Part shown: positions 1 to 63,975 of the stretch, one piece after another | How the letters are laid out: every line of letters starts with the position of its first letter | Numbering within the stretch: the stretch's first letter is position 1 | DNA from: Calothrix anomala FACHB-343 | GTDB lineage: Bacteria; Cyanobacteriota; Cyanobacteriia; Cyanobacteriales; Nostocaceae | Reading direction: 5' to 3' | DNA length: 63,975 nucleotides | Assembly (NCBI RefSeq): GCF_014696435.1 | Contig: NZ_JACJQG010000056.1 | Location: forward strand, 1 to 63,975 | Position numbers and translations under genes: made by a program | Notes under the pieces: generated by a model | The model's input: the letters and a program-made list of their open reading frames with translations, nothing else | Databases searched by the model: none | What the model was told of the DNA's origin: nothing

Positions 1-104
1 TATTACCCGAAACTTCAGAAACCTTTATCTACCTTGCTATGATCCGTATTATGGTGAGGCGGCTAGCATAAAATTTGACCCCTAAAAACTTTTCAAACAC
101 CCTC
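1..104 (+). mobile_element. Right end of an IS5-type insertion sequence
   Basis: The window opens inside an insertion sequence. A transposase reading frame ends at 71, and 33 bp later comes ACTTTTCAAACACCCTC (88-104). This is the inverse of the GAGGATGTTTGAAAAGT seen at 63870, with one mismatch. I read it as the right terminal repeat, so host DNA resumes at about 105. The copy at the far end of the window is in the same orientation, so both edges sit in copies of the same or a closely related element. Confidence 0.8.
3..71 (+). CDS. IS5-family transposase, last 22 codons (partial)
   Basis: An open frame enters from the left edge and stops at 69-71. Its tail (FIYLAMIRIMVRRLA) is the typical C-terminus of cyanobacterial IS5-family DDE transposases, as I recall that family. 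Everything catalytic lies outside the window. The same type of transposase starts at 63957 with MSKAYP. The assignment rests on this short tail plus the matching terminal repeats. Confidence 0.72.
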   Translation, partial: LPETSETFIYLAMIRIMVRRLA

Positions 105-195
105 TTATACTCTGCAATTTATTCCTGTTTTACAAGCAGTTAATAAAGTACTTGCCAAAACACCATCAGAGCAAATAATTTGGCGTGTCTCTCGG

Positions 196-1929
196 TTGGC
201 TGAAGCTCCTTTTGATTGGTATTTAGTAGGTTTTGCTTCAGCTTCTCTAGATGAACAACTCAAGTCAACAGCAATATATGGTTTTTTTCCCTTTCTTTTA
301 TTCCTTCGATCTTGGCGGGAAAGATTGCAAACTCGTTTGCTTACAGATACTCGCTTAGATACTCCTGCTCGTGCTGCTGCTGCTGGTTTTTGGTATCTAC
401 ATGAAAAAGAACCAGTAAAAGCAACAGAAGCTTTTGCTGTAGTGCGTTCTCTTCTCTATGGCGAGGAAATGTATACTCTTGCTCAAACTCTTGCAGCACT
501 TCACGAAGCTATAGAACCAGTCTCTATTGCTGCTGTGCAATTACCTACTTTCCCGCCAGAACCCCTTTTACGTCCAGTTACCTGGAATACAATTACAAGC
601 CTGCGTCGAGTTGTTGAAGATGTCCAGTTTGTTAATCGCAGCGTATCTCGTTCAGCTAAGTCTTTGGCTCTCAATCGCGCTTTAGGTGAACTCACTAACA
701 TCCTAAATCAAGCCGAAATTTTGCCGCAAGCAGAACGTGGATTAATTGTAGATATCGCCCAAACTTGGAAAGAAAGTTTGTTACAAATCGCTGGTGAGGT
801 GGGGGAAGTTACCATCACCAAGCCTGTGGTTAATCCTTATATAGTAGGTGACCCGGTTCAAGGTAATCTCTTTGTTGGGCGTGAAGATATCATTAGACGG
901 TTAGAAGAACTTTGGGTGATGGGTCATCAACTCCAGTCTGTAGTTCTCTACGGTCACAGGCGTATGGGTAAGACTTCTATTTTAATTAACGCCGCTAGTT
1001 CTCTAGGGTCAGGAATACAGCTAATTTATGTCAATCTGTTGCGGTTGGGAGATAGTCCGCAAGGAGTTGGCGAGGTGCTAATGGCTATTACTGATGAAAT
1101 TTCCCAAGCTGTTAATATTGCACCGCCAGCTGATGCAGATTTGCTCAATCTTCCCTACCGGACTTTTGAACGCTATTTGAAACAGGTAGAAGCACAGCTT
1201 AATTGTGGGTTAATCATCGCTTTAGATGAGTTCGAGAAAATTGAAGAAATAATTGAATTAGGAAGAATCCCCCAAGATTTTATGGGTTTTCTGCGGGGGT
1301 TGGTGCAAATGAGTTCTCAGGTTGCTTTTGCTTTTGCTGGGTTGCACACTTTGGAGGAAATGACAGCAGATTATTTTCAGCCTTTCTTTGCTAGTGTCAT
1401 TCCCATTCATGTAAAATTTTTGACGGGTGCCGCTACTAGGCAAATTCTCGCTAACCCAGGTGAAGACTTTCTTCTTGACTATACCCCAGAAGCGTTAGCT
1501 GAAATTTATGCTTTAACATCTGGTCAACCTTATTTAGTGCAATTGCTGGGATTCCAGCTAGTGCGCGGCTACAATGATTTTGTGTTTGAGCAAGGACGTT
1601 CTCGCAATCCGGTGTTTACGGTGGAAGATGTCGCCGCAGTTATTAATGACACTGAGTTTTTTAAGCGGGGACGCTACTATTTTGATGGGGTTTGGGGTCA
1701 GGCGATGGGTGGTCAGCAGGCGATAATACAGGTACTTGCACCGCACCCAGAAGGGTTAAGTTTAGATGCTTTAGCTGAGTCTACGGCTTTGGGTAGGGAA
1801 GAGTTACAAGCGGCGCTTGGTGTTTTAATGCGTCATGATGTGGTGACGGAGAATGGGGGACGTTGGCGGATTATTGTAGAACTGTTTCGCCGTTGGGTTG
1901 TGCAAAATCATCCTTTGTTGGGGGGGTAA
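196..1929 (+). CDS. STAND/AAA-type ATPase with winged-helix tail, 5'-truncated by an IS
   Basis: This is the C-terminal part of a P-loop ATPase of the archaeal-ATPase/Orc-Cdc6-like or STAND type. Walker A is GHRRMGKTS near residue 253, Walker B is IIALDEFEK near 344, and the last ~80 residues look like a winged-helix domain. The TTG at 196 is only the first start-like codon. The frame is open back to 79, and the codons from 106 onward (FIPVLQAVNKVLAK) read as genuine protein, up to the IS right end at 104. The insertion sequence has therefore removed the true N-terminus, and the 577-residue frame is a remnant that may not be expressed. Residues 30-60 are hydrophobic and could once have been membrane-associated. 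The substrate is unknown. Such ATPases often act as regulated switches, but nothing here shows the role. Confidence 0.7.
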   Translation: MAEAPFDWYLVGFASASLDEQLKSTAIYGFFPFLLFLRSWRERLQTRLLTDTRLDTPARAAAAGFWYLHEKEPVKATEAFAVVRSLLYGEEMYTLAQTLAALHEAIEPVSIAAVQLPTFPPEPLLRPVTWNTITSLRRVVEDVQFVNRSVSRSAKSLALNRALGELTNILNQAEILPQAERGLIVDIAQTWKESLLQIAGEVGEVTITKPVVNPYIVGDPVQGNLFVGREDIIRRLEELWVMGHQLQSVVLYGHRRMGKTSILINAASSLGSGIQLIYVNLLRLGDSPQGVGEVLMAITDEISQAVNIAPPADADLLNLPYRTFERYLKQVEAQLNCGLIIALDEFEKIEEIIELGRIPQDFMGFLRGLVQMSSQVAFAFAGLHTLEEMTADYFQPFFASVIPIHVKFLTGAATRQILANPGEDFLLDYTPEALAEIYALTSGQPYLVQLLGFQLVRGYNDFVFEQGRSRNPVFTVEDVAAVINDTEFFKRGRYYFDGVWGQAMGGQQAIIQVLAPHPEGLSLDALAESTALGREELQAALGVLMRHDVVTENGGRWRIIVELFRRWVVQNHPLLGG

Positions 1930-1998
1930 GAAACCCACATAAGGAAATCCGCACAAGGGCGGGGAAACCCCGCCCCTACAGAAATCTTAATTACTTAT

Positions 1999-2118
1999 CT
2001 ATCTCGTTTCCAGCCTCCGGCTGGAAATGCGTATTGCGAGGCTCTGCCTCGAAAGCTGATAAATTGAGGCAGCAGCCCACAGATTTTCGCTCCCACGCAG
2101 AGCATGGGAGCTAGATGA
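1999..2118 (+). repeat. Dispersed repeat, copy 1 (second copy at 47059)
   Basis: About 120 bp beginning CTATCTCGTTTCCAGCCTCC and ending CATGGGAGCTAGATG. Copy 2 at 47059-47180 has the same ends and similar internal blocks. Each copy contains internal complementary blocks, so it can fold. Confidence 0.75.
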
Positions 2119-2280
2119 GTTCCTTGCGGTAACAGGGTTTCGCGTTAAGAAATCTTAATTACTTATTAGAATGCGGATTGGGATAAATTTGTAACGCGCT
2201 AATTGATTAGTTACGCAAAAAGTTTTTAGGCGTAGCTTGTGGTAGGCGTAGCTTGATGATTTCTTTAAATTAGGGACTCA

Positions 2281-2610
2281 TTTTTAAATTTTGAGTCAAC
2301 AAAAAGGCTGATTACTTTCTCGTTTAGATGTTTTAAGTAGGCAAAAAGCCATTTTACTTACTTAAAAAGCCATTTCATCTACTCAAAAAGCCTTATTGCT
2401 TTCTGGTTTTGGTGTTTTCCGCAAGCAAAAAGCCATTTCAACTACTCAAAAAGCTTTATTGCTTTCTCATTTCGGTGAATCACGCACTCATTTTAGTGTT
2501 TTCCGCAGGTAAAAAGTCTTATTGCTGACTCATTTCGGTAAATCGCGTAGTCATTTTGGTGTTTTGCGCAAGTTGTTGGGTTGATTAGTTGCTTAAAAAG
2601 TGCAATGTTG
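2281..2610. repeat. Field of degenerate direct repeats (AAAAAGCC / TTTCGGTGAATC blocks)
   Basis: The blocks 'caaaaagccatttcaactac', 'aaaaagccttattgctttc' and 'tcatttcggtgaatcacgca' recur with drift at roughly 40-80 bp spacing. One forward frame stays mostly open and gives a loosely repeating QKALLLSHFGES-like peptide interrupted by stops. This could be a decayed repeat protein or simply a decayed DNA repeat. Confidence 0.5.
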
Positions 2611-2666
2611 GATAACAAGCTGTATGGTAGCTAGGCTTTTTCGTTTTTTGCGATCGCACTAGCTCA

Positions 2667-2764
2667 TACCAATTTAAAGAAACAATGCGACGGATGGTAG
2701 GGGCATGGCATTGCCATGCCCTCTAGAATATATTGATGTGCTACATAATCTATTTAAATTGGTA
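2667..2764. mobile_element. MITE-like palindromic element, about 98 bp
   Basis: The ends TACCAATTTAAA and TTTAAATTGGTA are inverted. The centre carries the palindrome GGCATGGCATTGCCATGCC. A related but decayed copy lies at 6320-6400. There is no coding capacity, so it would depend on a transposase in trans. Confidence 0.7.
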
Positions 2765-2829
2765 TAAAAATAGCCTCTGTCTTAGCTTTGTCACCCGCCT
2801 TGGAATGAATTCTCAGGCTCATAGCCAAA

Positions 2830-2892
2830 GTAGGGGCGGGTTAAGCGAGATAGTCATGAATTATTGGAGCATATCTGTGAACCCGCCCCTAC
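2830..2892. repeat. Inverted repeat with GTAGGGGCGGGTT arms
   Basis: GTAGGGGCGGGTT (2830-2842) and AACCCGCCCCTAC (2880-2892) are perfect inverse copies separated by 37 bp. This is a dispersed palindromic repeat type common in this window. Confidence 0.65.
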
Positions 2893-3077
2893 TAAAGTAG
2901 ACTCAAGATTTTGCAAAGAAATTTAGTCATCTTGAGATGACTTTCACTATGAGCAAGGAACTTCAGTTCCTTGCGGGATAAAGCAATGAGAAAGACTATA
3001 TTTAGCAACGCCCAAAATTTTAAATGAGCATTTCTATAACTTTAAGGTATGATCGCCTGTAATTCTCGCGATCGCGT

Positions 3078-3094
3078 CTTCACAAGTTCCTCAG
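3078..3094 (+). promoter_or_regulatory. Candidate operator motif, copy A (DUF2949-pfkA)
   Basis: CTTCACAAGTTCCTCAG lies 44 bp before the DUF2949 start codon. It matches the shared 17-bp pattern CYTCACAAGTTYCTCAR also found at 11484, 12677 and 17604, and with one central change at 7879 on the reverse strand. The two YTCA half-sites are 11 bp apart, as in sites bound by tandem OmpR/PhoB-type regulators. The regulator is unknown. Confidence 0.5.
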
Positions 3095-3138
3095 ATTTTT
3101 CACGTAATCTTTTTTATAGCCAAGGCAGGGTGACTACT

Positions 3139-3333
3139 ATGGATACCAAGAGACTGGCGAAATTCCTCCGTTTTTTGCACGAAGATTTAGCAATTCCGGC
3201 TGATAGTTTGCAATTAGCGTTACGCCGTGCTGATTCTAATCCTAGCTTGTTACCGATGATTCTTTGGCAATATGGGCTGGTGAGTTTGAGCCAGCTAGAT
3301 GAAATTTTTGATTGGTTAAATGCAGTGTTTTAG
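3139..3333 (+). CDS. DUF2949 family small protein
   Basis: This 64-residue cytosolic protein belongs to the cyanobacterial DUF2949 family, whose function is unknown. The ATG at 3139 is chosen because homologues, as I recall them, begin near MDTKRLAKFLRFL. The frame is open further upstream to 3049, but that part is low-complexity and contains the candidate operator. It has no membrane segment and is mostly predicted helix. The stop is 10 bp before the pfkA start, so the two genes are probably co-transcribed. A link to glycolysis is inferred only from that spacing. Confidence 0.75.
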   Translation: MDTKRLAKFLRFLHEDLAIPADSLQLALRRADSNPSLLPMILWQYGLVSLSQLDEIFDWLNAVF

Positions 3334-3343
3334 CTAATTTGCT

Positions 3344-4417
3344 ATGACTACACAAAAACGAGTAGGAATTCTTACCAGTGGCGGTGATTGTCCGGGACTG
3401 AATACGGTGATTCGCGCTGTTGTCAGTCATGCAACTCTGACTTATGGCTGGGAAGTGGTGGGAATTTCTTATGCTACGAAGGGTTTGCAAGAAAAAACTA
3501 CGGTTCCTCTGACTTTGCATGGGTTAGATTTGCGGGGAATCGATCCTTTGTTAAGTATGGGCGGAACGATTCTCGGTAGTATTAATAAGGGTGATACTCT
3601 GGCTCATGTGGATGAAATTATGGCAGGGTATCAAGCTTTAAAGCTGGATGCTTTGATAGGGATTGGTGGCGATGGCAGTTTAGGTATCCTCAGTCAATTG
3701 CAACATCAGGGAAATTGGCAGTTTATTGCGATTCCGAAGACGATTGATAATGATGTGGCGCTGACGGAACGAGTGGTAGGTTTTGATACGGCTGTCAATA
3801 CGGTGGTGGATGCTCTTAATCGTCTCACATTTACGGCGGCAAGTCACGATCGCGTGATGATTGTGGAAGTGATGGGACGCACTGCGGGACATTTGGCGCT
3901 ACATGCGGGGATTGCTGGCGGTGCGGATGTGATTTTAATCCCGGAAATTCCCTATACAATTAAGGATATTTGCGCCCATTTACAAGAATTGCGCGATCGC
4001 TGGGGACGCAGATTTGCTATTGTAGTGGTCGCGGAAGGTGCGCATATTCCGGATGATTCGCTTAATTATGCAGCTTGTAGCAAACCTTCCTGCGGAATTG
4101 GACAGTTAATTGCTGATGAATTGCGCAATTGTAGTCACGAAACTATAGATATTCGCGCTGCGGTTTTAGGACATATTCAACGGGGTGGGATTCCTTCGGC
4201 TTTGGATAGGTTGGTAGCTAGTGCTTTTGGCAAAGCTGCGGTAGATTTAATTGCTAGCGGTAAATCTGGTGAGATGGTAGCTTGGCAAAATGGCGAAGTT
4301 GTGGCTTTACCTTTGGAAGCAGTTTTAGCGAAAAGTCCGTCATTGGTAGATCCTCATAATTATCTCGTAGAAACAGCGCGATCGCTTGGGATATATGTGG
4401 GGAATTTACAGAAATAA
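3344..4417 (+). CDS. pfkA: 6-phosphofructokinase
   Basis: Phosphorylates fructose 6-phosphate to fructose 1,6-bisphosphate in glycolysis. The 357-residue length is normal. It has the nucleotide loop TSGGDCPGLN (residues 11-20), GIGGDGS (106-112) and the catalytic loop PKTIDND (131-137). At the two donor-deciding positions it has Gly111 (Gly104 in E. coli numbering), as in ATP enzymes, but Lys132 (Gly124 in E. coli), as in pyrophosphate enzymes. This mixed Gly/Lys pair occurs in a group of PFKs that includes ATP-dependent enzymes such as that of Trypanosoma, so the donor should not be assumed from sequence alone. It is likely in one operon with the DUF2949 gene, under the candidate operator at 3078. 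Confidence 0.93.
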   Translation: MTTQKRVGILTSGGDCPGLNTVIRAVVSHATLTYGWEVVGISYATKGLQEKTTVPLTLHGLDLRGIDPLLSMGGTILGSINKGDTLAHVDEIMAGYQALKLDALIGIGGDGSLGILSQLQHQGNWQFIAIPKTIDNDVALTERVVGFDTAVNTVVDALNRLTFTAASHDRVMIVEVMGRTAGHLALHAGIAGGADVILIPEIPYTIKDICAHLQELRDRWGRRFAIVVVAEGAHIPDDSLNYAACSKPSCGIGQLIADELRNCSHETIDIRAAVLGHIQRGGIPSALDRLVASAFGKAAVDLIASGKSGEMVAWQNGEVVALPLEAVLAKSPSLVDPHNYLVETARSLGIYVGNLQK

Positions 4418-4757
4418 TTTAGGACTTAATAAGGGTAAAGGAAAAATAAACCGCAGAGGACACAGAGGACGCAGAGGAATAAGAGGTTTTGTGCGTAAGT
4501 CATATGAATTAGTGATTAATAATAATTCGCTATGATGCAGTTAATATTTATTTGATGAACCGCCAAGTACGCCAAGTACGCCAAGAGAAAAGAAGCAAGT
4601 ATTCAGTGCCAGTTTACAGAGAATTGGTAGAACTAAGTAAGTAGGTGGAAATAAACATAATTATCTTACGAAACCTAGAAAATATTTAAACTTTTACCAA
4701 TGACAAATGACAAATGACAAATGACAGTCCTCGCTAGTCATCTTTAATTGCGCAGAC
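4418..4757. other. Intergenic stretch with short dispersed repeats
   Basis: No gene seen. It contains 'accgcagaggacacagagg' (4450), the 9-bp tandem 'cgccaagta' (4560-4588) and 'tgacaaatgacaaatgac' (4700). All are families repeated elsewhere in the window. It separates the convergent pfkA and the hypothetical gene on the reverse strand. Confidence 0.6.
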
Positions 4758-5231
4758 TTACTTATTGGCATATTTGAGAACTCGTTCCCATTCCCAACGC
4801 CATGCAGTTTCAACTACTAATTCTTTGCCGTTGGTGAATTTAATAAATTCTTGTCCGTTATCATAAAATACATCAGCTACTAGGCGATTTCGTAACTCGT
4901 CGCCCCACATTTTTGCAGCCGCATTCCACCACCTTTGTCCTGGAGATTGCAGCATAGGAAGTTCTAAATATTCATCACGCCAAGCTATAGGTTGCCATTG
5001 TTCTTGTAAGGCGCGAATTAAAATTGCATTGGGAAAGATTTCTCTTTGGTTTTCCTGCAACCACAGGACATATTCGATTGTGCGTCTAAAGGAATTTTCT
5101 AAGTTAGCATAACAATTTTCTAGGGCATCTTGAACTTCTTCTAAGGCAAAATTAACGCCAATTGCTACTAATGCTCTCTCGTATTGTTTAAATATTTCGT
5201 ATTCAATTGAATCTACTTCCCAAAACCACAC
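4758..5231 (-). CDS. Hypothetical protein, 157 residues
   Basis: I do not recognise a family. The protein is acidic and rich in Trp and Glu, has no signal peptide or membrane segment, and looks mostly helical (for example the ALEEVQDALENCYANLENSF stretch). It is probably cytosolic. It reads toward pfkA (convergent) and has its own upstream region with repeats. The length and steady codon use support a real gene. Confidence 0.6.
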   Translation of the reverse strand: MWFWEVDSIEYEIFKQYERALVAIGVNFALEEVQDALENCYANLENSFRRTIEYVLWLQENQREIFPNAILIRALQEQWQPIAWRDEYLELPMLQSPGQRWWNAAAKMWGDELRNRLVADVFYDNGQEFIKFTNGKELVVETAWRWEWERVLKYANK

Positions 5232-5655
5232 AATTAATTAAACTCCAAATTAATTAATTCTAATTAATTATATAGCAATACTAAATCATTTATAAATTTT
5301 CCAAACTCTCAGTTTTCCTCTTTTACTCTTGGCGTTCTTGGCGTCTTCTCTGCGAGACGCTGCGCGTTGGCGGAAGCCTCTCGCAGAGAAGGCGGTTCAT
5401 TAAAAATATTTTCGCAACTCAGCAAAGTATTCTGGGCTTTGGTGCGTTGCGCTGCGCGACAACACACCCTACGTATTTGTTCAAAAATCTTTCCCCAGGG
5501 TAGGACGCAGAGAGAAGAGAAATTATTGAGCCTTTAGGCAGAGGTTTCGATAGCTGATATTGTTTACTCTGCAATAAATAAGGTGATTTTAAGTTGCCTA
5601 AAAAGTGAATTGGCAGTTTTTGATTGCCCAGGTTATAATTAAATCGGAAATTAAC
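5232..5655. other. Intergenic stretch with repeats
   Basis: It contains TTGGCGTTCTTGGCGTC-type tandem units (5328), a palindrome around CTCTGCGAGACGC (5348-5395), and a GGTGCGTTGCGCTGCGCGAC / ACACACCCTAC repeat (5440-5470). The last 100 bp before 5656 are AT-rich and probably hold the promoter for the two genes that follow. Confidence 0.55.
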
Positions 5656-5763
5656 ATGCGATCGAATCTAGTTTTCTTTTGGGTAAGCCTATCATTTGTA
5701 TTAGTAGGCTTGATTATGCTACTTCTACAACCCTCAATCGATTTTCATGCAGCAATAAATTGA
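5656..5763 (+). CDS. Small single-pass membrane protein, 35 residues
   Basis: This short frame (ATG 5656, TGA 5761) encodes a positively charged start (MRSN), one hydrophobic helix (residues 5-25, for example FFWVSLSFVLVGLIMLLL) and a short tail. It ends 8 bp before the next gene, whose GAGGTG ribosome site overlaps its stop, which suggests translational coupling. I do not recognise the family. The composition is what a genuine small membrane protein would show, but there is no homology support. Confidence 0.45.
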   Translation: MRSNLVFFWVSLSFVLVGLIMLLLQPSIDFHAAIN

Positions 5764-5771
5764 GGTGACTT

Positions 5772-6287
5772 ATGAATTATGTTGTGGCAGTTTTACCAGA
5801 TAGAATGCAAGCGGAAGCGGCTTATTCAGCTTTAGAAAAGGAAGGCTTACCAAATAACCAAATTGATATTTTGGGAAATGGTTATAAAAGTGCTGATGAA
5901 TATGGCTTAATTCAACCAGAAAAACAAGCTATTAAAGGGGCAAAACGCCTAGTTTATTGGCTTATACCTTTAGGATTTCTCGCCGGTTATACGTTTAATT
6001 TATTAACAGAAATTGAAATATTTCCGGAATTTAATGCTTTTGGTAATCACATTATGGGTGGGCTTTTCGGCGCTATTGCTGGCGTTTTAGGGGCTTATTT
6101 TGTTGGTGGTACTGTCGGTTTAACTGAAGGTAGCGGCGATGCTCTACCTTATCGTAATCGTTTGAATGCAGGTAAATATTTGATTGTGGTTAAGGGTACG
6201 GCAGAATTAACGCGCCAAGCTACGCGCGTGTTGCGTCAATTTGAACCGGAAAATATTCAAGGTTATACAGAACCGACAGGGGCATAA
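5772..6287 (+). CDS. Hypothetical membrane protein with two Gly-rich helices
   Basis: 171 residues. The N-terminal ~50 residues (VVAVLPDRMQAEAAYSALEK) look like a small alpha/beta domain of the kind found in general-stress and DUF1269-like proteins. It is followed by two hydrophobic segments (about 60-80 and 95-115, the latter Gly-rich: GGLFGAIAGVLGAYFVGG) and a soluble C-terminal part with VVKGTAEL. It is likely a cytoplasmic-membrane protein with both ends in the cytosol. The function is unknown; it may form a pair with the small membrane protein just upstream. Confidence 0.65.
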   Translation: MNYVVAVLPDRMQAEAAYSALEKEGLPNNQIDILGNGYKSADEYGLIQPEKQAIKGAKRLVYWLIPLGFLAGYTFNLLTEIEIFPEFNAFGNHIMGGLFGAIAGVLGAYFVGGTVGLTEGSGDALPYRNRLNAGKYLIVVKGTAELTRQATRVLRQFEPENIQGYTEPTGA

Positions 6288-6319
6288 TAACAATTCAAAA
6301 TTCAAAATTCAAAATTAAG

Positions 6320-6400
6320 AAAGCCAGATGCTAGGGGCATGGCAATGCCATGCCCTCTATGCTATATTGATGTGCCGCAAATATTATTTAAATTGGGATC
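6320..6400. mobile_element. Decayed copy of the 2667 MITE
   Basis: It shares the GGGCATGGCAATGCCATGCCC core, the following 'tatattgatgtgc' block and the right end TTTAAATTGGGA with the element at 2667. The left end is degraded. Confidence 0.6.
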
Positions 6401-6475
6401 ACAAGGATTCCCAAATTTGCATCTGTTGCTGAATTTTAAAGAATTTGTATAATATCGATTCAAAAAATCAAAAAT

Positions 6476-6602
6476 TTAAATTCGCCGCTTTGCAATGTGA
6501 CGCACCCAGGCTTTGCGGAGTTCTTCTACTCCCAAAAGGATTGCCGCACAAGCGAGGACAATCAACCAATGCCAAGGTGCTAAGGAAGCGGTAGAAAATT
6601 AG
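6476..6602 (-). pseudogene. Relic: C-terminus of a P-type cation-transporting ATPase
   Basis: About 41 reverse-strand codons end at 6476 and read APWHWLIVLACAAILLG followed by VEELRKAWVRH. This is the typical last transmembrane helix and 'EE-RK' tail of P-type cation ATPases. An in-frame stop lies immediately upstream at ~6603, and the rest of the gene is gone. It is a gene fragment rather than a short gene. Confidence 0.6.
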
Positions 6603-6671
6603 AACTTTCCAAGAGAGAATTTTGAATTGTTTGTCCCCCTTCCCTTCCCTTGTCCTTTCATACATAGCGAT

Positions 6672-7079
6672 TCACGTTTTCACACTCATCACATCTTCTA
6701 TTAAACCGAAATTTTCTGCTTGCTTAAATGCTGCTTCTAAAGAAATGCCTTGCTTAGTAGAAATATACATTAAAACCATTGCGATCGCTCTTGCGGCACT
6801 ATCACAATGAATCAATGCTGGTTTAGGCATTTCAGCTATTTTTTGCAGAACTTTGAGCGCAATTTGGGGATTAATTTCTGTGCATCTTGTAGGTAAATTT
6901 GCGTAGTGCAATCCTAGCAACTGAGTATAAAGTTGCTCGCCATCTTGAAAACCTTGTTCGTCAGGCGATCGCAAGTTCAAGACAGACTTATATCCCTGTT
7001 GGGCCAAGCTTTTTAACTCGTCAGGGGCAATTTGTCCTGCGATCGCCAATTCATCGTTAATTTTTTTAATTGTATTCAT
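6672..7079 (-). CDS. DUF442 / Blh-type protein phosphatase-like protein
   Basis: 135 residues of the DUF442 (beta-lactamase-hydrolase-like, tyrosine-phosphatase fold) family. The P-loop reads HCDSAAR, which keeps the C-x4-R spacing of DUF442 (usually C-R-S-G-T-R) but replaces the Gly. The family start 'ISGQ' corresponds here to LAIAGQIAPDE. It occurs alone or fused to a sulfur dioxygenase-like domain and is tied to sulfide metabolism in some bacteria. Here it stands alone, so the role is open. It is cytosolic. Confidence 0.75.
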   Translation of the reverse strand: MNTIKKINDELAIAGQIAPDELKSLAQQGYKSVLNLRSPDEQGFQDGEQLYTQLLGLHYANLPTRCTEINPQIALKVLQKIAEMPKPALIHCDSAARAIAMVLMYISTKQGISLEAAFKQAENFGLIEDVMSVKT

Positions 7080-7118
7080 CCCTCCCTCCTCCCTGTGGTG
7101 AGCAATGAATTAAAGAAT

Positions 7119-7259
7119 TAATGTTATGTTCGATAAATAAACTGTAATTAATCAAGATATTTTACCTTGTATAAACACAATTACATCATCATTTTTCTCA
7201 CAATTACTGTTAATTAGTAAACTTGATGATGAAGTTTATTTATTAAATACATAACATTA
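7119..7259. repeat. 141-bp AT-rich inverted repeat
   Basis: The ends TAATGTTATGT...ATAAATAAAC (7119-7145) and their inverse (7234-7259) pair over about 20 bp, with further nested complementarity inside (ACATCATCATTT / CTTGATGATG). It lies between two reverse-strand genes. It could be a MITE or a transcript-end structure. Confidence 0.6.
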
Positions 7260-7281
7260 TTCTCAATTCAGCCACTAAAAT

Positions 7282-7461
7282 TTAATAATCTTTGCTTTTG
7301 ACAGCAGGATCGCCATCGTATGGTTGTAGTCCTGTGGCTGGGTAATTATCATCACTAGGGCTAAAAGCTCTAGTGGCAGCAATGGAAATAAATTGGATTA
7401 TTTGTTGAAAAAAGTCACCAATTGCTTGGATAGCTTGCCGAATTTTAGTGATGGTAGACAT
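7282..7461 (-). CDS. Small cyanobacterial protein, 59 residues
   Basis: The start at 7461 is set by an AAGGAG ribosome site 8 bp upstream. The frame is open 13 codons further, but without a good site. It has an amphipathic or hydrophobic N-terminal helix (IRQAIQAIGDFFQQIIQFI) and a polar tail with YPATGLQPYDGDP, a type of tail I associate with small conserved cyanobacterial proteins of unknown function. It follows another small gene 56 bp upstream on the same strand, so the pair may be one unit. Confidence 0.65.
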   Translation of the reverse strand: MSTITKIRQAIQAIGDFFQQIIQFISIAATRAFSPSDDNYPATGLQPYDGDPAVKSKDY

Positions 7462-7517
7462 AATATTTATCTCCTTAATCTTTGAAAAGTTTCTAGGCAA
7501 TTAGACTTAGTAAAAAA

Positions 7518-7694
7518 CTAAGCAAACATCTGATATAGGGCTATTTCAAAAGGAACAGTACGCGGTGTAAAATGTTCTGGTTTTCTACTTACACCATTCC
7601 ACCAAACAGTTCCTAGCAGGAACATGAGCAGGAGTAGTACCAAACTGATGAGGACTTCATTGGGTTGAAAATCAGAATAATGTTGGGTTTTCAT
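7518..7694 (-). CDS. Small single-pass membrane protein, 58 residues
   Basis: The start ATG 7694 follows a clear AGGAG site. The N-terminus is polar (MKTQHYSDFQPNE), then one transmembrane helix (VLISLVLLLLMFLLGTVWW, residues 14-33), then a short tail ending in YQMFA. The size and layout recall small photosystem or cytochrome-complex subunits, but I do not recognise it as one. It is probably co-transcribed with the 59-residue gene downstream. A weaker copy of the candidate operator lies 185 bp upstream (7879-7895). Confidence 0.65.
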   Translation of the reverse strand: MKTQHYSDFQPNEVLISLVLLLLMFLLGTVWWNGVSRKPEHFTPRTVPFEIALYQMFA

Positions 7695-7878
7695 AGTTAG
7701 CTCCTGCACATTCTGTAACAATTCTTTTGCAATCAGCAAACCTTTACTAACTGCCAAATTGTAATTTTTGCTGCTAGCACAGGTTAACCAACCTCATCAG
7801 CAATACAACGATGTACGATCCCTTGCGGTTTTTGGTAGTCACCTGATGTTGCCTGTAATTTCAAGTTAAGGTAAAAAT

Positions 7879-7895
7879 TTGAGGAAGTTGTGAGG
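7879..7895 (-). promoter_or_regulatory. Candidate operator motif, copy E (reverse strand)
   Basis: Read on the reverse strand it is CCTCACAACTTCCTCAA, one central change from the CCTCACAAGTTCCTCAA found at 11484 and 17604. It points toward the two small reverse-strand genes starting at 7694, but at 185 bp it is further away than the other copies. It is the weakest of the five. Confidence 0.35.
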
Positions 7896-7954
7896 GAAAA
7901 AAAGAATTAGCGAAGGGAGACCAGGCAGACAAGGGGGACAAACAATTCAAAAAT

Positions 7955-8128
7955 AAATTACTATTCTCCCGTCAGGGTAAAATGACGATTATCATCAGCC
8001 ATCGTCCCAGAGTGATTGAACGGGCAGATTGGGTAATTCTCCTAGAGAAAGGTGAACTCAAGCTTCAAGGAACAGTGAATGAGTTACGCGCACAGGATGG
8101 AGAACATCTGAGCTTTCTCATGCCATAA
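7955..8128 (+). pseudogene. Relic: C-terminus of an ABC-transporter ATP-binding domain
   Basis: The frame reads RQGKMTIIISHRPRVIERADW followed by VILLEKGELKLQG and stops at 8126. SHRPRVI is the H-loop region, and the 'RADWVILLEKGEL' block follows it in bacteriocin/toxin-type (peptidase-containing) ABC exporters. No Walker A, signature or membrane part is present, and upstream is short-repeat sequence, so this is the last ~57 codons of a lost exporter gene. Confidence 0.7.
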
Positions 8129-8789
8129 TCAAACGCTTTGTGTTATAATTTTTTCGTTATAGCTTAAGTAGATACGTAAAAAGTTCAATCATCATAGATA
8201 ATTAGGAATTAAAAATGCCAAATTATCGTGATTACTATTTGATATATTTTCTTTATCAAGAATAAAAAATCATTGAGATTCTTCGTAAATATTTTTGTTA
8301 TCAGTGGAACAAATCAGTCAATAATCTAGTCGGCATCACTAACGGCTAATTAATAGCCATAATTGTTTAGCTACAATCCATCTACCTCCATCTAACTCAA
8401 AAATCTTAGTTTTTTCGTTAGTGCTTAGACCAAATTATCTATATCCAGAAACACAAAATTTTGCGATCGCTTATAGCTAATTCCTATAGCAATCTCAAAT
8501 TATTTGTGAAATTTTAACATGTAGATTTGTTAACTGTTGACTATTGAATGTCAACAGTCAAAACTGCTATTTTTCACCACTGAACTAGGATAACTATAGT
8601 TGTGAAATAAGTTAAAGATTAGACTCTGTATAGCACTATCAAAAATGCTGAAAAAAAAGATAAAGTTCTCTAATTTTTACCTTAGCGAACATTATCTAAC
8701 TTTTGTAGGATGGGCAAGATACCTAGCTAATTATATAAGTTAAATATGAAAAATTTGCTCAAAATCTTCACTGAAGATGACGAATTATT
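8129..8789. other. 660-bp AT-rich intergenic stretch
   Basis: No gene seen. The only structure I find is a hairpin of ACTGTTGACT / ATGTCAACAGT type near 8535-8562 (an STRR derivative) and a HIP1 octamer at 8463. The 3' part presumably holds the promoter of the aldo/keto reductase gene. Confidence 0.55.
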
Positions 8790-9779
8790 ATGAAATATAG
8801 AAACTTTGGCTCTACCGACCTTGTAGTTTCGGAAATGGGAATCGGAGGGTCGCACTTTGGCTCAATGATTAATCAACAAAGTCCTCAGGAAATTATCAGA
8901 ACTTTGTCAAAGTCTCTTGATAGCGGGATTAATTTTTACGATATTGCAGATATTTATGGTCAGGGAGAAAGCGAAAGGCTGGTAGGTAAAACTTTTAAAA
9001 ATAAACGAGATCGAGTAATTTATGCCAGCAAAGCCGGATTTTGTTTATCAAATACTGGTAATATCATTGCAAAATTTAAACCTTTTCTCAAGCCAATTGT
9101 CCGTTTAGTCAAACCCATAAAACAGCCACTTTTACAAGCTAGATCTGCTCAATTAAAACAGGATTTTTCTGCTACATACCTGATCGGTGCTGTAGAAGCG
9201 AGTTTAAAAAGATTGCAGACTGATTACTTAGATATTTTTCAATTACACGAACCTCCCCTATCGGTGATTAGAGAGGGTGAGGTATTTGAGACATTAGAAA
9301 AACTCAAATATCAAGGTAAAATTCGCTACTATGGTATCGCTTGCAAAAATGTAGAAGATGCTTTAGTTTGTTTAAATTATCCTGGGTGTTCGTCGCTACA
9401 AATAGAAATTAATTTACTCAATCAAAGTGCTGTTGATAAAGTATTCCCTTTGCTCGAAAAAGATAATGTAGGGATAATTGCAAGACAAGCTTTTGCTTCC
9501 GGGAAACTGTTTAAGATAATCCAAAACCCCGAATTATTTCCGGAAGTCACTGAAGATATCAAGGTGCATCATACTGTCCAACAACTGCAAGAACTGGTTA
9601 AGCAAAAAGGAAACGAGGCGATCGCTCAAATTGCGATTCAATTTGTTTTACAATTTGCACCCGTGTCTGTAGTTGTTGTTGGTACTCGAAATCGTCAACA
9701 TTTAGCAAACAATTTAGCGGCTTTTTCTTCACCAATTCTGACTCAAGAAGAAATAGCTGCTTTGGTATTGAGATTGTAG
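8790..9779 (+). CDS. Aldo/keto reductase family oxidoreductase
   Basis: 329 residues; NADPH-dependent reduction of carbonyl compounds is the family reaction. It starts MKYRNFGSTDLVVSEMGIGG, has the catalytic Asp-Tyr block (INFYDIADIYGQGESE), and the TIM-barrel motif DYLDIFQLHEPP with its His near residue 152. The C-terminal cofactor end VVVVGTRNRQHLANN is intact. The gene ends 31 bp before a GMC oxidoreductase, so the two are likely one operon acting on a shared alcohol/aldehyde or sugar substrate. That link is an inference from spacing. An exporter relic lies upstream. Confidence 0.85.
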   Translation: MKYRNFGSTDLVVSEMGIGGSHFGSMINQQSPQEIIRTLSKSLDSGINFYDIADIYGQGESERLVGKTFKNKRDRVIYASKAGFCLSNTGNIIAKFKPFLKPIVRLVKPIKQPLLQARSAQLKQDFSATYLIGAVEASLKRLQTDYLDIFQLHEPPLSVIREGEVFETLEKLKYQGKIRYYGIACKNVEDALVCLNYPGCSSLQIEINLLNQSAVDKVFPLLEKDNVGIIARQAFASGKLFKIIQNPELFPEVTEDIKVHHTVQQLQELVKQKGNEAIAQIAIQFVLQFAPVSVVVVGTRNRQHLANNLAAFSSPILTQEEIAALVLRL

Positions 9780-9810
9780 CTAGTTCATCTCGATTGAGGT
9801 TAATCAAATA

Positions 9811-11397
9811 ATGATTATTGATGCACGTAGTATTACAGAGAATGAAACTCTGGATTGTGATATCTGCATTGTTGGTGCTGGTGCTGCAGGTATCACCTTA
9901 GCTCAGGAATTTCTGAACCAAGATGTAAAAGTTCTGTTACTAGAAAGTGGAGGAATTAAATACAATGCAAATCTTGATATTTTAAATCAAGGAGAAGTAG
10001 ATCTCTCTACTCATAGTTCTTTAGAAGAAAATCGCCGGCGACAGTTAGGAGGAGCAACAACAGTTTGGGGCGGGAGATCTGTACCATTTGATGCATCTGA
10101 TTTTGAATACAAATGTCATGTCCCTTACAGTGGTTGGCCGATTACAAAAAAGGATTTAGATCCTTATTATGAACTGGCACATAAATATTGTGAATTAGGA
10201 GCTTACAATTATACTGTTGATGGGGCAAAATCAATAGTTGCTGGTTTAAACTCAGCCGATATTTCAACTGAGCAAATATATTTATTTAGTCCCCCGACAA
10301 ATTTTGGTAAGCGCTACTTAAATGTTTTAAAAAATGCGCCGAATATCACTTTGCTGTTAAATGCAAATTGTCTGAAAATTGCTACTGACGCCACAGGTAA
10401 CAGCGTTGATTATTTAGATGTTGCTTCCTTAAGAAAAAATAAGTTTCGGGTACGGGCAAAACAATATGTGCTAGCAACTGGAGGGCTAGAAGTTACTCGA
10501 TTATTACTAGTATCTAATGATGTGCATAAACAAGGCCTTGGCAATCGCTTTAATCATTTAGGGCGATATTATATGGGACATATCAATAGCTATATCAAAA
10601 TTCAGTTTGCAGAAAAAGTACCAGTTATCTGGGATTATCAACGCTTTCCAGATGGGCTTTATTATCAACATTCAATTGCTATTCGGGAAGAGAAACGCCA
10701 AGAATATGGACTATTAAATCAACGTTTTTTTGTTGAGCGTCCCAACTTTAGAGATCCTAGCCATCAAAGTGGCATACTTTCGGCGACTTATTTAACTAAA
10801 TCTCTGATCAAAAAACAAAAAATCTCTCAAGATTTATCAGAGCATCTGAAAAATATTATTTTTGACCCACAAGGAATGCTAGGTTTTTCTTATAAATGGA
10901 TTACTCAAAGAATTTTGAGCCAAAAGAAATTACCTTCTGTAATTATAGAAAATAAATCTAAGCTGTATACATTCCGCATCGATAGCGAGCAGATACCAAA
11001 CCCCAATAGTCTTGTAAGTTTAAGCGAAAGCAAGGATATTTTTGGAATTAATCAACTCAAAGTTGATTGGCGTTGTAGCGAATTGGATATTTTCAGCGTA
11101 GAGAAATCAGTGGAAATTCTCAAACAAACGTTAGAAAATACTGGTTCAGGAAAGGTTCTCCCTGGAATTATCACATCACCACCGCCACAAGCAGGACATC
11201 ATTTAGGGACGACGAGAATGTCAAGCACGCCACAAACTGGTGTTGTAGATGCAAATTGCAAAGTCCATGATGTGAGTAATTTATATATTGCTAGTAGTTC
11301 TGTGTTTACAACTTCTAGTTATGCAAATCCTACTCTCACAGTTGTGGCGTTAGCAGTTAGACTTGCCGATCATATTAAGCGATTTTACGGTAAGTAA
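9811..11397 (+). CDS. GMC family FAD-dependent oxidoreductase
   Basis: 528 residues. The FAD-binding Rossmann motif is CDICIVGAGAAGITLAQEF (residues 16-34). The 'GGATTVWGGR' flavin-attachment region is near 81-90, and the C-terminal block with HHLGTTRMS and SYANPTLT is that of bacterial GMC oxidoreductases related to glucose/choline dehydrogenases. The His in GHHLGTTRM and the Asn in ANPT are the usual catalytic pair. It oxidises an alcohol or sugar hydroxyl; the substrate is unknown. No signal peptide, so probably cytosolic. It follows the aldo/keto reductase by 31 bp. Confidence 0.85.
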   Translation: MIIDARSITENETLDCDICIVGAGAAGITLAQEFLNQDVKVLLLESGGIKYNANLDILNQGEVDLSTHSSLEENRRRQLGGATTVWGGRSVPFDASDFEYKCHVPYSGWPITKKDLDPYYELAHKYCELGAYNYTVDGAKSIVAGLNSADISTEQIYLFSPPTNFGKRYLNVLKNAPNITLLLNANCLKIATDATGNSVDYLDVASLRKNKFRVRAKQYVLATGGLEVTRLLLVSNDVHKQGLGNRFNHLGRYYMGHINSYIKIQFAEKVPVIWDYQRFPDGLYYQHSIAIREEKRQEYGLLNQRFFVERPNFRDPSHQSGILSATYLTKSLIKKQKISQDLSEHLKNIIFDPQGMLGFSYKWITQRILSQKKLPSVIIENKSKLYTFRIDSEQIPNPNSLVSLSESKDIFGINQLKVDWRCSELDIFSVEKSVEILKQTLENTGSGKVLPGIITSPPPQAGHHLGTTRMSSTPQTGVVDANCKVHDVSNLYIASSSVFTTSSYANPTLTVVALAVRLADHIKRFYGK

Positions 11398-11483
11398 GGG
11401 TTAATGGTCATTTGTCATTTGTCATTTGGTATTTTATAGGTGCGTTAGCTACTGTGTAATGCACCTAATTTTTGAGATAAAAT

Positions 11484-11500
11484 CCTCACAAGTTCCTCAA
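11484..11500 (+). promoter_or_regulatory. Candidate operator motif, copy B (DUF6544 gene)
   Basis: CCTCACAAGTTCCTCAA, 42 bp before the start codon of the DUF6544 gene and identical to the copy at 17604. The two CCTCA half-sites are 11 bp apart. Confidence 0.5.
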
Positions 11501-11542
11501 ATTTACGGTTTAGTATGAAATTGCCTTTGTATTGGAGGCAAT

Positions 11543-12388
11543 ATGACAATTAACTATATCTTTCATTTAATTGCAGTTAGTTTGCTGGCGATACTCAGCA
11601 TTTGTATATTCATTGCGATCGCTATCCGCATCAAAGCCGATCGCGAAATTGAGCAAATTTGGCGATCGCTCTTAGTCATTTCCAGCGAAAATCGGTTTAC
11701 TGCGGATATGGTTGCAAATTTACCCGCACCAGTACAGCGTTACTTTCTCCATGCGATCGCACCAGGAACTCTCCTAGCTACTGCTGTCAGCTTAAAAATG
11801 AGCGGTATTTTTAGAATGGCACAGGATAAACCCTGGATACCGATGCAAGCTACAGAAATCATCGCTTTACTCCAAGGATTTGTCTGGAAACCAATTATCG
11901 GGAGAGGTTTATTCACATTTGCGGGTGCTGATTACTATGCAAATCAATCGGGACGAATGCGCTTTTTTCTTTGGGGGTTAATTCCCATCGTTAACGCCCA
12001 CAATGCTGATATTAATCGCTCTAGTATTGGGCGATTCGTGGCTGAATTAATTTGGTTACCTTCAGCTTTACTACCGCAAAATGGTGTAACTTGGCAAGCA
12101 ATTGATGACAATACTATCCAAGCTAATCTGAAAATGGATGGCGAACCTATCACCCTGACAATGACGATAGACGCTGCGGGTAAACTATTGAAATTATCTT
12201 TGCTACGCTGGGGAGAATACACAGAAAATGGTGACTTTGATTACATACCTTTTGGAGGAGAAATCGCCGCTGAAAAAACATTTGGTGGCTGGACAATTCC
12301 CTATCAAATGAGTGTGGGCTGGTGGTTTGATACCAATCGTTACTCTGAGTTTTTCTGTGCCACCATCGAGCAAGCTGAGTTTTGTTAA
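11543..12388 (+). CDS. DUF6544 family membrane-anchored protein
   Basis: 281 residues. One N-terminal transmembrane helix (residues 7-28) is followed by a soluble domain with the family landmarks LPAPVQRYFLHAI, ADYYANQSGRMRFFLWGLIPIV and a C-terminal YQMSVGWWFDTNRY. It matches the DUF6544/DUF6920 family, which is structurally unlike any enzyme I can name, so no activity is assigned. GGAGG lies 7 bp before the ATG. It is preceded at 42 bp by a copy of the candidate operator. Confidence 0.75.
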   Translation: MTINYIFHLIAVSLLAILSICIFIAIAIRIKADREIEQIWRSLLVISSENRFTADMVANLPAPVQRYFLHAIAPGTLLATAVSLKMSGIFRMAQDKPWIPMQATEIIALLQGFVWKPIIGRGLFTFAGADYYANQSGRMRFFLWGLIPIVNAHNADINRSSIGRFVAELIWLPSALLPQNGVTWQAIDDNTIQANLKMDGEPITLTMTIDAAGKLLKLSLLRWGEYTENGDFDYIPFGGEIAAEKTFGGWTIPYQMSVGWWFDTNRYSEFFCATIEQAEFC

Positions 12389-12676
12389 GCTCATCCCACC
12401 CCTAGAAGGGGCGGGATTTCGCGTCAGTAGTCAGTTGTTTTCTTTACCACTGGCCACTGACCAAGAACGCGGCGGGGGGGAGCAACCTCGCTACCCCTTG
12501 AAGGCACAGGCTTTCCGCCGCCTTTGGTGAATTAAAGTTTCGCAATCGTTTCTTAATTTCACAACTATTAAAATTAAATTATAAAGTTTAAATTAGATTA
12601 TTTCCGACTAAAATTAAGCTTTTTGTCCGTTAAATCAACGATTTGAATAAATTTACGAAAATTAATCACTTTTCGT

Positions 12677-12693
12677 CTTCACAAGTTTCTCAA
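12677..12693 (+). promoter_or_regulatory. Candidate operator motif, copy C (hoxU)
   Basis: CTTCACAAGTTTCTCAA, 68 bp before the hoxU start at 12762. It differs from copies B and D in two positions. A TATAAATAAAG stretch lies 10 bp downstream and could be a -10 region. Confidence 0.45.
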
Positions 12694-12761
12694 AGTTTTA
12701 GTTTATAAATAAAGAGGGTATTCCAGAAGCTAAAGACGAGTTCAGATTAAGGTTGGAAGCC

Positions 12762-13073
12762 ATGTCTGTCAAAACTCTAATAATTAATGACCAACTCATT
12801 AGCGCTAGGGAAGAGGAAACTATTCTTGAAGCGGTAACAGAGGCGGGTATTAACATACATACCCTGTGTCATTTAAACGGAGTATCAGATGTTGGCGCTT
12901 GTCGTCTTTGCTTAGTAGAAATTGGTGGCACTAATAAACTTCTACCTGCTTGTGTGACTAAAGTAGGAGAAGGAATTGAAATAAGAACCGATAGCGATCG
13001 CTTGCAAAAATATCGGCGGACAATTGTCGAAATGCTATTTGCAGAAGACAAGGTTCAACCGTCGGTGAAATGA
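12762..13073 (+). pseudogene. hoxU: hoxU, truncated: only the N-terminal [2Fe-2S] domain
   Basis: HoxU is the diaphorase-linker subunit of the NAD(P)-reducing bidirectional [NiFe] hydrogenase and is normally about 235-240 residues. Here only 103 codons remain. The ferredoxin-like domain with its four ligands (C-x11-C-x2-C-x12-C, in TLCHLNG...GACRLCL...PACV) is intact, but right after RTIVEMLFAE the family's next Cys-rich 4Fe-4S block is missing, and a few unrelated codons lead to a stop. No C-terminal part is found before hoxY. A deletion of roughly 400 bp is the simplest reading. ATG 12762 is preferred to the TTG three codons earlier. Confidence 0.8.
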
Positions 13074-13278
13074 AACACGATCGCTAAAAACTTGATTTTC
13101 TCGTCAATGCGCGCGAGAAAAAGCAATGAAATTTTTAGAGACGGGAGATAGTTGACTGTTGACTGTTGACTGTGGCTATTAAGCTTGTCAAAGTGTTGAC
13201 GCTTAAAAACTGACAATCATAAAGACGTGATTAATCGCGTCTAATAACTGACAACTGACAACTAACAAATGAGGAATT

Positions 13279-13827
13279 ATGATGTCTCGTTTGAAATTAG
13301 CAACGGTGTGGCTAGGTGGGTGTTCTGGCTGTCACATGTCTTTTCTCGATTTAGATGAATGGCTGAGTAATTTAGCACAGCAAGTAGATATAGTTTACAC
13401 TCCCTTAGCTGATATTAAAGAATATCCCCAAGGGGTAGATGTGGTATTAGTTGAAGGTGCGATCGCTAACGAAGAACATATAAAAATAGTACGCATGGTA
13501 AGAGAGCGATCGCAAATTTTAGTTTCCTTTGGTGACTGTGCTGTTACAGGTAATGTTACTGCATTACGTAATCCTTTAGGTAATGCTGAATCTGTACTGC
13601 AACGTTGCTATATTGACGCTGCTGATATCTACGATAAAATTCCCCAAGCACCAGGTATTGTCCCACGATTATTAAATCGAGTCCAGCCAGTGCATCAAGT
13701 CGTACCAGTTGATATTTATTTACTCGGTTGTCCGCCTTCAGCAATGCGAATTCGTGCTGTATTAGAACCAATGTTAACAGGTAAAAAACCGCAATTAAAA
13801 GGGCGATATTTTCTTAAATTTGGGTAA
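13279..13827 (+). CDS. hoxY: Bidirectional [NiFe] hydrogenase small subunit HoxY
   Basis: HoxY carries the proximal iron-sulfur cluster next to the NiFe site of HoxH. The 182-residue length is full. The cluster cysteines are present: WLGGCSGCHMS (residues 11-21), SFGDCAVTGN and LLGCPPSAMR. A GAGG site lies 5-8 bp before the ATG. It is the only intact-looking gene of the locus: hoxU upstream is truncated and hoxH downstream is a relic, so HoxY cannot form a normal hydrogenase unless the missing subunits are encoded elsewhere. It may be drifting or may have a residual role. Confidence 0.88.
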   Translation: MMSRLKLATVWLGGCSGCHMSFLDLDEWLSNLAQQVDIVYTPLADIKEYPQGVDVVLVEGAIANEEHIKIVRMVRERSQILVSFGDCAVTGNVTALRNPLGNAESVLQRCYIDAADIYDKIPQAPGIVPRLLNRVQPVHQVVPVDIYLLGCPPSAMRIRAVLEPMLTGKKPQLKGRYFLKFG

Positions 13828-13938
13828 TTTAGTAATAGTCATTTGTCATGTATCAGGGATGCAATTAATCTGAAGAATTTGTGTTAGTTTTTGGCTGTTA
13901 TTTTTGGATTTTGAAATAGAAATATTTAATCAATAAAT

Positions 13939-14070
13939 ATGGCATAAAACATTATTGACACTGTGACGCGGATTGAATGACATGCCAAAATCTCGATTTA
14001 TTTGGATGATAATTGGCAAGTGAGCGATGCGCGGTTTCATGTAAGTGAATTTCGCGGATTTAAGGATTAG
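13939..14070 (+). pseudogene. hoxH: Relic of hoxH (NiFe-hydrogenase large subunit), N-terminal fragment
   Basis: The 44 codons from ATG 13939 read TVTRIE-stop-HAKISIYLDD, then SDARFHVSEFRGF, then a stop at 14068. This matches the start of HoxH (family pattern VTRIEGHAKI...DARFHV.EFRGFE). It has a stop at codon 3, a stop where the invariant Gly of the RIEG motif should be (GGA to TGA fits), and a terminal stop. The rest of the ~480-residue gene, including both NiFe-ligand Cys pairs, is absent. It lies 111 bp after hoxY, in the order expected for hoxUYH. Confidence 0.82.
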
Positions 14071-14349
14071 CGCTGAAATTAAGTTTATAATTGCCTACAA
14101 GCCTTAATTTTAAAGTTAATCTTGATAGTTGATTAAAATTTCAGCACAACACATACTGAGAAAATAAATTTATTGAGATAGTTTATATTATATTTTTATA
14201 ATAATAGGACTTACGCAAAATCATGAAAAAACGAACCGCGAAGTCGCAAAGAACACGAAGTAAAGAGGGTTTGGGAGAGTTATCGCATAAGCCCTAAATA
14301 AAAAAGATAAAGCTATTTGTCCTTAACCGATAAAGTCAAAAATGTTTCT
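14071..14349. other. Short intergenic region with inverted repeat
   Basis: GCTGAAATT at 14078 is matched by AATTTCAGC near 14143, giving a loose 65-bp stem-loop. A dispersed repeat 'ggacttacgcaaaa' (14208) and 'ccgcgaagtcgcaaagaaca' follow. No gene is seen. Confidence 0.5.
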
Positions 14350-14553
14350 ATGACTATCAAAGAAATCCTGCTCCAAGAAATTGAATCATCTTCCGAATCG
14401 CTTCTAGAACAAATTCTTGATTTTCTCCGTTTTTTAAAAAACAAGCAATTAGCAGTTAAAGAAAATACACAAACTCCACAAATTAATCTGGAAACAGCAA
14501 GTTCCAATACCTTAAATCAACCAGAAGCAGCATTAGCAGATAGTTCTCAATAG
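14350..14553 (+). CDS. Small DUF2281-like protein, possible antitoxin
   Basis: 67 residues from ATG 14350 (a TTG start at 14317 is possible but less likely). The N-terminus MTIKEILLQEIESSSESLLEQ continues into ILDFLRFLK, the pattern of cyanobacterial DUF2281-type small proteins that often sit next to VapC/PIN or other toxins. The tail is polar and low-complexity. No toxin gene follows; the next reading frame is broken by a repeat. It may be an orphan antitoxin. Confidence 0.5.
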   Translation: MTIKEILLQEIESSSESLLEQILDFLRFLKNKQLAVKENTQTPQINLETASSNTLNQPEAALADSSQ

Positions 14554-14581
14554 CGGACATATAGCCGATCCATGATCGCTG

Positions 14582-14841
14582 TTAGCCCTGACACAAATTC
14601 TTTACGGTAATTGTCCAACCGCTTGGTGGGTGATTGTCCCCGGAGAAAATTTTGCCATAGGCGATCGCTTCTCAGCAACTGTACAACCAGGAATTGCGAT
14701 GCCTACGGCAACCCCTGCGGGGAACGCGCTGGAGAAAATCGCCCAAATTATCAGCCTTCAGCCATAACATCAGCTGTTAATAGCAACCAATTGACAATTT
14801 TACGCATTAAAGCGCAATGGCGATTTTCGCCCAACCCATAA
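14582..14841 (+). pseudogene. Possible frameshifted gene with a repeat insertion
   Basis: A frame without a start codon runs from 14582 and reads LTQILYGNCPTAWWVIVPGE then NFAIGDRFSATVQ, plausible protein sequence with a secreted look. It then runs through a GC-rich dispersed repeat (gcctacggcaacccctgcgg, 14701-14735) and stops at 14765. An adjacent frame continues with NSNQLTILRIKAQWRFSPNP to 14841. I do not recognise the family. The repeat and the frame change suggest a broken gene. Confidence 0.35.
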
Positions 14842-14959
14842 AAAAATCTAAAAATCTTGGACGATCAAAGAGTTGATTTTATATACTGAGATTTGGGAAA
14901 GTACAAGTAATATACGATACTTGTACTTTGTGCTATAGTAACTTAATGAGTATCAACCA

Positions 14960-15820
14960 ATGACTTCTTCAGAAATTCCCAATCCTAACGATAAGGCAGT
15001 CTATTCTAACCCGGAAACTCTGGCCTCTTCAATTAGTCCAAAAAACTTATATCCCTTCAAAGTAGTTGAGTATTTTTTACTCACTTCCTTAGTTGGTTCG
15101 AGTATCGTGTTTCTGTTTTTTCGCGATAATCAACAAGCTGTAATTATTGGAGTAATCGCACTAACTGTTGCAATTTTTTTCTACTTAATCAACAAAGAAG
15201 TACTGCAAGCTTCGCAACAAGCTGTCAAACAGTCTGATATCAATAAAAGAGCCGAACTTTACAGCTATCAACTAGCAAATGATAGTTCATGGTATGCAAA
15301 TACAATCACACCAGCTAGACAAAAGGCTTTACAATATTGCCAAGATTTGATTGACGATTACAAGCGGACGCGGAATCTGGCGAGAAATCTGTATTACGTT
15401 TTGCAAATTTCCACCGTAATTTTATCTGGCGTCACACCAATCTTAGTTTTGGTAGACAAATTAGAAACTGGACAACCTTGGTTAAAGTGGTTACCTGTGA
15501 TTTGTCCCGCGATCGCATCCATCGTTGCTAGTATTGTCACATCTTTTCCTTTTCAAAAAAATTGGGTAGCAGCAAACACAGCTGTAGAGTTATTAGAGGC
15601 TGAACAAGAAAAGTTTATTTTGGGAATTACTCCGCTTTATCGTTACAGTAATTCCGCTACTGAAGCAGAACAGTTGCAAACAGCTAACCAAATCATCGAA
15701 AATTTTGTTGTGCAAGTAAATAATATTCATTTGCAGCAATTACAACAAGCCAGCGAACAATCCTCAGATAAAAAAGAAGCTCCCCCAGCCAATGAACAAA
15801 ATCAAGAAGCTAAAAATTAG
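14960..15820 (+). CDS. DUF4231 domain-containing membrane protein
   Basis: 286 residues. Two transmembrane pairs lie at about 35-75 (FLLTSLVGSSIVFLFF, VIIGVIALTVAIFFYLI) and 145-205 (VLQISTVILSGVTPILVLV, WLPVICPAIASIVASIVTSF). Between and after them are soluble helices (ARQKALQYCQDLIDDYKR; WVAANTAVELLEAEQEKF), the DUF4231 pattern (SLATT-like). The C-terminal 40 residues are Gln/Glu-rich and probably disordered. DUF4231/SLATT proteins are often associated with conflict or nucleotide-signal systems as pore-forming effectors. No partner enzyme is visible here, so that role is only a possibility. Confidence 0.75.
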   Translation: MTSSEIPNPNDKAVYSNPETLASSISPKNLYPFKVVEYFLLTSLVGSSIVFLFFRDNQQAVIIGVIALTVAIFFYLINKEVLQASQQAVKQSDINKRAELYSYQLANDSSWYANTITPARQKALQYCQDLIDDYKRTRNLARNLYYVLQISTVILSGVTPILVLVDKLETGQPWLKWLPVICPAIASIVASIVTSFPFQKNWVAANTAVELLEAEQEKFILGITPLYRYSNSATEAEQLQTANQIIENFVVQVNNIHLQQLQQASEQSSDKKEAPPANEQNQEAKN

Positions 15821-16290
15821 GCAAAGCGAGCTATAGCAGTTCCCAATCGGGTGAACTACATTTTCAAAGCTAATAACCTTGTGTAAAAAGATTTGAGTGT
15901 AGCTCACTAGCTTAGGAAAAGCTATAAATTAATCGGCTATTACTCTATTCTGCTTTTAAGTTGCACAATCTATCATGAGCGCTGTTGGCTGTTAACCGTT
16001 GACAGTCAACAGTTAACAGCCCCGGTTTCTCTAGTCAATCGGGGTTTGGAACTGTAACTTAATTTGTGGACAAATCTACCCATCACTACCTATTTTTGGG
16101 CAGCTTTTTGCCATTCACACTCGAAAATATCGATCCAAGCGCGCAGCCTGTTCATCTGTTGAAAGTTAAGAGTCTTGCTGTTTGGAGTGGGGACATGAAT
16201 CAATATGTTGAGCAGTTATAAATTTATCACCCAAGCATTTTGACATGAGTTATAATACTCATTGAAAAGCAATTTGAAAGGTCGAATCAA
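15821..16290. other. Intergenic region with two hairpins and a transposon left end
   Basis: A 17-bp stem with one mismatch (GGCTGTTAACC...CAGTTAACAGCC, 15987-16021) is followed by a CCCCG/CGGGG hairpin (16020-16044), together a plausible transcript end for the DUF4231 gene. A reverse-strand relic (16090-16215) and the hairpin ATGAGT-tataat-ACTCAT (16245-16262) at the left flank of tnpB follow. Confidence 0.55.
16090..16215 (-). pseudogene. Unrecognised C-terminal relic next to the transposon
   Basis: 42 reverse-strand codons end at 16090 and read HVPTPNSKTLNFQQMNRLRA then WIDIFECEWQKAAQK, which looks like real protein. An in-frame stop lies just upstream, 30 bp before the tnpB left-end hairpin. 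It may be the tail of a gene broken by the transposon. I do not recognise it. Confidence 0.3.
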
Positions 16291-17570
16291 ATGCAGTTAG
16301 TCGAGAGACATATAATTAGCAGACAGCATAAATTTTGGCTTGAATGTGATTATTTAGCATTGCAATCCAAGCATCTTTACAACTGTGCTAATTATGTGCA
16401 GCGGCAATATTTCTTTGATAGCCAGAAGTATTACAACTCAAATGATATTTATCATCAAACCAAGAATCTAGATGCCTATCGATATCTGCCTACTAAAATC
16501 AGTAAACAGATTGTCAGGAGAGTTGCTGTAGCTTGGTCATGTTGGTTAGCAGCATTAAAAGATTGGTCAAAGCATCCTGATAAGTATCTAGGACAACCAA
16601 AAATGCCGAGATATAAACATAAAGAACGCGGCAGAAATGTGGTGATATATCCTCCAGATGCCATATCAAAACCAGCTTGGACTAAAGGAATAATTAAGCT
16701 TTCTCAAACGAATATAGAGTTAAAAACTCAAGCTAAAAATGTTTTGGAGGTACGAATTGTTCCCAAGCTAGAACACTATGTAATTGAAATTGTTTACACT
16801 CTGGCATTACCTGCTAAAACAGATGGCAAATACATTGCTGGTGTAGACCTGGGATTAAACAATTTAATCGCTATAACATCCAATCATCCCGGAATAAAAC
16901 CGCTGTTGATTAATGGTAGACCGTTAAAAAGTATAAACCAGTTTTTCAATAAAAGAGTAAGTAAAGCACAATCAATCGCCGCTAACAGACAAATCAAACA
17001 ACTAAACAGCAAACGTGACAGAAGGATTGATAACTACCTGCATACTAGTAGCCGTCGGGTGATTGATTGGTGTCAATTAAATGAGATTGGTCAATTAATC
17101 ATCGGTAAGAACCTAGGATGGAAGCAAGATATCAATATTGGTAAAAAAAATAATCAAAACTTTACCAAAATTCCTCATGCCAAACTGATTAGTTTGCTGA
17201 CCTACAAAGCCCAATTAGCAGGTATTGAAGTGATTTTGACTGAGGAAAGTTATACGAGTAAAGCTAGTGCTTTAGATGGTGATAAATTGCCGACTTTCAA
17301 CAAAAAATCAGATATCAAACCTGTCTTCAGTGGTCAGCGTGTAAAACGCGGTTTGTATAAAAGTTCCACTGGAAGAATCATCAATGCTGATACTAATGGC
17401 AGCTTAAATATAGTTCGCAAAGTAATCCCAAACTTTATGGATGGGATAGTGGGATTGCCGTTTATCCCTGTAGTCTTAGGACTTTGGACTAAAATTACCA
17501 ACGTAAATGTCTAGTATTGTCTACTATTGGGTAGCTTTGTCTAGATTTCTATGAGCGGTTAGATTTTGAG
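16245..17570 (+). mobile_element. IS200/IS605-type, tnpB-only transposon (IS1341-like)
   Basis: The element has one gene, tnpB, and no tnpA within the flanks, so it is not self-mobile. The left flank carries a small perfect hairpin (16245-16262), as single-strand transposons do. The right end is not certain; I place it within the ~60 bp after the tnpB stop, where the guide (omega) RNA of active TnpB systems also ends. Confidence 0.6.
16291..17514 (+). CDS. tnpB: TnpB-family RNA-guided nuclease, Zn-ribbon-less subtype
   Basis: 407 residues of the OrfB/TnpB family, the ancestors of Cas12. Family members use a guide RNA made from the transposon right end to cut DNA. The RuvC triad is present: Asp186 (GVDLGLNN), Glu319 (TEESYTSKAS) and Asp367 (NADTNGSLN). 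The Cys4 zinc ribbon normally found between the second and third catalytic residues is absent. In its place is ASALDGDKLPTF followed by FSGQRVKRGLYKS. This Cys-less form is a recognisable subtype in cyanobacteria. The N-terminal half contains the usual helical bundle and the RYKHKERGRN region. It reads from its own weak site after the hairpin. Likely intact as an enzyme. Confidence 0.85.
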   Translation: MQLVERHIISRQHKFWLECDYLALQSKHLYNCANYVQRQYFFDSQKYYNSNDIYHQTKNLDAYRYLPTKISKQIVRRVAVAWSCWLAALKDWSKHPDKYLGQPKMPRYKHKERGRNVVIYPPDAISKPAWTKGIIKLSQTNIELKTQAKNVLEVRIVPKLEHYVIEIVYTLALPAKTDGKYIAGVDLGLNNLIAITSNHPGIKPLLINGRPLKSINQFFNKRVSKAQSIAANRQIKQLNSKRDRRIDNYLHTSSRRVIDWCQLNEIGQLIIGKNLGWKQDINIGKKNNQNFTKIPHAKLISLLTYKAQLAGIEVILTEESYTSKASALDGDKLPTFNKKSDIKPVFSGQRVKRGLYKSSTGRIINADTNGSLNIVRKVIPNFMDGIVGLPFIPVVLGLWTKITNVNV

Positions 17571-17693
17571 TAATTTTTTGCCATCAGCAAAAAAGTTACA
17601 TTTCCTCACAAGTTCCTCAAGAATCTTTTCTAACCTCATATTGTCTCCAGAGAGTCCAAAGAGACGCTATCCAAATTAACGAGGTTTAGCGAT
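17515..17693. other. tnpB 3' flank and leader of the acyl-CoA synthetase gene
   Basis: The first ~60 bp could hold the transposon right end and the end of a guide RNA. The candidate operator copy D is at 17604-17620. The GAGG ribosome site before the next gene is at 17680. Confidence 0.5.
17604..17620 (+). promoter_or_regulatory. Candidate operator motif, copy D (acyl-CoA synthetase)
   Basis: CCTCACAAGTTCCTCAA, identical over 17 bp to copy B at 11484, lies 73 bp before the start of the ADP-forming acyl-CoA synthetase gene, in the same orientation relative to the gene as copies A-C. Confidence 0.5.
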
Positions 17694-20474
17694 ATGCAAA
17701 CCCCCTATAGATTAAAAACCGATCCCACCTTCGACATCCTCCGTACCGAGCGCCAGCCCCTCAGTTCCATTTTTGCGCCGGCAACGGTGGCTGTGATTGG
17801 GGCTAGTGACTCGCCTGGGAGTGTCGGACGTACCTTGCTTTGGAATTTAATCAGTAATCCTTTTGGCGGTACGGTATTTCCTGTAAACCCAAAACATCAT
17901 AGTGTGATGGGTATTAAGAGCTACGCCAATATTGCAGAAGTACCGGATGAAGTAGATTTGGCAATCATTGCTACACCCGCCCCAACAGTACCGAAAATTG
18001 TCCGCGAATGCGTTGCCGCCGGAGTTAAAAGTGCCGTAATCGTATCTGCTGGATTTAAAGAAATCGGTGCCCCTGGTATTGAATTAGAGCAGCAAATTTT
18101 ACATGAAGCCCGCTTAGGTAAACTCAGGATTATCGGCCCCAATTGCTTGGGTGTGATGAATCCCCATACAGGATTAAACGCCACCTTTGCCAGTACAATG
18201 GCGCGTCCTGGAAATGTCGGCTTTATTAGTCAAAGTGGTGCCCTTTGTACCTCGATTCTTGACTGGAGTTTGCGGGAAAATGTCGGCTTTAGCGCTTTTA
18301 TCTCCATCGGCTCGATGTTAGATGTTGGTTGGGGCGATTTAATCTACTATCTTGGTGACGATCCCCATACCAAAAGTATTGTGATTTACATGGAATCCAT
18401 TGGGGATGCGCGATCGTTTCTCTCCGCTGCCCGTGAGGTAGCTTTAACCAAGCCGATTATTCTCATCAAAGCCGGTCGCACTGAAGCAGCCGCCAAAGCT
18501 TCCGCTTCCCATACTGGCGCATTAACTGGTAGCGATGAAGTTCTTGATGCTGCCTTTAGGCGCAGTGGGGTGCTAAGAGTCAGCAGAATCTCCGAACTGT
18601 TTAACATGGCGGAAGTATTGGCAAAACAGCCCCGCCCCAAAGGCCCGCGTTTGACGATGATTACCAACGCTGGCGGCCCTGGTGTCCTGGCTACAGATTT
18701 TCTAATTACCAATGGCGGAGAACTAGCAGAACTCGCACCAGAGACAATTACTTCCCTCAATCAAACCCTACCATCTTTCTGGAGTCATAATAACCCCATC
18801 GATATTTTGGGAGACGCCGATCCAGAACGCTACAGCAAAACATTGGAGATTGTCGCCAAAGATCCAAATAGTGATGGTATATTGCTGATTCTCACTCCTC
18901 AGGCAATGACCGATCCTACCCAAACTGCCGAACAGTTGAAATCTGCAATTGAAAAAGCACAGGTTCCTGCGAATAAACCAATTCTGGCAACTTGGATGGG
19001 CGGTGCTGAGGTAATGGCAGGAGAAGCAATTCTCAATCGTGCTGGGATTCCTACCTTTTCCTACCCCGATTCTGCGACCCGTATATTCACTTATATGTGG
19101 CAGTCTAGCTATAACCTGCGCGGCATTTACGAAACTCCCGTATTACCAGCAGAAGAAGACGGTATACCCAACCGCAATCTTGTAGATAAGATTATTACCA
19201 CAGCCCATCAAGCCGGGCGAACTATTCTTACAGAGACAGAATCCAAGGAAATCCTGGCAGGTTACGGTATTCCCACTCTACAAGCTTGCATCGCCGCCAC
19301 AGAAGATGAAGCTGTCGGCTGTGCAGAATCCCTGGGTTATCCCGTAGTCCTCAAACTCTTATCAAAGACTATCACCCACAAAACCGATGTGGGTGGTGTG
19401 CAGTTAAATCTTATGGATGCAGATGCTGTACGCTGGGCGTATCGCAATATTAAAACTTCTGTTGCCGAAAAAGTAGGTTTAGAACACTTTTTAGGCGTAA
19501 CAGTGCAGCCAATGATTAACCTTAATAGTGGCTACGAATTAATTATTGGTAGTAGCTTAGATCCCCAATTTGGCCCAGTATTGCTGTTTGGCGCAGGGGG
19601 ACAATTAGTGGAAGTATTTAGAGATCGAGCGATCGCACTTCCTCCCCTCAATAGTACCCTGGCACGCCGGATGATGGAGCAAACGCAAATTTATAAAGCC
19701 CTCCAAGGCGTGAGGGGACGCGCACCTGTAGATTTAGCAGCTTTAGAGCATTTATTAGTGCGATTTTCCCAATTAATCGTAGAACAGCCCTGGATTAAGG
19801 AAATTGACATCAATCCCTTATGGGCGCGATTTGAAGGTAGAACTCAACCAGAAAACAAATCTTCCTCATTACTAGCTTTAGATGGGCGGATTGTTCTTCA
19901 CCCACCAGAACTGAGGGAAGAACAATTACCAAAACTAGCGATTCGTCCTTATCCCACACAATACATCACGCCTTGGACAATCAAAGATGGTACAGCAATT
20001 ACCATTCGTCCGATTCGTCCCGAAGATGAGCCGTTAATTGTACAGTTCCATAAAACACTCTCAGAACAAAGCGTCTATTTTCGCTACTTCCATCTCATGA
20101 AACTGAGTCAGCGAATCGCCCACGAACGCATGATGAGGCTGTGCTTCATTGACTACGATCGCGAAATGGCACTAGTAGCCGATCGCAAAAACCCCGTAAC
20201 AGGCGATCGCGAAATTCTCGCTGTAGGACGTTTGAGTCAGTTACATGGTGTAAAAGAAGCAGAATTTGCTCTTATAGTCAGCGATCCATATCAACGCATG
20301 GGTTTGGGTACTAACATTTTAAGTCAACTGTTGTATGTCGCTCGTAGCGAACATATCAAGCGCATCACTGCTGATATTCACCCAGAAAATGTGGCAATGC
20401 AACGTGTTTGTGAGAAAGTCGGCTTCCGTCTCCATCGCAGTGCTGATTTAGTGGAAGCCGTAATTGATTTGTAA
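17694..20474 (+). CDS. ADP-forming acyl(acetyl)-CoA synthetase fused to a GNAT acetyltransferase
   Basis: 926 residues. The order is CoA-binding Rossmann domain (about 25-150, [14 protein letters not shown]), succinyl-CoA-ligase-like domain (about 165-320), ATP-grasp domain (about 490-720) and C-terminal GNAT domain (about 755-926, with RMGLGTNIL as the acetyl-CoA loop). This is the layout of Pat/PatZ (YfiQ) lysine acetyltransferases. In many Pat proteins the synthetase part is dead. Here both phosphoryl-transfer histidines of ADP-forming acetyl-CoA synthetases appear kept: His273 ([10 protein letters not shown]) and His562 (ITHKTDVGG). It may therefore make acetate and ATP from acetyl-CoA under fermentation as well as acetylate proteins. 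Cytosolic. Preceded by candidate operator copy D. Confidence 0.82.
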
Positions 20475-20830
20475 TCTTAAATCACGCAATTTTCCAACAA
20501 TATTTTTTTGTAGGGTATTGCATTGGGGACTTATAAAAAATAAATTACCCATATTCCGTAGTGCGAGCATCTTGCTCGCTTTTTAACATTAGCGAGCAAG
20601 ATGCTCGCACTACAAATTTATTGGGTATTTAAAAAAATTGGATGTCCCTTGCTATACCTTTATTTATATATTTGTATATTGATTAAATTGAAACGATCTC
20701 AAGTAAAATTTTTAGGTATATAGCATATACCCTATTAGCAAATATTACATTTTTAGCAGAGTGATAGACCAACACCAAGACCAGAAAAAGCTAAAATAAA
20801 CCCATTAACCAATGATGCTGTCTAAACTTT
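20475..20830. other. Intergenic stretch with a palindromic repeat
   Basis: No gene seen. It holds the perfect hairpin at 20558-20613 inside a larger palindromic element, then an AT-rich leader of the Uma2 gene. Confidence 0.55.
20526..20648. mobile_element. Palindromic MITE-like repeat with a perfect 23-bp stem
   Basis: The two arms 20558-20580 (GTAGTGCGAGCATCTTGCTC plus GCT) and 20591-20613 are exact inverse copies around a 10-base loop. Outside them AATAAATTACCC and GGGTATTT, and the GGGAC ends, are also roughly inverse. It lies 50-170 bp after the synthetase gene and could end its transcript. Confidence 0.65.
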
Positions 20831-21511
20831 ATGGGGATTACTCAAGAATTAGATTCTACTGAAAGCATCTCTCAAGAGGTGATATTTCCCCCTGGCGATT
20901 TATATAGTGACGAGCCTCCCTTGGAAACAGAACTACATTTACGACAAATAATCCTACTTCTCAGCTGTCTAGAATGGCTGTGGCGAGACAGAAATGATTT
21001 TTACGTTGCTGGTAACTTAACTATTTACTACAGTCCCCACCAAAGCAAGTTAGAAAAATTTCGCGGCCCTGATTTTTTTGTAGTTTTGGGAACGGAACGT
21101 AAAACTCGTAAAAGTTGGGTAGTTTGGGAAGAAGATGGTAAATACCCCAATGTAATTGTCGAAATTCTTTCAGAGTCAACTGCTAATACTGATAAAGGAT
21201 TAAAGAAAAAACTTTATCAAGATACTTTCCGCACGCTGGATTATTTTTGGTTTGATCCATATACATTAGAATTTGCTGGATTTCATTTAGTAGATGGTGC
21301 ATATCAACCTCTACAAGCAAATGAACTAGGACATTTTTGGAGTCAGCAGTTAGGGTTATATCTGGGAATTGAACGGGGATTACTGCGATTTTTTACGTCA
21401 GAAGGTCAATTAGTTCCCTCACCGGAAGAAGCAGCAGAACAGGCAGAACAAAGGGCTGCACGTTTGGCTGCAAAATTACGGGAATTAAATATTGACCCAG
21501 ATAGTATTTAA
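20831..21511 (+). CDS. Uma2 family (DUF820) protein, PD-(D/E)XK nuclease fold
   Basis: 226 residues. Motifs are KFRGPDFFVVLG (the PD motif) and WEEDGKYPNVIVEILSEST (the ExK-like part), the layout of Uma2/DUF820 proteins that are hugely expanded in cyanobacteria. The C-terminal ~40 residues are an Ala/Glu-rich coiled coil (EEAAEQAEQRAARLAAKL). The function of the family is not settled; a nuclease fold is predicted. It stands alone here, with a relic of a second Uma2-like gene right after it. Confidence 0.82.
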   Translation: MGITQELDSTESISQEVIFPPGDLYSDEPPLETELHLRQIILLLSCLEWLWRDRNDFYVAGNLTIYYSPHQSKLEKFRGPDFFVVLGTERKTRKSWVVWEEDGKYPNVIVEILSESTANTDKGLKKKLYQDTFRTLDYFWFDPYTLEFAGFHLVDGAYQPLQANELGHFWSQQLGLYLGIERGLLRFFTSEGQLVPSPEEAAEQAEQRAARLAAKLRELNIDPDSI

Positions 21512-21542
21512 ATAATTACTAATTCGTAATTCGTAATTCGTA

Positions 21543-21660
21543 TTTGCCGATCGCACTCTCGCCATCTTTGAACAACAAAGCGATCGCATTCCTGTTCCAT
21601 CCTTTGCTGAATCTTTTCACCTTACCATTGCTCAACTCTTCAGTTGGCTAAATGAATAAT
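21543..21660 (+). pseudogene. Frameshifted relic of a second Uma2-like C-terminus
   Basis: The frame from 21543 reads FADRTLAIFEQQSDRIPVP and then needs a one-base shift at ~21600 to continue FAESFHLTIAQLFSWLNE to the stop at 21658. The 'P-F---FHLT-AQLFSWL' end is typical of DUF820 proteins. The missing start and the frameshift mark it as dead. Confidence 0.5.
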
Positions 21661-21715
21661 TTAAAAGAAAGACAAATGACTATTGACTATTGACTATTGA
21701 CCATTGACCATTGAC

Positions 21716-23116
21716 TCATAACTGTAAAATCACCCGCGCCAAATTAAAGTAAATCAAAACGCCAAGTACATCAACGGCTGTGGTAATAAATGGCGCTGAC
21801 ATCAAGGCTGGATCTAAGCGCAGTAGGCGAAATAAAAACGGTAGCGCCGAACCAGAAATTGAAGCTAAGACAGAAATTGCTACTAAACTAGTGCCAACTG
21901 CGATCGCAACTTCTAACTTTCCTTGCAAAAAATAAGCCCAGACTGTAGCGATACTACCTAACATTACTCCTAATAATGTACCTGCGATCGCTTCTCTGCC
22001 AATTACTTGTAAAGGCCCTAATAATCTAATCTCTTCCGTGTTCATCCCCCGTATGACTACTGTGGAAGATTGCGCGCCAACATTACCACCAGTACCAGTC
22101 AGCAAGGGAATAAAGGCTGTGAGGGTAACAACTTTAGATAATATATCTTCTTGGGATTTAATAATTGTGCCTGTGACTGTATTGGTAATTAATAACACAA
22201 ATAACCACACAACCCGCTTGCGCGCAACATCCATTAAATTCATCTGAAAATAATTGTCGCCGCCTGATTGCACGCCACCACCAACGGCGTAGATATCTTC
22301 TGTAGTTTCTTGTTGCAAAATATCTATTACATCATCCACCGTAATAATACCGACGAGACGCTGTTCTCGATCTACTACAGGCACTGCTAAAAAGTCATAT
22401 CTTTGGATTACTCTAGCAACTTCTTCTTGATCTGTATCGGTGTAGACAAACACCACATCACGAGTCATAATCTCACCAATTAATTCCTCTGGTTGAGATG
22501 TTACTAACTCCCGCAAAGACACAATCCCTGTCAATTGTCTGGCTGTGTCGGTGACGTAAAGATAATAAATGATTTCACTAGCCTTTGCTAGGCGGCGTAT
22601 CCGCTCTAGGGCTTGATATACTGTAAAATTTTCTTTTAGAGAAATTAATTCTGGGGTCATAATTCGCCCAGCCGTATCAGCTTCATAACCCAAGAGTTGG
22701 GCTGTAGCTGTGCGTTCGGCTGGGCTAAGTTGTTCGAGGAGGCGATTGACGATTTTTGCGGGGAGTTCGTCAAATAATCTGGCGCGATCGTCGGGTGACA
22801 TTTTATCGACTAAATCCCGGACTTCTTGGCTTCTGAGTTCTTCAATCAGTCGTTCTTGAATAGAATAATCCAGATATTCATAAACTGCGATCGCCTCATC
22901 CTTAGACAGCAACCGAAAGGCTAAAGCGTGCATTGCTTCTGGTAATCCTTCAATCGCCTCAGCAATATCCGCCGGTTGTACAGGTACTAAAATCGCTTTT
23001 GCACCGCGTAAATCTCCCTGTTCTAACAGCATTTGTAGCTGAATTCGCACTAAATCTCGCAATTCTCTGCGCGACATATCTGGGAGATTAGAGGATAAAT
23101 TATTCATTTCTGTCAC
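21716..23116 (-). CDS. mgtE: Magnesium transporter MgtE
   Basis: 466 residues, full length. An N-terminal superhelical domain (about 15-135, with the repeated DIAEAIEGLPEAMHALAFRLL type helices) and tandem CBS domains (about 140-265, MTRDVVFVYTDTDQEEVA; VDREQRLVGIITVDDVID) form the Mg-sensing cytosolic gate. Five transmembrane helices (about 300-466) follow, with PLLTGTGGNVGAQSSTVVIRG at the pore. GTG at 23116 has GAGG 12 bp upstream; an ATG three codons later is the alternative start. A piece of this gene is found fused to a MerA-like piece at 24391-24770. Confidence 0.93.
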   Translation of the reverse strand: MTEMNNLSSNLPDMSRRELRDLVRIQLQMLLEQGDLRGAKAILVPVQPADIAEAIEGLPEAMHALAFRLLSKDEAIAVYEYLDYSIQERLIEELRSQEVRDLVDKMSPDDRARLFDELPAKIVNRLLEQLSPAERTATAQLLGYEADTAGRIMTPELISLKENFTVYQALERIRRLAKASEIIYYLYVTDTARQLTGIVSLRELVTSQPEELIGEIMTRDVVFVYTDTDQEEVARVIQRYDFLAVPVVDREQRLVGIITVDDVIDILQQETTEDIYAVGGGVQSGGDNYFQMNLMDVARKRVVWLFVLLITNTVTGTIIKSQEDILSKVVTLTAFIPLLTGTGGNVGAQSSTVVIRGMNTEEIRLLGPLQVIGREAIAGTLLGVMLGSIATVWAYFLQGKLEVAIAVGTSLVAISVLASISGSALPFLFRLLRLDPALMSAPFITTAVDVLGVLIYFNLARVILQL

Positions 23117-23956
23117 AAATTACACTTTCCTCAAGCAGTTTGAACAAGGTTTCTACACAATATAATTGCATTAACTTTATCTAGTTAAACTCATCTCACT
23201 CCTAAAAGGTATGGGATTTTACGTTGACTGTTGACTGTTGACTGTACAGACAAGGGTTATCGCTTCTCTAATGACAGCCCTTACCAGTATTTTCATTACG
23301 CCAATTTACTTAGATACAAAAGTTATAATTTAATTTCAAATAACCATCAATTAGATGTGCATAATCAAGCTACTAGTAAACGAGGCATAATATTGATATT
23401 TCTTCACACAGTAATAACTGTTGTAAATGTATGGTATGCATAGAATCACAAGATGCATTTTTTCTCAGAAAATCATTTAATTTTTTGCTAAAAATTGAAT
23501 TTTTATCTTGATAAATAATTTATGCATCCAAATACAATTATCTGCTTTAGTAGCTTTGATGTAATAGGTATAAGATTATTTACAATCATCCTCAAGTAAT
23601 ATTTAGCAGCTTGTAAACGCTCAAAATCATTTCCGAAATTGACATAATTGCTAACTGGCGATCGCTCTGTGGTAAATATTACAAGTCAGCAGAAAAGCTA
23701 TTATTACTAGGGTTTGGAGTAATTGCCCATAATTAATTGCACAGCACAAAATTAAAAATGGTCAGTTAAACGGTGGTTAAGAAGCTAAGTAATTACACAA
23801 AATGTAACAAAAAAAATACACTGAGTTTAGTTATTTTATCGGAACATTTTTTCTGTTAGGATGTCGGTTGAGATATGACATTCAGCAAATGTCAGGTTTT
23901 TCAAAATTAATTCAGAGAAGCCAAAACAGGTAGACAATTTTAGTAAGTCTAAGAAT
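23117..23956. other. 840-bp AT-rich intergenic region
   Basis: I see no supported gene. It has STRR units (GTTGACT, 23224-23245), an inverted pair TGACATT / AATGTCA at 23876-23897, and long AT-rich runs. It serves as the shared upstream region of the divergent mgtE and 23957 genes. Confidence 0.55.
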
Positions 23957-24355
23957 ATGACTAACAAACAGAATTGTGATGATTACAAGCAAATCGGTAG
24001 TTACATTCCAGTTGATTTAGCTCTTGAGTTCAAAAGCATTTGTGCCAGTTTGGATATATTTCAAAGCGATGCTTTCGAGGAAATGGCTCAAGATTGGATC
24101 GCTAAAAAAGCTCATCCAGATGACTCTAACACCTCTGTAACAGCTAAACCAGAAACAATTGCCGATTTAATTCGTGCTAACCGAGCAAAACTGAGATATT
24201 GTGGATTGAAAAATTTACCAGCTTTAGCCAAAGGAGAAGCTTTACCGACAGCAGGAGATTTTGCTATTATCACATCAGCTTTAAACCTGCCAGAAGAAGA
24301 AAGAAAAGAAATTTGGCAGAAGAATATGCAAAATTTCCAGATATTGCGAAATTAA
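23957..24355 (+). CDS. Hypothetical protein with ribbon-helix-helix-like N-terminus
   Basis: 132 residues, not recognised. Residues 12-50 (IGSYIPVDLALEFKSICASL followed by DIFQSDAFEEMAQDWIAKK) have the strand-helix-helix pattern of ribbon-helix-helix DNA-binding proteins. After a Thr/Ser-rich linker, the C-terminal half (TIADLIRANRAKL; GDFAIITSALNLPEEERKEI) is helical. It could be a small regulator or antitoxin-like protein. It is divergent from mgtE. Confidence 0.5.
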   Translation: MTNKQNCDDYKQIGSYIPVDLALEFKSICASLDIFQSDAFEEMAQDWIAKKAHPDDSNTSVTAKPETIADLIRANRAKLRYCGLKNLPALAKGEALPTAGDFAIITSALNLPEEERKEIWQKNMQNFQILRN

Positions 24356-24390
24356 ATTTAACTTTCGAGTTTAGCTTTCAGTTTTAAAAT

Positions 24391-24770
24391 AATTTAGTTA
24401 AAAACCTCAAAAGTCTTTTATTGTTATCTGTCAGAAGTTTACGCCCATAAGCATCAGCATGAGTAGAATAAGGATGAATTACACCGCCTAACTTATTCAA
24501 ACCTAGCTTACCGACAATAGCCGTAGCTACTTCTGAAATCATCTCCCCAGCATTACAAGCAACACATTACAAGCAACAATAGTTACACCGATAATTTCAT
24601 CAGCACCTTATTTGTAGAGGATTTTCAGCAATCTTGATGCTTTATAATCCTCAAAAGAATTTTGATTTGCGATCGCCTCATCCTTAGACAACAAGGGAAA
24701 GGCTAAAACCTGTATGGCTTCTGGTAACTCTTCAATCGCCTCAGCAATATCCGCAGGTTGTACCAGTACC
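24391..24770 (-). pseudogene. Chimeric relic: MgtE N-terminal piece joined to MerA-like C-terminal piece
   Basis: On the reverse strand, 24770-24669 matches codons ~42-77 of the mgtE gene at 21716-23116 (VQPADIAEAIEELPEA; LLSKDEAIA). From ~24660 to 24391 the sequence matches the last ~90 codons of the MerA-like gene at 25662-27209, with drift and small indels. A HIP1 octamer lies at the junction (24669-24676), and both parent genes carry HIP1 at the corresponding points (22887-22894 and 25936-25943). It is dead, with stops and frameshifts in the MerA part. Confidence 0.75.
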
Positions 24771-24805
24771 AATTTACATCTGTTTCCAAGTAAATAGACC
24801 ACGCG

Positions 24806-24869
24806 GTAGGGGCACGGCATCGACAATCTTCTGGAAAATATAATAATCTTACTGGTGCCGTGCCCCTAC
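24806..24869. repeat. Palindromic repeat GTAGGGGCACGGCA, copy 1
   Basis: The arms GTAGGGGCACGGCA (24806-24819) and TGCCGTGCCCCTAC (24856-24869) are exact inverses. A second copy lies at 35157-35220 with a similar interior. The flanks AAGTAAATAGACCACG are shared with that copy in inverted order, so the core has flipped relative to the flanks. Confidence 0.7.
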
Positions 24870-24974
24870 TTTGGATCTGTGCTTCAATTACCTGGAAACT
24901 CCTGTAAACAAAGAATGCGACAAACTCTAATCCCTCAACCCAACTACATCTAGTACTTTGCTGGGTTGCTAGAA

Positions 24975-24999
24975 CCCCGATTTCTTAAAGAAGTCGGGG
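24975..24999. terminator. Hairpin CCCCGATTTCTT / AAGAAGTCGGGG
   Basis: A 12-bp stem with one wobble pair and a one-base loop. It looks like a terminator but has no U-run and belongs to a dispersed repeat type, so a terminator role is uncertain. Confidence 0.4.
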
Positions 25000-25132
25000 A
25001 TCTAAAGTATCAGCAGTATTTCATCGCCAAAGTTGTGATGAATTCGTCGCCTTTACATTTATTCATAAGTAAACCTGATAATAAGTATTAGTTTTTCTTT
25101 GTCAAGTCTTCTTGCTAAATCGTAACAATTCC

Positions 25133-25150
25133 GTTACATTAATTTACATA
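25133..25150 (+). promoter_or_regulatory. HLR1 element (RpaB-binding type)
   Basis: GTTACATT-AA-TTTACATA fits the high-light regulatory 1 consensus (two KTTACAWW units separated by 2 bp) at every position. It lies 22 bp before the psb34 start codon. HLR1 is bound by the response regulator RpaB and controls light-stress genes including hli genes in cyanobacteria, so it fits the gene it precedes. The regulatory effect is inferred. Confidence 0.7.
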
Positions 25151-25171
25151 AGTTAACGAGAGCAAAAAACT

Positions 25172-25342
25172 ATGTACACCACCATTAACGAAGACGGCGT
25201 ATTGAACAACTATGCAACTGAACCCCAAATCTACTATGCAGAATATCCTTCCACTGAAGAGCAACGCAGCTATAGCTTTCAGGCTGGAATTGCAACTTTA
25301 TTAGTCAGCGCCTTAGTTTTACTTGCTTTCGGCGTTAGCTAA
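25172..25342 (+). CDS. psb34: Photosystem II assembly protein Psb34 (ssl1498 family, Hlip-like)
   Basis: A 56-residue protein. The start is ATG 25172 and the stop TAA 25340. It begins MYTTINEDGVLNNYATEPQ, the signature of the ssl1498 light-harvesting-like family. The C-terminal third is a single transmembrane helix (AGIATLLVSALVLLAFGVS). Psb34 binds the CP47 side of photosystem II intermediates and competes with Hlips in assembly in other cyanobacteria. It lacks the ExxNGR chlorophyll motif of true Hlips. Located in thylakoids. Controlled by an HLR1 site, judging by sequence. It precedes a small conserved gene by 62 bp. Confidence 0.85.
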   Translation: MYTTINEDGVLNNYATEPQIYYAEYPSTEEQRSYSFQAGIATLLVSALVLLAFGVS

Positions 25343-25404
25343 TAGCTATTGCAGATATATCCACAGAATTTACAAACAACTTTGAAACTTAGGAGACAAA
25401 AGAA

Positions 25405-25602
25405 ATGTTTGCACCATTAGTAGTATTAGTACGTGAATTGATGGGAAAAGCTAAATTTAATCAAATACGTGGTAAAGCTATTGGTATCCACGCACAAACA
25501 ATTACTAATTTTTGCAATCGGTTTGGAATTGAATCCAAGCAAAGACAGAACCTAATTCGTTTAGCTAAAGATAACGGTAAAAAATTAGGTTTACTTGCTT
25601 AA
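25405..25602 (+). CDS. Conserved small cyanobacterial protein, 65 residues
   Basis: A basic, soluble protein (MFAPLVVLVRELMGKAKFNQ, then IRGKAIGIHAQTITNFCNRF) with one conserved Cys, helical throughout. I recognise the pattern as a small conserved cyanobacterial protein, sometimes annotated without basis as an electron transporter. The function is unknown. AGGAG lies 8 bp before the ATG. It follows psb34 by 62 bp in the same direction, which suggests shared light-stress regulation. Confidence 0.7.
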   Translation: MFAPLVVLVRELMGKAKFNQIRGKAIGIHAQTITNFCNRFGIESKQRQNLIRLAKDNGKKLGLLA

Positions 25603-25661
25603 ATTCTCGCAATTTTCCTTTATTTACTTTGCGCCTAGATTAGGCAATAACCTAGTCAAGA

Positions 25662-27209
25662 TTAAGATAACTTAGTTAAAAAACCCAACAATCGTTTAGT
25701 ATTCTCTGTCAGAAGTGTGCGCCGATAAGCATCAGCTGCTTTTTTAATAGCTTCAGCCTGAGTTGGATAGGGATGAATGACACCGCTTAACTTATTCAAA
25801 CCTAACTTACCAACCATAGCCGTAGTCACTTCGGAAATCATTTCCCCAGCATGACGAGCGACAATAGTTGCACCGAGAATTTCATCGGAGCCTTTTCTGT
25901 GAAGGATTTTCAGAAATCCAGATTCTTCACCATCTGCGATCGCTCGGTCTACAATACTAAAAGGGATTTTTATCGTCTCAATATCGATACCTTTAGACTT
26001 AGCTTCCTCCAGTGAAATTCCCACATGAGCAATTTCTGGATCGGTATAAGTTACCCAAGGCATAATTAAATTGCTGAGTTTAGAACGTCCTAAACCGAAC
26101 GGAGAAAACAGCGTATTTTTAATCACAATCCTGGCTGCTGCATCAGCTGCGTGAGTAAATTTCCAATTCATGCAGATATCACCAGCCGCATAAATTTTCG
26201 GATTTGTGGTTTGCAGATAATCGTTAACTTTTACGCCGTGGCGTTGATCGTATTCTACATTAACAGCTTCTAAATTTAACCCTTCCACATTTGGAGCGCG
26301 TCCCGCACCAACTAAAATTTCATCTACTGTTACAGAATCTCGATGTCCATTAGTAGAAAAGTAAAGTCGCTTACCTTCAGTGACAGTTACTACTTCTTCT
26401 AATTTGGCATTTAATACTAAACGGATTCCTTCTTTGATTAAAACCTTTTGCAAAATTTCTGCAGCTTCTGCATCTTCTTTATTTAAGATATGAGAACTGC
26501 GATGAAAAAGCACAACTTCACAACCCAAGCGGCGAAAAGCTTGAGCTAATTCGCAACCAATCGGCCCACCACCAATTACAGCTAATTTTTCTGGTTTCTG
26601 GATGAGGGAAAAAACAGATTCATTAGTGAGATAACCAGCCTTTTCTATTCCGGAAATTTCTGGTTTCGCTGCTCTTGCGCCAGTAGCAATTACAGCTTTT
26701 TTAAACCGGAGAATTTTTCCGTCAACTTCTACAGTATTTTTACTCGAAAATCGACCGCTACCTAAAAAAACATCAACACCTAATTTTTGAAATCGCGCAG
26801 CTGAATCATGGGGACTAATACCTGCTCTAATGCGGCGCATTCTCGCCATCACCGCAGAAAAATCAACATCAATATTTTTCGGGATATTAATTCCTAACTC
26901 CTTACCATCCCAAATTTCACCGATTACACGAGCCGAACGAATAATAGTTTTAGAAGGTACGCAACCGACATTTAAACAATCTCCACCCATGAGATGCTTT
27001 TCAATTAACGCCACCTTTAAACCCAAACCCAATCCAGCAGCACCCGCAGCTACAACTAATCCTGCAGTTCCCGCACCAATTACTACCAAATCATAAATTT
27101 TCGCTGGTTCTGGATTCACCCAATCTTGTGGATGAACATGAGATACCAAAGTTTGGTTATACTCATCCATTGGGCGAACAGTTACTCTCTCAACTTCTAA
27201 ATTAGACAT
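25662..27209 (-). CDS. MerA-like FAD/NAD(P) disulfide oxidoreductase
   Basis: 515 residues of the pyridine nucleotide-disulfide oxidoreductase class I family. FAD motif is VVIGAGTAGLVVAAGAAGLG (residues 42-61), redox Cys78/Cys83 (GGDCLNVGCVPSKT), NAD(P) motif IGGGPIGCELAQAF, second FAD motif IYAAGD, and the C-terminal His-Glu (HPYPTQAEAI). It lacks the N-terminal heavy-metal domain and the C-terminal Cys pair that true mercuric reductases use to bind Hg(II), so detoxification of mercury is unlikely and the substrate is open. The next gene on the strand (upstream) is a TVP38 membrane protein; this flavoprotein-TVP38 pairing is widespread. A decayed copy of its 3' end lies at 24391. Confidence 0.85.
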   Translation of the reverse strand: MSNLEVERVTVRPMDEYNQTLVSHVHPQDWVNPEPAKIYDLVVIGAGTAGLVVAAGAAGLGLGLKVALIEKHLMGGDCLNVGCVPSKTIIRSARVIGEIWDGKELGINIPKNIDVDFSAVMARMRRIRAGISPHDSAARFQKLGVDVFLGSGRFSSKNTVEVDGKILRFKKAVIATGARAAKPEISGIEKAGYLTNESVFSLIQKPEKLAVIGGGPIGCELAQAFRRLGCEVVLFHRSSHILNKEDAEAAEILQKVLIKEGIRLVLNAKLEEVVTVTEGKRLYFSTNGHRDSVTVDEILVGAGRAPNVEGLNLEAVNVEYDQRHGVKVNDYLQTTNPKIYAAGDICMNWKFTHAADAAARIVIKNTLFSPFGLGRSKLSNLIMPWVTYTDPEIAHVGISLEEAKSKGIDIETIKIPFSIVDRAIADGEESGFLKILHRKGSDEILGATIVARHAGEMISEVTTAMVGKLGLNKLSGVIHPYPTQAEAIKKAADAYRRTLLTENTKRLLGFLTKLS

Positions 27210-27339
27210 TAATCTTTCCCCTCTGCGTCTCTCTTGTCTGTGCGTGATATTTTTTATAGAAAAATTGTCCTATAACTCGAACACATACTTAAATTTATTA
27301 CCTCTGTGTCCTCTGCATTCTCTGCGGTTAAAAACATTT

Positions 27340-28155
27340 TTAATTATTACTAACTTCCTCATCCAAAGCCTTCCTAGCTATGCGAGTAATATAAATAGTT
27401 ACAGCTACAGTTGCAATAAAACCAATAATCCGAATCGCCCATTGTATACTAGGATTAGTAGGTTGAGATTCAGTCCCAATTCTCGCCAAACTACCAGCTA
27501 AAGAACCAATATAAACATACATAATTGTTCCCGGAATCATCCCCACAGAACCAATAAAATAATCCTGTAAAGAAACCCCTGTAATTCCAAAAGCATAGTT
27601 TAATAAATTAAAGGGAAATACTGGCGAAAGTCTGGTTAACAGGACAATTTTTAATCCAGCTTTACCAACAGCATTATCAATAGCCGCAAATTTTTTATTA
27701 TCTGATATTTTCCGCGAAACCCAGCCTCTAGCTAAATAACGTCCTACTAGAAAAGCCGCAGTCGCGCCTAAAGTAGCACCAATAAATACATAAAGCGAAC
27801 CCCAAACTACACCAAAAACTACGCCAGCACCTAGTGTTAAAATCGAGCCTGGTAAGAAAGCAATGGTGGCAATAATGTAAAGTGTAATAAAAGCGATCGC
27901 TCCTAGTGAACCCAGGCTATCAATCCATTGCAAAGCATCTTTTAAAATTACTTGGGGATTAAAGTTAGTGCTTGTAGATTGCTGTGCTAAGGCTTGGTCT
28001 GTAGAGCATAAGAAGAGTATGGTTATAACTAGCAATGTTAATAAACTAATTTTTTTTAATGAACCGCCAAGTACGCCAAGTACGCCAAGGATAAGAGAAT
28101 TTTTTTGATTAGATGTAGATGATTTGCAAGCCTGATTAATTTTATTCATTTGCAT
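27340..28155 (-). CDS. TVP38/TMEM64 family membrane protein, copy 1
   Basis: 271 residues with the VTT (DedA-like) fold. Landmarks are the re-entrant FLPGSILTLGAGVVFG, LVGRYLARGW and the second half LLTRLSPVFPFNLLNYAFG, followed by IGSVGMIPGTIMYVYIGS. It lies in the cytoplasmic membrane and is possibly a lipid scramblase or ion-coupled transporter. The N-terminus is unusual: residues ~22-32 (LGVLGVLGG) are encoded by a 9-bp tandem repeat 'cgccaagta' at 28061-28090 that is dispersed through the window, just before the first transmembrane helix. The start overlaps the end of the paralogue upstream by 14 bp, which fixes it. Confidence 0.83.
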   Translation of the reverse strand: MQMNKINQACKSSTSNQKNSLILGVLGVLGGSLKKISLLTLLVITILFLCSTDQALAQQSTSTNFNPQVILKDALQWIDSLGSLGAIAFITLYIIATIAFLPGSILTLGAGVVFGVVWGSLYVFIGATLGATAAFLVGRYLARGWVSRKISDNKKFAAIDNAVGKAGLKIVLLTRLSPVFPFNLLNYAFGITGVSLQDYFIGSVGMIPGTIMYVYIGSLAGSLARIGTESQPTNPSIQWAIRIIGFIATVAVTIYITRIARKALDEEVSNN

Positions 28156-28882
28156 TATGGTTATTTGTGGCTGTCGCTACACTTTCTTTGAGGGCTTTTT
28201 GAGCAATTTTGGTAATATATATAGTTACGGCGACTGTAGCAATAGCACCCATAGCTTGGATTATCCATTCTCCAATTTGCGCTTGGGGATTACTAGGCTG
28301 ATGAGGTGTTCTCAACATGGCAAGATTAGTAGCTAAAGAGCCAAGATAAACATACATTACTGTACCGGGAATAATACCGATAGAACCTAAAATATAATCT
28401 TTAAGGGAAACTTGCGTCACCCCAAAAGCATAATTTAATAAGTTGAAGGGGAAGATAGGTGAAAGCCTAGTAAGGAGGACAATTTTCCATCCTTCTTTGG
28501 CGACGGCTAAATCGATGGCTTTAAATTTAGGATGTTTTTCTAGTTGTTTAGCTACCCAATCTCGTGAAAGATAGCGCCCAATTAAAAATGCTAAAGTCGC
28601 TCCAATAATTGCGGCAATTATTACATAAACAGAACCCCAAAAAACACCAAATAGACAACCGCCTTTCAAGGTTAAAATAGAACCTGGGATAAATAATAAA
28701 GTTGCTAAGTTGTAAATGAAAATAAAAGCAATTGGGCCAAGGTATCCCAGGCTATTCACCCAATTAATACTTATGTGTAAAATTTCTTGAATGTTGAGAT
28801 ATTTACTAGCAATTATTACCGTAGCAACTAAACAACCTAATAGTAAGAGTTTGATTGTGGTATATAATTTGCGGTTAGTCAT
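28142..28882 (-). CDS. TVP38/TMEM64 family membrane protein, copy 2
   Basis: 246 residues, paralogous to the downstream gene along its whole length (FIPGSILTLKGGCLFGVFWG; LIGRYLSRDW; LLTRLSPIFPFNLLNYAFG; IGIIPGTVMYVYLGS). Tandem duplicates of this kind suggest a heterodimeric transporter or scramblase. The two overlap by 14 bp and are certainly co-transcribed with each other, with the flavoprotein gene further down. The last residues are polar. Start ATG 28882. Confidence 0.83.
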   Translation of the reverse strand: MTNRKLYTTIKLLLLGCLVATVIIASKYLNIQEILHISINWVNSLGYLGPIAFIFIYNLATLLFIPGSILTLKGGCLFGVFWGSVYVIIAAIIGATLAFLIGRYLSRDWVAKQLEKHPKFKAIDLAVAKEGWKIVLLTRLSPIFPFNLLNYAFGVTQVSLKDYILGSIGIIPGTVMYVYLGSLATNLAMLRTPHQPSNPQAQIGEWIIQAMGAIATVAVTIYITKIAQKALKESVATATNNHNANE

Positions 28883-29070
28883 TGGTTATTTGTCATTAGT
28901 CATTGGCTAGAGACGCGATTAATCGCGTCTGTACAAGAGTCATTAGTCATCAGTAATTGCTTATTTTTTACCTAAATTCTTCTTTATCCTCATCCCCTAA
29001 TATCTAATCTTTAGTTTCTTGAACCTGTTGTTATCTTCAACTAAAATATTCTCATTCCCTGAGAATCAGC

Positions 29071-29781
29071 TTAATTCTTCCTAAATTTTTCTTGGCGATA
29101 CCAGCTACGAATTCGTTCTGGTGATATTCCCCACAAATAAGCGATGATGACTATTTGATTAATTAAGGTGGTTTTAAAAATTCCTTTGCGTAACCAACGA
29201 CGAGCAGAAGTTAAAACTGATGCTTGAATAATTGTGATTTTACTAATACGTTGTAAGCGACTTATGAGTTCAAAGTCTTCCATAATTGGCAATTTTGGAA
29301 AACCTCCGATTTGGTTAAATATACCTTTAGTGATAAATATTGCTTGATCGCCATAGGGCATTTGCCAAAGATGCGATCGCACTTTTACCCCCCATTCCAC
29401 CAACCTTAAACCCCAACCTGATGCATCAATCCGCAAGTTAAATGCACCCGCTACGGTTCCCGGTTGTTGGAGTGCATTGCGAATCAGCGTATCAAAGCCA
29501 GCAGGTAAACGGGTATCTGCATGGAGAAACAGCAAAATGTCACCGCTAGCAGCGACAGCACCAGCGTTCATTTGCACGGCTCGCCCAGGAGATGACAAAA
29601 TAACATTGACACCTAATGACTGGGCTATGGCTACAGTGTCATCTTGAGAGCCAGCATCAACTACGATAACTTCTATATTGCTACTCGGTTGAGTAGATGC
29701 GATCGCATCTTCAATATTTCCCGCTTCATTCAGCGTCGGAATGATAATCGAAATTTTTGCAGCATCAAGATTCTGATTCAT
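29071..29781 (-). CDS. TIGR04283-type glycosyltransferase (arsenosugar-type)
   Basis: 236 residues, GT2 (GT-A) fold. N-terminal ISIIPTLNEAGNIEDAI, the DxD-like LLFLHADTRLP, then GAFNLRID, PYGDQAIFI and the FPKLPIMEDFELISRL acceptor block. This combination is the pattern of TIGR04283 glycosyltransferases, several of which sit in arsenosugar biosynthesis clusters. The rest of such a cluster (ArsM, ArsS) is not in this window, so the product is uncertain; glycosylation of another small metabolite is possible. It overlaps the upstream Trypco1 gene by ATGA, so they share a transcript. Confidence 0.8.
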   Translation of the reverse strand: MNQNLDAAKISIIIPTLNEAGNIEDAIASTQPSSNIEVIVVDAGSQDDTVAIAQSLGVNVILSSPGRAVQMNAGAVAASGDILLFLHADTRLPAGFDTLIRNALQQPGTVAGAFNLRIDASGWGLRLVEWGVKVRSHLWQMPYGDQAIFITKGIFNQIGGFPKLPIMEDFELISRLQRISKITIIQASVLTSARRWLRKGIFKTTLINQIVIIAYLWGISPERIRSWYRQEKFRKN

Positions 29782-30179
29782 GATTGCTGAGTTTTCTTTT
29801 CCGGCTGATTAGGAAAGGAACACTCTACCGTTACCTTGAGATTACTTTCAGCAGTACCTTTAGTCACGTAGGGTATACCCGCCTCACCACCAACTTTGAT
29901 GCCAAATTCCAGAGTGACTTTATCGATATTAGCCACAGGGATTTTCTTAAAAGCATTCAGCGTGTAGACAGTATAAGCCCGAATCGTGCCTTCAATTGCC
30001 TGAAAATTCTGCACGATCTGTTTTTGAGCAGCATCAGCATCCCATCCCTTATCAATTAAAGCTTCTTCCTCACCCTCTGGAGAAACTTCAATGCTAACAG
30101 GCGGAGTATCAACATTATTTGTGGCTTCAATATAAATAATCGTGCCATCTTCTAACTGAATCGGTGTAAGTTGCGGCAT
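29778..30179 (-). CDS. Trypco1 (CU044_2847-like) domain protein
   Basis: 133 residues, mostly beta-strand. The start MPQLTPIQLEDGTIIYIEAT and the end VTLEFGIKVGGEAGIPYVTKG then SNLKVTVEC match the trypsin-co-occurring domain 1 (CU044_2847) family. Such proteins co-occur with trypsin- or caspase-like proteases and STAND NTPases in predicted conflict systems. Here a caspase-STAND gene lies divergently, 255 bp away, which agrees. The gene also overlaps the glycosyltransferase downstream by 4 bp. Cytosolic. The molecular role is unknown; a folding or sensor domain for the protease system is an inference. Confidence 0.75.
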   Translation of the reverse strand: MPQLTPIQLEDGTIIYIEATNNVDTPPVSIEVSPEGEEEALIDKGWDADAAQKQIVQNFQAIEGTIRAYTVYTLNAFKKIPVANIDKVTLEFGIKVGGEAGIPYVTKGTAESNLKVTVECSFPNQPEKKTQQS

Positions 30180-30434
30180 AGGATAAATCTCGCGTCAAAG
30201 AATTGTTTCAAATACCTTCGCCAACAGCCCCTCACGCTAGAAGCGTGGGGCTATACGAACAAAGCCTGCCTTCGCAGGCTAAAATTTTTGAGTCCGCACA
30301 GGCGGATTTTGCCCATGTAGCCGCAGGTTTTAACCTGTCGGTTACTTTCGGTTAGACAAATTTTACGGAAAATACGGTAAATTTTCTGTATAAACTAGAA
30401 ATAATGCGACACAACTATCATAAGGCTTACCAGG
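30180..30434. other. Divergent intergenic region of the caspase and Trypco1 genes
   Basis: Contains three short hairpin repeats in a row: CCTCACGCTAGAAGCGTGGGG (30230), GCCTGCCTTCGCAGGC (30266) and TCCGCACAGGCGGA (30292). Then comes an AT-rich leader for the caspase gene. The dispersed repeats make it hard to say where the promoters lie. Confidence 0.55.
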
Positions 30435-33215
30435 ATGAGTCGAGACGCTTTAGTAGTGGGAATTAATACATATGACCGCTTAAGAAGTCTCAACGCGCCT
30501 GCTGCGGATGCGGAAGCTATAGCCCAAATTTTGGAAAAGTACGGGGAATTTCAAGTAACGCGCCTACCTGCTGTCAAAGACAAAGAAAACGAGACAATTC
30601 GCATTGGTAAGCAAACTAAAGTTAGTTTAACGCAGTTAGAAAAAGCCATAGTCCAATTATTTAAACCAGATGGAAAGCCGCCAGATACAGCGTTACTGTA
30701 TTTTTCTGGTCATGGTTTGCGCAAAAATGTCGGAATTCAGGAAGGCTTTTTAGCGACGAGTGAAGTCAACCCAGAAGCAGGGAATTGGGGATTATCTCTA
30801 CAATGGTTGCGGCGACTGTTGCAAGAAAGTGAAGTCAGACAACAAATTGTGATTTTAGATTGCTGCTATAGCGGCGAAGTGCTAAATTTTGCAGAAGCCG
30901 ATCCAGGGGATAGAGGTAAAGGTAGAGATAGGTGTTTTATTGCCGCTTCTCGTGATTTTGAACTAGCCTATGAAGACATTAATAGCCAAAACAGCGTTCT
31001 TACCGCCGCATTAATCAAAGGTTTGGAACCAAAACAAGACCGTTGGGTAAGTAATTACACTTTAGTAGACTTTCTCAATCAAACACATCACCCCTTCCCC
31101 CAGCGTCCCATTTTTGCTAACTCTGGTGAAGCAATTAATCTTACCCGTCAGTGGAATACATCGCCTAGCAACTCCGCCGTACAAGAATCAGCTATCTGTC
31201 CTTACAAAGGATTATCTTATTTTGACTGCACTGAGGAAGATGCTAAGTTTTTTTATGGCAGAACTGCGTTAACAGATGAATTATTAGATAAAGTGCGTTC
31301 TGGTAATTTCCTGGCTGTATTGGGAGCATCAGGAAGTGGTAAATCTAGTGTGGTGAGAGCAGGTTTACTTTATCAATTAAAATTAGGACGTAGGTTATCG
31401 GGTAGCGATACTTGGCAATTTAAAATTTTTCGACCAGGCGCTAATCCTTTGCAAAGTTTAGCATTAGCATTTGTAGAATCGGGGTTATCTGATGTTGAGC
31501 GAGCATCACAATTAGATAAAGCTGAAGAATTAATTACTAAAGGAGCAGTTGGTTTAGAAAAGTTAATTACTGCTAGCCAAAATCAGCGCTTGGTGTTAGT
31601 GGTAGACCAGTTTGAGGAAGCTTTTACCCTGTGTCAGGAAGTTACTGAAAGACAAAAGTTTTTTGAATGTTTGCTTGGAGTTTTGCAGCGTAATGACAAT
31701 AAACTCTGCTTAGTAATTACAATGCGAGCAGATTTTTTTGGTAAGTGTCTAGAACAGGATTATGGCGGACTTTCTAAGAAAATTCAAGAGCATTTAGTAA
31801 CAGTAACACCGATGAGTCGGGGGGAATTAGAAACAGCAATTATTAAACCTGCTGAACAGGTGAGTTTAGAAATAGAACCGGAATTAGTTTCGGAGATGAT
31901 TGCTGATGTAGAAGGTTCACCGGGAAGTTTACCATTGTTGCAGTACACGCTGACAGAACTGTGGAAGCAAAAAACTGAGCAACGGTTAACCCTTAATGCT
32001 TATACTCGGTTGGGTGGAGTTAGGGGAACGCTGCAAACACGCGCAACAGAAGTTTATGAATCATTATCACCAGAGGAACAGCAGGCAACGAAGCGAATTT
32101 TTTTAGAATTGACGCAGTTGGGAGAAGGAACAGAAGATACACGTAGACAGGTTGTGCAACAAGATTTAGTTAGTTCACAGTATTCAGAAACTTTGATTAA
32201 TAGAATAATTCAACGGTTAGCTGATGAGAAGCTAGTTGTCACCAGTACCTTATCTAATCAAATTGCTGTGGTGGATGTGGCTCATGAAGCACTGATTCGC
32301 CATTGGTTGCTATTACGCAAATGGATTGAAGAAAGTCGGGATATACTGCGACAAAAGCGGAAAATTGAAGCGGCAGCTATTGAATGGCGAGATAGGGGAA
32401 AGGCGAAAGATTACCTGCTTCAGGGAAAACGGTTGAGAGAGGCAGAAGATTTTCACAAGCAACAAACTGAGAACTTAAGATTATCTGACCTAGCTATTGA
32501 GTTTATTCAAGCAAGTGTCAGACAAAGACAGAATAATCGCTTTAAATCCGTTGGGTTTTTCTTAATTATTCCGCTGGTCGCGTCAGTAGTTCTAGGTATT
32601 GTAATTGAAAAACAAATTAGGATAAGCCAACTTTGGCAGCAAGTCGATGCTGTTAAGGGAAAGGAGTATAGTCGAGTAAGAATTCAAGCACTGGAAAAGC
32701 TGGTACAAGCTGGTGAGAGTCTATTTAAAAAAGATTTCATCGATGCCAACCTCAGGGGTGCCAACCTCAGCGATGCCGACCTCAGCCGTGCCAACCTCAG
32801 CGATGCCGACCTCAGGGGTGCCAACCTCAGCCTTGCCAATCTCAGCCGTGCCAATCTCAGGGGTGCCGACCTCAGCCGTGCCAACCTCAGCTATGCCAAC
32901 CTTAGCTATGCCGACCTCGGCGGTGCCAATCTCAGCGGTGCCGACCTCAGCTATGCAAACCTCAGCGGTGCCGACCTTAGCGGTGCCGACCTCAGCTATG
33001 CAAACCTCAGCGGTGCCGACCTCAGCGGTGCCAACCTCAGCAGTGCCAACCTCAGTGGTGCCGACCTCAGCGGTGCCGACCTCAGCGATGCAAACCTCAG
33101 CAGTGCCACATACCTGACTCCTGAGCGAGTTAAATCTGCTAACAATTGGGGTAAGGCAAAATACGACAAGGATTTTCGTGCCAAACTTGGTTTACCACCA
33201 GAACCAGCTAAGTAG
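30435..33215 (+). CDS. Caspase-like (metacaspase) nSTAND NTPase with pentapeptide repeats
   Basis: 926 residues in four parts. A C14 caspase-like domain (1-~240) has His93 (YFSGHGL) and the catalytic Cys144 (LDCCYSG). An nSTAND-type NTPase (~255-640) has Walker A GASGSGKSS near 297 and VVDQFEEAF as Walker B, with winged-helix and helical parts after. One transmembrane helix follows at ~705-727 (FFLIIPLVASVVLGIVI). Pentapeptide repeats (A[ND]L-x-x, ~768-891) have about 25 units encoded by 15-bp DNA repeats. This is a protease effector tied to an NTP-dependent sensor, as in predicted antiviral or programmed-death systems. The repeats probably form the ligand-sensing surface. It is divergent from a Trypco1 gene, which supports a conflict role. 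Confidence 0.85.
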   Translation: MSRDALVVGINTYDRLRSLNAPAADAEAIAQILEKYGEFQVTRLPAVKDKENETIRIGKQTKVSLTQLEKAIVQLFKPDGKPPDTALLYFSGHGLRKNVGIQEGFLATSEVNPEAGNWGLSLQWLRRLLQESEVRQQIVILDCCYSGEVLNFAEADPGDRGKGRDRCFIAASRDFELAYEDINSQNSVLTAALIKGLEPKQDRWVSNYTLVDFLNQTHHPFPQRPIFANSGEAINLTRQWNTSPSNSAVQESAICPYKGLSYFDCTEEDAKFFYGRTALTDELLDKVRSGNFLAVLGASGSGKSSVVRAGLLYQLKLGRRLSGSDTWQFKIFRPGANPLQSLALAFVESGLSDVERASQLDKAEELITKGAVGLEKLITASQNQRLVLVVDQFEEAFTLCQEVTERQKFFECLLGVLQRNDNKLCLVITMRADFFGKCLEQDYGGLSKKIQEHLVTVTPMSRGELETAIIKPAEQVSLEIEPELVSEMIADVEGSPGSLPLLQYTLTELWKQKTEQRLTLNAYTRLGGVRGTLQTRATEVYESLSPEEQQATKRIFLELTQLGEGTEDTRRQVVQQDLVSSQYSETLINRIIQRLADEKLVVTSTLSNQIAVVDVAHEALIRHWLLLRKWIEESRDILRQKRKIEAAAIEWRDRGKAKDYLLQGKRLREAEDFHKQQTENLRLSDLAIEFIQASVRQRQNNRFKSVGFFLIIPLVASVVLGIVIEKQIRISQLWQQVDAVKGKEYSRVRIQALEKLVQAGESLFKKDFIDANLRGANLSDADLSRANLSDADLRGANLSLANLSRANLRGADLSRANLSYANLSYADLGGANLSGADLSYANLSGADLSGADLSYANLSGADLSGANLSSANLSGADLSGADLSDANLSSATYLTPERVKSANNWGKAKYDKDFRAKLGLPPEPAK

Positions 33216-33352
33216 ATGAGCAAAAATATTTACAGTCATTGCGAGCGAAGGGTAGCAATCCCAGCCATTGCGATTGCTACCCTTCGGGAAGGCTTCGCCT
33301 ACATTCCGCTGCGCTACATTCGCAATGACTTTTTATAATTAAGCGATAATTA

Positions 33353-33671
33353 AGGGAACTCCAAGAAATAAATTATCCCAAATTGTAGGGGCGGGGTGAC
33401 CCCCATTGGTGTCAACTTAAGCTAAAAGCTATATAGGACAGATGTTGTGCAAAATCCTCTCGCCCTCATCCCCTAACCCCTTCTCCCCAAGGAGAAGGGG
33501 AATTGGATCTCTAGCTCCCCTCTCCTGCTGGGAGAGGGGCTGGGGGTGAGGGCAAAAACCTTTTCACCAAGCGGGTTTGACGTTAAGTTGACACATATGG
33601 GTGACCCCGCCCCTACGAGTTACGGGCTTGGTAAATTGATGATTGGAATATTTTTTTATTTGCAAGTCCCT
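33353..33671. mobile_element. Composite MITE, copy 1 (AGGGAACTCC...AGTCCCT ends)
   Basis: The outer ends AGGGAACTCC and GCAAGTCCCT are inverse-like. Inside, GTAGGGGCGGGGTGACCCC is inverse to GGGTGACCCCGCCCCTAC, and further inside TTGGTGTCAACTTAA (33406-33420) faces TTAAGTTGACAC (33583). The core is another palindrome (CTTCTCCCCAAGGAGAAG). The nested arms look like successive insertions. Confidence 0.7.
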
Positions 33672-33704
33672 AAGCGATCGCACTACACAAAAACGAACCT
33701 TGAA

Positions 33705-33931
33705 GCGGCTTTCCTTAACTCAATAGCGGCTTTCCTTAACTCAATAGCGGCTTTCCTTAACTCAATAGCGGCTTTCCTTAACTCAATAGCGGCTTTCCTT
33801 AACTCAATAGCGGCTTTCCTCAACTCAATAGTGGCTATTCTCAACTCAATAGCGGCTTTCCTTAACTCAATAGTGGCTTTCCTTAACTCAATAGTGGCTT
33901 TCCTTAACTCAATAGTGGCTATTCTCAACTC
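33705..33931. repeat. 21-bp minisatellite, 11 units, open in both strands
   Basis: Units of GCGGCTTTCCTTAACTCAAT+A repeat 11 times (last one partial) with a few point changes (GTGGCT, TATTCTC). Because 21 is a multiple of three, frames are open on both strands. On the reverse strand a 93-codon frame (33683-33964, GTG start) encodes heptads IELRKAA, a perfect coiled-coil pattern; forward it gives AFLNSIA. I cannot say whether either is translated. Confidence 0.8.
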
Positions 33932-34196
33932 TGCATCTAATCTGAAAAAGTAAGTTTGTTGCACAAGAGAAAGTAGTGATGAAGAGCGATCGCAAAATCA
34001 AAGATTTGACTGCTACTTGGTAATATTTGTGCAAATCTAGGCATATGTCTTGATATAGTCAAGTATTTTGGTATCAAGAGGGCTTTTCTTGTTCTATAAT
34101 AGATTAACGCTTAATTAGTGCGGGATGCAAAAGCTTACATAAAAACCTTCAAAGACTTAGCAAAAAATTTGTTTATAATAACTAAAAAAATAAATT

Positions 34197-34472
34197 ATGC
34201 AAAGTATCAAATTACGCTCCCGTGTCGATGCCGATGGGATATTGAGGTTGGAAGTCCCTATAGAACTGGCGAATCTTGAACTTGACCTAGTTGTAGTCTA
34301 CCAGCCTGTAGAGTCAGTCACAAACGACACCGAAAAACAAGAGGATATTCAAGAGATTAAACTCAGCCTCAAAGATAGTCTGGCTTTTGTTGAATCCCTG
34401 CTGAATCCCCCAGAACCTAGCTCTAAGATGCGGATCGCTGCTCAAGAATACAAACGGAGTATGGGGTTGTAG
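34197..34472 (+). CDS. Putative antitoxin of a GNAT toxin-antitoxin pair
   Basis: 91 residues. The N-terminal half (IKLRSRVDADGILRLEVPIE, then LDLVVVYQPVE) is a short beta-rich domain of a type common in cyanobacterial antitoxins. The C-terminal half is an acidic helix (LSLKDSLAFVESLLNPP) that could wrap the toxin. It is not the usual DUF1778 ribbon-helix-helix partner of GNAT toxins, so the pairing is by position: its stop is 3 bp before the GTG start of the acetyltransferase. Confidence 0.65.
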   Translation: MQSIKLRSRVDADGILRLEVPIELANLELDLVVVYQPVESVTNDTEKQEDIQEIKLSLKDSLAFVESLLNPPEPSSKMRIAAQEYKRSMGL

Positions 34473-34475
34473 CTA

Positions 34476-34991
34476 GTGGCTGCTCCGACCTTTGGCTATG
34501 CGATTGAACCTTTGAATGCACAACACAATCGCTCAGAATTTAGCTGTGGTATAGAATCCCTTGACCGCTATCTACTTCAACAAGCTGGGCAAGATCTGCG
34601 TCGTCGCGTTGCGGCTACTTTTATCTTACAAGATTTGGATAATCAACTTATTGCTGGCTACTACACTCTCTGCGCCACCGCCATCAATTTACAGGATTTA
34701 CCGCCTCAACAGGTTAAGAAACTGCCTAGATATCCTGTTATCCCAGCTACGTTGCTAGGAAGGCTGGCCATTGATGAACGCTACCAAGGTCAAGGATTGG
34801 GAAATTTCTTGCTATTCGATGCCTTCTGGCGTAGTCTGAGAAGTGAGGTTGCCTCTTATGCAGTGGTGGTTGATGCGATTGATGAGAAGGCGAGTGCTTT
34901 TTACCAACACCATCAGTTTCTTCCTTTCCCCGACCAACAGCAACGACTTTACCTACCAATGGCAACCATTGCTTCTATGTTTGAAGAGTAA
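34476..34991 (+). CDS. GNAT-family acetyltransferase, probable type II toxin
   Basis: 171 residues, full length for TacT/AtaT-like toxins. The start is GTG 34476. The pattern matches: FSCGIESLDRYLLQQAGQD near the N-terminus (as in 'F.cg...LD..L...A'), the acetyl-CoA loop RYQGQGLGNFLL and DAIDEKASAFYQHHQFLPF before the C-terminus. Family members acetylate the amino group of aminoacyl-tRNA and stop translation. The gene directly upstream is the likely antitoxin, and the two form a compact operon. The flanks are MITE-rich. Confidence 0.82.
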   Translation: MAAPTFGYAIEPLNAQHNRSEFSCGIESLDRYLLQQAGQDLRRRVAATFILQDLDNQLIAGYYTLCATAINLQDLPPQQVKKLPRYPVIPATLLGRLAIDERYQGQGLGNFLLFDAFWRSLRSEVASYAVVVDAIDEKASAFYQHHQFLPFPDQQQRLYLPMATIASMFEE

Positions 34992-35057
34992 GGCAAAGAT
35001 ACTCTGACGGACTGGATATTAATCTTAAATGATATTTTTCTGCAATCCTTTTCTCTA
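34992..35057. other. Short 3' flank of the GNAT toxin gene
   Basis: No terminator-like structure is seen before the composite MITE begins at 35058. Confidence 0.4.
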
Positions 35058-35502
35058 AGGGAACTCCAAGAAATAAATTATCCCAAATTGTAGGGGGCGG
35101 GGTGACCCATTGGTGTCAACTTACAGCAGTTTTCACCTATTTGAACCACATCTATCGTAGGGGCACGGCACCGACAATCTTTTGGTACATACAATAATTT
35201 TACTGATGCCGTGCCCCTACAGCGTGGTCTATTTACCTGAAAATAGCTGTAAGCTTAGATCCATACAGCGTAAGTCTTTGGGGTTCTCTCTCTTTGCACC
35301 ATAAACTTTCGATCCCCCCTAACCCCCCTTGAAAAAGGGGGGAAAAGAATCAAAGTCCCCCTTTTTAAGGGGGATTTAGGGGGATCAAATATCTTGAGCA
35401 ACAAAGCCTTTCACGTTAAGTTGACACCAATAGGGGTCACCCCGCCCCTACGAGTTACTTGGTAAATTGATGATTGGAATGTTTTTTTATTTGGAAGTCC
35501 CT
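35058..35502. mobile_element. Composite MITE, copy 2, with nested repeats
   Basis: It has the same outer ends as 33353 (AGGGAACTCCAAG...GGAAGTCCCT), the same GTAGGGGGCGGGGTGACCC arm and TTGGTGTCAACTTA (35110-35123) facing TTAAGTTGACACCAA (35416-35430). The interior differs from copy 1: it holds the 35157-35220 palindrome and a GGGGGATTTAGGGGGATC repeat. The ends are conserved and the cargo differs. Confidence 0.7.
35157..35220. repeat. Palindromic repeat GTAGGGGCACGGCA, copy 2
   Basis: Same arms and a similar interior as at 24806-24869. It is nested within the composite MITE at 35058. Confidence 0.7.
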
Positions 35503-35575
35503 AATAAAATAAAAAGACTTGAAGTTAATTTAACTCCAAGTCTAGAAATAACATTGTTTTCTTAAGAAATCTTGG

Positions 35576-36880
35576 TTACAGAGTCAAAGATTGGGCATTG
35601 GTTTCAATTAACTTAGCTAAATCTTGCAAGAATGCAGCCGCATGAGCGCCGTAAATAATTCGGTGATCGGCGGTAATATTTACCTGCATTTGTTGACGCA
35701 CGCCAAATAATCCATCAGGAGTGGCGACAATTTGCGGACGAGATGCGCCGACTGCTAAAATTGCACCTTGTCCAGGAGGTAATATCGCGTCAAATGTATC
35801 TACACCAAACATTCCTAAGTTGGACACGGTAAAAGTGCCACTGTTATATTCATCTGGTTGTAGTTGTTTTGCCCTAGCACGATCTACTAAGGACTTCCAA
35901 GTGCGCGATAGGGAATAAATATCTACTAAATCTGCATTCTTTAACACGGGTGTAATCAATCCGCCATCATCCATTGCTACAGCAACAGAAATGTTGATGT
36001 CAGAATGATAAACAATTCCTTGGTCGGAATAGCTAGCATTAATTAATGGATGTTTTTGCAGCGTGACAGCTACAGCTTTTGCCAATAGCGCTGTCATGGT
36101 CACACCTTTGGATTTAATTTGCTTATACAGCTTATCTAATCCATCGGTGGTAATTGTATAACCTACACGGAATACAGGTACAGATAAGGTAGCTACCATG
36201 TTCCGAACAACTGCATTTTGGAAGGTAGTTAAAGGTACTACCTGACCAGGAATTGCACTGGCGACTGCGGGAACTGGTGCGGGTGGTGCTGTTGGAGTTG
36301 GTGGTGCTACTGGGGCGGTTGGGGCTACAGATGGTTTTGGTGCTACGGGGGCGCTAGCGGCGGGTTTACCTTTATTTGCAGCAGTTTCCACATCTTCAGC
36401 AATAATCCGACCGTAGGGGCCGCTACCTTTGAGGGTATTCAAATCGACTTTTAGCTCTTTCGCCAATTTACGGGCGCGGGGTGAAACCACTAACCGCCCT
36501 TCTTTATGGTTAGAGCCATTTTGAGATGTGGGAATTGCAGCAGCTGTAACAGTTGCGGCTACAGGTTGGGGAGCAGCAGCAGGCGCAGCAGCTGCACTAC
36601 CAGAATTTCCAGCAGCTTTGGCGGCTTCGATTTCTGCTTCTGTTTCCACAATATAAGCGATCGCATTTCCCACAGCCGCAGATTCACCAGCTTGCACTAA
36701 GATATGAGCCAGATATCCTTCATAAAAGGATTCCACATCCATATCTGCCTTATCTGACTCGACAACCACCACTGTTTCGCCTTTTTCCACTTTATCGCCT
36801 GGCGACTTCACCCAAGATACAATCTTGCCTTCGGTCATGGTGGAACTCAGCGCCGGCATAAATACTTCGTAAATGCTCAT
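35576..36880 (-). CDS. pdhC: Pyruvate dehydrogenase E2 (dihydrolipoamide acetyltransferase)
   Basis: 434 residues from ATG 36880. The frame stays open 81 codons further upstream, but that part is encoded by dispersed repeats and does not look like protein. Domains in order are a lipoyl domain (2-78; Lys44 in ESDKADMD is lipoylated), Ala/Pro-rich linkers, the E1/E3-binding domain (about 125-165, SPRARKLAKELKVD) and the catalytic core (about 215-434, ending in TADHRIIYGAHAAAF). It makes acetyl-CoA as the core of the pyruvate dehydrogenase complex. The lipoylating enzyme LipA is encoded at 60741. Confidence 0.92.
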   Translation of the reverse strand: MSIYEVFMPALSSTMTEGKIVSWVKSPGDKVEKGETVVVVESDKADMDVESFYEGYLAHILVQAGESAAVGNAIAYIVETEAEIEAAKAAGNSGSAAAAPAAAPQPVAATVTAAAIPTSQNGSNHKEGRLVVSPRARKLAKELKVDLNTLKGSGPYGRIIAEDVETAANKGKPAASAPVAPKPSVAPTAPVAPPTPTAPPAPVPAVASAIPGQVVPLTTFQNAVVRNMVATLSVPVFRVGYTITTDGLDKLYKQIKSKGVTMTALLAKAVAVTLQKHPLINASYSDQGIVYHSDINISVAVAMDDGGLITPVLKNADLVDIYSLSRTWKSLVDRARAKQLQPDEYNSGTFTVSNLGMFGVDTFDAILPPGQGAILAVGASRPQIVATPDGLFGVRQQMQVNITADHRIIYGAHAAAFLQDLAKLIETNAQSLTL

Positions 36881-37336
36881 AGGGTGGTTTGGTGAATCAA
36901 TGAATTTATGGACTTTAACAGCTTTTACCAGATCGAATTGTATCTTGGTGTGAGAGTTTTGGGCTAGGGGATAGGGAGAGGACAAGGGGGACAAGGAGGA
37001 CAAGGAGGACAAGGAAGCAGCTGACAAATCACTCTTGTACAGACGCGATTCATCGCGTCTCTGTCTTTGCCCCTTGACCATCTGGAACCAAAACCCCAAA
37101 TCAATGTCTAATATAGATAGCAATTAAATTGCGATCGCTGAGTATTTACAACCAACAGCCACAGCAAGTATTTTATCAATCAAATGAGTTTATTTTCTCA
37201 GTTTACTTTTCCCATAATTACTCAAGTGAAAATCAAGGCTGCTTATCCAGAAGGTAGAAGTTCAGCGATTCACCTTCCATCTAAAATTTAAGGTTGATAA
37301 TTTACTTGTTTGAAATTGAATTCTTGTTTAATTTTT
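36881..37336. other. Upstream region of pdhC with a tandem repeat and a small frame
   Basis: GGACAAGGA-type tandem units lie at 36978-37018, followed by an ACAGACGCGATTCATCGCG hairpin (37038). An AT-rich stretch includes a 35-codon frame at 37184-37291. Otherwise nothing is seen. Confidence 0.5.
37184..37291 (+). CDS. Possible small protein, 35 residues
   Basis: ATG 37184 to TAA 37289 gives MSLFSQFTFPIITQVKIKAA and a basic tail ending HLPSKI. The composition is protein-like, but I see no good ribosome site and no recognisable family. It may be a gene fragment. Confidence 0.25.
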   Translation: MSLFSQFTFPIITQVKIKAAYPEGRSSAIHLPSKI

Positions 37337-37897
37337 ATGTCACTAAAATGGAAATTGTTCTTGATTGTGATAATAAGTATGTTCGCTACTGCGGGCGCTG
37401 GAGCTTATTTTGCTCAACACCAGCCTGTAGCGCATACCCTAGAAACTAACGAAGGAAAAACCCAGGAAATAGCTGCAACTCAAATCTCCCAAGATCCTGT
37501 TATTTATCCAGAGCGTACCCAATATAAAGCCATACCCCTTGCCAGTCTCAACTCCAATCTTCAAGGTAGCAATCCGACTACATTAGCATTAAATATTTTT
37601 GAAGAAACTGTCAAAGAAGTTGGTACGCGGAAAGTCGAGGTAGCTTATCCCCAACGAAATCAAGCTTTAGTCACCATTACCCAAGTTCAACCCAGCAATA
37701 ATCCAGTTAGTGAAGTTAAATATCGCGTGGAAATGAATACTTTTGGGCGATCGCTTTTAGTGAGTTCGCCACCTGTGTGGGAAATCGTCTGGGCTGGCTC
37801 GAAAGTGCAGTGTAACCCAGCAAAGCGCCCCCAACAAAATTTAATCCTCAGCTGTCAACCCACAACAGGGGAGTACAAAGCTGGGGATTCTTTTTAA
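37337..37897 (+). CDS. Hypothetical exported or membrane-anchored protein
   Basis: 186 residues from ATG 37337 (a TTG nine codons earlier is possible). One N-terminal hydrophobic segment (LFLIVIISMFATAGAGAYFA, residues 6-25) acts as an anchor or signal peptide. The rest is beta-rich and ends with a pair of Cys (VQCNP and LSCQP) that could form a disulfide in the periplasm. It is a conserved-hypothetical type; no function can be given. Confidence 0.6.
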   Translation: MSLKWKLFLIVIISMFATAGAGAYFAQHQPVAHTLETNEGKTQEIAATQISQDPVIYPERTQYKAIPLASLNSNLQGSNPTTLALNIFEETVKEVGTRKVEVAYPQRNQALVTITQVQPSNNPVSEVKYRVEMNTFGRSLLVSSPPVWEIVWAGSKVQCNPAKRPQQNLILSCQPTTGEYKAGDSF

Positions 37898-38159
37898 CGA
37901 TAGCAATCTTATGCGATCGGCAAATACAAGGGACTGTTGACGGTTGACTGTTGACTGTTGACGGTTGACTGTTGACTATTGAGAAAAATCCACGCCACAT
38001 GCATTTTTCTTAATTATTGGCAGTGGCATGGACTTTAACGCATGAATGCTAAAAAATGTCAGTAGATGCTGGTAAATAAGTCATTAGTTTGTTGTGATGA
38101 TTAAGAGCGAGGAAAGCATACACAACAAATGACCAATGACTATTGACAAATGACTATTT
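37898..38159. other. Short intergenic region with STRR units
   Basis: GTTGACTGTTGACGGTTGAC-type heptads (37934-37982) and 'tgaccaatgactattgacaa' just after the ylqD stop. No gene. Confidence 0.55.
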
Positions 38160-38612
38160 TTAGATATCGCCACGAATTTCTTCAACAATCCCATCTCGAA
38201 GCACAATTTCGACTTGGGTTTTGCTGATCAGGTTATCGCCTGGTTCGATGCGGAAAAAACCTTCCATTTGAAATTGGTTAACTTCCTGATCTAACTCCAA
38301 GTACTGTACTTGCTGGAGGTTTTGCAGGAATTGATTTTTTTGCTCTAGAAGTTCGCTTTTCTTTTGATTGACTTGGAGTTGGATATTGTCAATCTGTTGG
38401 AGAGTTTGCGGCCCTGGGGGTTGCAAACTTTGCTTTTGAATAGCGGTGATTGCTCTTTGTCCTTCAATGTCTAGTTGTTGCAATTGCTGATCGGTTTGAT
38501 TGATTTGCGCTTGTAATTGCTGTTGTACTTCCTCTTTCCATAGAGGAGTCACAATAACTTTGACATTAACGACACGTTTCAAAAGCATTTGTTGAGGTTT
38601 GGAGACATCCAT
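38160..38612 (-). CDS. YlqD family protein
   Basis: 150 residues. The N-terminus (MLLKRVVNVKVIVTPLWKEE) and a long Gln-rich coiled coil (about 30-105) are followed by the C-terminal VEIVLRDGIVEEIRGDI typical of YlqD proteins. Cytosolic, role unknown. It starts 44 bp after the acyl-CoA/ACP synthetase stop on the same strand and is likely read from the same transcript. Confidence 0.75.
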   Translation of the reverse strand: MDVSKPQQMLLKRVVNVKVIVTPLWKEEVQQQLQAQINQTDQQLQQLDIEGQRAITAIQKQSLQPPGPQTLQQIDNIQLQVNQKKSELLEQKNQFLQNLQQVQYLELDQEVNQFQMEGFFRIEPGDNLISKTQVEIVLRDGIVEEIRGDI

Positions 38613-38656
38613 ACAGTTTCACGTTCACTCTATAATTTATTGTTTCAGTGGAATTA

Positions 38657-40633
38657 TTAGGCAAACAGGGCGTTAATAAGATCGCGATAGCGTTCTGCGA
38701 CAACATGACGCCGGATTTTTAGTGTTTGAGTCATTAAGCCATTTTCAATGGAAAACGGCTCAGGAATGAGTTTAAAGGGGCCAATACGGTCATCGGCTCG
38801 ATAGCCTGGACGATTTTGCACTTCTCGGCTCAATTCCTTACGATATAATTCCTGGATTATTTTACTCTCAAGGTCTATTTTTTGACTGGGTGAGGCAGTA
38901 ATATTATCACTTTTGCTGCTTAAGTCGAGGTTTTGGCTTTCCGCCCATTTTTCTAAGGCTTCCATATTCGGTACAATTAACGCACCCAAGCTGCGTTGGT
39001 CTTGACCGACAAGCATAATTTGATCGATATAGGGCGATCGCAAACAAGCATCTTCTATGGGCTGTGGCTCGATATTTTCCCCGTTAGTTAAAACAATTGT
39101 ATCTTTTGCCCTGCCTGTCAGCACCAAATCATTTGCTGGCGTTAACCACCCCAAATCGCCGCTATCAAACCAACCTTCAGCATCGATGGCTTTTGCTGTC
39201 GCTTCGGGATTTTGGTAATAGCCTTGCATAATTTGCGGCCCCCTCAACAGTACCAAGCCTCGCTCCCCAATTGGCAGAGGTTTGCGAGTCTCTGGATCGA
39301 CAATTTTCACTTCTGTAGCGGGGAGTGTGGGGCCTGATGAACCGCGTACATTATGCCAAGGACGACGCACATTAGTCACAGGGGAGGTTTCTGTTAAGCC
39401 GTAGCCTTGCAAAATCCGGATATCAATGATTTCAAAGAAATTATCTATATGCTTGGGAAGTGCGCCACCACCGCTAATTACATATTTAATTTGTCCTCCG
39501 GTTGCTTCTCGGACTTTAGCATACACTAGTTTTTCGCCTAAGGCATGGAGCGGGGACAAACTCAAGGCTTGAATTCTGGCTGATAATCGCTCAATTGCGG
39601 AAGCTTGAAGATGCTCTAAACTTAACCCGTCAGCAATCCGCTTGGCTTTAATATAGCGATCGCTGTTGCTCAATAAAAAGTTAATTAAACGTTGTTTTTT
39701 CGCTGGCTGTTCGCGAAACTGCTTTTGTACACCTTCATAAATTGATTCCCACAGGCGAGGTACAGCCACCATATACTGAGGTTTAAAGTCTTTTAAATCT
39801 TTTTTCACTGAACGCAGGTTAGTGTACACCTGTGTACAGCCTTGAGAAAGTAAGTAATATTCAGCTGTTCTTTCATAGCTGTGCCAAGTTGGGAGGATAC
39901 TTAAGGCTATGTCACCCACATCTGGTTGTAATACCGTGCCAAAAGTATTGATTTGGTGTAATAAGTTCCCATGAGTGAGCATCACACCTTTGGGTTTGCC
40001 TGTAGTACCAGAAGTATAAATCAGTGTTGCCAGAGTATCGTAATTTTGCTCAACTGGTTCTAGAGTATGGTTGCTACCCAGTTCTACAAGCTGTGAGAAA
40101 TTGAGTATTTTAAAATTTTCTTGGGTTTCTAGGGTTTCGTCGGTAAGTAAAATTACTAGTTGAATTGGTAAATCGTTGAGTCTATCTTGCAGTCGGTTCA
40201 GCGTCTTTAAATCTTCAACTACTACCGCAGTACTGCCACTATTGGCGACAATAAACAGCAATTCTTCCTTTTCTGCTTGGGAACTGCGTACCGCATTCAC
40301 TCCCCCAGCCGTCATGATTCCTTGATCGGCAATAAACCATCGGGGACTATTATCAGCAATTAAAGAAATGCGATCGCCTGCTTTCACTCCTAAAGCCTGT
40401 AACCCAGCCGCAAATTGTTGAATCTTCTCTGCCAATTGGGTGTAATTAATTACCACTGCTGGTTTGCTGTGCGGATCTTTTAACGCCACCGTATTGCCAA
40501 AAGCCTTAGCTGCAATAGGCCAAATTTCCGAAATTGCATTTAAATTTGTATAATCGACCAAACGCTTTAATAATAAGCGTTCTCGCTCGGTAATATTCGC
40601 TAAATAAATTGCCGCAGATTTGCTTTGACTCAT
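38657..40633 (-). CDS. Long-chain fatty acid CoA/ACP ligase (AMP-forming)
   Basis: 658 residues of the ANL superfamily. The P-loop is IYTSGTTGKPKGVML (about 188-202), the GYGLTETSP motif precedes the adenylate site, and the hinge-core block is GWFDSGDLGWL...LTGRAKDTIVL. The size and sequence match the single cyanobacterial acyl-ACP synthetase (Aas, slr1609 type), which recycles free fatty acids at the membrane; CoA activity is also possible. No transmembrane segment; membrane-associated. Start ATG 40633. Confidence 0.85.
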   Translation of the reverse strand: MSQSKSAAIYLANITERERLLLKRLVDYTNLNAISEIWPIAAKAFGNTVALKDPHSKPAVVINYTQLAEKIQQFAAGLQALGVKAGDRISLIADNSPRWFIADQGIMTAGGVNAVRSSQAEKEELLFIVANSGSTAVVVEDLKTLNRLQDRLNDLPIQLVILLTDETLETQENFKILNFSQLVELGSNHTLEPVEQNYDTLATLIYTSGTTGKPKGVMLTHGNLLHQINTFGTVLQPDVGDIALSILPTWHSYERTAEYYLLSQGCTQVYTNLRSVKKDLKDFKPQYMVAVPRLWESIYEGVQKQFREQPAKKQRLINFLLSNSDRYIKAKRIADGLSLEHLQASAIERLSARIQALSLSPLHALGEKLVYAKVREATGGQIKYVISGGGALPKHIDNFFEIIDIRILQGYGLTETSPVTNVRRPWHNVRGSSGPTLPATEVKIVDPETRKPLPIGERGLVLLRGPQIMQGYYQNPEATAKAIDAEGWFDSGDLGWLTPANDLVLTGRAKDTIVLTNGENIEPQPIEDACLRSPYIDQIMLVGQDQRSLGALIVPNMEALEKWAESQNLDLSSKSDNITASPSQKIDLESKIIQELYRKELSREVQNRPGYRADDRIGPFKLIPEPFSIENGLMTQTLKIRRHVVAERYRDLINALFA

Positions 40634-40888
40634 AACACATCACCTAATTACAAAATGAACTGTTTTTGTGAGAATTTTACTATTCTTCAACAATAAATCT
40701 CTTTAATATACACAATGCTTGCTGAGATAGCATTTTCGGAAACCGCTCGCTTCCATTAACAAAAATTTATGATAAAATTAATTTATATAGTTTTAAAGCA
40801 ATGGATGTGATTGTATTTAATGCAATTGCAGACATTGTGATGACAGCTAACAATAGCGACCACCTATTATACAAGGGGGTGATTACCT
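40634..40888. other. Divergent promoter region
   Basis: AT-rich DNA between the acyl-ACP synthetase gene and the first of two paralogous small genes. No repeats of note. GGGGGTGATT before 40889 serves as ribosome site. Confidence 0.5.
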
Positions 40889-41134
40889 GTGGTTTTAAAA
40901 CACGCTGCATTACTGACACTCATCAATACTGTTGCTTGTTTGGGGTTTCCCAAGATGCTCTCAATTGTGCTTTCATCTAAAGGTAAACCGACTGAACCTT
41001 CAACCCATGCTTCCAGTCCACAAACAACTACAGTAGCAATAACCACCTTTCCGTATTGTACTGCTCACACCATAACAGGCAGCCCATTCTGTAAATTCCG
41101 TCCTCATTTTTGCGATCGCTGTACTCCCAATTAA
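40889..41134 (+). CDS. Small hydrophobic-helix protein, paralogue 1
   Basis: 81 residues from GTG 40889, preceded by AGGGGG. The N-terminus LLTLINTVACLGFPKMLSIVL is nearly the same as in the gene at 41670 (LLTLINAVACLAFPKLLSMIL): a short amphipathic or membrane helix with a conserved Cys, Phe-Pro-Lys and Leu-Ser. The rest is Thr/Pro-rich, then Cys-rich, and unlike its paralogue, so the true stop could be misjudged. I do not recognise the family. Confidence 0.5.
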   Translation: MVLKHAALLTLINTVACLGFPKMLSIVLSSKGKPTEPSTHASSPQTTTVAITTFPYCTAHTITGSPFCKFRPHFCDRCTPN

Positions 41135-41669
41135 TTAGGTATTTAGCAGTATTTATACTGCCCAGATATATTGACGTAAGGTTTTGGATATTGTTCATCA
41201 TCCGCAGGTGCATTCATACCACTTTGAGCCAAGATGAAAAATGTCATCTAACTTAAATCAGTCTTAAAAATCTTAGCAATGGTTTATTTATTCAGAAATA
41301 ATTGAGATTTGCCTTCATCTAGAAGTAAACATGGATATTCGGTTTTTTAGATGATTGTCATTAAAAATTTCAATATTAATTAATCTAGACAAAAATTCCA
41401 AACAATGTTGTAACCATTTCACAACATACAACTTCATTGCTGTCAGTTTCTCCTGGTGGGTTATGTCAGAAAAGGATAAATTTCCAACGGAGGAAATAGC
41501 TCTAAAATAAAGATTTTTCGTACTTTTATAAAAGTCAATATTAAATGTATTTGTATAGCTTATATCAATGAGAAGAAAATCAAAATTTACTAGGTAGTCA
41601 AAAATACAGAATATGATTGATAATAAGAAATAGACTCACGAATTGTTCATTTATGAGGGGAGGTAATCT
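41135..41669. other. AT-rich intergenic region between the two paralogues
   Basis: No repeats and no supported gene. A 15-codon frame (MSEKDKFPTEEIALK) at 41464-41511 is too short to judge. The upstream region of the second paralogue carries a strong GGGGAGG site. Confidence 0.5.
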
Positions 41670-41858
41670 ATGAGTTTCATAGATTGTATGTTATTAACAC
41701 TCATCAACGCTGTTGCCTGCCTTGCATTTCCCAAGCTGCTATCGATGATTTTGGCAGTCAATACCAAAAAAAGTATACCAGCCCCAGTTCCCGTCACCGC
41801 AACCGAGTCTAACACTGAGGTTACCAGTTTTTCTGAATTAAGCGAATTGCGCCTGTAA
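41670..41858 (+). CDS. Small hydrophobic-helix protein, paralogue 2
   Basis: 62 residues, ATG 41670 with GGGGAGG 9 bp upstream. The N-terminal 27 residues are a hydrophobic helix with CMLLTLINAVACLAFPKLLS, matching the gene 780 bp upstream at 17 of 21 core positions. The tail is Pro/Thr then acidic (SELSELRL). Possibly a membrane-surface peptide or small regulator. No assigned family. Confidence 0.55.
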   Translation: MSFIDCMLLTLINAVACLAFPKLLSMILAVNTKKSIPAPVPVTATESNTEVTSFSELSELRL

Positions 41859-42240
41859 AAATATCCGCATTCAGAGCGATCGCACAGATTGCTAGAAAGA
41901 TAAAATAAGCGATCGCTTCATCTCTAAAATTACGAATTATTTGTTAGGGGCATAGCAGTGCTATGCCCTTAAAATTATCTGTAATTCACCAATTTAGGAC
42001 TGACGCACCGAACACAAAACCCTCACAAGGGTGGTCAAAAGTCAAAAGTCAATGGTCAAAATTCAGGTTTTTGGACTATGGACTATTGACCATTGACAAA
42101 AAGCATGAAAAATATCTGACACTGCGGAAGTACTACAATTTACCTATATATCTGGGTTTTCTCACCTAGTTGATTTAGCTTGATTATTGGGAATACTTTA
42201 TAGATAGCTAAAAACGTCACTGATGCTAAATTAACTGGTT
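41859..42240. other. Intergenic stretch with short repeats
   Basis: A GGGCATAGCAGTGCTATGCCC palindrome (41950) and the 'gactattgaccattgacaa' STRR type at 42078. No gene. Confidence 0.5.
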
Positions 42241-42714
42241 ATGTTGATTCTATATTTGAAAAATTCACCCAAAATTTTGTTGCTGGCGGCTATATTTAGT
42301 AGTTTTTTGCTGGGAATTGAAACTGCTAATAGCTGTGTTACTAAATCTCCTGTAAGCTCCAATTTGCCAACATCAACTGAAAATTTAATGACATCAAAAA
42401 TAGAAACTTTTCGCGGAAAGTTAATTTATGAAGAAATTCCTCCTGTAATGTCGGTGCAAGCTTATCTAGGAGAAGAATTTTTTCTGGTGACAAATTCACA
42501 ATCTAAAAATCGCTTAGTTTTGCGTCCTACAGAAAAAGTTTCTCGCGAGCAATTACAATCTTTGCATCAGCAATTAGTTGAAATAACGGCAATTTATCAC
42601 GCGGGAAATCGTCCAGCATTGAATGAAGCTGCTTGTCCTTTAGATGCTGATGGACAATGTGTGCTTCAAGGTGCTGGTTATCGAGTTTTATCGATTAAAG
42701 TTTTATCTAAATAA
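42241..42714 (+). CDS. Hypothetical secreted protein
   Basis: 157 residues with an N-terminal signal peptide (ILLLAAIFSSFLLGIETANS, cleavage near residue 31). The mature part is small and mostly beta-rich (FRGKLIYEEIPPVMSVQAYL; FFLVTNSQSKNRLVLRP) with a Cys pair near the end (ACPLDADGQCVL). Periplasmic or outer-surface location is likely. No function recognised. Confidence 0.65.
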   Translation: MLILYLKNSPKILLLAAIFSSFLLGIETANSCVTKSPVSSNLPTSTENLMTSKIETFRGKLIYEEIPPVMSVQAYLGEEFFLVTNSQSKNRLVLRPTEKVSREQLQSLHQQLVEITAIYHAGNRPALNEAACPLDADGQCVLQGAGYRVLSIKVLSK

Positions 42715-43183
42715 GAATTTAGCAAGTTGGCGTTTTGCTAGTTGTGTAGGGTGTGTTATGCCGAAGGCTAACGCACCTTCCATTTTTATCTTATATTGGT
42801 GCGTTGCGCTACGCGACAACACACCCTACATTTATAATGTTATGAAAATTGAAATTAATCATAAATGAACCGCCAAGGACGCCAAGGACGCCAAGGAAGA
42901 ATTATGTATTAAGATTTTCGTAGGGGCGGGGTTTCCCCGCCCTTGTATAGGTTTCAATGTTACGTTTTAGATTGCAGTTATTAGTAATTATTTTTGAACC
43001 GCAGAGGCACAGAGGAGCCAGCGCGTTGCGGGGGTTCCCCCCGTTGTAGCCGACTGGCGTGGCACAGAGAGAAAAGAGTTTTTGAGAGTCAGGGTAAATT
43101 GTAAAAAATAGGGGTAATTCTGAAAATGCCAGAGTTACCCCTATTTTAAATTTTAGAAAATCTTAAGTTTTTGCCAATACTGC
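42715..43183. other. Repeat-rich region between convergent genes
   Basis: A GTAGGGTGTGTTATGCCGAA / GACAACACACCCTAC inverted repeat (42747-42828), the 9-bp tandem 'cgccaagga' (42872-42896), a GTAGGGGCGGGGTTTCCCC block with TTACGTTTTAGATTGCAGTT that recurs at 49251, and a hairpin just after ftsH (GGGGTAATTCTG...AGTTACCCCT, 43110-43141) that could end its transcript. Confidence 0.6.
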
Positions 43184-45022
43184 TTATGCAAAAGCAGCAG
43201 TTTTCACATCGTTATTTGCGAGAATTTCTTGCAATTCATCGGCATCTACTGTTTCTTTATCAACCAGCATTTGCGCGATTTCATCAAGGATGTGACGGTT
43301 ATTAACTAACACTTCTTTGGCGCGAGTGTAAGCTACATCTACCAGTTTGCGAACTTCTTCGTCAATTGCGGCGGCAGTTTCTTCGGAGAAATCGCGCTCT
43401 GACATGATATCGCGACCAAGGAACATGTTACCTTGTTGACGACCAAGGGCTACGGGGCCGAGTTTGTCGCTCATCCCGAAGCGTGTCACCATTTGACGCG
43501 CAACTCTGGCTACTTGTTGTAAGTCGTTGGAAGCACCGGTGGTTACTTCTTCTTCACCAAAGATTAATTCTTCAGCAATCCGACCGCCTAAAGCTACCGC
43601 CATCTGATTTTCTAGATAAGCGCGGCTGTATAAGCCAGTATCCATCCGGTCTTCGCTTGGGGTGAACCAAGTTAAACCACCAGCACGACCGCGAGGAATA
43701 ATGCTAATCTTTTGTACTGGGTCATAGTCGGGCATTAATGCACCAACTAAGGCGTGACCGGCTTCGTGATATGCTACCAAGGTTTTGCGCTTTTCGCTCA
43801 TTACTCGGTCTTTCTTCTCTGGGCCAGCTAATACGCGGTCGATGGCGTCGTTGATTTCATCCATCGAGATTTCGGTTAAATTGCGCCGTGCAGCTAGGAT
43901 TGCGGCTTCGTTTAACAGGTTGGATAAATCTGCACCGGTAAAACCAGGGGTACGGCGAGCAATTCTATCTAAGTCTACGTCTTTGGCTAAGGTCTTACCG
44001 CGAGCGTGAACTTTGAGGATTTCGCTACGTCCAGCGTAGTCGGGACGGTCTACGACTACTTGACGGTCAAAGCGACCGGGACGCAATAAAGCTGCGTCTA
44101 GTACGTCGGGACGGTTGGTAGCAGCAATGATGATGATACCAGTGTTACCTTCAAAACCATCCATTTCGGTGAGTAGCTGGTTGAGGGTTTGTTCCCGTTC
44201 GTCGTTACCACCGCCTAAACCTGCACCCCGTTGACGACCAACTGCGTCAATTTCATCGATGAAGACGATACAGGGAGCGTTAGATTTAGCTTGCTCGAAC
44301 AAGTCGCGGACGCGGGAAGCACCAACACCGACGAACATTTCCACAAATTCAGAGCCGGAGATGGAGAAGAATGGTACACCAGCTTCACCAGCTACGGCAC
44401 GAGCTAGGAGGGTTTTACCTGTACCAGGAGGGCCTACTAGCAATACACCTTTAGGAATTTTGGCACCAACTGCGGTAAAGCGATCGGCGTTTTTGAGAAA
44501 GTCTACAACTTCATTTAATTCCAGTTTGGCTTGGTCAATTCCCGCAACATCTCCAAATGTGACTTGGGTTTGGGGTTCCATTTGCACTCTGGCTCTGGAT
44601 TTACCAAAGTTCATTGCTTGGCTACCGGGGCCGCTTTGGGCACGACGGAGCAGGAAGAATAAGCCAACTAAAAGCAATACTGGGAAAAATAAGCTACTGA
44701 GTGCCTTAAACCAAAATCCTTCGTCGGTTTGGGGCAATACGGAAATATCAACGCCTTTTGCAGTAAGAGTATTAATTAAGTCAGGGTCATTAACTAGTGT
44801 GACGACTTTTTTGTTACCGTCTCTGGATGTGACCAACGCGGTAGAACGGTCTGCACTTAAACTGACTTTATCTATTGTGCCTTTTTCAACTTCTTGAATA
44901 AATTGGCTGTAGCGTAATGGCTCTCTGCTTTGTGGTTGCTTGTCAAAGAATGCTGTACCTAAGGCAATTACAACTATAAACAGCAGCGCATACAGCCCTG
45001 CATTTCTCCATCTTTTATTCAC
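43184..45022 (-). CDS. ftsH: ATP-dependent zinc metalloprotease FtsH
   Basis: 612 residues. An N-terminal transmembrane helix (9-25), a lumenal/periplasmic loop and a second helix (107-126), then the AAA+ domain with Walker A GPPGTGKT (197-204), Walker [11 protein letters not shown] (251-260) and SRH ([12 protein letters not shown]), and the M41 protease domain with HEAGH (419-423). It belongs to the cyanobacterial thylakoid FtsH group with [12 protein letters not shown] after the second helix. It degrades damaged membrane proteins, including photosystem II D1 in this group. The start is GTG 45022 with AGGAGG 10 bp upstream. Confidence 0.95.
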
Positions 45023-45102
45023 TGAGGTAAATCCTCCTAATATTTTTGGTGCGATCGCGTAACGTCTCTAACAGAGAGGGCATTTTTAAGAATTATGTTA
45101 AC

Positions 45103-45927
45103 TTATCTTAACGTATACCAAAATGGTGACGTTGTCATGCTAAAAAAACTCCGGAGAATTTCCAAACTTTGATGGTGTGGATCATATTCTAACGATCCTT
45201 GAGGCTGGTGAACGGTATGGATCGGGACGGTTTCCACGACGCTGTTGCTATAAGCGATCGCTTTAAATCCTTTCACTAAATCCATTGTCCAAGGTTCCTC
45301 TCTCACTGCTTGCTGCTGGTATTGCAGCCATTTAATTAGCTGCGCTCTCATAATTCCTGGTAAAATTCCCACTGCTAAAGGCGGTGTCCACCAACAACCG
45401 TCTCGCCATCCCCACAGGTTACCTGTGCTGGTTTCTAGCCAATTTCCCGCCCCATCCACTAAAATCGCTTCTTGGGCGGCTAATTGCTGGCTGTTAGTCT
45501 TGGCTAACCAGGCACTCAAGTAGTTACCTGTTTTATGAGCAGGAAGACTACGAGCTAGTTCTATACTAGCAACGGCACATACTACCCCATCGATTTGCTT
45601 TGCTGTTAAATCTGCTGGTAACAATCTCCCTATAATCCACTCCCTCCCATCAGGGAACAGGGTAATTCTGAGAATTGGAAAATGTTTAAGTAACATTTCC
45701 GCACCTTGACGTACCCTGTGCCAATCTGGTTCTTGCCAATTAAAAGTTTTAATTGAGAACAACAAGCGATCGCAATGTAACCGCCAGTGAGTTAAGTTGC
45801 TATCGAGGGAATTCTCATAAACCCGCATTGTTGTAAAAATTGTTGCCCCATACAGCAATCCCGGATCGTTAATATTTAATTCTAGGGATTGGGACTCGAT
45901 TAATTTACCGTTGTACCAATAAATCAC
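45103..45927 (-). CDS. Class IV aminotransferase (aminodeoxychorismate lyase-like)
   Basis: 274 residues, fold-type IV PLP enzyme. It has the start MIYWYNGKLIES, LLYGATIFTTMRVY, and the PLP-lysine region HKTGNYLSAWLAK (near 152). In the C-terminal half are TSTGNLWGWRDG and GILPGIMRAQLI. It resembles PabC (4-amino-4-deoxychorismate lyase for folate) more than branched-chain aminotransferases, but this cannot be settled by eye. It lies on the same strand as ftsH, ending 80 bp before the ftsH start region. Confidence 0.75.
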   Translation of the reverse strand: MIYWYNGKLIESQSLELNINDPGLLYGATIFTTMRVYENSLDSNLTHWRLHCDRLLFSIKTFNWQEPDWHRVRQGAEMLLKHFPILRITLFPDGREWIIGRLLPADLTAKQIDGVVCAVASIELARSLPAHKTGNYLSAWLAKTNSQQLAAQEAILVDGAGNWLETSTGNLWGWRDGCWWTPPLAVGILPGIMRAQLIKWLQYQQQAVREEPWTMDLVKGFKAIAYSNSVVETVPIHTVHQPQGSLEYDPHHQSLEILRSFFSMTTSPFWYTLR

Positions 45928-46071
45928 ACTTACCTAGATTAATGGACAAGGAGGACAAGGGAGACAAACAATTCAAAATTCAAAATTCAAAATTAAGAAT
46001 TCTCTTTGACCATTGACCATTGACTTTTGACTCTTGCCCAATGCCCAATGACCCATGCCCAATTCCCTATT

Positions 46072-46857
46072 TTAATCTTTTTTCGGCATAATAATTTTGT
46101 TACCTTCGGGAGTTGCAATTACCTTACCGCCTAAAGCTTCAATTTCTTTAATTGCTCTTTTACGAGTTTTTTCGTCTACATCGTTATTTAAAACCATAAT
46201 CCATGTATTTATCCTCGCGATTTTACTATCAGGATTACGTCTGAGGAATTTAGCGGTTCTGCGAGAAATATTAGCGATAAATTTACTTTCTTCATCGGTT
46301 AATTGGCTAGCCCAATCAGCGCTTTTATTAAAAGATTTTGCTGAGTTTTGCGAATTGCCTAAAAATAATAATTCATCTATGCCTTTATAACGCCATACAT
46401 AATAAGACTTTGCAGGCACTTTAGGAGCTAAAGATTTTAAACCTTTGTCCATCAATTCTATAGAGCGTTCCGGCAATCCTGCATACATAGAAGTACTTGT
46501 AGATAAACCTAAATAAGCAGCTAAAAATTTAGGGTCTTGTGCAAGAATTACCTCAAAATATTCTGGGCTAAAACTATAGCCAGTTTTCTCACGTGCTTCA
46601 TCGTCACCAAAGTATTCTAAAAAGTTGATATATACCCAGTTGGCAATTAAGTTACCATAGCCAAAATTGGGAGTTTGCTTGAGTAAATTAAGTTGAGTTT
46701 TTTCTGATTTTAGTTCTGCTTCTATAGTTTCTACAGAAGCAGTTTGTTGGCTATTTAATAGTTTTTGTAGTTGAGGATATTGCATTAAGCCAACTCCTAA
46801 CATACACAAACAAACTGTTAAAGATTTAGTAATGGTATGACGGTATGATGCTAACAT
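46072..46857 (-). CDS. Hypothetical membrane-anchored TPR-like protein
   Basis: 261 residues from ATG 46857 (longer frame from 46920 is possible but lacks a good start context). An N-terminal helix (SLTVCLCMLGVGLMQYPQL) acts as an anchor or signal. Then helical pairs such as ANWVYINFLEYFGDDEA, FLAAYLGLSTSTSMYAGLPE and RSIELMDKGLKSLAP suggest TPR-like repeats. The C-terminal 50 residues are basic. Conserved in cyanobacteria as far as I recall, function unknown. Confidence 0.6.
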   Translation of the reverse strand: MLASYRHTITKSLTVCLCMLGVGLMQYPQLQKLLNSQQTASVETIEAELKSEKTQLNLLKQTPNFGYGNLIANWVYINFLEYFGDDEAREKTGYSFSPEYFEVILAQDPKFLAAYLGLSTSTSMYAGLPERSIELMDKGLKSLAPKVPAKSYYVWRYKGIDELLFLGNSQNSAKSFNKSADWASQLTDEESKFIANISRRTAKFLRRNPDSKIARINTWIMVLNNDVDEKTRKRAIKEIEALGGKVIATPEGNKIIMPKKD

Positions 46858-47031
46858 GATGCTTGACTGACCTTTGTTGCTGCAAATTATTGTTGTGTAT
46901 TGATAATTACAGCACAGCAAAAATTCACAGCCAAGGGAGGATTTGCTGATAACAGAAGGCAGCCTTAGGGACTTACAACTAAAAAAATATACTATCGCTG
47001 TGTCAGCAGAGGGGTAGGGAGCAGGGCACCT

Positions 47032-47207
47032 GTGTCAACTTAAGCTAAAAACCTTTCTCTATCTCGTTTCCAGCCTCCTTTTGGAAATGCGGATTCGTGG
47101 GCTGCCTCCTCGTCTTCTGATAAATTGAGGCATAGCCTCATAAATCTACGCTCCCACGCAGAGCATGGGAGCTAGATGGAATGGGGATTTCATGTTAAGT
47201 TGACACC
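47032..47207. mobile_element. GTGTCAACTTAA-ended MITE carrying the 1999-type repeat
   Basis: GTGTCAACTTAAGCTAAAAA (47032) faces TTAAGTTGACACC (47195-47207), the same ends as the inner arms of the elements at 33406 and 35110. Between them sits copy 2 (47059-47180) of the repeat also found at 1999. Three GTGTCAACTTAA elements in the window thus carry three different interiors. Confidence 0.65.
47059..47180 (+). repeat. Dispersed repeat, copy 2 (first copy at 1999)
   Basis: Starts CTATCTCGTTTCCAGCCTCC and ends CATGGGAGCTAGATG, in the same orientation as copy 1. Central blocks have diverged. Confidence 0.75.
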
Positions 47208-47294
47208 AATGGGAGCAGGGAGCAGGGGCGAAAAACCCATATGTCTTTCCCATGTCCAATGCCCCATGCCCAATGCCCCATGCCCAGTCTTAAA

Positions 47295-48515
47295 TTAAGA
47301 ATTATTTAAAATTTGCCAACATTGTTGCGCGATCGCCCAATCTTCTTGAGTATGGATAACCAAGACTCGTACTTTTGATTCTGGGGTAGCAATATCAATG
47401 TCTACGGGTTCTTTTTGATTTTTCTCTGGATCGATTTTTACACCTAAAAATCCCAAAGCGTCACAGACAGCTTGGCGAATTCCGGGAGACTTTTCACCGA
47501 CACCGGCGGTAAAGACTAACACATCTAATCCCCCTAAACCGGGTAACATGGAACCAATGCCAGAACACAAGCGATGTACGTAAATATCCCAAGCGAGTTG
47601 GGCGCGGTAGTTACCTTGAGCGATCGCGCCCATAACTTCCCGTAAATCGCTAGACACCCCAGAGATACCACGTAAACCAGAAGCTTTATTTAAAACATAA
47701 TCGAGACTTTCAGCCGAACAATTAGATTGTCGTAGTAGGTGAATGAGTATCCCTGGATCGACGGAACCGGAACGACTACCCATCATCAACCCATCTAAGG
47801 GTGTGAAGCCCATTGTAGTATCAATACTGCGACCGTCTTTAATGGCGGCTAAAGAACAGCCGTTTCCTAAATGACAATTGATTAATCGCAAGGATGCTAA
47901 ATCTTTACCCAGGATATCAGCCGCCCGTTGAGCGCAGTATTGATGGCTAATACCATGAAAACCATAGCGACGAATACCTTGTTCTACCCACTCATAGGGG
48001 CCGGGATAGATAGCTGCGGCATCAGGGATTGTGGCATGAAATCCAGTATCAAATACTGCCACTTGTTTTACTTCGCCTAAACTTTGTTCGATGGCTTCTA
48101 TGCCTTCCACGGCGGCGGGATTGTGGGCTGGGGCTAGGGTAGCTAATTGCGCGATCGCATTTTTAACATCCTCATTAATTACCGTACTATTACGGTAATT
48201 TTGACCACCATGCACTACACGATGACCAACAACATCGATTTCTGACAGTTGCTCGATTACCTTAGTCGCACCGCGAGTTAGAGTATAAAGCATATAGGCA
48301 ACATGGGCCTGTCGAGAATCTGCATAGATTGATTCTTGCAGCATTTCGCCTGTAGCAGTTTTTACTTCAATTTCTGCGACTCCTTTATCTTGCATCCAGT
48401 TAACTTTACCTTCCCAAAGTGGTTGAGGTGCTTCTTGGGGTAAAGTCTCAGCAGTAATGTCATATAGACAACTTTTTTGACTACTAGATCCGGCATTTAA
48501 TACAAGTATTTTCAT
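47295..48515 (-). CDS. ackA: Acetate kinase
   Basis: 406 residues from ATG 48515 (MKILVLNAGSSSQKS). The ASKHA-fold motifs are all present: NAGSSS phosphate loop, HRVVHGGQNY, FDTGFHATIP, RRYGFHGISHQY, LGNGCSLAAI and MGSRSGSVDPG. It makes ATP and acetate from acetyl phosphate (or the reverse). It overlaps the nanE stop by ATGA, so the two are translated from one transcript. No pta gene is next to it. Together with the ADP-forming synthetase at 17694 it gives two possible routes to acetate. Confidence 0.93.
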   Translation of the reverse strand: MKILVLNAGSSSQKSCLYDITAETLPQEAPQPLWEGKVNWMQDKGVAEIEVKTATGEMLQESIYADSRQAHVAYMLYTLTRGATKVIEQLSEIDVVGHRVVHGGQNYRNSTVINEDVKNAIAQLATLAPAHNPAAVEGIEAIEQSLGEVKQVAVFDTGFHATIPDAAAIYPGPYEWVEQGIRRYGFHGISHQYCAQRAADILGKDLASLRLINCHLGNGCSLAAIKDGRSIDTTMGFTPLDGLMMGSRSGSVDPGILIHLLRQSNCSAESLDYVLNKASGLRGISGVSSDLREVMGAIAQGNYRAQLAWDIYVHRLCSGIGSMLPGLGGLDVLVFTAGVGEKSPGIRQAVCDALGFLGVKIDPEKNQKEPVDIDIATPESKVRVLVIHTQEDWAIAQQCWQILNNS

Positions 48516-49210
48516 AATTTTTCCCAATTCAGCGCTGATTGATAGGCTCTGACTTGCATATCAATCCCAGTAATAGCAGTGCCAACGACAACAGCATCAG
48601 CCCCTAAATCTAAGGCTTGACGAGCCATTTGGGGTGAGGCGATACCACCTTCACAAATTACAGGAATATTTAGCTGTTCTACCATCTGGCTGAGGAGTTC
48701 CCAACCAGGAGGCGTCAAATGTTTGGTTGTGGCTGTGTAACCAAAAAGAGTAGTTCCCACAATATCTGCTCCAGCATCTACTGCTGCTTTTGCCGCCTCA
48801 ATTGTATCGACATCTGCCATAACTGGCTTATTTAATTCCTGATGAATTTGGTAAATTATCGTTGCTAGTTGTTCGTCACCAGGGCGGCTTCTGATTGTGG
48901 CATCAATGGCAATAATATCAGCACCAGCTTCTGCCACAGCAACAGCATGGTGAAACTGTGGCGTAATATATACATCATAGCCAGCGATAACTTGCTTCCA
49001 TAGCCCAATAATCGGTGCTTGCACAGATGCACGCACAGCGCTAATGTGATTTGGTGTATCTATACGTACACCAACAGCGCCATTATTTATCGCAGCTTGT
49101 GCCATTGCAGCAATAACTAGCGGTTGATGCAATGGAGAATCAACAGGGGCTTGACAGGAAACGATTAGTCCTTTTGGGGCATGGGGCATGGGGCATTGGG
49201 CATGGGGCAT
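48512..49210 (-). CDS. nanE: N-acetylmannosamine-6-phosphate 2-epimerase NanE
   Basis: 232 residues, TIM barrel. Landmarks are GLIVSCQAPVDSPLHQP, AVGVRIDT, GADIIAIDATIRSRP, VMADVDTIEAA, the GTTLFGYT substrate loop and ICEGGIASPQMA, then DAVVVGTAIT. It converts ManNAc-6-P to GlcNAc-6-P. The start is unusual: all ATG choices (49210 and 49189) lie inside a heptanucleotide repeat (GGGGCAT units, 49178-49210) that encodes MPHAQCPMPHAP, so the repeat seems to supply the start codon. It overlaps ackA by ATGA, an unusual partner for this enzyme. Confidence 0.85.
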   Translation of the reverse strand: MPHAQCPMPHAPKGLIVSCQAPVDSPLHQPLVIAAMAQAAINNGAVGVRIDTPNHISAVRASVQAPIIGLWKQVIAGYDVYITPQFHHAVAVAEAGADIIAIDATIRSRPGDEQLATIIYQIHQELNKPVMADVDTIEAAKAAVDAGADIVGTTLFGYTATTKHLTPPGWELLSQMVEQLNIPVICEGGIASPQMARQALDLGADAVVVGTAITGIDMQVRAYQSALNWEKL

Positions 49211-49346
49211 TCTATACCAATCCGTATTGTGATACGTAATTAAGATTTCCGTAGGGGTGGGGTTTCCCCGCCCTTATGCTGGTTTCAATGTTACGTTTTA
49301 GATTGCAGTTTGGTATTAATTGTTATTCCCCCTGCCCCCTGCCTCC
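49211..49346. other. Upstream region of nanE
   Basis: A GTAGGGGTGGGGTTTCCCC block with TTACGTTTTAGATTGCAGTT, shared with 42920, lies here. The histidine-kinase stop is at 49347. No promoter can be pinpointed. Confidence 0.5.
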
Positions 49347-51467
49347 TCAAGACTTCAATACCTGAATCGGCTGTGCAGGTATCCAGACGGTAAAAATTGA
49401 ACCGATGCCTACGGTGGATTCTACTTCAATTCGCCCGCGATGTAGTTCTACAAGTTGTTTGGTTAAAGCTAAACCTAATCCTGTGCCTTCGTAGCGGCGA
49501 CGATAGGGTGTATCGAGTTGCTGGAATTTTTCAAATAGTAGGGGCAATTGTTCTTCAGGAATGCCAATTCCTGTATCTTCTACTTGAAAAATAGCGGTAT
49601 CTTCTTCTACCCAAAGTCGCAGAGTGACGTTGCCACCTTTGGGTGTAAATTTAATAGCATTAGTCAGTAAATTGCAGATAATTTGCTCGATTCTTGTCGC
49701 GTCGGCGGTAAAGCGATCGCGTCTGGGGTCAATTTGTAAATCTAAGGTAAGATGTAGCTGTTCAGTTGTCGCTTTATCTTCCAATCCTTTGAGGGTATTT
49801 TCTGCAATATCTTTTAAGGAAAATTCTGTAATATTTAAAACTGTTTTCCCTGCCTCAATTTGTGATAAATCGAGGATGTCATTGATCATTTCTAATAAAT
49901 GTTCGCCACTGTCATGGATGGTTTGCAAGTAATCCCGTTGACGTTGGCTTAATTCGCCTATTGGCCAGCGTAACAGTGTTGAGGACATGCCAATCACATA
50001 AGTTAAAGGCGTGAGTAATTCATGGCTAATGGTGGCGAGAAATTCATTCCTGAGACGACTAGCGGCTTCGGCGGCGAGTAAAGCATCTCTTAGCGCAACT
50101 GTACGCTCAACTACGCGCTGTTCTAAAGTATGTTTTTCTTGAGTGAGCGATCGCATTAATTCTGATTGATGAATTGCGATCGCTAATTGTTCAGCAATGG
50201 AAGTTAATAATTTTGTTTCACTATCTGTCCATTCTCTGGGACTATAACATTGATGGGCAATCAGCAATCCCCAAAGTTTCTCTTCAAACATAATTGGGGC
50301 AGCTAATTTGGCTCTTACCTTGACTTCCCGTAAGAAATGTAACAAACACTCTTCTAAAGCGTAAGTTTTTTCGACATCATCCACCGCCAAAGTAAAGCCT
50401 TGACGATACTTTTCCCAACAACGAGAATTACGTAAAAAGCACATTTCTTCTCTGTAATTCAACACAGAGGGAATTGTATCTGTAGCTCTAACTTCATAAA
50501 CAATACAACCCCCATGCTGTGGATAATCTGTTTCTGGGGGTTGGGGATTGACTGAGTTAGGGAGTGGGTATTGCCCATTCACTGAATAAAGGGGATCTGC
50601 ACGTTGAGTCACAAACCTTGTATCCTGGTTCGCCTCATTCAACGCCGCACGATCAAATGGATGTTGTACAGTATTTCGAGAATCATCAAATTTATAAATT
50701 ACTAATCTGTCTAATTCGAGAAATTCCCGCACTTGGGTAACAGCTGTTGCCATGATGACTGATAAATCCAAACTGCGGCGGATTTGGTTTGTCACCTGAT
50801 TTAACAGCCGTTCTTGCGAAATCTGTTTTTTTAGGGCATCTTCTACAGGCTGACAAATTAACAGGCTGGAATAATCAAGAGTCGTTGCTACCTCTACCAC
50901 CTGATTAATTTGCGGCATGAGAGATTCTAATAGCAACAGGCTAAATTGACTTTGAAGCGTACTATTATTAATAGGCGGAATTTGACTGTAGCGTGTCAGA
51001 TTTTGGTAAGTATGGGAATCTGCTGCAAATAACTCTCGCAATTTAGCCAAAAAAGTTGCGATCGCCTGGGAATTAAATGTCAAGCTAGTAGTTAGTTCTG
51101 CTGCATCCTGTTGACTGTAGCTGCTTCTAAAGTTCCATGTAGAAGCCATCTGCTGAGATTTTTCCGAATTTGGTAAATCCTCTGTAGGATTTTCCCCCAT
51201 TGTCGAAACTGATGTTGAGGAGTTATTTGCTTTGTCTGTCTGAACGTAATACCCCACCAACAGCGCGCTAAACTGCTCCGAAACCAGTAATGTAAACCGT
51301 TGTTCCTGCCAATCAGCAGGTACGCGCACCCTAGCCAACACAGCTTCTGTTACCAACAAAGCCCCACTTTCCACTGCTTGAGCCATCTGCTGTAGTAATT
51401 CCCCAAGCTGGTTAAATGTCTCTGAGGGTAAGGTTTGGGAGAAGCTCAAATCAGAAGAACTAGGCAT
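49347..51467 (-). CDS. GAF-domain sensor histidine kinase
   Basis: 706 residues. The N-terminal ~200 residues are of unknown fold. A GAF domain (about 225-440) shows features of the phytochrome/cyanobacteriochrome group (FLELDRLVIYKFD; LAAPIMFEEKLWGLLIAHQC) but lacks a clear Cys-His chromophore pair, so bilin binding is doubtful. A coiled-coil linker follows, then HisKA with His482 (SHELLTPLTYV) and HATPase (NLLTNAIKFTPKGG, DTGIGIPEEQ, GTGLGLALTK). No transmembrane segment, so cytosolic. No response regulator is adjacent. It is divergent from the cobN-like gene. Confidence 0.85.
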   Translation of the reverse strand: MPSSSDLSFSQTLPSETFNQLGELLQQMAQAVESGALLVTEAVLARVRVPADWQEQRFTLLVSEQFSALLVGYYVQTDKANNSSTSVSTMGENPTEDLPNSEKSQQMASTWNFRSSYSQQDAAELTTSLTFNSQAIATFLAKLRELFAADSHTYQNLTRYSQIPPINNSTLQSQFSLLLLESLMPQINQVVEVATTLDYSSLLICQPVEDALKKQISQERLLNQVTNQIRRSLDLSVIMATAVTQVREFLELDRLVIYKFDDSRNTVQHPFDRAALNEANQDTRFVTQRADPLYSVNGQYPLPNSVNPQPPETDYPQHGGCIVYEVRATDTIPSVLNYREEMCFLRNSRCWEKYRQGFTLAVDDVEKTYALEECLLHFLREVKVRAKLAAPIMFEEKLWGLLIAHQCYSPREWTDSETKLLTSIAEQLAIAIHQSELMRSLTQEKHTLEQRVVERTVALRDALLAAEAASRLRNEFLATISHELLTPLTYVIGMSSTLLRWPIGELSQRQRDYLQTIHDSGEHLLEMINDILDLSQIEAGKTVLNITEFSLKDIAENTLKGLEDKATTEQLHLTLDLQIDPRRDRFTADATRIEQIICNLLTNAIKFTPKGGNVTLRLWVEEDTAIFQVEDTGIGIPEEQLPLLFEKFQQLDTPYRRRYEGTGLGLALTKQLVELHRGRIEVESTVGIGSIFTVWIPAQPIQVLKS

Positions 51468-51554
51468 GTTGAAAGGTTTAGTGAGGAGCTGGCTGCTGGG
51501 CTAAAAGGTTTTCTTGTATTGTAATCAACAGTTTAAGACGGTAAATAGAGAATT

Positions 51555-54500
51555 ATGCATCGTGTAAGTGCCACACCCGGCGGTTGGAATCAGTCAGAAG
51601 ACTTGATTTTTATAGAACAAACTCCAGCTCCCTTTGTATTTATTACGGCTGCTGATACCGACATTCAAACTCTGGCAGCTGCGGTTCCTAAACTACCTGC
51701 AACATTCCCGGCTTTAAGAGTCGCCAACTTATTGCAGTTACAGCAACAAATTAGTATTGACACTTACGGCGAGCAAGTTTTAGAACTTGCCCAGGTAATA
51801 ATTTTACGCCTATTAGGAGGACGTTCTTATTGGACTTATGGCTTAGAAGTAGTACAAGAAATTGTTCAACGTAATAATATAACCTTCATTGTAATGCCAG
51901 GGGACGATGCTTTTGATCCCCTATTAATTTCTCAGTCTAACGTGCCTTTAGAGATTGTTAACCAAGTATGGCAATACTTTAACCAAGGTGGTGTTGATAA
52001 TTTTGTCAATGCTCTCAAGTTTATTGCCGATAATTGTTTATCAACTTCATTTCATCCGCCAGCACCGCAGTTAGTGCCGCGTATTGGTTTATATGAATGG
52101 ACGAGGGAACAAAAGGAAGGGGCACAACTTGTAGAGACGCGATTCATCGCGTCTCTGCCCCATGCCCCATGCCCCATGCCCCATGCCCCATGCCCCATAC
52201 CCAAAGTCGGCATTCTCTTCTATCGCGCTCATTATTTGGCAGGAAATACCAAAGTAATTGATGCTTTATGTGAAACATTAGTACAGAAAAATTTACACCC
52301 TGTACCAGTTTTTGTATCTTCGTTACGCGAACCGGATATTCAAGTTGAGTTATGCGAGTTTTTCCAACCCAAAGACTCAGAACAAATTGCGCTGCTGTTA
52401 AATACGACTAGTTTCTCTTTGGCGCGCTTGGAAACAGAAACACCCCAAATTGAACTATGGGAACAATTAGATGTACCCGTATTACAAGTTATTCTCAGTG
52501 GCGGCTCGATTGAACAGTGGGAATCACAGTTATCAGGACTTTCTCCCCGCGATATTGCCATGAATGTGGCACTACCAGAAGTAGATGGACGGATAATTAG
52601 CCGCGCTGTCTCTTTTAAAACTATACAAACGCGAAATCAAGATTTAGAAACAGATGTGGTAGTTTATGAACCAGTAAGCGATCGCATTGAATTTGTCTGT
52701 CAACTCGCTGCTAATTGGGTACGCTTACGTTGCAAACCACCACAAGAACGCCGCATTGCTTTAATTATCGCCAATTATCCCAACCGCGACGGACGCCTTG
52801 CTAATGGTGTCGGCTTAGATACTCCCGCTAGTTGTATCGAAATTCTCCAAGCTTTAAAGTTAGCTGGCTATCATGTCGAAAATTTACCTGCTGACAGCGA
52901 TGAATTAATTCAACGTCTCACCTCTGGCGTCACCAACGATCCAGAAGGTAAAGACTGGCGTGCAGTCGCTCAAAGTCTTTCTGGAGAAGAGTATCAAAAT
53001 TATTTCGCCACATTACCACAGCCAGTACAACAAGGCATTTCTCAACGCTGGGGACAAGAGGAACAACTTGTAGAGACGCGATTAATCGCGTCTCTACCCA
53101 ATGCCCCATGCCCCATGCCCCATGCCCCATTCCCCATTCCCGGCATCCAACTTGGTAACATCTTTGTAGGCATTCAGCCAGCGCGAGGTTACGATCTCGA
53201 TCCGAGTTTGAGTTATCATGCGCCAGATTTGGAACCTACCCACGCTTATTTAGCTTTTTATTATTGGGTGCGAGAATCTTTTGCGGCGGATGCTGTAGTT
53301 CATGTGGGAAAACACGGCAATCTTGAATGGCTTCCTGGTAAAAGTCTCGCTTTATCCAGTAATTGCTATCCAGAAGTTGCTTTAGGCGCAATGCCTCATT
53401 TATACCCGTTTATTGTTAACGATCCGGGGGAAGGTTCCCAAGCAAAACGGCGATCGCAAGCGGTGATTATTGACCATTTAACACCACCAATGACCCGTGC
53501 AGAACTTTATGGTTCGCTGCAAAAATTAGAGAATTTAATTGATGAATATTACGAAGCGGAAAGTTTAGATCCGGTGCGATTACCGATGATTCGCGATCGC
53601 ATTCGCGAACTGATGCTTGAAGAAAATTTACATCAAGATTTAGGAATTAACAATGAGCAAGATATCTTAAATTTAGAAAATTTAATTTTAAACACCATTA
53701 ACGGTTATCTGTGCGAACTCAAAGAAGCGCAAATTCGCGACGGATTGCACATTTTTGGGCAATGTCCCCAAGGGCGACAGTTACGCGATTTAATAGTAGC
53801 GATCGCTCGCATTCCTAATCGTTATTCCATCGGTATCACTCGCGCCTTAGCTCAAGATTGGGGTTTAGATTTCGATCCCCTGACAGCAGATTTGTCAATT
53901 GTCAATAGTCAATCGTCAATCGTCAATGGCAAAAAATGTTACACTCTTGGCGATGTTGTAGAAGTTTTAGAAGAAGAAGCTGCTTTTTTAGTCGAAGAAA
54001 TTATAAATAATCCCTCAACAATCACCACGAATAACTCAGAACTCAACAAAGTTCTCAACTGGATATCCGCAAAACTCCTACCTGCTTTGCAACAAACACA
54101 GCAAGAAATTAGTAACTTGCTACGGGGACTCGATGGTAAATATGTCCAAAGTGCTGCATCTGGCGCACCTACACGCGGTCGCCCGGAAGTGTTGCCAACA
54201 GGTAAAAACTTTTACTCTGTGGATATTCGTGCCCTACCCACGGAAACAGCCTGGGATATAGGCAGGAGAGCAGCCGAGACTCTAATTGAGCGCTACACCC
54301 AAGATAATGGCGAGTATCCGAAAACACTAGCATTATCTGTATGGGGTACTTCTACCATGCGTACAGGAGGCGATGATATTGCCGAAGCTTTAGCATTATT
54401 AGGCGTACAACCTGTCTGGGATGGCGCAGCTAGGCGTGTAGTAGATTTTGAAATTTTACCACTATCAGTTTTAGGCAGACCCCGTGTAGATGTCACCTTA

Positions 54501-55403
54501 AGAATTTCGGGATTTTTCCGCGATGCTTTTCCGAATTTAATTGATTTATTTGACTCAGCAGTACAAGCAGTAGCCGCATTAAATGAAGCACCAGAAGAAA
54601 ACCCCCTCGCCAATCAAGTTCGCCAAGATACTGATTTTTGGACAGCACAAGGTTTAACTTCAGAGGAAGCATTTTTGCGATCGCGTTATCGCATTTTTGG
54701 CTCTAAACCAGGTGCTTACGGTGCAGGATTACAAGGCTTAATTGAATCGCAAAATTGGACAGATGACAACGATTTAGCACGCGCTTTTATCAATTGGAGT
54801 GCTTACGCTTATTCTTCTGCTGCTCCCATTGCTGCGCCAGAAGCCTTCAAGCAACGCTTAATGCAAACACAAGTTGTTTTACACAACCAAGATAACCGCG
54901 AACATGACTTGCTCGATTCTGATGATTATTACCAATTTCAGGGGGGTTTAACAGCCGCAGTGCGATCGCTCCAAGGAAAGAATCCCCAAACTTATTTTGG
55001 CGATAATTCGATAACTGCTCAACCAAAAGTCCGCCTACTCAAAGAAGAAATTGCTAGAGTATATCGCTCTCGTGTCATTAATCCGAAATGGATTGACGGG
55101 ATGATGCGTCACGGTTATAAAGGAGCCTTTGAAATGGCGGCGACAATGGATTTTTTATTTGCCTATGATGCCACATCTCAATGTGTGGAAGACTATATGT
55201 ATCAGGGCGTATTCCAAGCTTATTTAGTCGATCCGATTGTGTCAGAGTTTATTTACAAAAAAAATCCTTGGGCATTGCGTGATATTGCTGAGAGATTATT
55301 AGAATCATACAAGCGCGGTTTATGGCAGGATGTAAATATACAAACATTAGAAACTTTGCGCAACCTTGTACATCAAGCTGAAGCCGCGATAGAAGAAAAA
55401 TAA
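51555..55403 (+). CDS. cobN: CobN/ChlH-type metal chelatase large subunit with three in-frame repeat insertions
   Basis: 1282 residues of the CobN/Mg-chelatase H family. It has HVGKHGNLEWLPGKSLALS in the core, and ends with MATTMDFLFAYDATSQCVEDYMY-type sequence (the VEDYM end typical of CobN). Cobalt insertion into hydrogenobyrinate for B12 is the family reaction; in cyanobacteria this copy works with ChlI/ChlD-like partners. Three insertions are encoded by repeats: residues ~191-217 and ~504-530 (each LVETRxIASLP plus heptad-encoded PHAPCPMPHAP) and ~780-791 (SIVNSQSSIVN). None shifts the frame. They fall where surface loops are likely. It is followed at 23 bp by a peptidoglycan-binding protein gene. 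Confidence 0.85.
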   Translation: MHRVSATPGGWNQSEDLIFIEQTPAPFVFITAADTDIQTLAAAVPKLPATFPALRVANLLQLQQQISIDTYGEQVLELAQVIILRLLGGRSYWTYGLEVVQEIVQRNNITFIVMPGDDAFDPLLISQSNVPLEIVNQVWQYFNQGGVDNFVNALKFIADNCLSTSFHPPAPQLVPRIGLYEWTREQKEGAQLVETRFIASLPHAPCPMPHAPCPIPKVGILFYRAHYLAGNTKVIDALCETLVQKNLHPVPVFVSSLREPDIQVELCEFFQPKDSEQIALLLNTTSFSLARLETETPQIELWEQLDVPVLQVILSGGSIEQWESQLSGLSPRDIAMNVALPEVDGRIISRAVSFKTIQTRNQDLETDVVVYEPVSDRIEFVCQLAANWVRLRCKPPQERRIALIIANYPNRDGRLANGVGLDTPASCIEILQALKLAGYHVENLPADSDELIQRLTSGVTNDPEGKDWRAVAQSLSGEEYQNYFATLPQPVQQGISQRWGQEEQLVETRLIASLPNAPCPMPHAPFPIPGIQLGNIFVGIQPARGYDLDPSLSYHAPDLEPTHAYLAFYYWVRESFAADAVVHVGKHGNLEWLPGKSLALSSNCYPEVALGAMPHLYPFIVNDPGEGSQAKRRSQAVIIDHLTPPMTRAELYGSLQKLENLIDEYYEAESLDPVRLPMIRDRIRELMLEENLHQDLGINNEQDILNLENLILNTINGYLCELKEAQIRDGLHIFGQCPQGRQLRDLIVAIARIPNRYSIGITRALAQDWGLDFDPLTADLSIVNSQSSIVNGKKCYTLGDVVEVLEEEAAFLVEEIINNPSTITTNNSELNKVLNWISAKLLPALQQTQQEISNLLRGLDGKYVQSAASGAPTRGRPEVLPTGKNFYSVDIRALPTETAWDIGRRAAETLIERYTQDNGEYPKTLALSVWGTSTMRTGGDDIAEALALLGVQPVWDGAARRVVDFEILPLSVLGRPRVDVTLRISGFFRDAFPNLIDLFDSAVQAVAALNEAPEENPLANQVRQDTDFWTAQGLTSEEAFLRSRYRIFGSKPGAYGAGLQGLIESQNWTDDNDLARAFINWSAYAYSSAAPIAAPEAFKQRLMQTQVVLHNQDNREHDLLDSDDYYQFQGGLTAAVRSLQGKNPQTYFGDNSITAQPKVRLLKEEIARVYRSRVINPKWIDGMMRHGYKGAFEMAATMDFLFAYDATSQCVEDYMYQGVFQAYLVDPIVSEFIYKKNPWALRDIAERLLESYKRGLWQDVNIQTLETLRNLVHQAEAAIEEK
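52126..52203 (+). repeat. Hairpin plus heptad repeat inserted in cobN, copy 1
   Basis: AGAGACGCGATTCATCGCG, a palindrome completed by TCTCT (52133-52156), is followed by five CCCATGC heptads. In frame it codes for LVETRFIASLPHAPCPMPHA and a few more residues. Confidence 0.8.
53065..53142 (+). repeat. Hairpin plus heptad repeat inserted in cobN, copy 2
   Basis: It has the same structure as at 52126, 940 bp further on: the palindrome AGAGACGCGATTAATCGCG plus TCTCT, then CCCATGC / CCCCATT heptads. In frame it gives LVETRLIASLPNAPCPMPHA. The near-identical modules mean the same composite repeat entered the gene twice. Confidence 0.8.
53894..53928 (+). repeat. GTCAATN heptad array inside cobN
   Basis: Five tandem GTCAAT(t/a/c/c/g) heptads. 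35 bp is not a multiple of three, so the flanking reading frame must have been adjusted by neighbouring bases. The codons read SIVNSQSSIVN. Confidence 0.7.
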
Positions 55404-55425
55404 GTGGTGTAGGAACCTATATTAT

Positions 55426-56607
55426 ATGGACAACCTAGCGTATTTTCATTCAGCTTTTGCTTACGAAGAAAGCGAACCCAGCGAATTAGTTTCCCTGAGC
55501 GTGCTGTTAAACACAGCCGCCACATTAGACTGGAAACGGCTGTCTGGTAAGGCTTGGCGGTATATGTTACCCCTAGCACTGAGTTTATCTATTCTCAGTG
55601 CTGTTAGTAGCGTCATGGCTTTGGAACGCGGCGATCAAGGCCCTTCTGTCAGGAATCTCCAACAACAGTTGAAACGAGTAGGCTTTTATCAAGCTCCAAT
55701 TACTCAAATTTACGACTTCCCTACAGAAGATGCTGTACGACGGTTTCAAAAAGCCGCCGGTTTACCAGTAGATGGTGTTGTAGGCACCACAACGCTACAA
55801 AAAATCCAAACCTGGCGTCCCAAAGCTGTAAATGCGACGACTACACAGCCCAGAAAAACTAATAACCCAGCGCCGCAAGCAACTGTGGTGAGGACACAAA
55901 CCACCAAGCCTAATACTACAAGTACTACAGCCAAAAAAACTACTGTTGCTGCTGTCGCAACTAACAAACGCAGTAATCCCAATTACCTGACGCGCGGTGA
56001 TGAAGGTGAAAGCGTGAGAGTTCTCCAAGAACGGTTACGTGTAGCTGGCTTTTACTACGGTAACGCTACAGGGATATTTGGCCCCATTACAGAAACTGCA
56101 GTTAAGCGCTTCCAAGAAGCATATAACTTAGATGCTGATGGTGTTGTCGGCCCCGCAACCTTAAGAAAACTACCGCCTATAGGTGTTGGTGATGGTGATG
56201 ATACTCCTAAAGCAGTAGTCGAGCGCGATAAATTGCGAATGGGCGATCGCGGCGAAGCCGTTCGGGTTCTGCAATCACATTTGATTAAAGCCGGATACTT
56301 ACAAGGAGAGCCAAACGGCTACTATGGCCCCAATACCGCAGATGCTGTCCGCCGATTTCAAGCAGCTAATTATTTAGCCGCTAGTGGCGTCGCCGGCCCA
56401 ACTACCAGAGCTAAGTTATATAGTTTAGTGACTAATACTCCCAAGAGTGAGTTTAGTGTTTTGGAAATTCAACGGCGATTACAAGAAAAAGGTTTTTACA
56501 AAGGCGAACTTAACGGTGTAATGGCTGAAGATACCAAAAAAGCCATTAAACAAGCTCAAGAGTTTTACGGGATCAGTCTCAAGGATATTCGGAGCGGACG
56601 CTTTTAA
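55426..56607 (+). CDS. Peptidoglycan-binding protein with four PG_binding_1 repeats (alr1690-type)
   Basis: 393 residues. The N-terminal region has a hydrophobic stretch (LPLALSLSILSAVSSVMALE, residues ~48-67) that serves as signal or anchor. Four PG_binding_1 modules follow (about 69-125, 192-240, 268-318, 345-388; pattern GDxGxxVRxLQxxLxxxGF-Y...DAVRRFQ). Between the first and second is a Thr/Lys-rich linker. It is a cell-wall binding protein. Its position, convergent to furA, is that of Anabaena alr1690, whose read-through transcript is the antisense alpha-furA RNA. Confidence 0.82.
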   Translation: MDNLAYFHSAFAYEESEPSELVSLSVLLNTAATLDWKRLSGKAWRYMLPLALSLSILSAVSSVMALERGDQGPSVRNLQQQLKRVGFYQAPITQIYDFPTEDAVRRFQKAAGLPVDGVVGTTTLQKIQTWRPKAVNATTTQPRKTNNPAPQATVVRTQTTKPNTTSTTAKKTTVAAVATNKRSNPNYLTRGDEGESVRVLQERLRVAGFYYGNATGIFGPITETAVKRFQEAYNLDADGVVGPATLRKLPPIGVGDGDDTPKAVVERDKLRMGDRGEAVRVLQSHLIKAGYLQGEPNGYYGPNTADAVRRFQAANYLAASGVAGPTTRAKLYSLVTNTPKSEFSVLEIQRRLQEKGFYKGELNGVMAEDTKKAIKQAQEFYGISLKDIRSGRF

Positions 56608-56749
56608 CATCCGCTCATACACTCACGTAAGATTTCCCCAACTAGTTGCTACCTCCGGTAACAGCGTATAATCAACTGCTCAAAATGCCATCTTTTGTGA
56701 CTTTGAGACTGGTGATTGAGAGACTATCCTGTAATATCCTACTCTGACA

Positions 56750-57205
56750 CTACACAGGCATAAGCGCTCTTTGGCACTTGGGACAAACAGCATGGATAGT
56801 TAGCTGACAATCAAGAAGATGGAAGCCTTCTTTTTGAGCAGTTTTCGCACCAATTTTCAGGATTGAGTCGTTTTTAAACTCAATGGTGCTGTTACATCTA
56901 ACACAGATGAGGTGATGGTGGTGATGGGGGTAAGGTTGATTAAGTTCGTAATGCTTATGACCTTCTCCCAGTTCTAATTCCCGCAAAATACCCATACGGG
57001 CCATCAGCTTTAAAGTCCGGTAAATCGTTGATAGACTGATTCCCTCACCATCAGTCTCTAGTCGATGATAAAGATCTTCGGCACTGAGGTGTTCGCCTTG
57101 CGGAAGTTCTTGGAAAATGTGTAGAATTGTTTCTCGTTGGGGAGTTAAACGCCAGCCGCGATCGTTTAACTCTGCTTTGAGCGAAGTAGATGTGTAAACA
57201 GTCAT
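56750..57205 (-). CDS. furA: Ferric uptake regulator FurA
   Basis: 151 residues from ATG 57205 (MTVYTSTSLKAEL; six more codons upstream are open). It has an N-terminal winged helix (about 10-80), then the dimerisation domain with the HHHHH metal region. With this start the cysteines fall at 101, 104 (CVRC), 133, 141 and 144 (CPKC), exactly the five of Anabaena FurA. Cys141-Pro is the haem-regulatory Cys-Pro motif described there. It represses iron acquisition genes with Fe(II) and responds to haem and redox. It sits between a convergent PG-binding gene and sigC upstream on the same strand. The convergent neighbour makes antisense control likely. Confidence 0.92.
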   Translation of the reverse strand: MTVYTSTSLKAELNDRGWRLTPQRETILHIFQELPQGEHLSAEDLYHRLETDGEGISLSTIYRTLKLMARMGILRELELGEGHKHYELNQPYPHHHHHLICVRCNSTIEFKNDSILKIGAKTAQKEGFHLLDCQLTIHAVCPKCQRALMPV

Positions 57206-57562
57206 ACTAATTTTTCTCAACAAAGCCTATTAGTTGAGAATATAGCAAATATTTTGAGGAATTTGCAACAACTGTTGCTTATTGCGAATAATTATTAAAG
57301 CCGGAAGAATAATCATAAAATCCCAACCAAGCCAAAATAGATAGACGATCCCCGCTATCAAAGCATCTTGAAGGTAGAGTCAGCAAAATTGTTGTCTACC
57401 CAAGTGAAAATTATTTGCCATAAACTCAAGGGAGATTTTGGCTACGGGGATCAAGCACGCTAATTATTAGTGAGTTCGTAGTTAGGGCTGAAGTCCTAGA
57501 TGATAAAACTGTATAGTGCTGACTACGAACTTGTCTTTCTAGCGGATTAATGACAGATACTA
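57206..57562. other. furA upstream region
   Basis: AT-rich DNA with GCGAATAATTATTAAAGC (57284-57301), a weak Fur-box-like stretch that may allow autoregulation. A GTTCGTAGT / ACTACGAAC dispersed palindrome (57473-57531) follows, just after the sigC stop. Confidence 0.45.
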
Positions 57563-58813
57563 CTAGCTAAGAGACTCCAAGTAGTCGCGGATTAAGTTAC
57601 GGCGCTTGGGTTGGCGCAGTTTTTGTAAAGCCTTGGATTCAATTTGGCGTACTCGTTCGCGAGATAAATCTAAAGCGCGACCAATTTCTGCTAAAGAGTA
57701 AGGATGACCATCTGCCAAACCAAACCGCATCAGAATCACATCACGTTCGCGGCTAGTTAAATCAGATAACAGATGTTGCAAGTCTCTTTGTAAAGATTCT
57801 CGCATTAACAATTCTTCAGGCGTAACGCTATCAGTTTCCAGTAATTCGCCTAATTCTGTATCTTTATCTTTACCAACTTTAGTTTCCAAAGAAACAGAGC
57901 GAGGTACTCGTAACAAAACTTCTCTAACTTGGGTGGGAGTCATTTCTAACTCAACTGCCAAATCTTCTAAGGTAGGAGTACGACCTTTTTCTTGAGCAAT
58001 TTTGCGTTGAGCTTTTTTGATTTTGTTGAGTTTTTCAGTAATGTGGACAGGAAGGCGAATTGTGCGGCTAGAAGTAGCGATCGCTCTAGTAATACCTTGA
58101 CGAATCCACCAGTAAGCATAGGTACTGAAGCGATAACCCTTAGTTGGATCAAATTTCTCGACAGCACGCTCCAAGCCTAATGTACCTTCTTGGACTAGAT
58201 CCAACAATTCCAAACCGCGATTTTGATACTTCTTAGCAACAGACACAACCAAGCGCAGATTCGCTTTGATCATGTGTTCTTTAGATTGGAGTCCTTGGGA
58301 TTGAATTTGCTCCAGTTCTTCCACGGTCATTTTGGCAATTTCTGCCCAACGACGCTTACCTTCAGACAAAATCGGCTTCAAATCAGAAACATTCACACCA
58401 GCTGTATTAGCCCATCTTTCTAAAGAAGGGCGATGTCCCAATTCCGATGCTAAACGTTCTTGAACTTCAATTAAGCGTAAATAAGGCTCAAGTACTGCAT
58501 CTCCTTGTTTTGCAGCATTCGCAAGCACTATCCGCATCCGCAAGTAGCGCTGGACTTTTTGTGCTTCGGAAACTTCTTCATCCCGGCCTAACAACCGAAC
58601 CCGGCCAATTTCCTGAAGATATAAGCGTACTAAATCTGTACTTCTACGGTTGGTGTTAGCAGCGAAATGAGCAGGATCAACAGAAGCCAACTCTAAATCC
58701 TGCAAATCATCTACAGCTAACTCATTGTCGTCAACCGTGAGATCTCGATCCAAGATTTGCTGGGATTTGGGGGTGTTGTAGGGGGCATCTGCGTAAAAAG
58801 ATGTTGCTGGCAT
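57563..58813 (-). CDS. sigC: Group 2 sigma factor SigC
   Basis: 416 residues from ATG 58813 (MPATSFYADAPYN). It has sigma-70 regions 1.2 (STDLVRLYLQEIGRVRLL), 2 (LVVSVAKKYQNRGLELLDLVQEGTLGL; YRFSTYAYWWIRQGITRAI), 3 (LPVHITEKLNKIKKAQR) and 4 (RDVILMRFGL; LSRERVRQIESKAL), and no group-1 N-terminal extension. The position next to furA matches sigC (all1692) of Anabaena 7120, expressed early in heterocyst differentiation there. It controls carbon/nitrogen-responsive genes in cyanobacteria. The long 5' region at 58814-59647 probably holds several promoters. Confidence 0.88.
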   Translation of the reverse strand: MPATSFYADAPYNTPKSQQILDRDLTVDDNELAVDDLQDLELASVDPAHFAANTNRRSTDLVRLYLQEIGRVRLLGRDEEVSEAQKVQRYLRMRIVLANAAKQGDAVLEPYLRLIEVQERLASELGHRPSLERWANTAGVNVSDLKPILSEGKRRWAEIAKMTVEELEQIQSQGLQSKEHMIKANLRLVVSVAKKYQNRGLELLDLVQEGTLGLERAVEKFDPTKGYRFSTYAYWWIRQGITRAIATSSRTIRLPVHITEKLNKIKKAQRKIAQEKGRTPTLEDLAVELEMTPTQVREVLLRVPRSVSLETKVGKDKDTELGELLETDSVTPEELLMRESLQRDLQHLLSDLTSRERDVILMRFGLADGHPYSLAEIGRALDLSRERVRQIESKALQKLRQPKRRNLIRDYLESLS

Positions 58814-59110
58814 AGATCGTCTCAATGGCTCCAGGTAACAATAGATTACGGTCAGCTAAAAATTACGGTCAGCTAATTAACTGTTGCTATTGTTCCCGTG
58901 ATTCGGGCTTAACTAACACGATTCAGGGTGACATTACGGTTTTTTTTAAAAAAATCTTAAAAAAAACTAAGCTAGTAATGTTTTATACATAATTACCGAT
59001 GCGATCGGCGGCTGTAGCTCTTTCATTGAACCAATAGCTATTCATATCTACAGCTAACTTTTAAGCTTAAAAACAGCTATTTAACATTGCAAATTTGATG
59101 GGACTTGACT

Positions 59111-59124
59111 GTTACAAATGTAAC
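59111..59124. promoter_or_regulatory. 14-bp perfect palindrome upstream of sigC
   Basis: GTTACAAATGTAAC is perfectly symmetric, about 300 bp before the sigC start. It could bind a dimeric regulator. It does not fit NtcA (GTA-N8-TAC) exactly, and I do not know the factor. Confidence 0.3.
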
Positions 59125-59523
59125 GTGGTATAAACATATTTCAGTAAAAATCATGTTCATAATCGCTATAGTCATATCTACACGGGGATAGAAGTACTAT
59201 CCTGACAATTTGCGAATTTTTCTCTAGGGAATATTTGGTAAGCAGAAAAAGTAATTGTCTTGGTCAGTGCGCTAGTAGTAACGCTGAAGTGCTAATACCC
59301 AAGTATGGCGTTACTATTCCTGCTCTTGGTCTAGAATGCTGAATTTTCTTAGAGGTTGGGGATTCGCAGCTAGGGATCGGGTACTGGGAAATAGCCCTAA
59401 ATTTGCACCAGTAGCCAAATGCGCCCATCCTTCAAAATACAAATATTGGTTGTTAGTTGTTAGTTGTCAGTTGTTAGTTGTTAGTTGTGAAGACAACAAT
59501 ACCTTGAGCGAGTAGGAGTTATC

Positions 59524-59642
59524 AGTCAACCGTCAACAGTCAACAGTCAACAGTCAACAGTCAACAGTCAACAGTCAACCGTCAACCGTCAACAGTCAAC
59601 CGTCAACCGTCAACCGTCAACCGTCAACCGTCAACCGTCAAC
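59524..59642. repeat. STRR heptad array, 17 units of GTCAAC(A/C)
   Basis: Seventeen tandem 7-bp units, either GTCAACA or GTCAACC, with the choice changing from mixed to all-C along the array. Such short tandemly repeated repetitive sequences mark heterocystous cyanobacteria. It lies just after the gpsA stop. Confidence 0.9.
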
Positions 59643-59647
59643 ATTTT

Positions 59648-60574
59648 TTAGTGGTACTCTGGCTTAATATCTCGCAACATTAATTCATCAAGAGCTTGTT
59701 GGGGTGTGACTTCACCCTGAAGTAAGCGATAAACTTGCTCGGTAATGGGAACGGGAATATTTTGTTGTCTAGCTCGTTGAATTAACACCCGACAGGTGTT
59801 AACCCCTTCAGCAGTTCCTTGTAAGTGGGTAAGAATTTCCGTTAATGTTTTACCAGCTGCTAATTGATAACCAACTTGATAATTGCGGCTTAAAGGACTG
59901 TTACAGGTAGCGAGTAAATCTCCTAAACCGGATAAACCATAGAATGTTTCTGGCTTCGCACCCCAAAATGTACCGATGCGTACTATTTCTGTGAGTCCAC
60001 GGGTAACTAAACCTGCTTTAGCATTGGTTCCTAGTTGTAAGCCGTCACAGACACCAGCTGCGATCGCAATTACATTTTTTAGCGTTCCCCCTAATTCCAC
60101 TCCCACAGGATCGGAATTGGTATAGACGCGAAACCGATTAGAAGAAAACACCAGCTGCACAGCTTCCGCCGCCGTCGGTATGTTACTAGCGACAGCTGTT
60201 GCAGCAGGTAATTCCATTTCAATTTCTTTTGATAAATTCGGCCCGGAAAGGACAACTACTGGATGATGAGGAAAAGCTGTTTGCCAAATTTGCGAAGGCG
60301 TACAGGTAGTATCTGGCTCTAAGCCTTTTGTCGCCGTCACAAAAATTGCATCTGGGGAAATGGGAAAAGACTGGACTTGCATCACCACTTCTCTGACACC
60401 TTTCATAGAGATCGCAGATAGGATGATATCAGCATCTTGTAGCACTGCTTCTAAACTTAGCGTTCCCCACCGCGACCATAGACGCACCTGATGACCATTC
60501 GCCGCAGCCAAATTTGCTAGTGCTTGACCCCAAGCACCTGCGCCTAAAATTGCTACGGTTTTGTCATTTGTCAT
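59648..60574 (-). CDS. gpsA: Glycerol-3-phosphate dehydrogenase [NAD(P)+]
   Basis: 308 residues from ATG 60574 (MTNDKTVAILGAGAWGQALA). The frame extends 14 codons upstream (MPNAQCPMPNAQYP), but these are heptad-repeat sequence. It has the NAD loop GAGAWG, SGPNLSKEIEMELPAA, the catalytic Lys in VELGGTLKNVIAIAAG and the GLSGLGDLLATC block. It makes glycerol 3-phosphate for membrane lipids in the cytosol. The gene is flanked on both sides by heptanucleotide repeats. Confidence 0.92.
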   Translation of the reverse strand: MTNDKTVAILGAGAWGQALANLAAANGHQVRLWSRWGTLSLEAVLQDADIILSAISMKGVREVVMQVQSFPISPDAIFVTATKGLEPDTTCTPSQIWQTAFPHHPVVVLSGPNLSKEIEMELPAATAVASNIPTAAEAVQLVFSSNRFRVYTNSDPVGVELGGTLKNVIAIAAGVCDGLQLGTNAKAGLVTRGLTEIVRIGTFWGAKPETFYGLSGLGDLLATCNSPLSRNYQVGYQLAAGKTLTEILTHLQGTAEGVNTCRVLIQRARQQNIPVPITEQVYRLLQGEVTPQQALDELMLRDIKPEYH

Positions 60575-60616
60575 TGGGTATTGGGCATTGGGCATTGGGC
60601 ATTGGGCATTGGGCAT
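60571..60616. repeat. GGGCATT heptads at the gpsA start
   Basis: Six GGGCATT-type units. They contain ATG codons on the reverse strand in frame with gpsA, so they offer extra start sites just before the native one. Confidence 0.7.
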
Positions 60617-60740
60617 TAAAACAATTTTGGATTTTGGATTTTAAATTTTAGATTGGAATCCAAAATCGCAAATCTAAAATCTAAAATTCTTTGTCTCCCT
60701 TGTCCTCCTTGTCTTCCTTGTCCCCCTTGTCCCCCTTCCC

Positions 60741-61619
60741 TCATCCCCGACTTCGGGGGTAAAGTTCCATGAGTTGGCGCACTTGTTCTGCGTGATAGGA
60801 ACTTCTGGTTAAGGGGGAAGAAACTACTTGCAAAAATCCCAGTTCTTCGCCGTAGCTTTGCCAAGCAGCAAATTGTTCTGGGGTGATAAAGTTATCAACT
60901 TTCAAGTGTTTTTGACTAGGTTGGAGATATTGCCCAATGGTCAAGATATCACAATCTACGGCACGTAAGTCTTGCATAACTTGACGAACTTCGGTATCAG
61001 TTTCACCAAGTCCCACCATGATTCCGGATTTGGTGTAGATCCAAGGTGCAATTTGCCGCGATCGCATTAATAATTCCATTGTGCGATCGTAGTTACCTTG
61101 GGGACGCACCCGACGATATAGGCGGGGGATGGTTTCTGTATTGTGGTTTAATACCTCCGGTGCAGCTTGGATAATTATCTCCAAAGCATTCCAATTGCCG
61201 CACAAGTCAGGAATTAAGACTTCAATTGTAGTATTCGGTGAGACAGCGCGTACTGCGGCAATACAATCCACAAATTGAGACGCACCACCATCTGCTAAAT
61301 CATCGCGGTTGACAGAGGTAATCACCACATGATTTAGTTTCAGACGACGAACAGCTTCTGCTAATCGTTCCGGTTCTGTGGGGTCTAATGGCTTGGGCTT
61401 TTTCTCAAAATCTATATCGCAGTAGGGACAGGCACGGGTACAAGCTGGCCCCATAATCAAAAACGTAGCCGTCCCAGCTTGAAAACACTCACCAATATTC
61501 GGACAGGACGCTTCCTCACAAACCGTATTGAGCGCTAAATCCCGCAAAATTTCTTTAACGTTCCCGACGCGCTCCCACTGAGGCGCTTTCACCCGCAACC
61601 AGTCTGGTTTTACAGTCAC
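60741..61619 (-). CDS. lipA: Lipoyl synthase
   Basis: 292 residues, radical SAM enzyme. It has the auxiliary cluster cysteines [12 protein letters not shown] (34-45), the SAM cluster motif [10 protein letters not shown], and the C-terminal SSY region ([10 protein letters not shown]) whose Ser binds the auxiliary cluster. It inserts two sulfurs into octanoyl groups on lipoyl domains such as that of the E2 protein at 35576. The GTG or ATG at 61619 is followed by [13 protein letters not shown], the usual family start. Confidence 0.93.
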
Positions 61620-61995
61620 AATCCGTTTTCACTACTATATATATACAGAGTTATGTTAGCAAGGTTAGGCGAGTTTGGATTTTGATTTTTGCACAATTCC
61701 AGTATGAGTATATGGTAATGATGAATTACGTAGGTCTTAGGCGCTAGGAATTAGGGTGAATTGCGATACTCATGGCAGGCGATCGCATTTTTCTTAAGTC
61801 AAGTTAGTTAATCACGGGAAAATCCCACAACCAAACCTGAAAATTTTTCTTTCCCATGCCCACCAATGCCCAATGCCCCATGCCCAATACTTCGACTTCG
61901 CTCAGTACAAGTGCCCCATGCCCATTTTCTAGCTAGCTTGACTATACATTTCCAACTATTGATGATATGATGAGCCAATAATGGGCTTATCATGC
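61620..61995. other. Intergenic stretch with heptads before the tRNA
   Basis: CCCAATGCCCCATGCCCAA heptads (61856-61925) interrupted by a palindrome (CTTCGACTTCGCTCAGTAC). No gene on either strand. Confidence 0.55.
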
Positions 61996-62069
61996 CGGGA
62001 TGTAGCGCAGCTTGGTAGCGCACTTCGTTCGGGACGAAGGGGCCGCTGGTTCGAATCCAGTCATCCCGA
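61996..62069 (+). tRNA. tRNA-Pro (CGG)
   Basis: The 74-base cloverleaf is complete: acceptor CGGGATG / CATCCCG with discriminator A, D arm GCGC...GCGC, anticodon stem CTTCG / CGAAG with loop TTCGGGA (anticodon CGG), T arm CTGG-TTCGAAT-CCAG. CCA is not encoded. Confidence 0.95.
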
Positions 62070-62325
62070 TTTTGTAGATTCACAAATTATATGTCGCAAT
62101 TTGCAAATTCATTTCCGTAGCTATTGTTGACATTTTGAATAAAACTCAGAGTTTATTAGTTGAGCAACAATAACGCGCATCAACATAAATTATACAAAAT
62201 TTGAAACCAGCAAAAGTACTTAATTTATATAAAGTAATTTCTGTATTTTTCCGAAATTTCACTCATTTAAATTAGATAGCTCTGCGTCTAATGTGAAATA
62301 GAGCAGCGTATTTTAGGGAAAATTT
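62070..62325. other. Intergenic stretch after the tRNA
   Basis: AT-rich, no repeats of note. It presumably holds the promoter of the small frame and the dynamin-like gene. Confidence 0.5.
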
Positions 62326-62448
62326 TTGAAAATTAAGCTACTAAGTGGTGTTGTAACTGCTATTTCATTAGCATCATCATATCTTGCTGCTATTTTCAAA
62401 TTTATTGATATAGCTATTCAGTGCAAATTAGAAATTAAAGAGAACTAA
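62326..62448 (+). CDS. Possible small membrane peptide before the dynamin gene, 40 residues
   Basis: TTG 62326 with AGGGA 7 bp upstream, stop TAA 62446-62448 directly abutting the ATG of the dynamin-like gene, so translation would be coupled. The peptide has a hydrophobic stretch (VVTAISLASSYLAAIFKFI, residues 9-27) and an EIKEN tail. It could be a membrane partner of the GTPase, but there is no homology support. Confidence 0.4.
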   Translation: MKIKLLSGVVTAISLASSYLAAIFKFIDIAIQCKLEIKEN

Positions 62449-63900
62449 ATGGAACTTAATATTGTTTCTAAATTAGAGAATAACCGTAAACTTCTACAAG
62501 AACTAGGTAACTCAGTCTCTATTTTAGTTAACTCATCTCCTGACATTTTTGACGATCCTGGTATTAAATCTTGCTTAGAGGGATTTTTGAATGCTTATGA
62601 AGAAGCAGTACAAAGATTAGAAAATCCTAGTTTTCGCATTGCAACTATTGGGACAACTTCTTCTGGAAAGTCAACCATTGTTAATGCCCTAATCGGTCGT
62701 AAAATTGCACCAATTGAAGCAGGTGAAATGAGTGGTGGAGTCCTATCTCTCAAACATTCTCAGGAACGAAAATTATTAATTGCAGAAACAGAGGATGCTG
62801 CTTGGGAGACTGGGGAATGGACGGGGTTAAGTGATGATGATTTGTATCAACGTATTCGTACAGTAATGCACTCATATCACGATGCACGTAAAAAGCGAGA
62901 ATATGTTGCGCCACAAGTAACAGCTTATGTCCCTCTTTTACCTGCTTGTGATTCCTACTTACTAGGCTTACCTGAAGGAATAGGAGTAGAATTAATTGAT
63001 TTACCTGGACTTAAATCAGTTCAAGATAGAACTAATTTGGCAACTATTCAACAGCAAGTTAATAAAGCCTTTAGTCTAGTTGCTTTAGACTATATGCAAG
63101 TGGATGATGACCACAGAAAACGACTATTAGAAGAATTAAAAAAAGTTGTTGAATATTTACAAGGACGTACTGATTCAATGATTTTTATCTTGAATCGGGT
63201 GGATCAACGAGGAGCAGATGATTTACCTTTAGAAGTGCGAATTCATAAGTTAAGAGAAGAGATTAAAGAGGTTTTATCACTTCCAGAACTTCCTGATGTT
63301 TTACCTTTTAATGCTCGTCTTTTATATTACGCCCAATGTGCTTGGGGAGCAGGAGGTTTTAACGAACCATCAAAAGTTGATCGACAGACAAGGTTAAAAT
63401 TTGTCCAAGCAATGTTTCAAGATTGTGCTGGCGTAATTAAATTCAATACTAAAGAAAACAAAGATTTAAAATATTGGTTTCGTGATATTGAAGATCAGAT
63501 AGAAGATAATCAAACTATTGACGATGAAACTATGCGGAAGCTTTTCCGCTATTGTTTAAAATGGAGCGGTGGTAGAGAACTTTGGGAACGCTTTCGCTTG
63601 CGTGTTCAAGAATCATTTGCAGAACTGGTTATACTTCCCGCTTTAGTGGATGTATTTGAAAATTACTCGACTTTATCACAATTTCTGGATGTCCTGATTC
63701 AAACCAGACAAATTTATAATCAACAGCAAGTTGAAAAAGAAAGAGATAACTTAGCTAAAATCAGACATGTTTTACATGAAAATATCAATAACATAGGCGG
63801 AGAGTTTAAAGCTGAGATTGAAGATATTATAGGAGGATTAAAAACTAATCCTCGTCAAGCTGAATTTAAGAGGATGTTTGAAAAGTCGGACAGATTGTAA
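62449..63900 (+). CDS. Dynamin-like GTPase, 3'-truncated by an IS
   Basis: 483 residues. The GTPase domain has G1 GTTSSGKST (about 67-75), G3 DLPGLKSV (about 183-190) and G4 NRVD (about 247-250), as in bacterial dynamin-like proteins that remodel membranes. A four-helix stalk begins after residue ~310, but the gene is cut: the IS left end starts at 63870, so the last 10 codons (EKSDRL and the residues before it) are encoded by the insertion sequence. The usual length would be well over 600 residues. The protein probably cannot polymerise. Cytosolic, membrane-associated. A possible small membrane peptide is encoded directly upstream. Confidence 0.78.
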   Translation: MELNIVSKLENNRKLLQELGNSVSILVNSSPDIFDDPGIKSCLEGFLNAYEEAVQRLENPSFRIATIGTTSSGKSTIVNALIGRKIAPIEAGEMSGGVLSLKHSQERKLLIAETEDAAWETGEWTGLSDDDLYQRIRTVMHSYHDARKKREYVAPQVTAYVPLLPACDSYLLGLPEGIGVELIDLPGLKSVQDRTNLATIQQQVNKAFSLVALDYMQVDDDHRKRLLEELKKVVEYLQGRTDSMIFILNRVDQRGADDLPLEVRIHKLREEIKEVLSLPELPDVLPFNARLLYYAQCAWGAGGFNEPSKVDRQTRLKFVQAMFQDCAGVIKFNTKENKDLKYWFRDIEDQIEDNQTIDDETMRKLFRYCLKWSGGRELWERFRLRVQESFAELVILPALVDVFENYSTLSQFLDVLIQTRQIYNQQQVEKERDNLAKIRHVLHENINNIGGEFKAEIEDIIGGLKTNPRQAEFKRMFEKSDRL

Positions 63901-63975
63901 AAAAGCTCTCTCGGTATACGCTGTGAATAGATAGTAGACAGCACCGAGAGAGCAACATGAGTAAAGCATATCCCA
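63870..63975 (+). mobile_element. Left end of an IS5-type insertion sequence
   Basis: The element starts with GAGGATGTTTGAAAAGT (63870-63886), the inverse of the right end at 88-104 with one mismatch. A strong hairpin (GCTCTCTCGGT / ACCGAGAGAGC, 63905-63953) lies just before the transposase start. Insertion sequences often use such a hairpin to block incoming transcription or translation. The element continues beyond the window. Confidence 0.8.
63957..63975 (+). CDS. IS5-family transposase start (partial)
   Basis: ATG 63957, MSKAYP, then the window ends. This start is that of cyanobacterial IS5-family transposases, as I recall them, and agrees with the transposase tail at the other end of the window. 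AGAGAGC before the ATG, which is part of the hairpin, may be its ribosome site. Confidence 0.7.

Follow-up and report, generated by a model that had tools for sequence, protein, structure and literature searches.

In many filamentous cyanobacteria, fermentation and hydrogen-metabolism genes appear to be switched on together through a short, strictly placed promoter signal, and this signal is probably read by a single large two-component sensor-regulator. The signal was noticed in a window of 63,975 nucleotides (the whole stretch of DNA analysed) from Calothrix anomala FACHB-343, in which a preliminary description had reported five copies of a 17-bp motif. The observation was confirmed and is larger in extent than first noted. 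Taken as a whole, the explanation that combines an activator-type promoter, a hybrid regulator and a fermentation/low-oxygen regulon seems to us quite probable on the sequence evidence. For the question of how cyanobacteria turn on their hydrogenase and fermentation genes when oxygen is low, a specific box and a candidate regulator gene can now be named for much of a filamentous cyanobacterial family, including named strains. A pattern search of a genome would thereby suffice to reveal much of the anaerobic gene set, and a compact promoter would be on offer for anaerobic expression and hydrogen work.

The box and its promoter

A scan of the window recovered all five reported copies of the 17-mer at the coordinates given previously: those at 3078, 11484, 12677 and 17604 on the plus strand have no mismatch, and the one at 7879 on the minus strand has one. 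Five matches at no more than three mismatches were reached by 1 of 100 shuffled windows. With its centre base left free, the 17-mer has eight copies in the genome of this strain, five of them in the window, and the reversed pattern has one. The four plus-strand copies end 44, 42, 68 and 73 bp before the start codon, respectively, which fits the 42-73 bp first proposed. After every copy in the window, a -10-like hexamer follows at constant spacing, with TA at one offset.

3078..3094, plus strand: putative regulator box CTTCACAAGTTCCTCAG
3105..3110, plus strand: -10-like hexamer TAATCT, fixed spacing
7879..7895, minus strand: putative regulator box CCTCACAACTTCCTCAA
7863..7868, minus strand: -10-like hexamer TAACTT, fixed spacing
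11484..11500, plus strand: putative regulator box CCTCACAAGTTCCTCAA
11511..11516, plus strand: -10-like hexamer TAGTAT
12677..12693, plus strand: putative regulator box CTTCACAAGTTTCTCAA
12704..12709, plus strand: -10-like hexamer TATAAA
17604..17620, plus strand: putative regulator box CCTCACAAGTTCCTCAA
17631..17636, plus strand: -10-like hexamer TAACCT

The 17-mer is part of a predicted promoter, in which a tandem 11-bp direct repeat, TCCTCAcAAgT-TCCTCAAATTT, is followed by a TAnnnT -10 at a fixed distance. The genome of this strain contains 14 exact 15-mers, two of which fall within ORFs; all 12 of the others have TA at the one offset, and the search pattern did not contain the -10. We built a logo from 193 sites taken from chosen regions (clusters, regulator neighbourhoods, 80 regions picked by position while their gene content was still unseen, the window and nine loci of the same genome), in which sites with identical surrounding bases were counted once. 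In this logo, a pair of direct repeats, spaced at a period of approximately 11 bp, occupies the -35 position ahead of a sigma-70 type -10, and no TTGACA-like -35 is present. An NtcA or CRP site, the consensus of which is a palindrome (GTA-N8-TAC or TGTGA-N6-TCACA), does not fit, as the 193-site consensus is a direct repeat.

Each copy may be where an activator binds in a promoter of the class-II type, with the two repeats lying head to tail in the place of the -35. Judging from this geometry, a head-to-tail dimer of a phosphorylated winged-helix protein of the OmpR/PhoB type would occupy the tandem repeats and recruit RNA polymerase. In the class-II promoters of Escherichia coli PhoB, the Pho box is an 11-bp direct repeat with TCA cores that replaces the -35 and lies about 10 bp before the -10. 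The present box shares the repeat length, the TCA cores, the place of the -35 and the distance to the -10; however, its repeat is TCCTCA rather than CTGTCA, its targets are fermentative rather than phosphate genes, and its candidate regulator, unlike PhoB, is usually fused to a kinase.

A motif at the -35 place with a constant distance to the -10 could also be what an alternative sigma factor reads as its -35, with no activator involved. We judged this very improbable: the conservation covers two full 11-bp repeats and thus exceeds a -35 hexamer, the -10 is an ordinary TAnnnT, and the motif co-localises with an OmpR-type regulator. The CCTC within the box had also raised the idea that the copies work in the 5' untranslated region through pairing with the ribosome. 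The start codon follows at anything from approximately 20 to 360 nt (5th-95th percentile; median 94 nt), whereas the distance to the -10 is fixed, and the -10 comes after the box, which is therefore expected to lie outside the RNA. On this spacing, ribosome pairing was rejected, and its chances seem negligible.

Genes behind the boxes and the distribution of sites

The following genes and gene relics lie behind the boxes of the window.

3139..3333, plus strand: DUF2949 small protein (Pfam PF11165)
3344..4417, plus strand: pfkA, 6-phosphofructokinase (Pfam PF00365)
7518..7757, minus strand: 79-aa ORF behind the minus-strand box, by eye a short membrane protein
7282..7500, minus strand: 72-aa ORF resembling the cluster 7 small proteins found after sites of other genomes (by eye)
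11543..12388, plus strand: DUF6544/DUF6920 protein (Pfam PF20181, PF21900)
12762..13126, plus strand: hoxU relic with residues 1-95 in one frame and 202-235 in another (comparison; 2Fe-2S domain by Pfam)
13279..13827, plus strand: hoxY, apparently complete (77% to same-genus HoxY)
13951..14064, plus strand: hoxH relic, residues 6-43 of 482 (sequence comparison)
14552..14755, plus strand: hoxW relic, residues 82-141 of 145 (sequence comparison)
17694..20474, plus strand: ADP-forming acyl-CoA synthetase with ATP-grasp and GNAT domains (Pfam; 71% to same-genus relative)

A longer ORF (3049-3333) starts upstream of the first box, and the DUF2949 domain is confined to the portion after the box.

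The hoxU gene, previously listed as a target, was rejected as an intact one in Calothrix anomala FACHB-343: it is a relic that lacks approximately 100 internal residues and changes frame. The hoxH and hoxW genes are fragments, and a HoxH query against the genome of this strain returned only the window relic and a distant 35% match. Within the explanation favoured above, the Hox part has decayed in this strain with its promoters retained.

Genomes were scanned with mismatch patterns, and the reversed pattern served as the control. The genome of this strain (9.24 Mb) contains 14 such promoters at no more than one mismatch, five of them within the window, compared with none for the reversed pattern. 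Across 60 genomes of the family, there were 414 matches versus 3 control matches, and at least one match was present in 54 of the 60. In a phylum-wide scan, 43 of 291 genomes had matches, and six control matches were found.

The preliminary description had proposed comparing the motif inside genes with that upstream of them, and looking for it in the leaders of orthologues. Only 14 of the 193 distinct sites lie inside ORFs of at least 100 aa, though such ORFs account for 75.8% of the DNA (P=5.5e-92), so the sites avoid genes. For the 179 sites outside ORFs, a count that omits these 14, the downstream neighbour is co-directional in 168 cases and the upstream neighbour is divergent in 103; three of the 193 sites have no downstream ORF. 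The leader comparison was favourable in part: the site recurs in 8 of 15 leaders of the window-type pfkA versus 0 of 11 leaders of pfkA paralogues (P=0.007), but the other 7 of the 15 have no site within 450 bp. The avoidance of genes and the recurrence in orthologous leaders support the reading of the motif as a regulon signal.

A candidate regulator

The most likely regulator of the box, as suggested by co-localisation and co-occurrence, is a large hybrid protein. In four proteins scanned with Pfam, the order is REC, OmpR-type winged helix (Trans_reg_C), Hpt and REC, usually followed by PAS/GAF domains and a histidine kinase; HisKA and HATPase_c were found in three of the four, and PAS and GAF are the only sensor domains. 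The hybrid would thus hold a whole phosphorelay in one chain. RcaC, which acts in the chromatic acclimation of Fremyella, has the architecture REC-Trans_reg_C-Hpt-REC with no kinase module and binds the L box, TTGCACA-N4-TTGCACA, a direct repeat with an 11-bp period. The hybrid shares this N-terminal order but usually extends into the sensor and kinase domains, and the present box has the period of the L box with a different sequence and different targets.

A site is found no more than 5 kb from the hybrid gene in 28 of 43 genomes, and in 25 of 40 once the three that first drew attention to the hybrid are set aside, whereas the same holds for 0 of 20 RcaC-like paralogues; 8 of the 43 regulator ORFs fall short of 900 aa, and a kinase may be missing from them. 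The co-localisation was repeated at 43 of 78 named loci (2 of 80 had been dropped for want of a clear regulator ORF) and, among these, at 28 of the 57 not previously seen; contig ends truncate some regulator loci, where a nearby site can have been missed. The tandem-binding OmpR/PhoB-type regulator first suggested is thus supported by the 11-bp tandem repeat, the fixed -10 spacing and the co-localised OmpR-type gene, with binding itself a prediction. In the strain studied here, the hybrid is an 1803-aa protein on contig C134; no site was found near its gene in the 14 kb examined of this contig, and on one side the contig ends 374 bp past the gene.

Across genomes, the presence of the hybrid largely tracks that of the motif, with exceptions. 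Among the 60 family genomes, and under a presence rule fixed after the data were seen, the 50 with the hybrid average 8.2 sites and none has zero, whereas each of the 10 lacking it has at most one. Three of the 50 (G007, G044 and G051) have winged helices only 66-71% identical; moving them to the absent group would weaken the co-occurrence, because they carry 16, 5 and 11 sites. Sites also occur without a full hybrid in G117 (14 sites, with a 620-aa RcaC-like protein of kinase-less size inside its cluster), G119 (5) and G168 (2), as single matches in G194, G290, G040, G043, G059 and G017, and as scattered matches in G067, G128, G147, G158, G213 and G294.

These exceptions bear on whether the box is genuine but bound by another OmpR-type regulator, for example a plain 230-aa REC-winged-helix protein or a kinase-less RcaC-like paralogue, with the hybrid merely a target or neighbour. 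G117, G119 and G168 have plain or RcaC-like regulators with winged helices 62-66% identical, and the genome of this strain encodes ten winged helices of the same type at E<=1e-22. However, the RcaC-like paralogues are not found near sites as the hybrids are, and plain regulators with winged helices at 60% (G027 and G112) or 67-71% (227-276 aa; G301, G198, G110, G102 and G200) occur in genomes with zero sites, as does a 63% identical winged helix in a 1110-aa frame (G268). Likeness of the winged helix is therefore not enough to predict sites, and we consider binding by another regulator unlikely relative to binding by the hybrid.

Target genes and the inducing signal

The targets include pyruvate:ferredoxin oxidoreductase (PFOR), pyruvate formate-lyase (PFL) with its activase, AdhE, PfkA, PEP synthase, Hox hydrogenase and its protease (Hox/HoxW), ADP-forming acyl-CoA synthetase, universal stress proteins and Hsp20, which together may constitute a fermentation and low-oxygen programme. 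From these identities, we infer a signal of low oxygen, dark conditions or over-reduction of the redox state. The low-oxygen or dark regulon proposed at the outset is supported in that many, though not all, targets are anaerobic or fermentative genes; its signal is deduced from them, and its hoxU member is a relic.

It is possible, though we find it the weaker reading, that regulon and regulator are correct and that the signal is instead general dark, redox, desiccation or dormancy stress. Universal stress proteins (27) and a cysteine-rich small protein (19) are the commonest of the 190 downstream ORFs, Hsp20 and ComFB-like proteins account for 4 each, and the sensor part shows PAS and GAF domains only. 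Nevertheless, the metabolic targets that could be identified prominently feature anaerobic or oxygen-sensitive enzymes (PFOR 9, PFL-activase 8, PflB 3 and HoxW/HoxE/HoxU 10 of 190); 44 of the 190 are singletons, many of them short or doubtful.

Sites are present in the tractable strains Anabaena sp. UHCC 0204 and Chlorogloeopsis fritschii PCC 6912, the second of which has 18. A published RNA-seq of PCC 6912 gave no support for anoxic induction in the part of the report available: an anoxic atmosphere altered only six genes, those named are not on the present target list, and that text does not mention hox, hydrogenase, nifJ or universal stress (PMC10830646). For their other strain, its authors suggested that evolved O2 had prevented low-oxygen induction (PMC10830646).

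No published description of the box or of the hybrid regulator was present among the literature matches listed. Coordination of fermentation genes by one regulator is familiar from ArcA and FNR of E. coli, which are work-alikes with families, boxes and sensors different from those of the present system. According to the available text on Synechocystis, ChlR is also a cyanobacterial low-oxygen activator, but it is a one-component protein of the MarR type with other targets, chlAII, ho2, hemN and psbA1 (PMC4500134). In the same organism, cyAbrB2 and SigE control hox and nifJ, both of which are induced in the microoxic dark (PMC11368403, as far as available, where no such box or hybrid regulator is described); these key enzymes are common to both systems, but the regulators there are a nucleoid protein and a sigma factor. 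More tentatively, the hybrid could be the missing master low-oxygen activator of heterocyst-forming cyanobacteria, a soluble single-chain redox/O2 phosphorelay that switches on pyruvate fermentation and the hydrogen route together with a D1 variant seemingly without manganese ligands, so that water splitting by PSII would stop during fermentation.

Promoter architecture and genomic placement of the box

The preliminary description had reported five copies of a 17-bp motif in the window, with distances of 42-73 bp to the start codons of four metabolic genes. All five were found at their reported positions, the measured distances agreed, and Pfam confirmed the identities of the genes behind the forward-strand copies (DUF2949, PfkA, DUF6544, the synthetase and, for HoxU, a 2Fe-2S domain).

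Motif copies in the window
3078, forward strand: 44 bp before DUF2949-pfkA
11484, forward strand: 42 bp before DUF6544
12677, forward strand: 68 bp before hoxU
17604, forward strand: 73 bp before the acyl-CoA synthetase gene
7879, reverse strand: fifth copy

With up to three mismatches allowed, 1 of 100 window shuffles equalled the real match count, and when the centre base is left free, the genome of this strain contains 8 copies of the 17-mer, compared with one of the reversed pattern. After every window copy, a TA-led hexamer follows at a constant spacing, 10 nt past the 17-mer. For an unbiased test of this -10 box, 14 exact 15-mer matches were picked from the same genome without regard to a -10; 2 lie within ORFs, and the remaining 12 all share TA at the same offset, while at the other offsets from 16 to 30 TA appears in at most 3 of these 12. 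A logo of 193 distinct sites revealed a head-to-tail pair of complete 11-bp repeats, TCCTCAcAAgT followed by TCCTCAAATTT, with approximately six looser T-rich bases and then TAnnnT behind them; these sites were chosen by a pattern holding most of the logo bases, so the repeat flanks are what adds new information. The logo shows no -35 consensus. Tandem direct repeats ahead of a -10 constitute the Pho box arrangement, and the geometry observed here is the same. Because the box takes the place of the -35, activation is favoured over repression.

At one mismatch or fewer, the box plus -10 matched 14 sites in this strain's genome and its reversed pattern none. In 60 genomes of the family, we found 414 sites spread over 54 genomes, against 3 control matches, and a phylum scan yielded sites in 43 of 291 genomes, against six control matches. 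ORFs of at least 100 aa make up 75.8% of the DNA but hold 14 of the 193 distinct sites (P=5.5e-92); for the 179 sites outside them, the nearest downstream gene is co-directional with the motif in 168 cases and the upstream neighbour is divergent in 103. All six genomes reached through named strains carry sites (5 to 20 each); the site positions in Fischerella thermalis PCC 7521, which is among the six, are those of G008 of the family set.

Genes downstream of the box

The tally of targets covered 190 downstream ORFs, including 44 singletons; many names (PFOR, PflB, PflA, AdhE, PEP synthase, HoxW, HoxE, Hsp20 and USP) come from sequence reading, and others come from Pfam.

Recurrent targets (number among 190 downstream ORFs)
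universal stress proteins (USP): 27
small cysteine-rich protein without a Pfam family: 19
pyruvate:ferredoxin oxidoreductase (PFOR): 9
pyruvate formate-lyase activase (PflA): 8
PfkA: 6
phosphoribosyltransferase: 5
phosphatase-like protein: 5
small protein, function not assigned: 5
HoxW: 5
DUF2949 before pfkA: 4
Hsp20: 4
radical-SAM proteins: 4
PflB: 3
PEP synthase: 3
HoxE: 3
HoxU: 2
DUF6544: 2

In G015, a single 20-kb stretch carries PFOR, a psbA, hoxEF-DUF6544-hoxUY-CBS-hoxH and pfkA behind such promoters. In G012 and G019, one site leads to pflA, adhE and acyl-CoA synthetase and another to pflB, the latter fitting only a looser rule in G012. Similar genes follow most sites at the 30 loci from named-strain genomes; one of these, L379, has no callable gene behind its site.

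The expected conservation of the motif in orthologous leaders was borne out for part of the pfkA leaders. A search for the window PfkA in 30 family genomes returned 26 loci in 22 genomes, namely 15 of the window type (at least 69% identity, one aligned only partly) and 11 paralogues (51-53%). Under a rule of at most one mismatch, G or C at the eighth base, a free last -10 T and a distance of up to 450 bp upstream, a site was present in 8/15 window-type leaders vs. 0/11 paralogues (Fisher P=0.007).

Several individual targets were also noted. The second commonest is the small cysteine-rich protein (about 85 aa, with CPCC...WFCRRCW; L009, L115:9914-10165, L380, L385 and others), and in this strain its gene is divergent from PEP synthase, each with a site. 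The psbA behind the motif in G015 (L104:6510-7580) encodes a divergent D1: by eye, its D1' positions hold alanine and leucine, and the manganese ligands E189, E333 and D342 are altered, a pattern like rogue or sentinel D1. A second copy (L186) seems broken. In G024, a protoglobin gene (PF11563; L240:5000) lies behind a site, a possible oxygen-linked target. In this strain, a site ahead of two radical-SAM-like genes is divergent from a gene for a 2281-aa protein (L116:2783-9628) with a receiver-like start by eye.

A candidate regulator

In site clusters of G025, G028 and G030, we noticed a large protein with an OmpR-type response regulator start. Pfam gave REC-Trans_reg_C-Hpt-REC and then PAS or GAF in these proteins, with HisKA and HATPase_c in two of the three. 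In this strain, the relative (1803 aa, contig C134) shares this N-terminus and also has three PAS domains, a single GAF, a kinase and additional receivers. We then sampled 40 further regulator genes, each from a different genome, together with 20 RcaC-like paralogues. The distance to a site is 5 kb or less in 25/40 (2 kb or less in 21/40), or 28/43 with the first three included, vs. 0/20 paralogues (Fisher P=2.6e-7 for the latter comparison). The regulator gene is divergent from an outward-reading site in 17 of the 28, and in G023 the site points into the regulator gene itself. In a second set of 80 named loci, a regulator ORF was clear in 78, of which 43 have a site within 5 kb (28/57 for loci not seen earlier); the reversed pattern had zero matches across the 80.

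The winged helices of the 43 regulators show a median identity of 84% (66-100%) to that of this strain, vs. 63% (55-70%) in paralogues. In the regulators, the presumed recognition helix, [E/D]AVRTHIKGLR, hardly varies; the three borderline cases have RTQ. A winged-helix cysteine (FSCGMILEH) is invariant in 15 aligned regulators and missing from a number of paralogues; it is possibly a redox switch.

Regulator and sites also co-occur. The 50 family genomes with the regulator average 8.2 sites (none has zero, two have one), and the 10 without it have no site (six) or one (four); for two or more sites the Fisher P is 8.8e-10, which overstates independence, as the genomes are related and the presence rule was fixed after the data were seen. 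G009 was scored present (77% winged helix, 1075-aa frame), and G007, G044 and G051 are borderline (66-71%). When 80 more of the 291 phylum genomes were put through the protein search, regulator and sites were both found in G064, G081, G096, G108, G160, G170, G231, G270, G272, G317 and G328.

The explanation we hold to be probable is that the box is the activator site of a low-oxygen and fermentation regulon run by this hybrid, which would bind the box and activate in response to low oxygen or over-reduction. An unlikely alternative accepts the box as genuine and assigns it to another OmpR-type regulator, plain or RcaC-like without a kinase. Sites occur without the full hybrid in G117 (14, with a 620-aa RcaC-like protein inside the site cluster), G119 (5) and G168 (2), and 8 of the 43 regulator ORFs have fewer than 900 aa, which means that not all of these proteins include the kinase part. 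Plain regulators of 227-276 aa with winged helices 67-71% identical are present in the site-free G301, G198, G110, G102 and G200, and G268 has a 63% identical one in a 1110-aa frame and no sites. The similar plain winged helices in site-free genomes, the short ORFs and the contig end near this strain's regulator led us to weigh the hybrid slightly lower and another regulator slightly higher; the 20 paralogues without a nearby site are on the side of the hybrid. A second protein in this strain (C122:19130, 831-aa frame, 67% identical winged helix), 19 kb from a site, could share the box.

In Synechocystis, PMC4500134 places hox and flv at low oxygen under an unidentified system, and PMC11368403 describes cyAbrB2 and SigE, with LexA and Rre34 as possible aids. 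The word RcaC is absent from PMC13421787, the consulted part of which names ChlR, RpaA and cyAbrB proteins and no activator of the RcaC-like hybrid type. Among the literature matches listed, none describes the box; most subscription literature, including the RcaC L-box work, was outside their scope.

Decay of the hox operon

Comparison with the proteins of a same-genus genome revealed the following feature.

12762-14755: decayed hox operon, with hoxU, hoxH and hoxW fragments and hoxY complete

Of HoxU, residues 1-95 and 202-235 remain, but not in one frame; HoxH keeps residues 6-43 and HoxW residues 82-141, and HoxE and HoxF had no match within the window. In the whole genome (9.24 Mb), no intact HoxH was found at E<=1e-5, only the window relic and one distant match (35%). 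Thus, Hox appears to be gone from this strain, but the promoters before DUF6544 and hoxU are still present. Between the relics and the acyl-CoA synthetase gene lies, by eye, a TnpB-like transposase gene (16291-17514), possibly a trace of the event by which the operon was disrupted.
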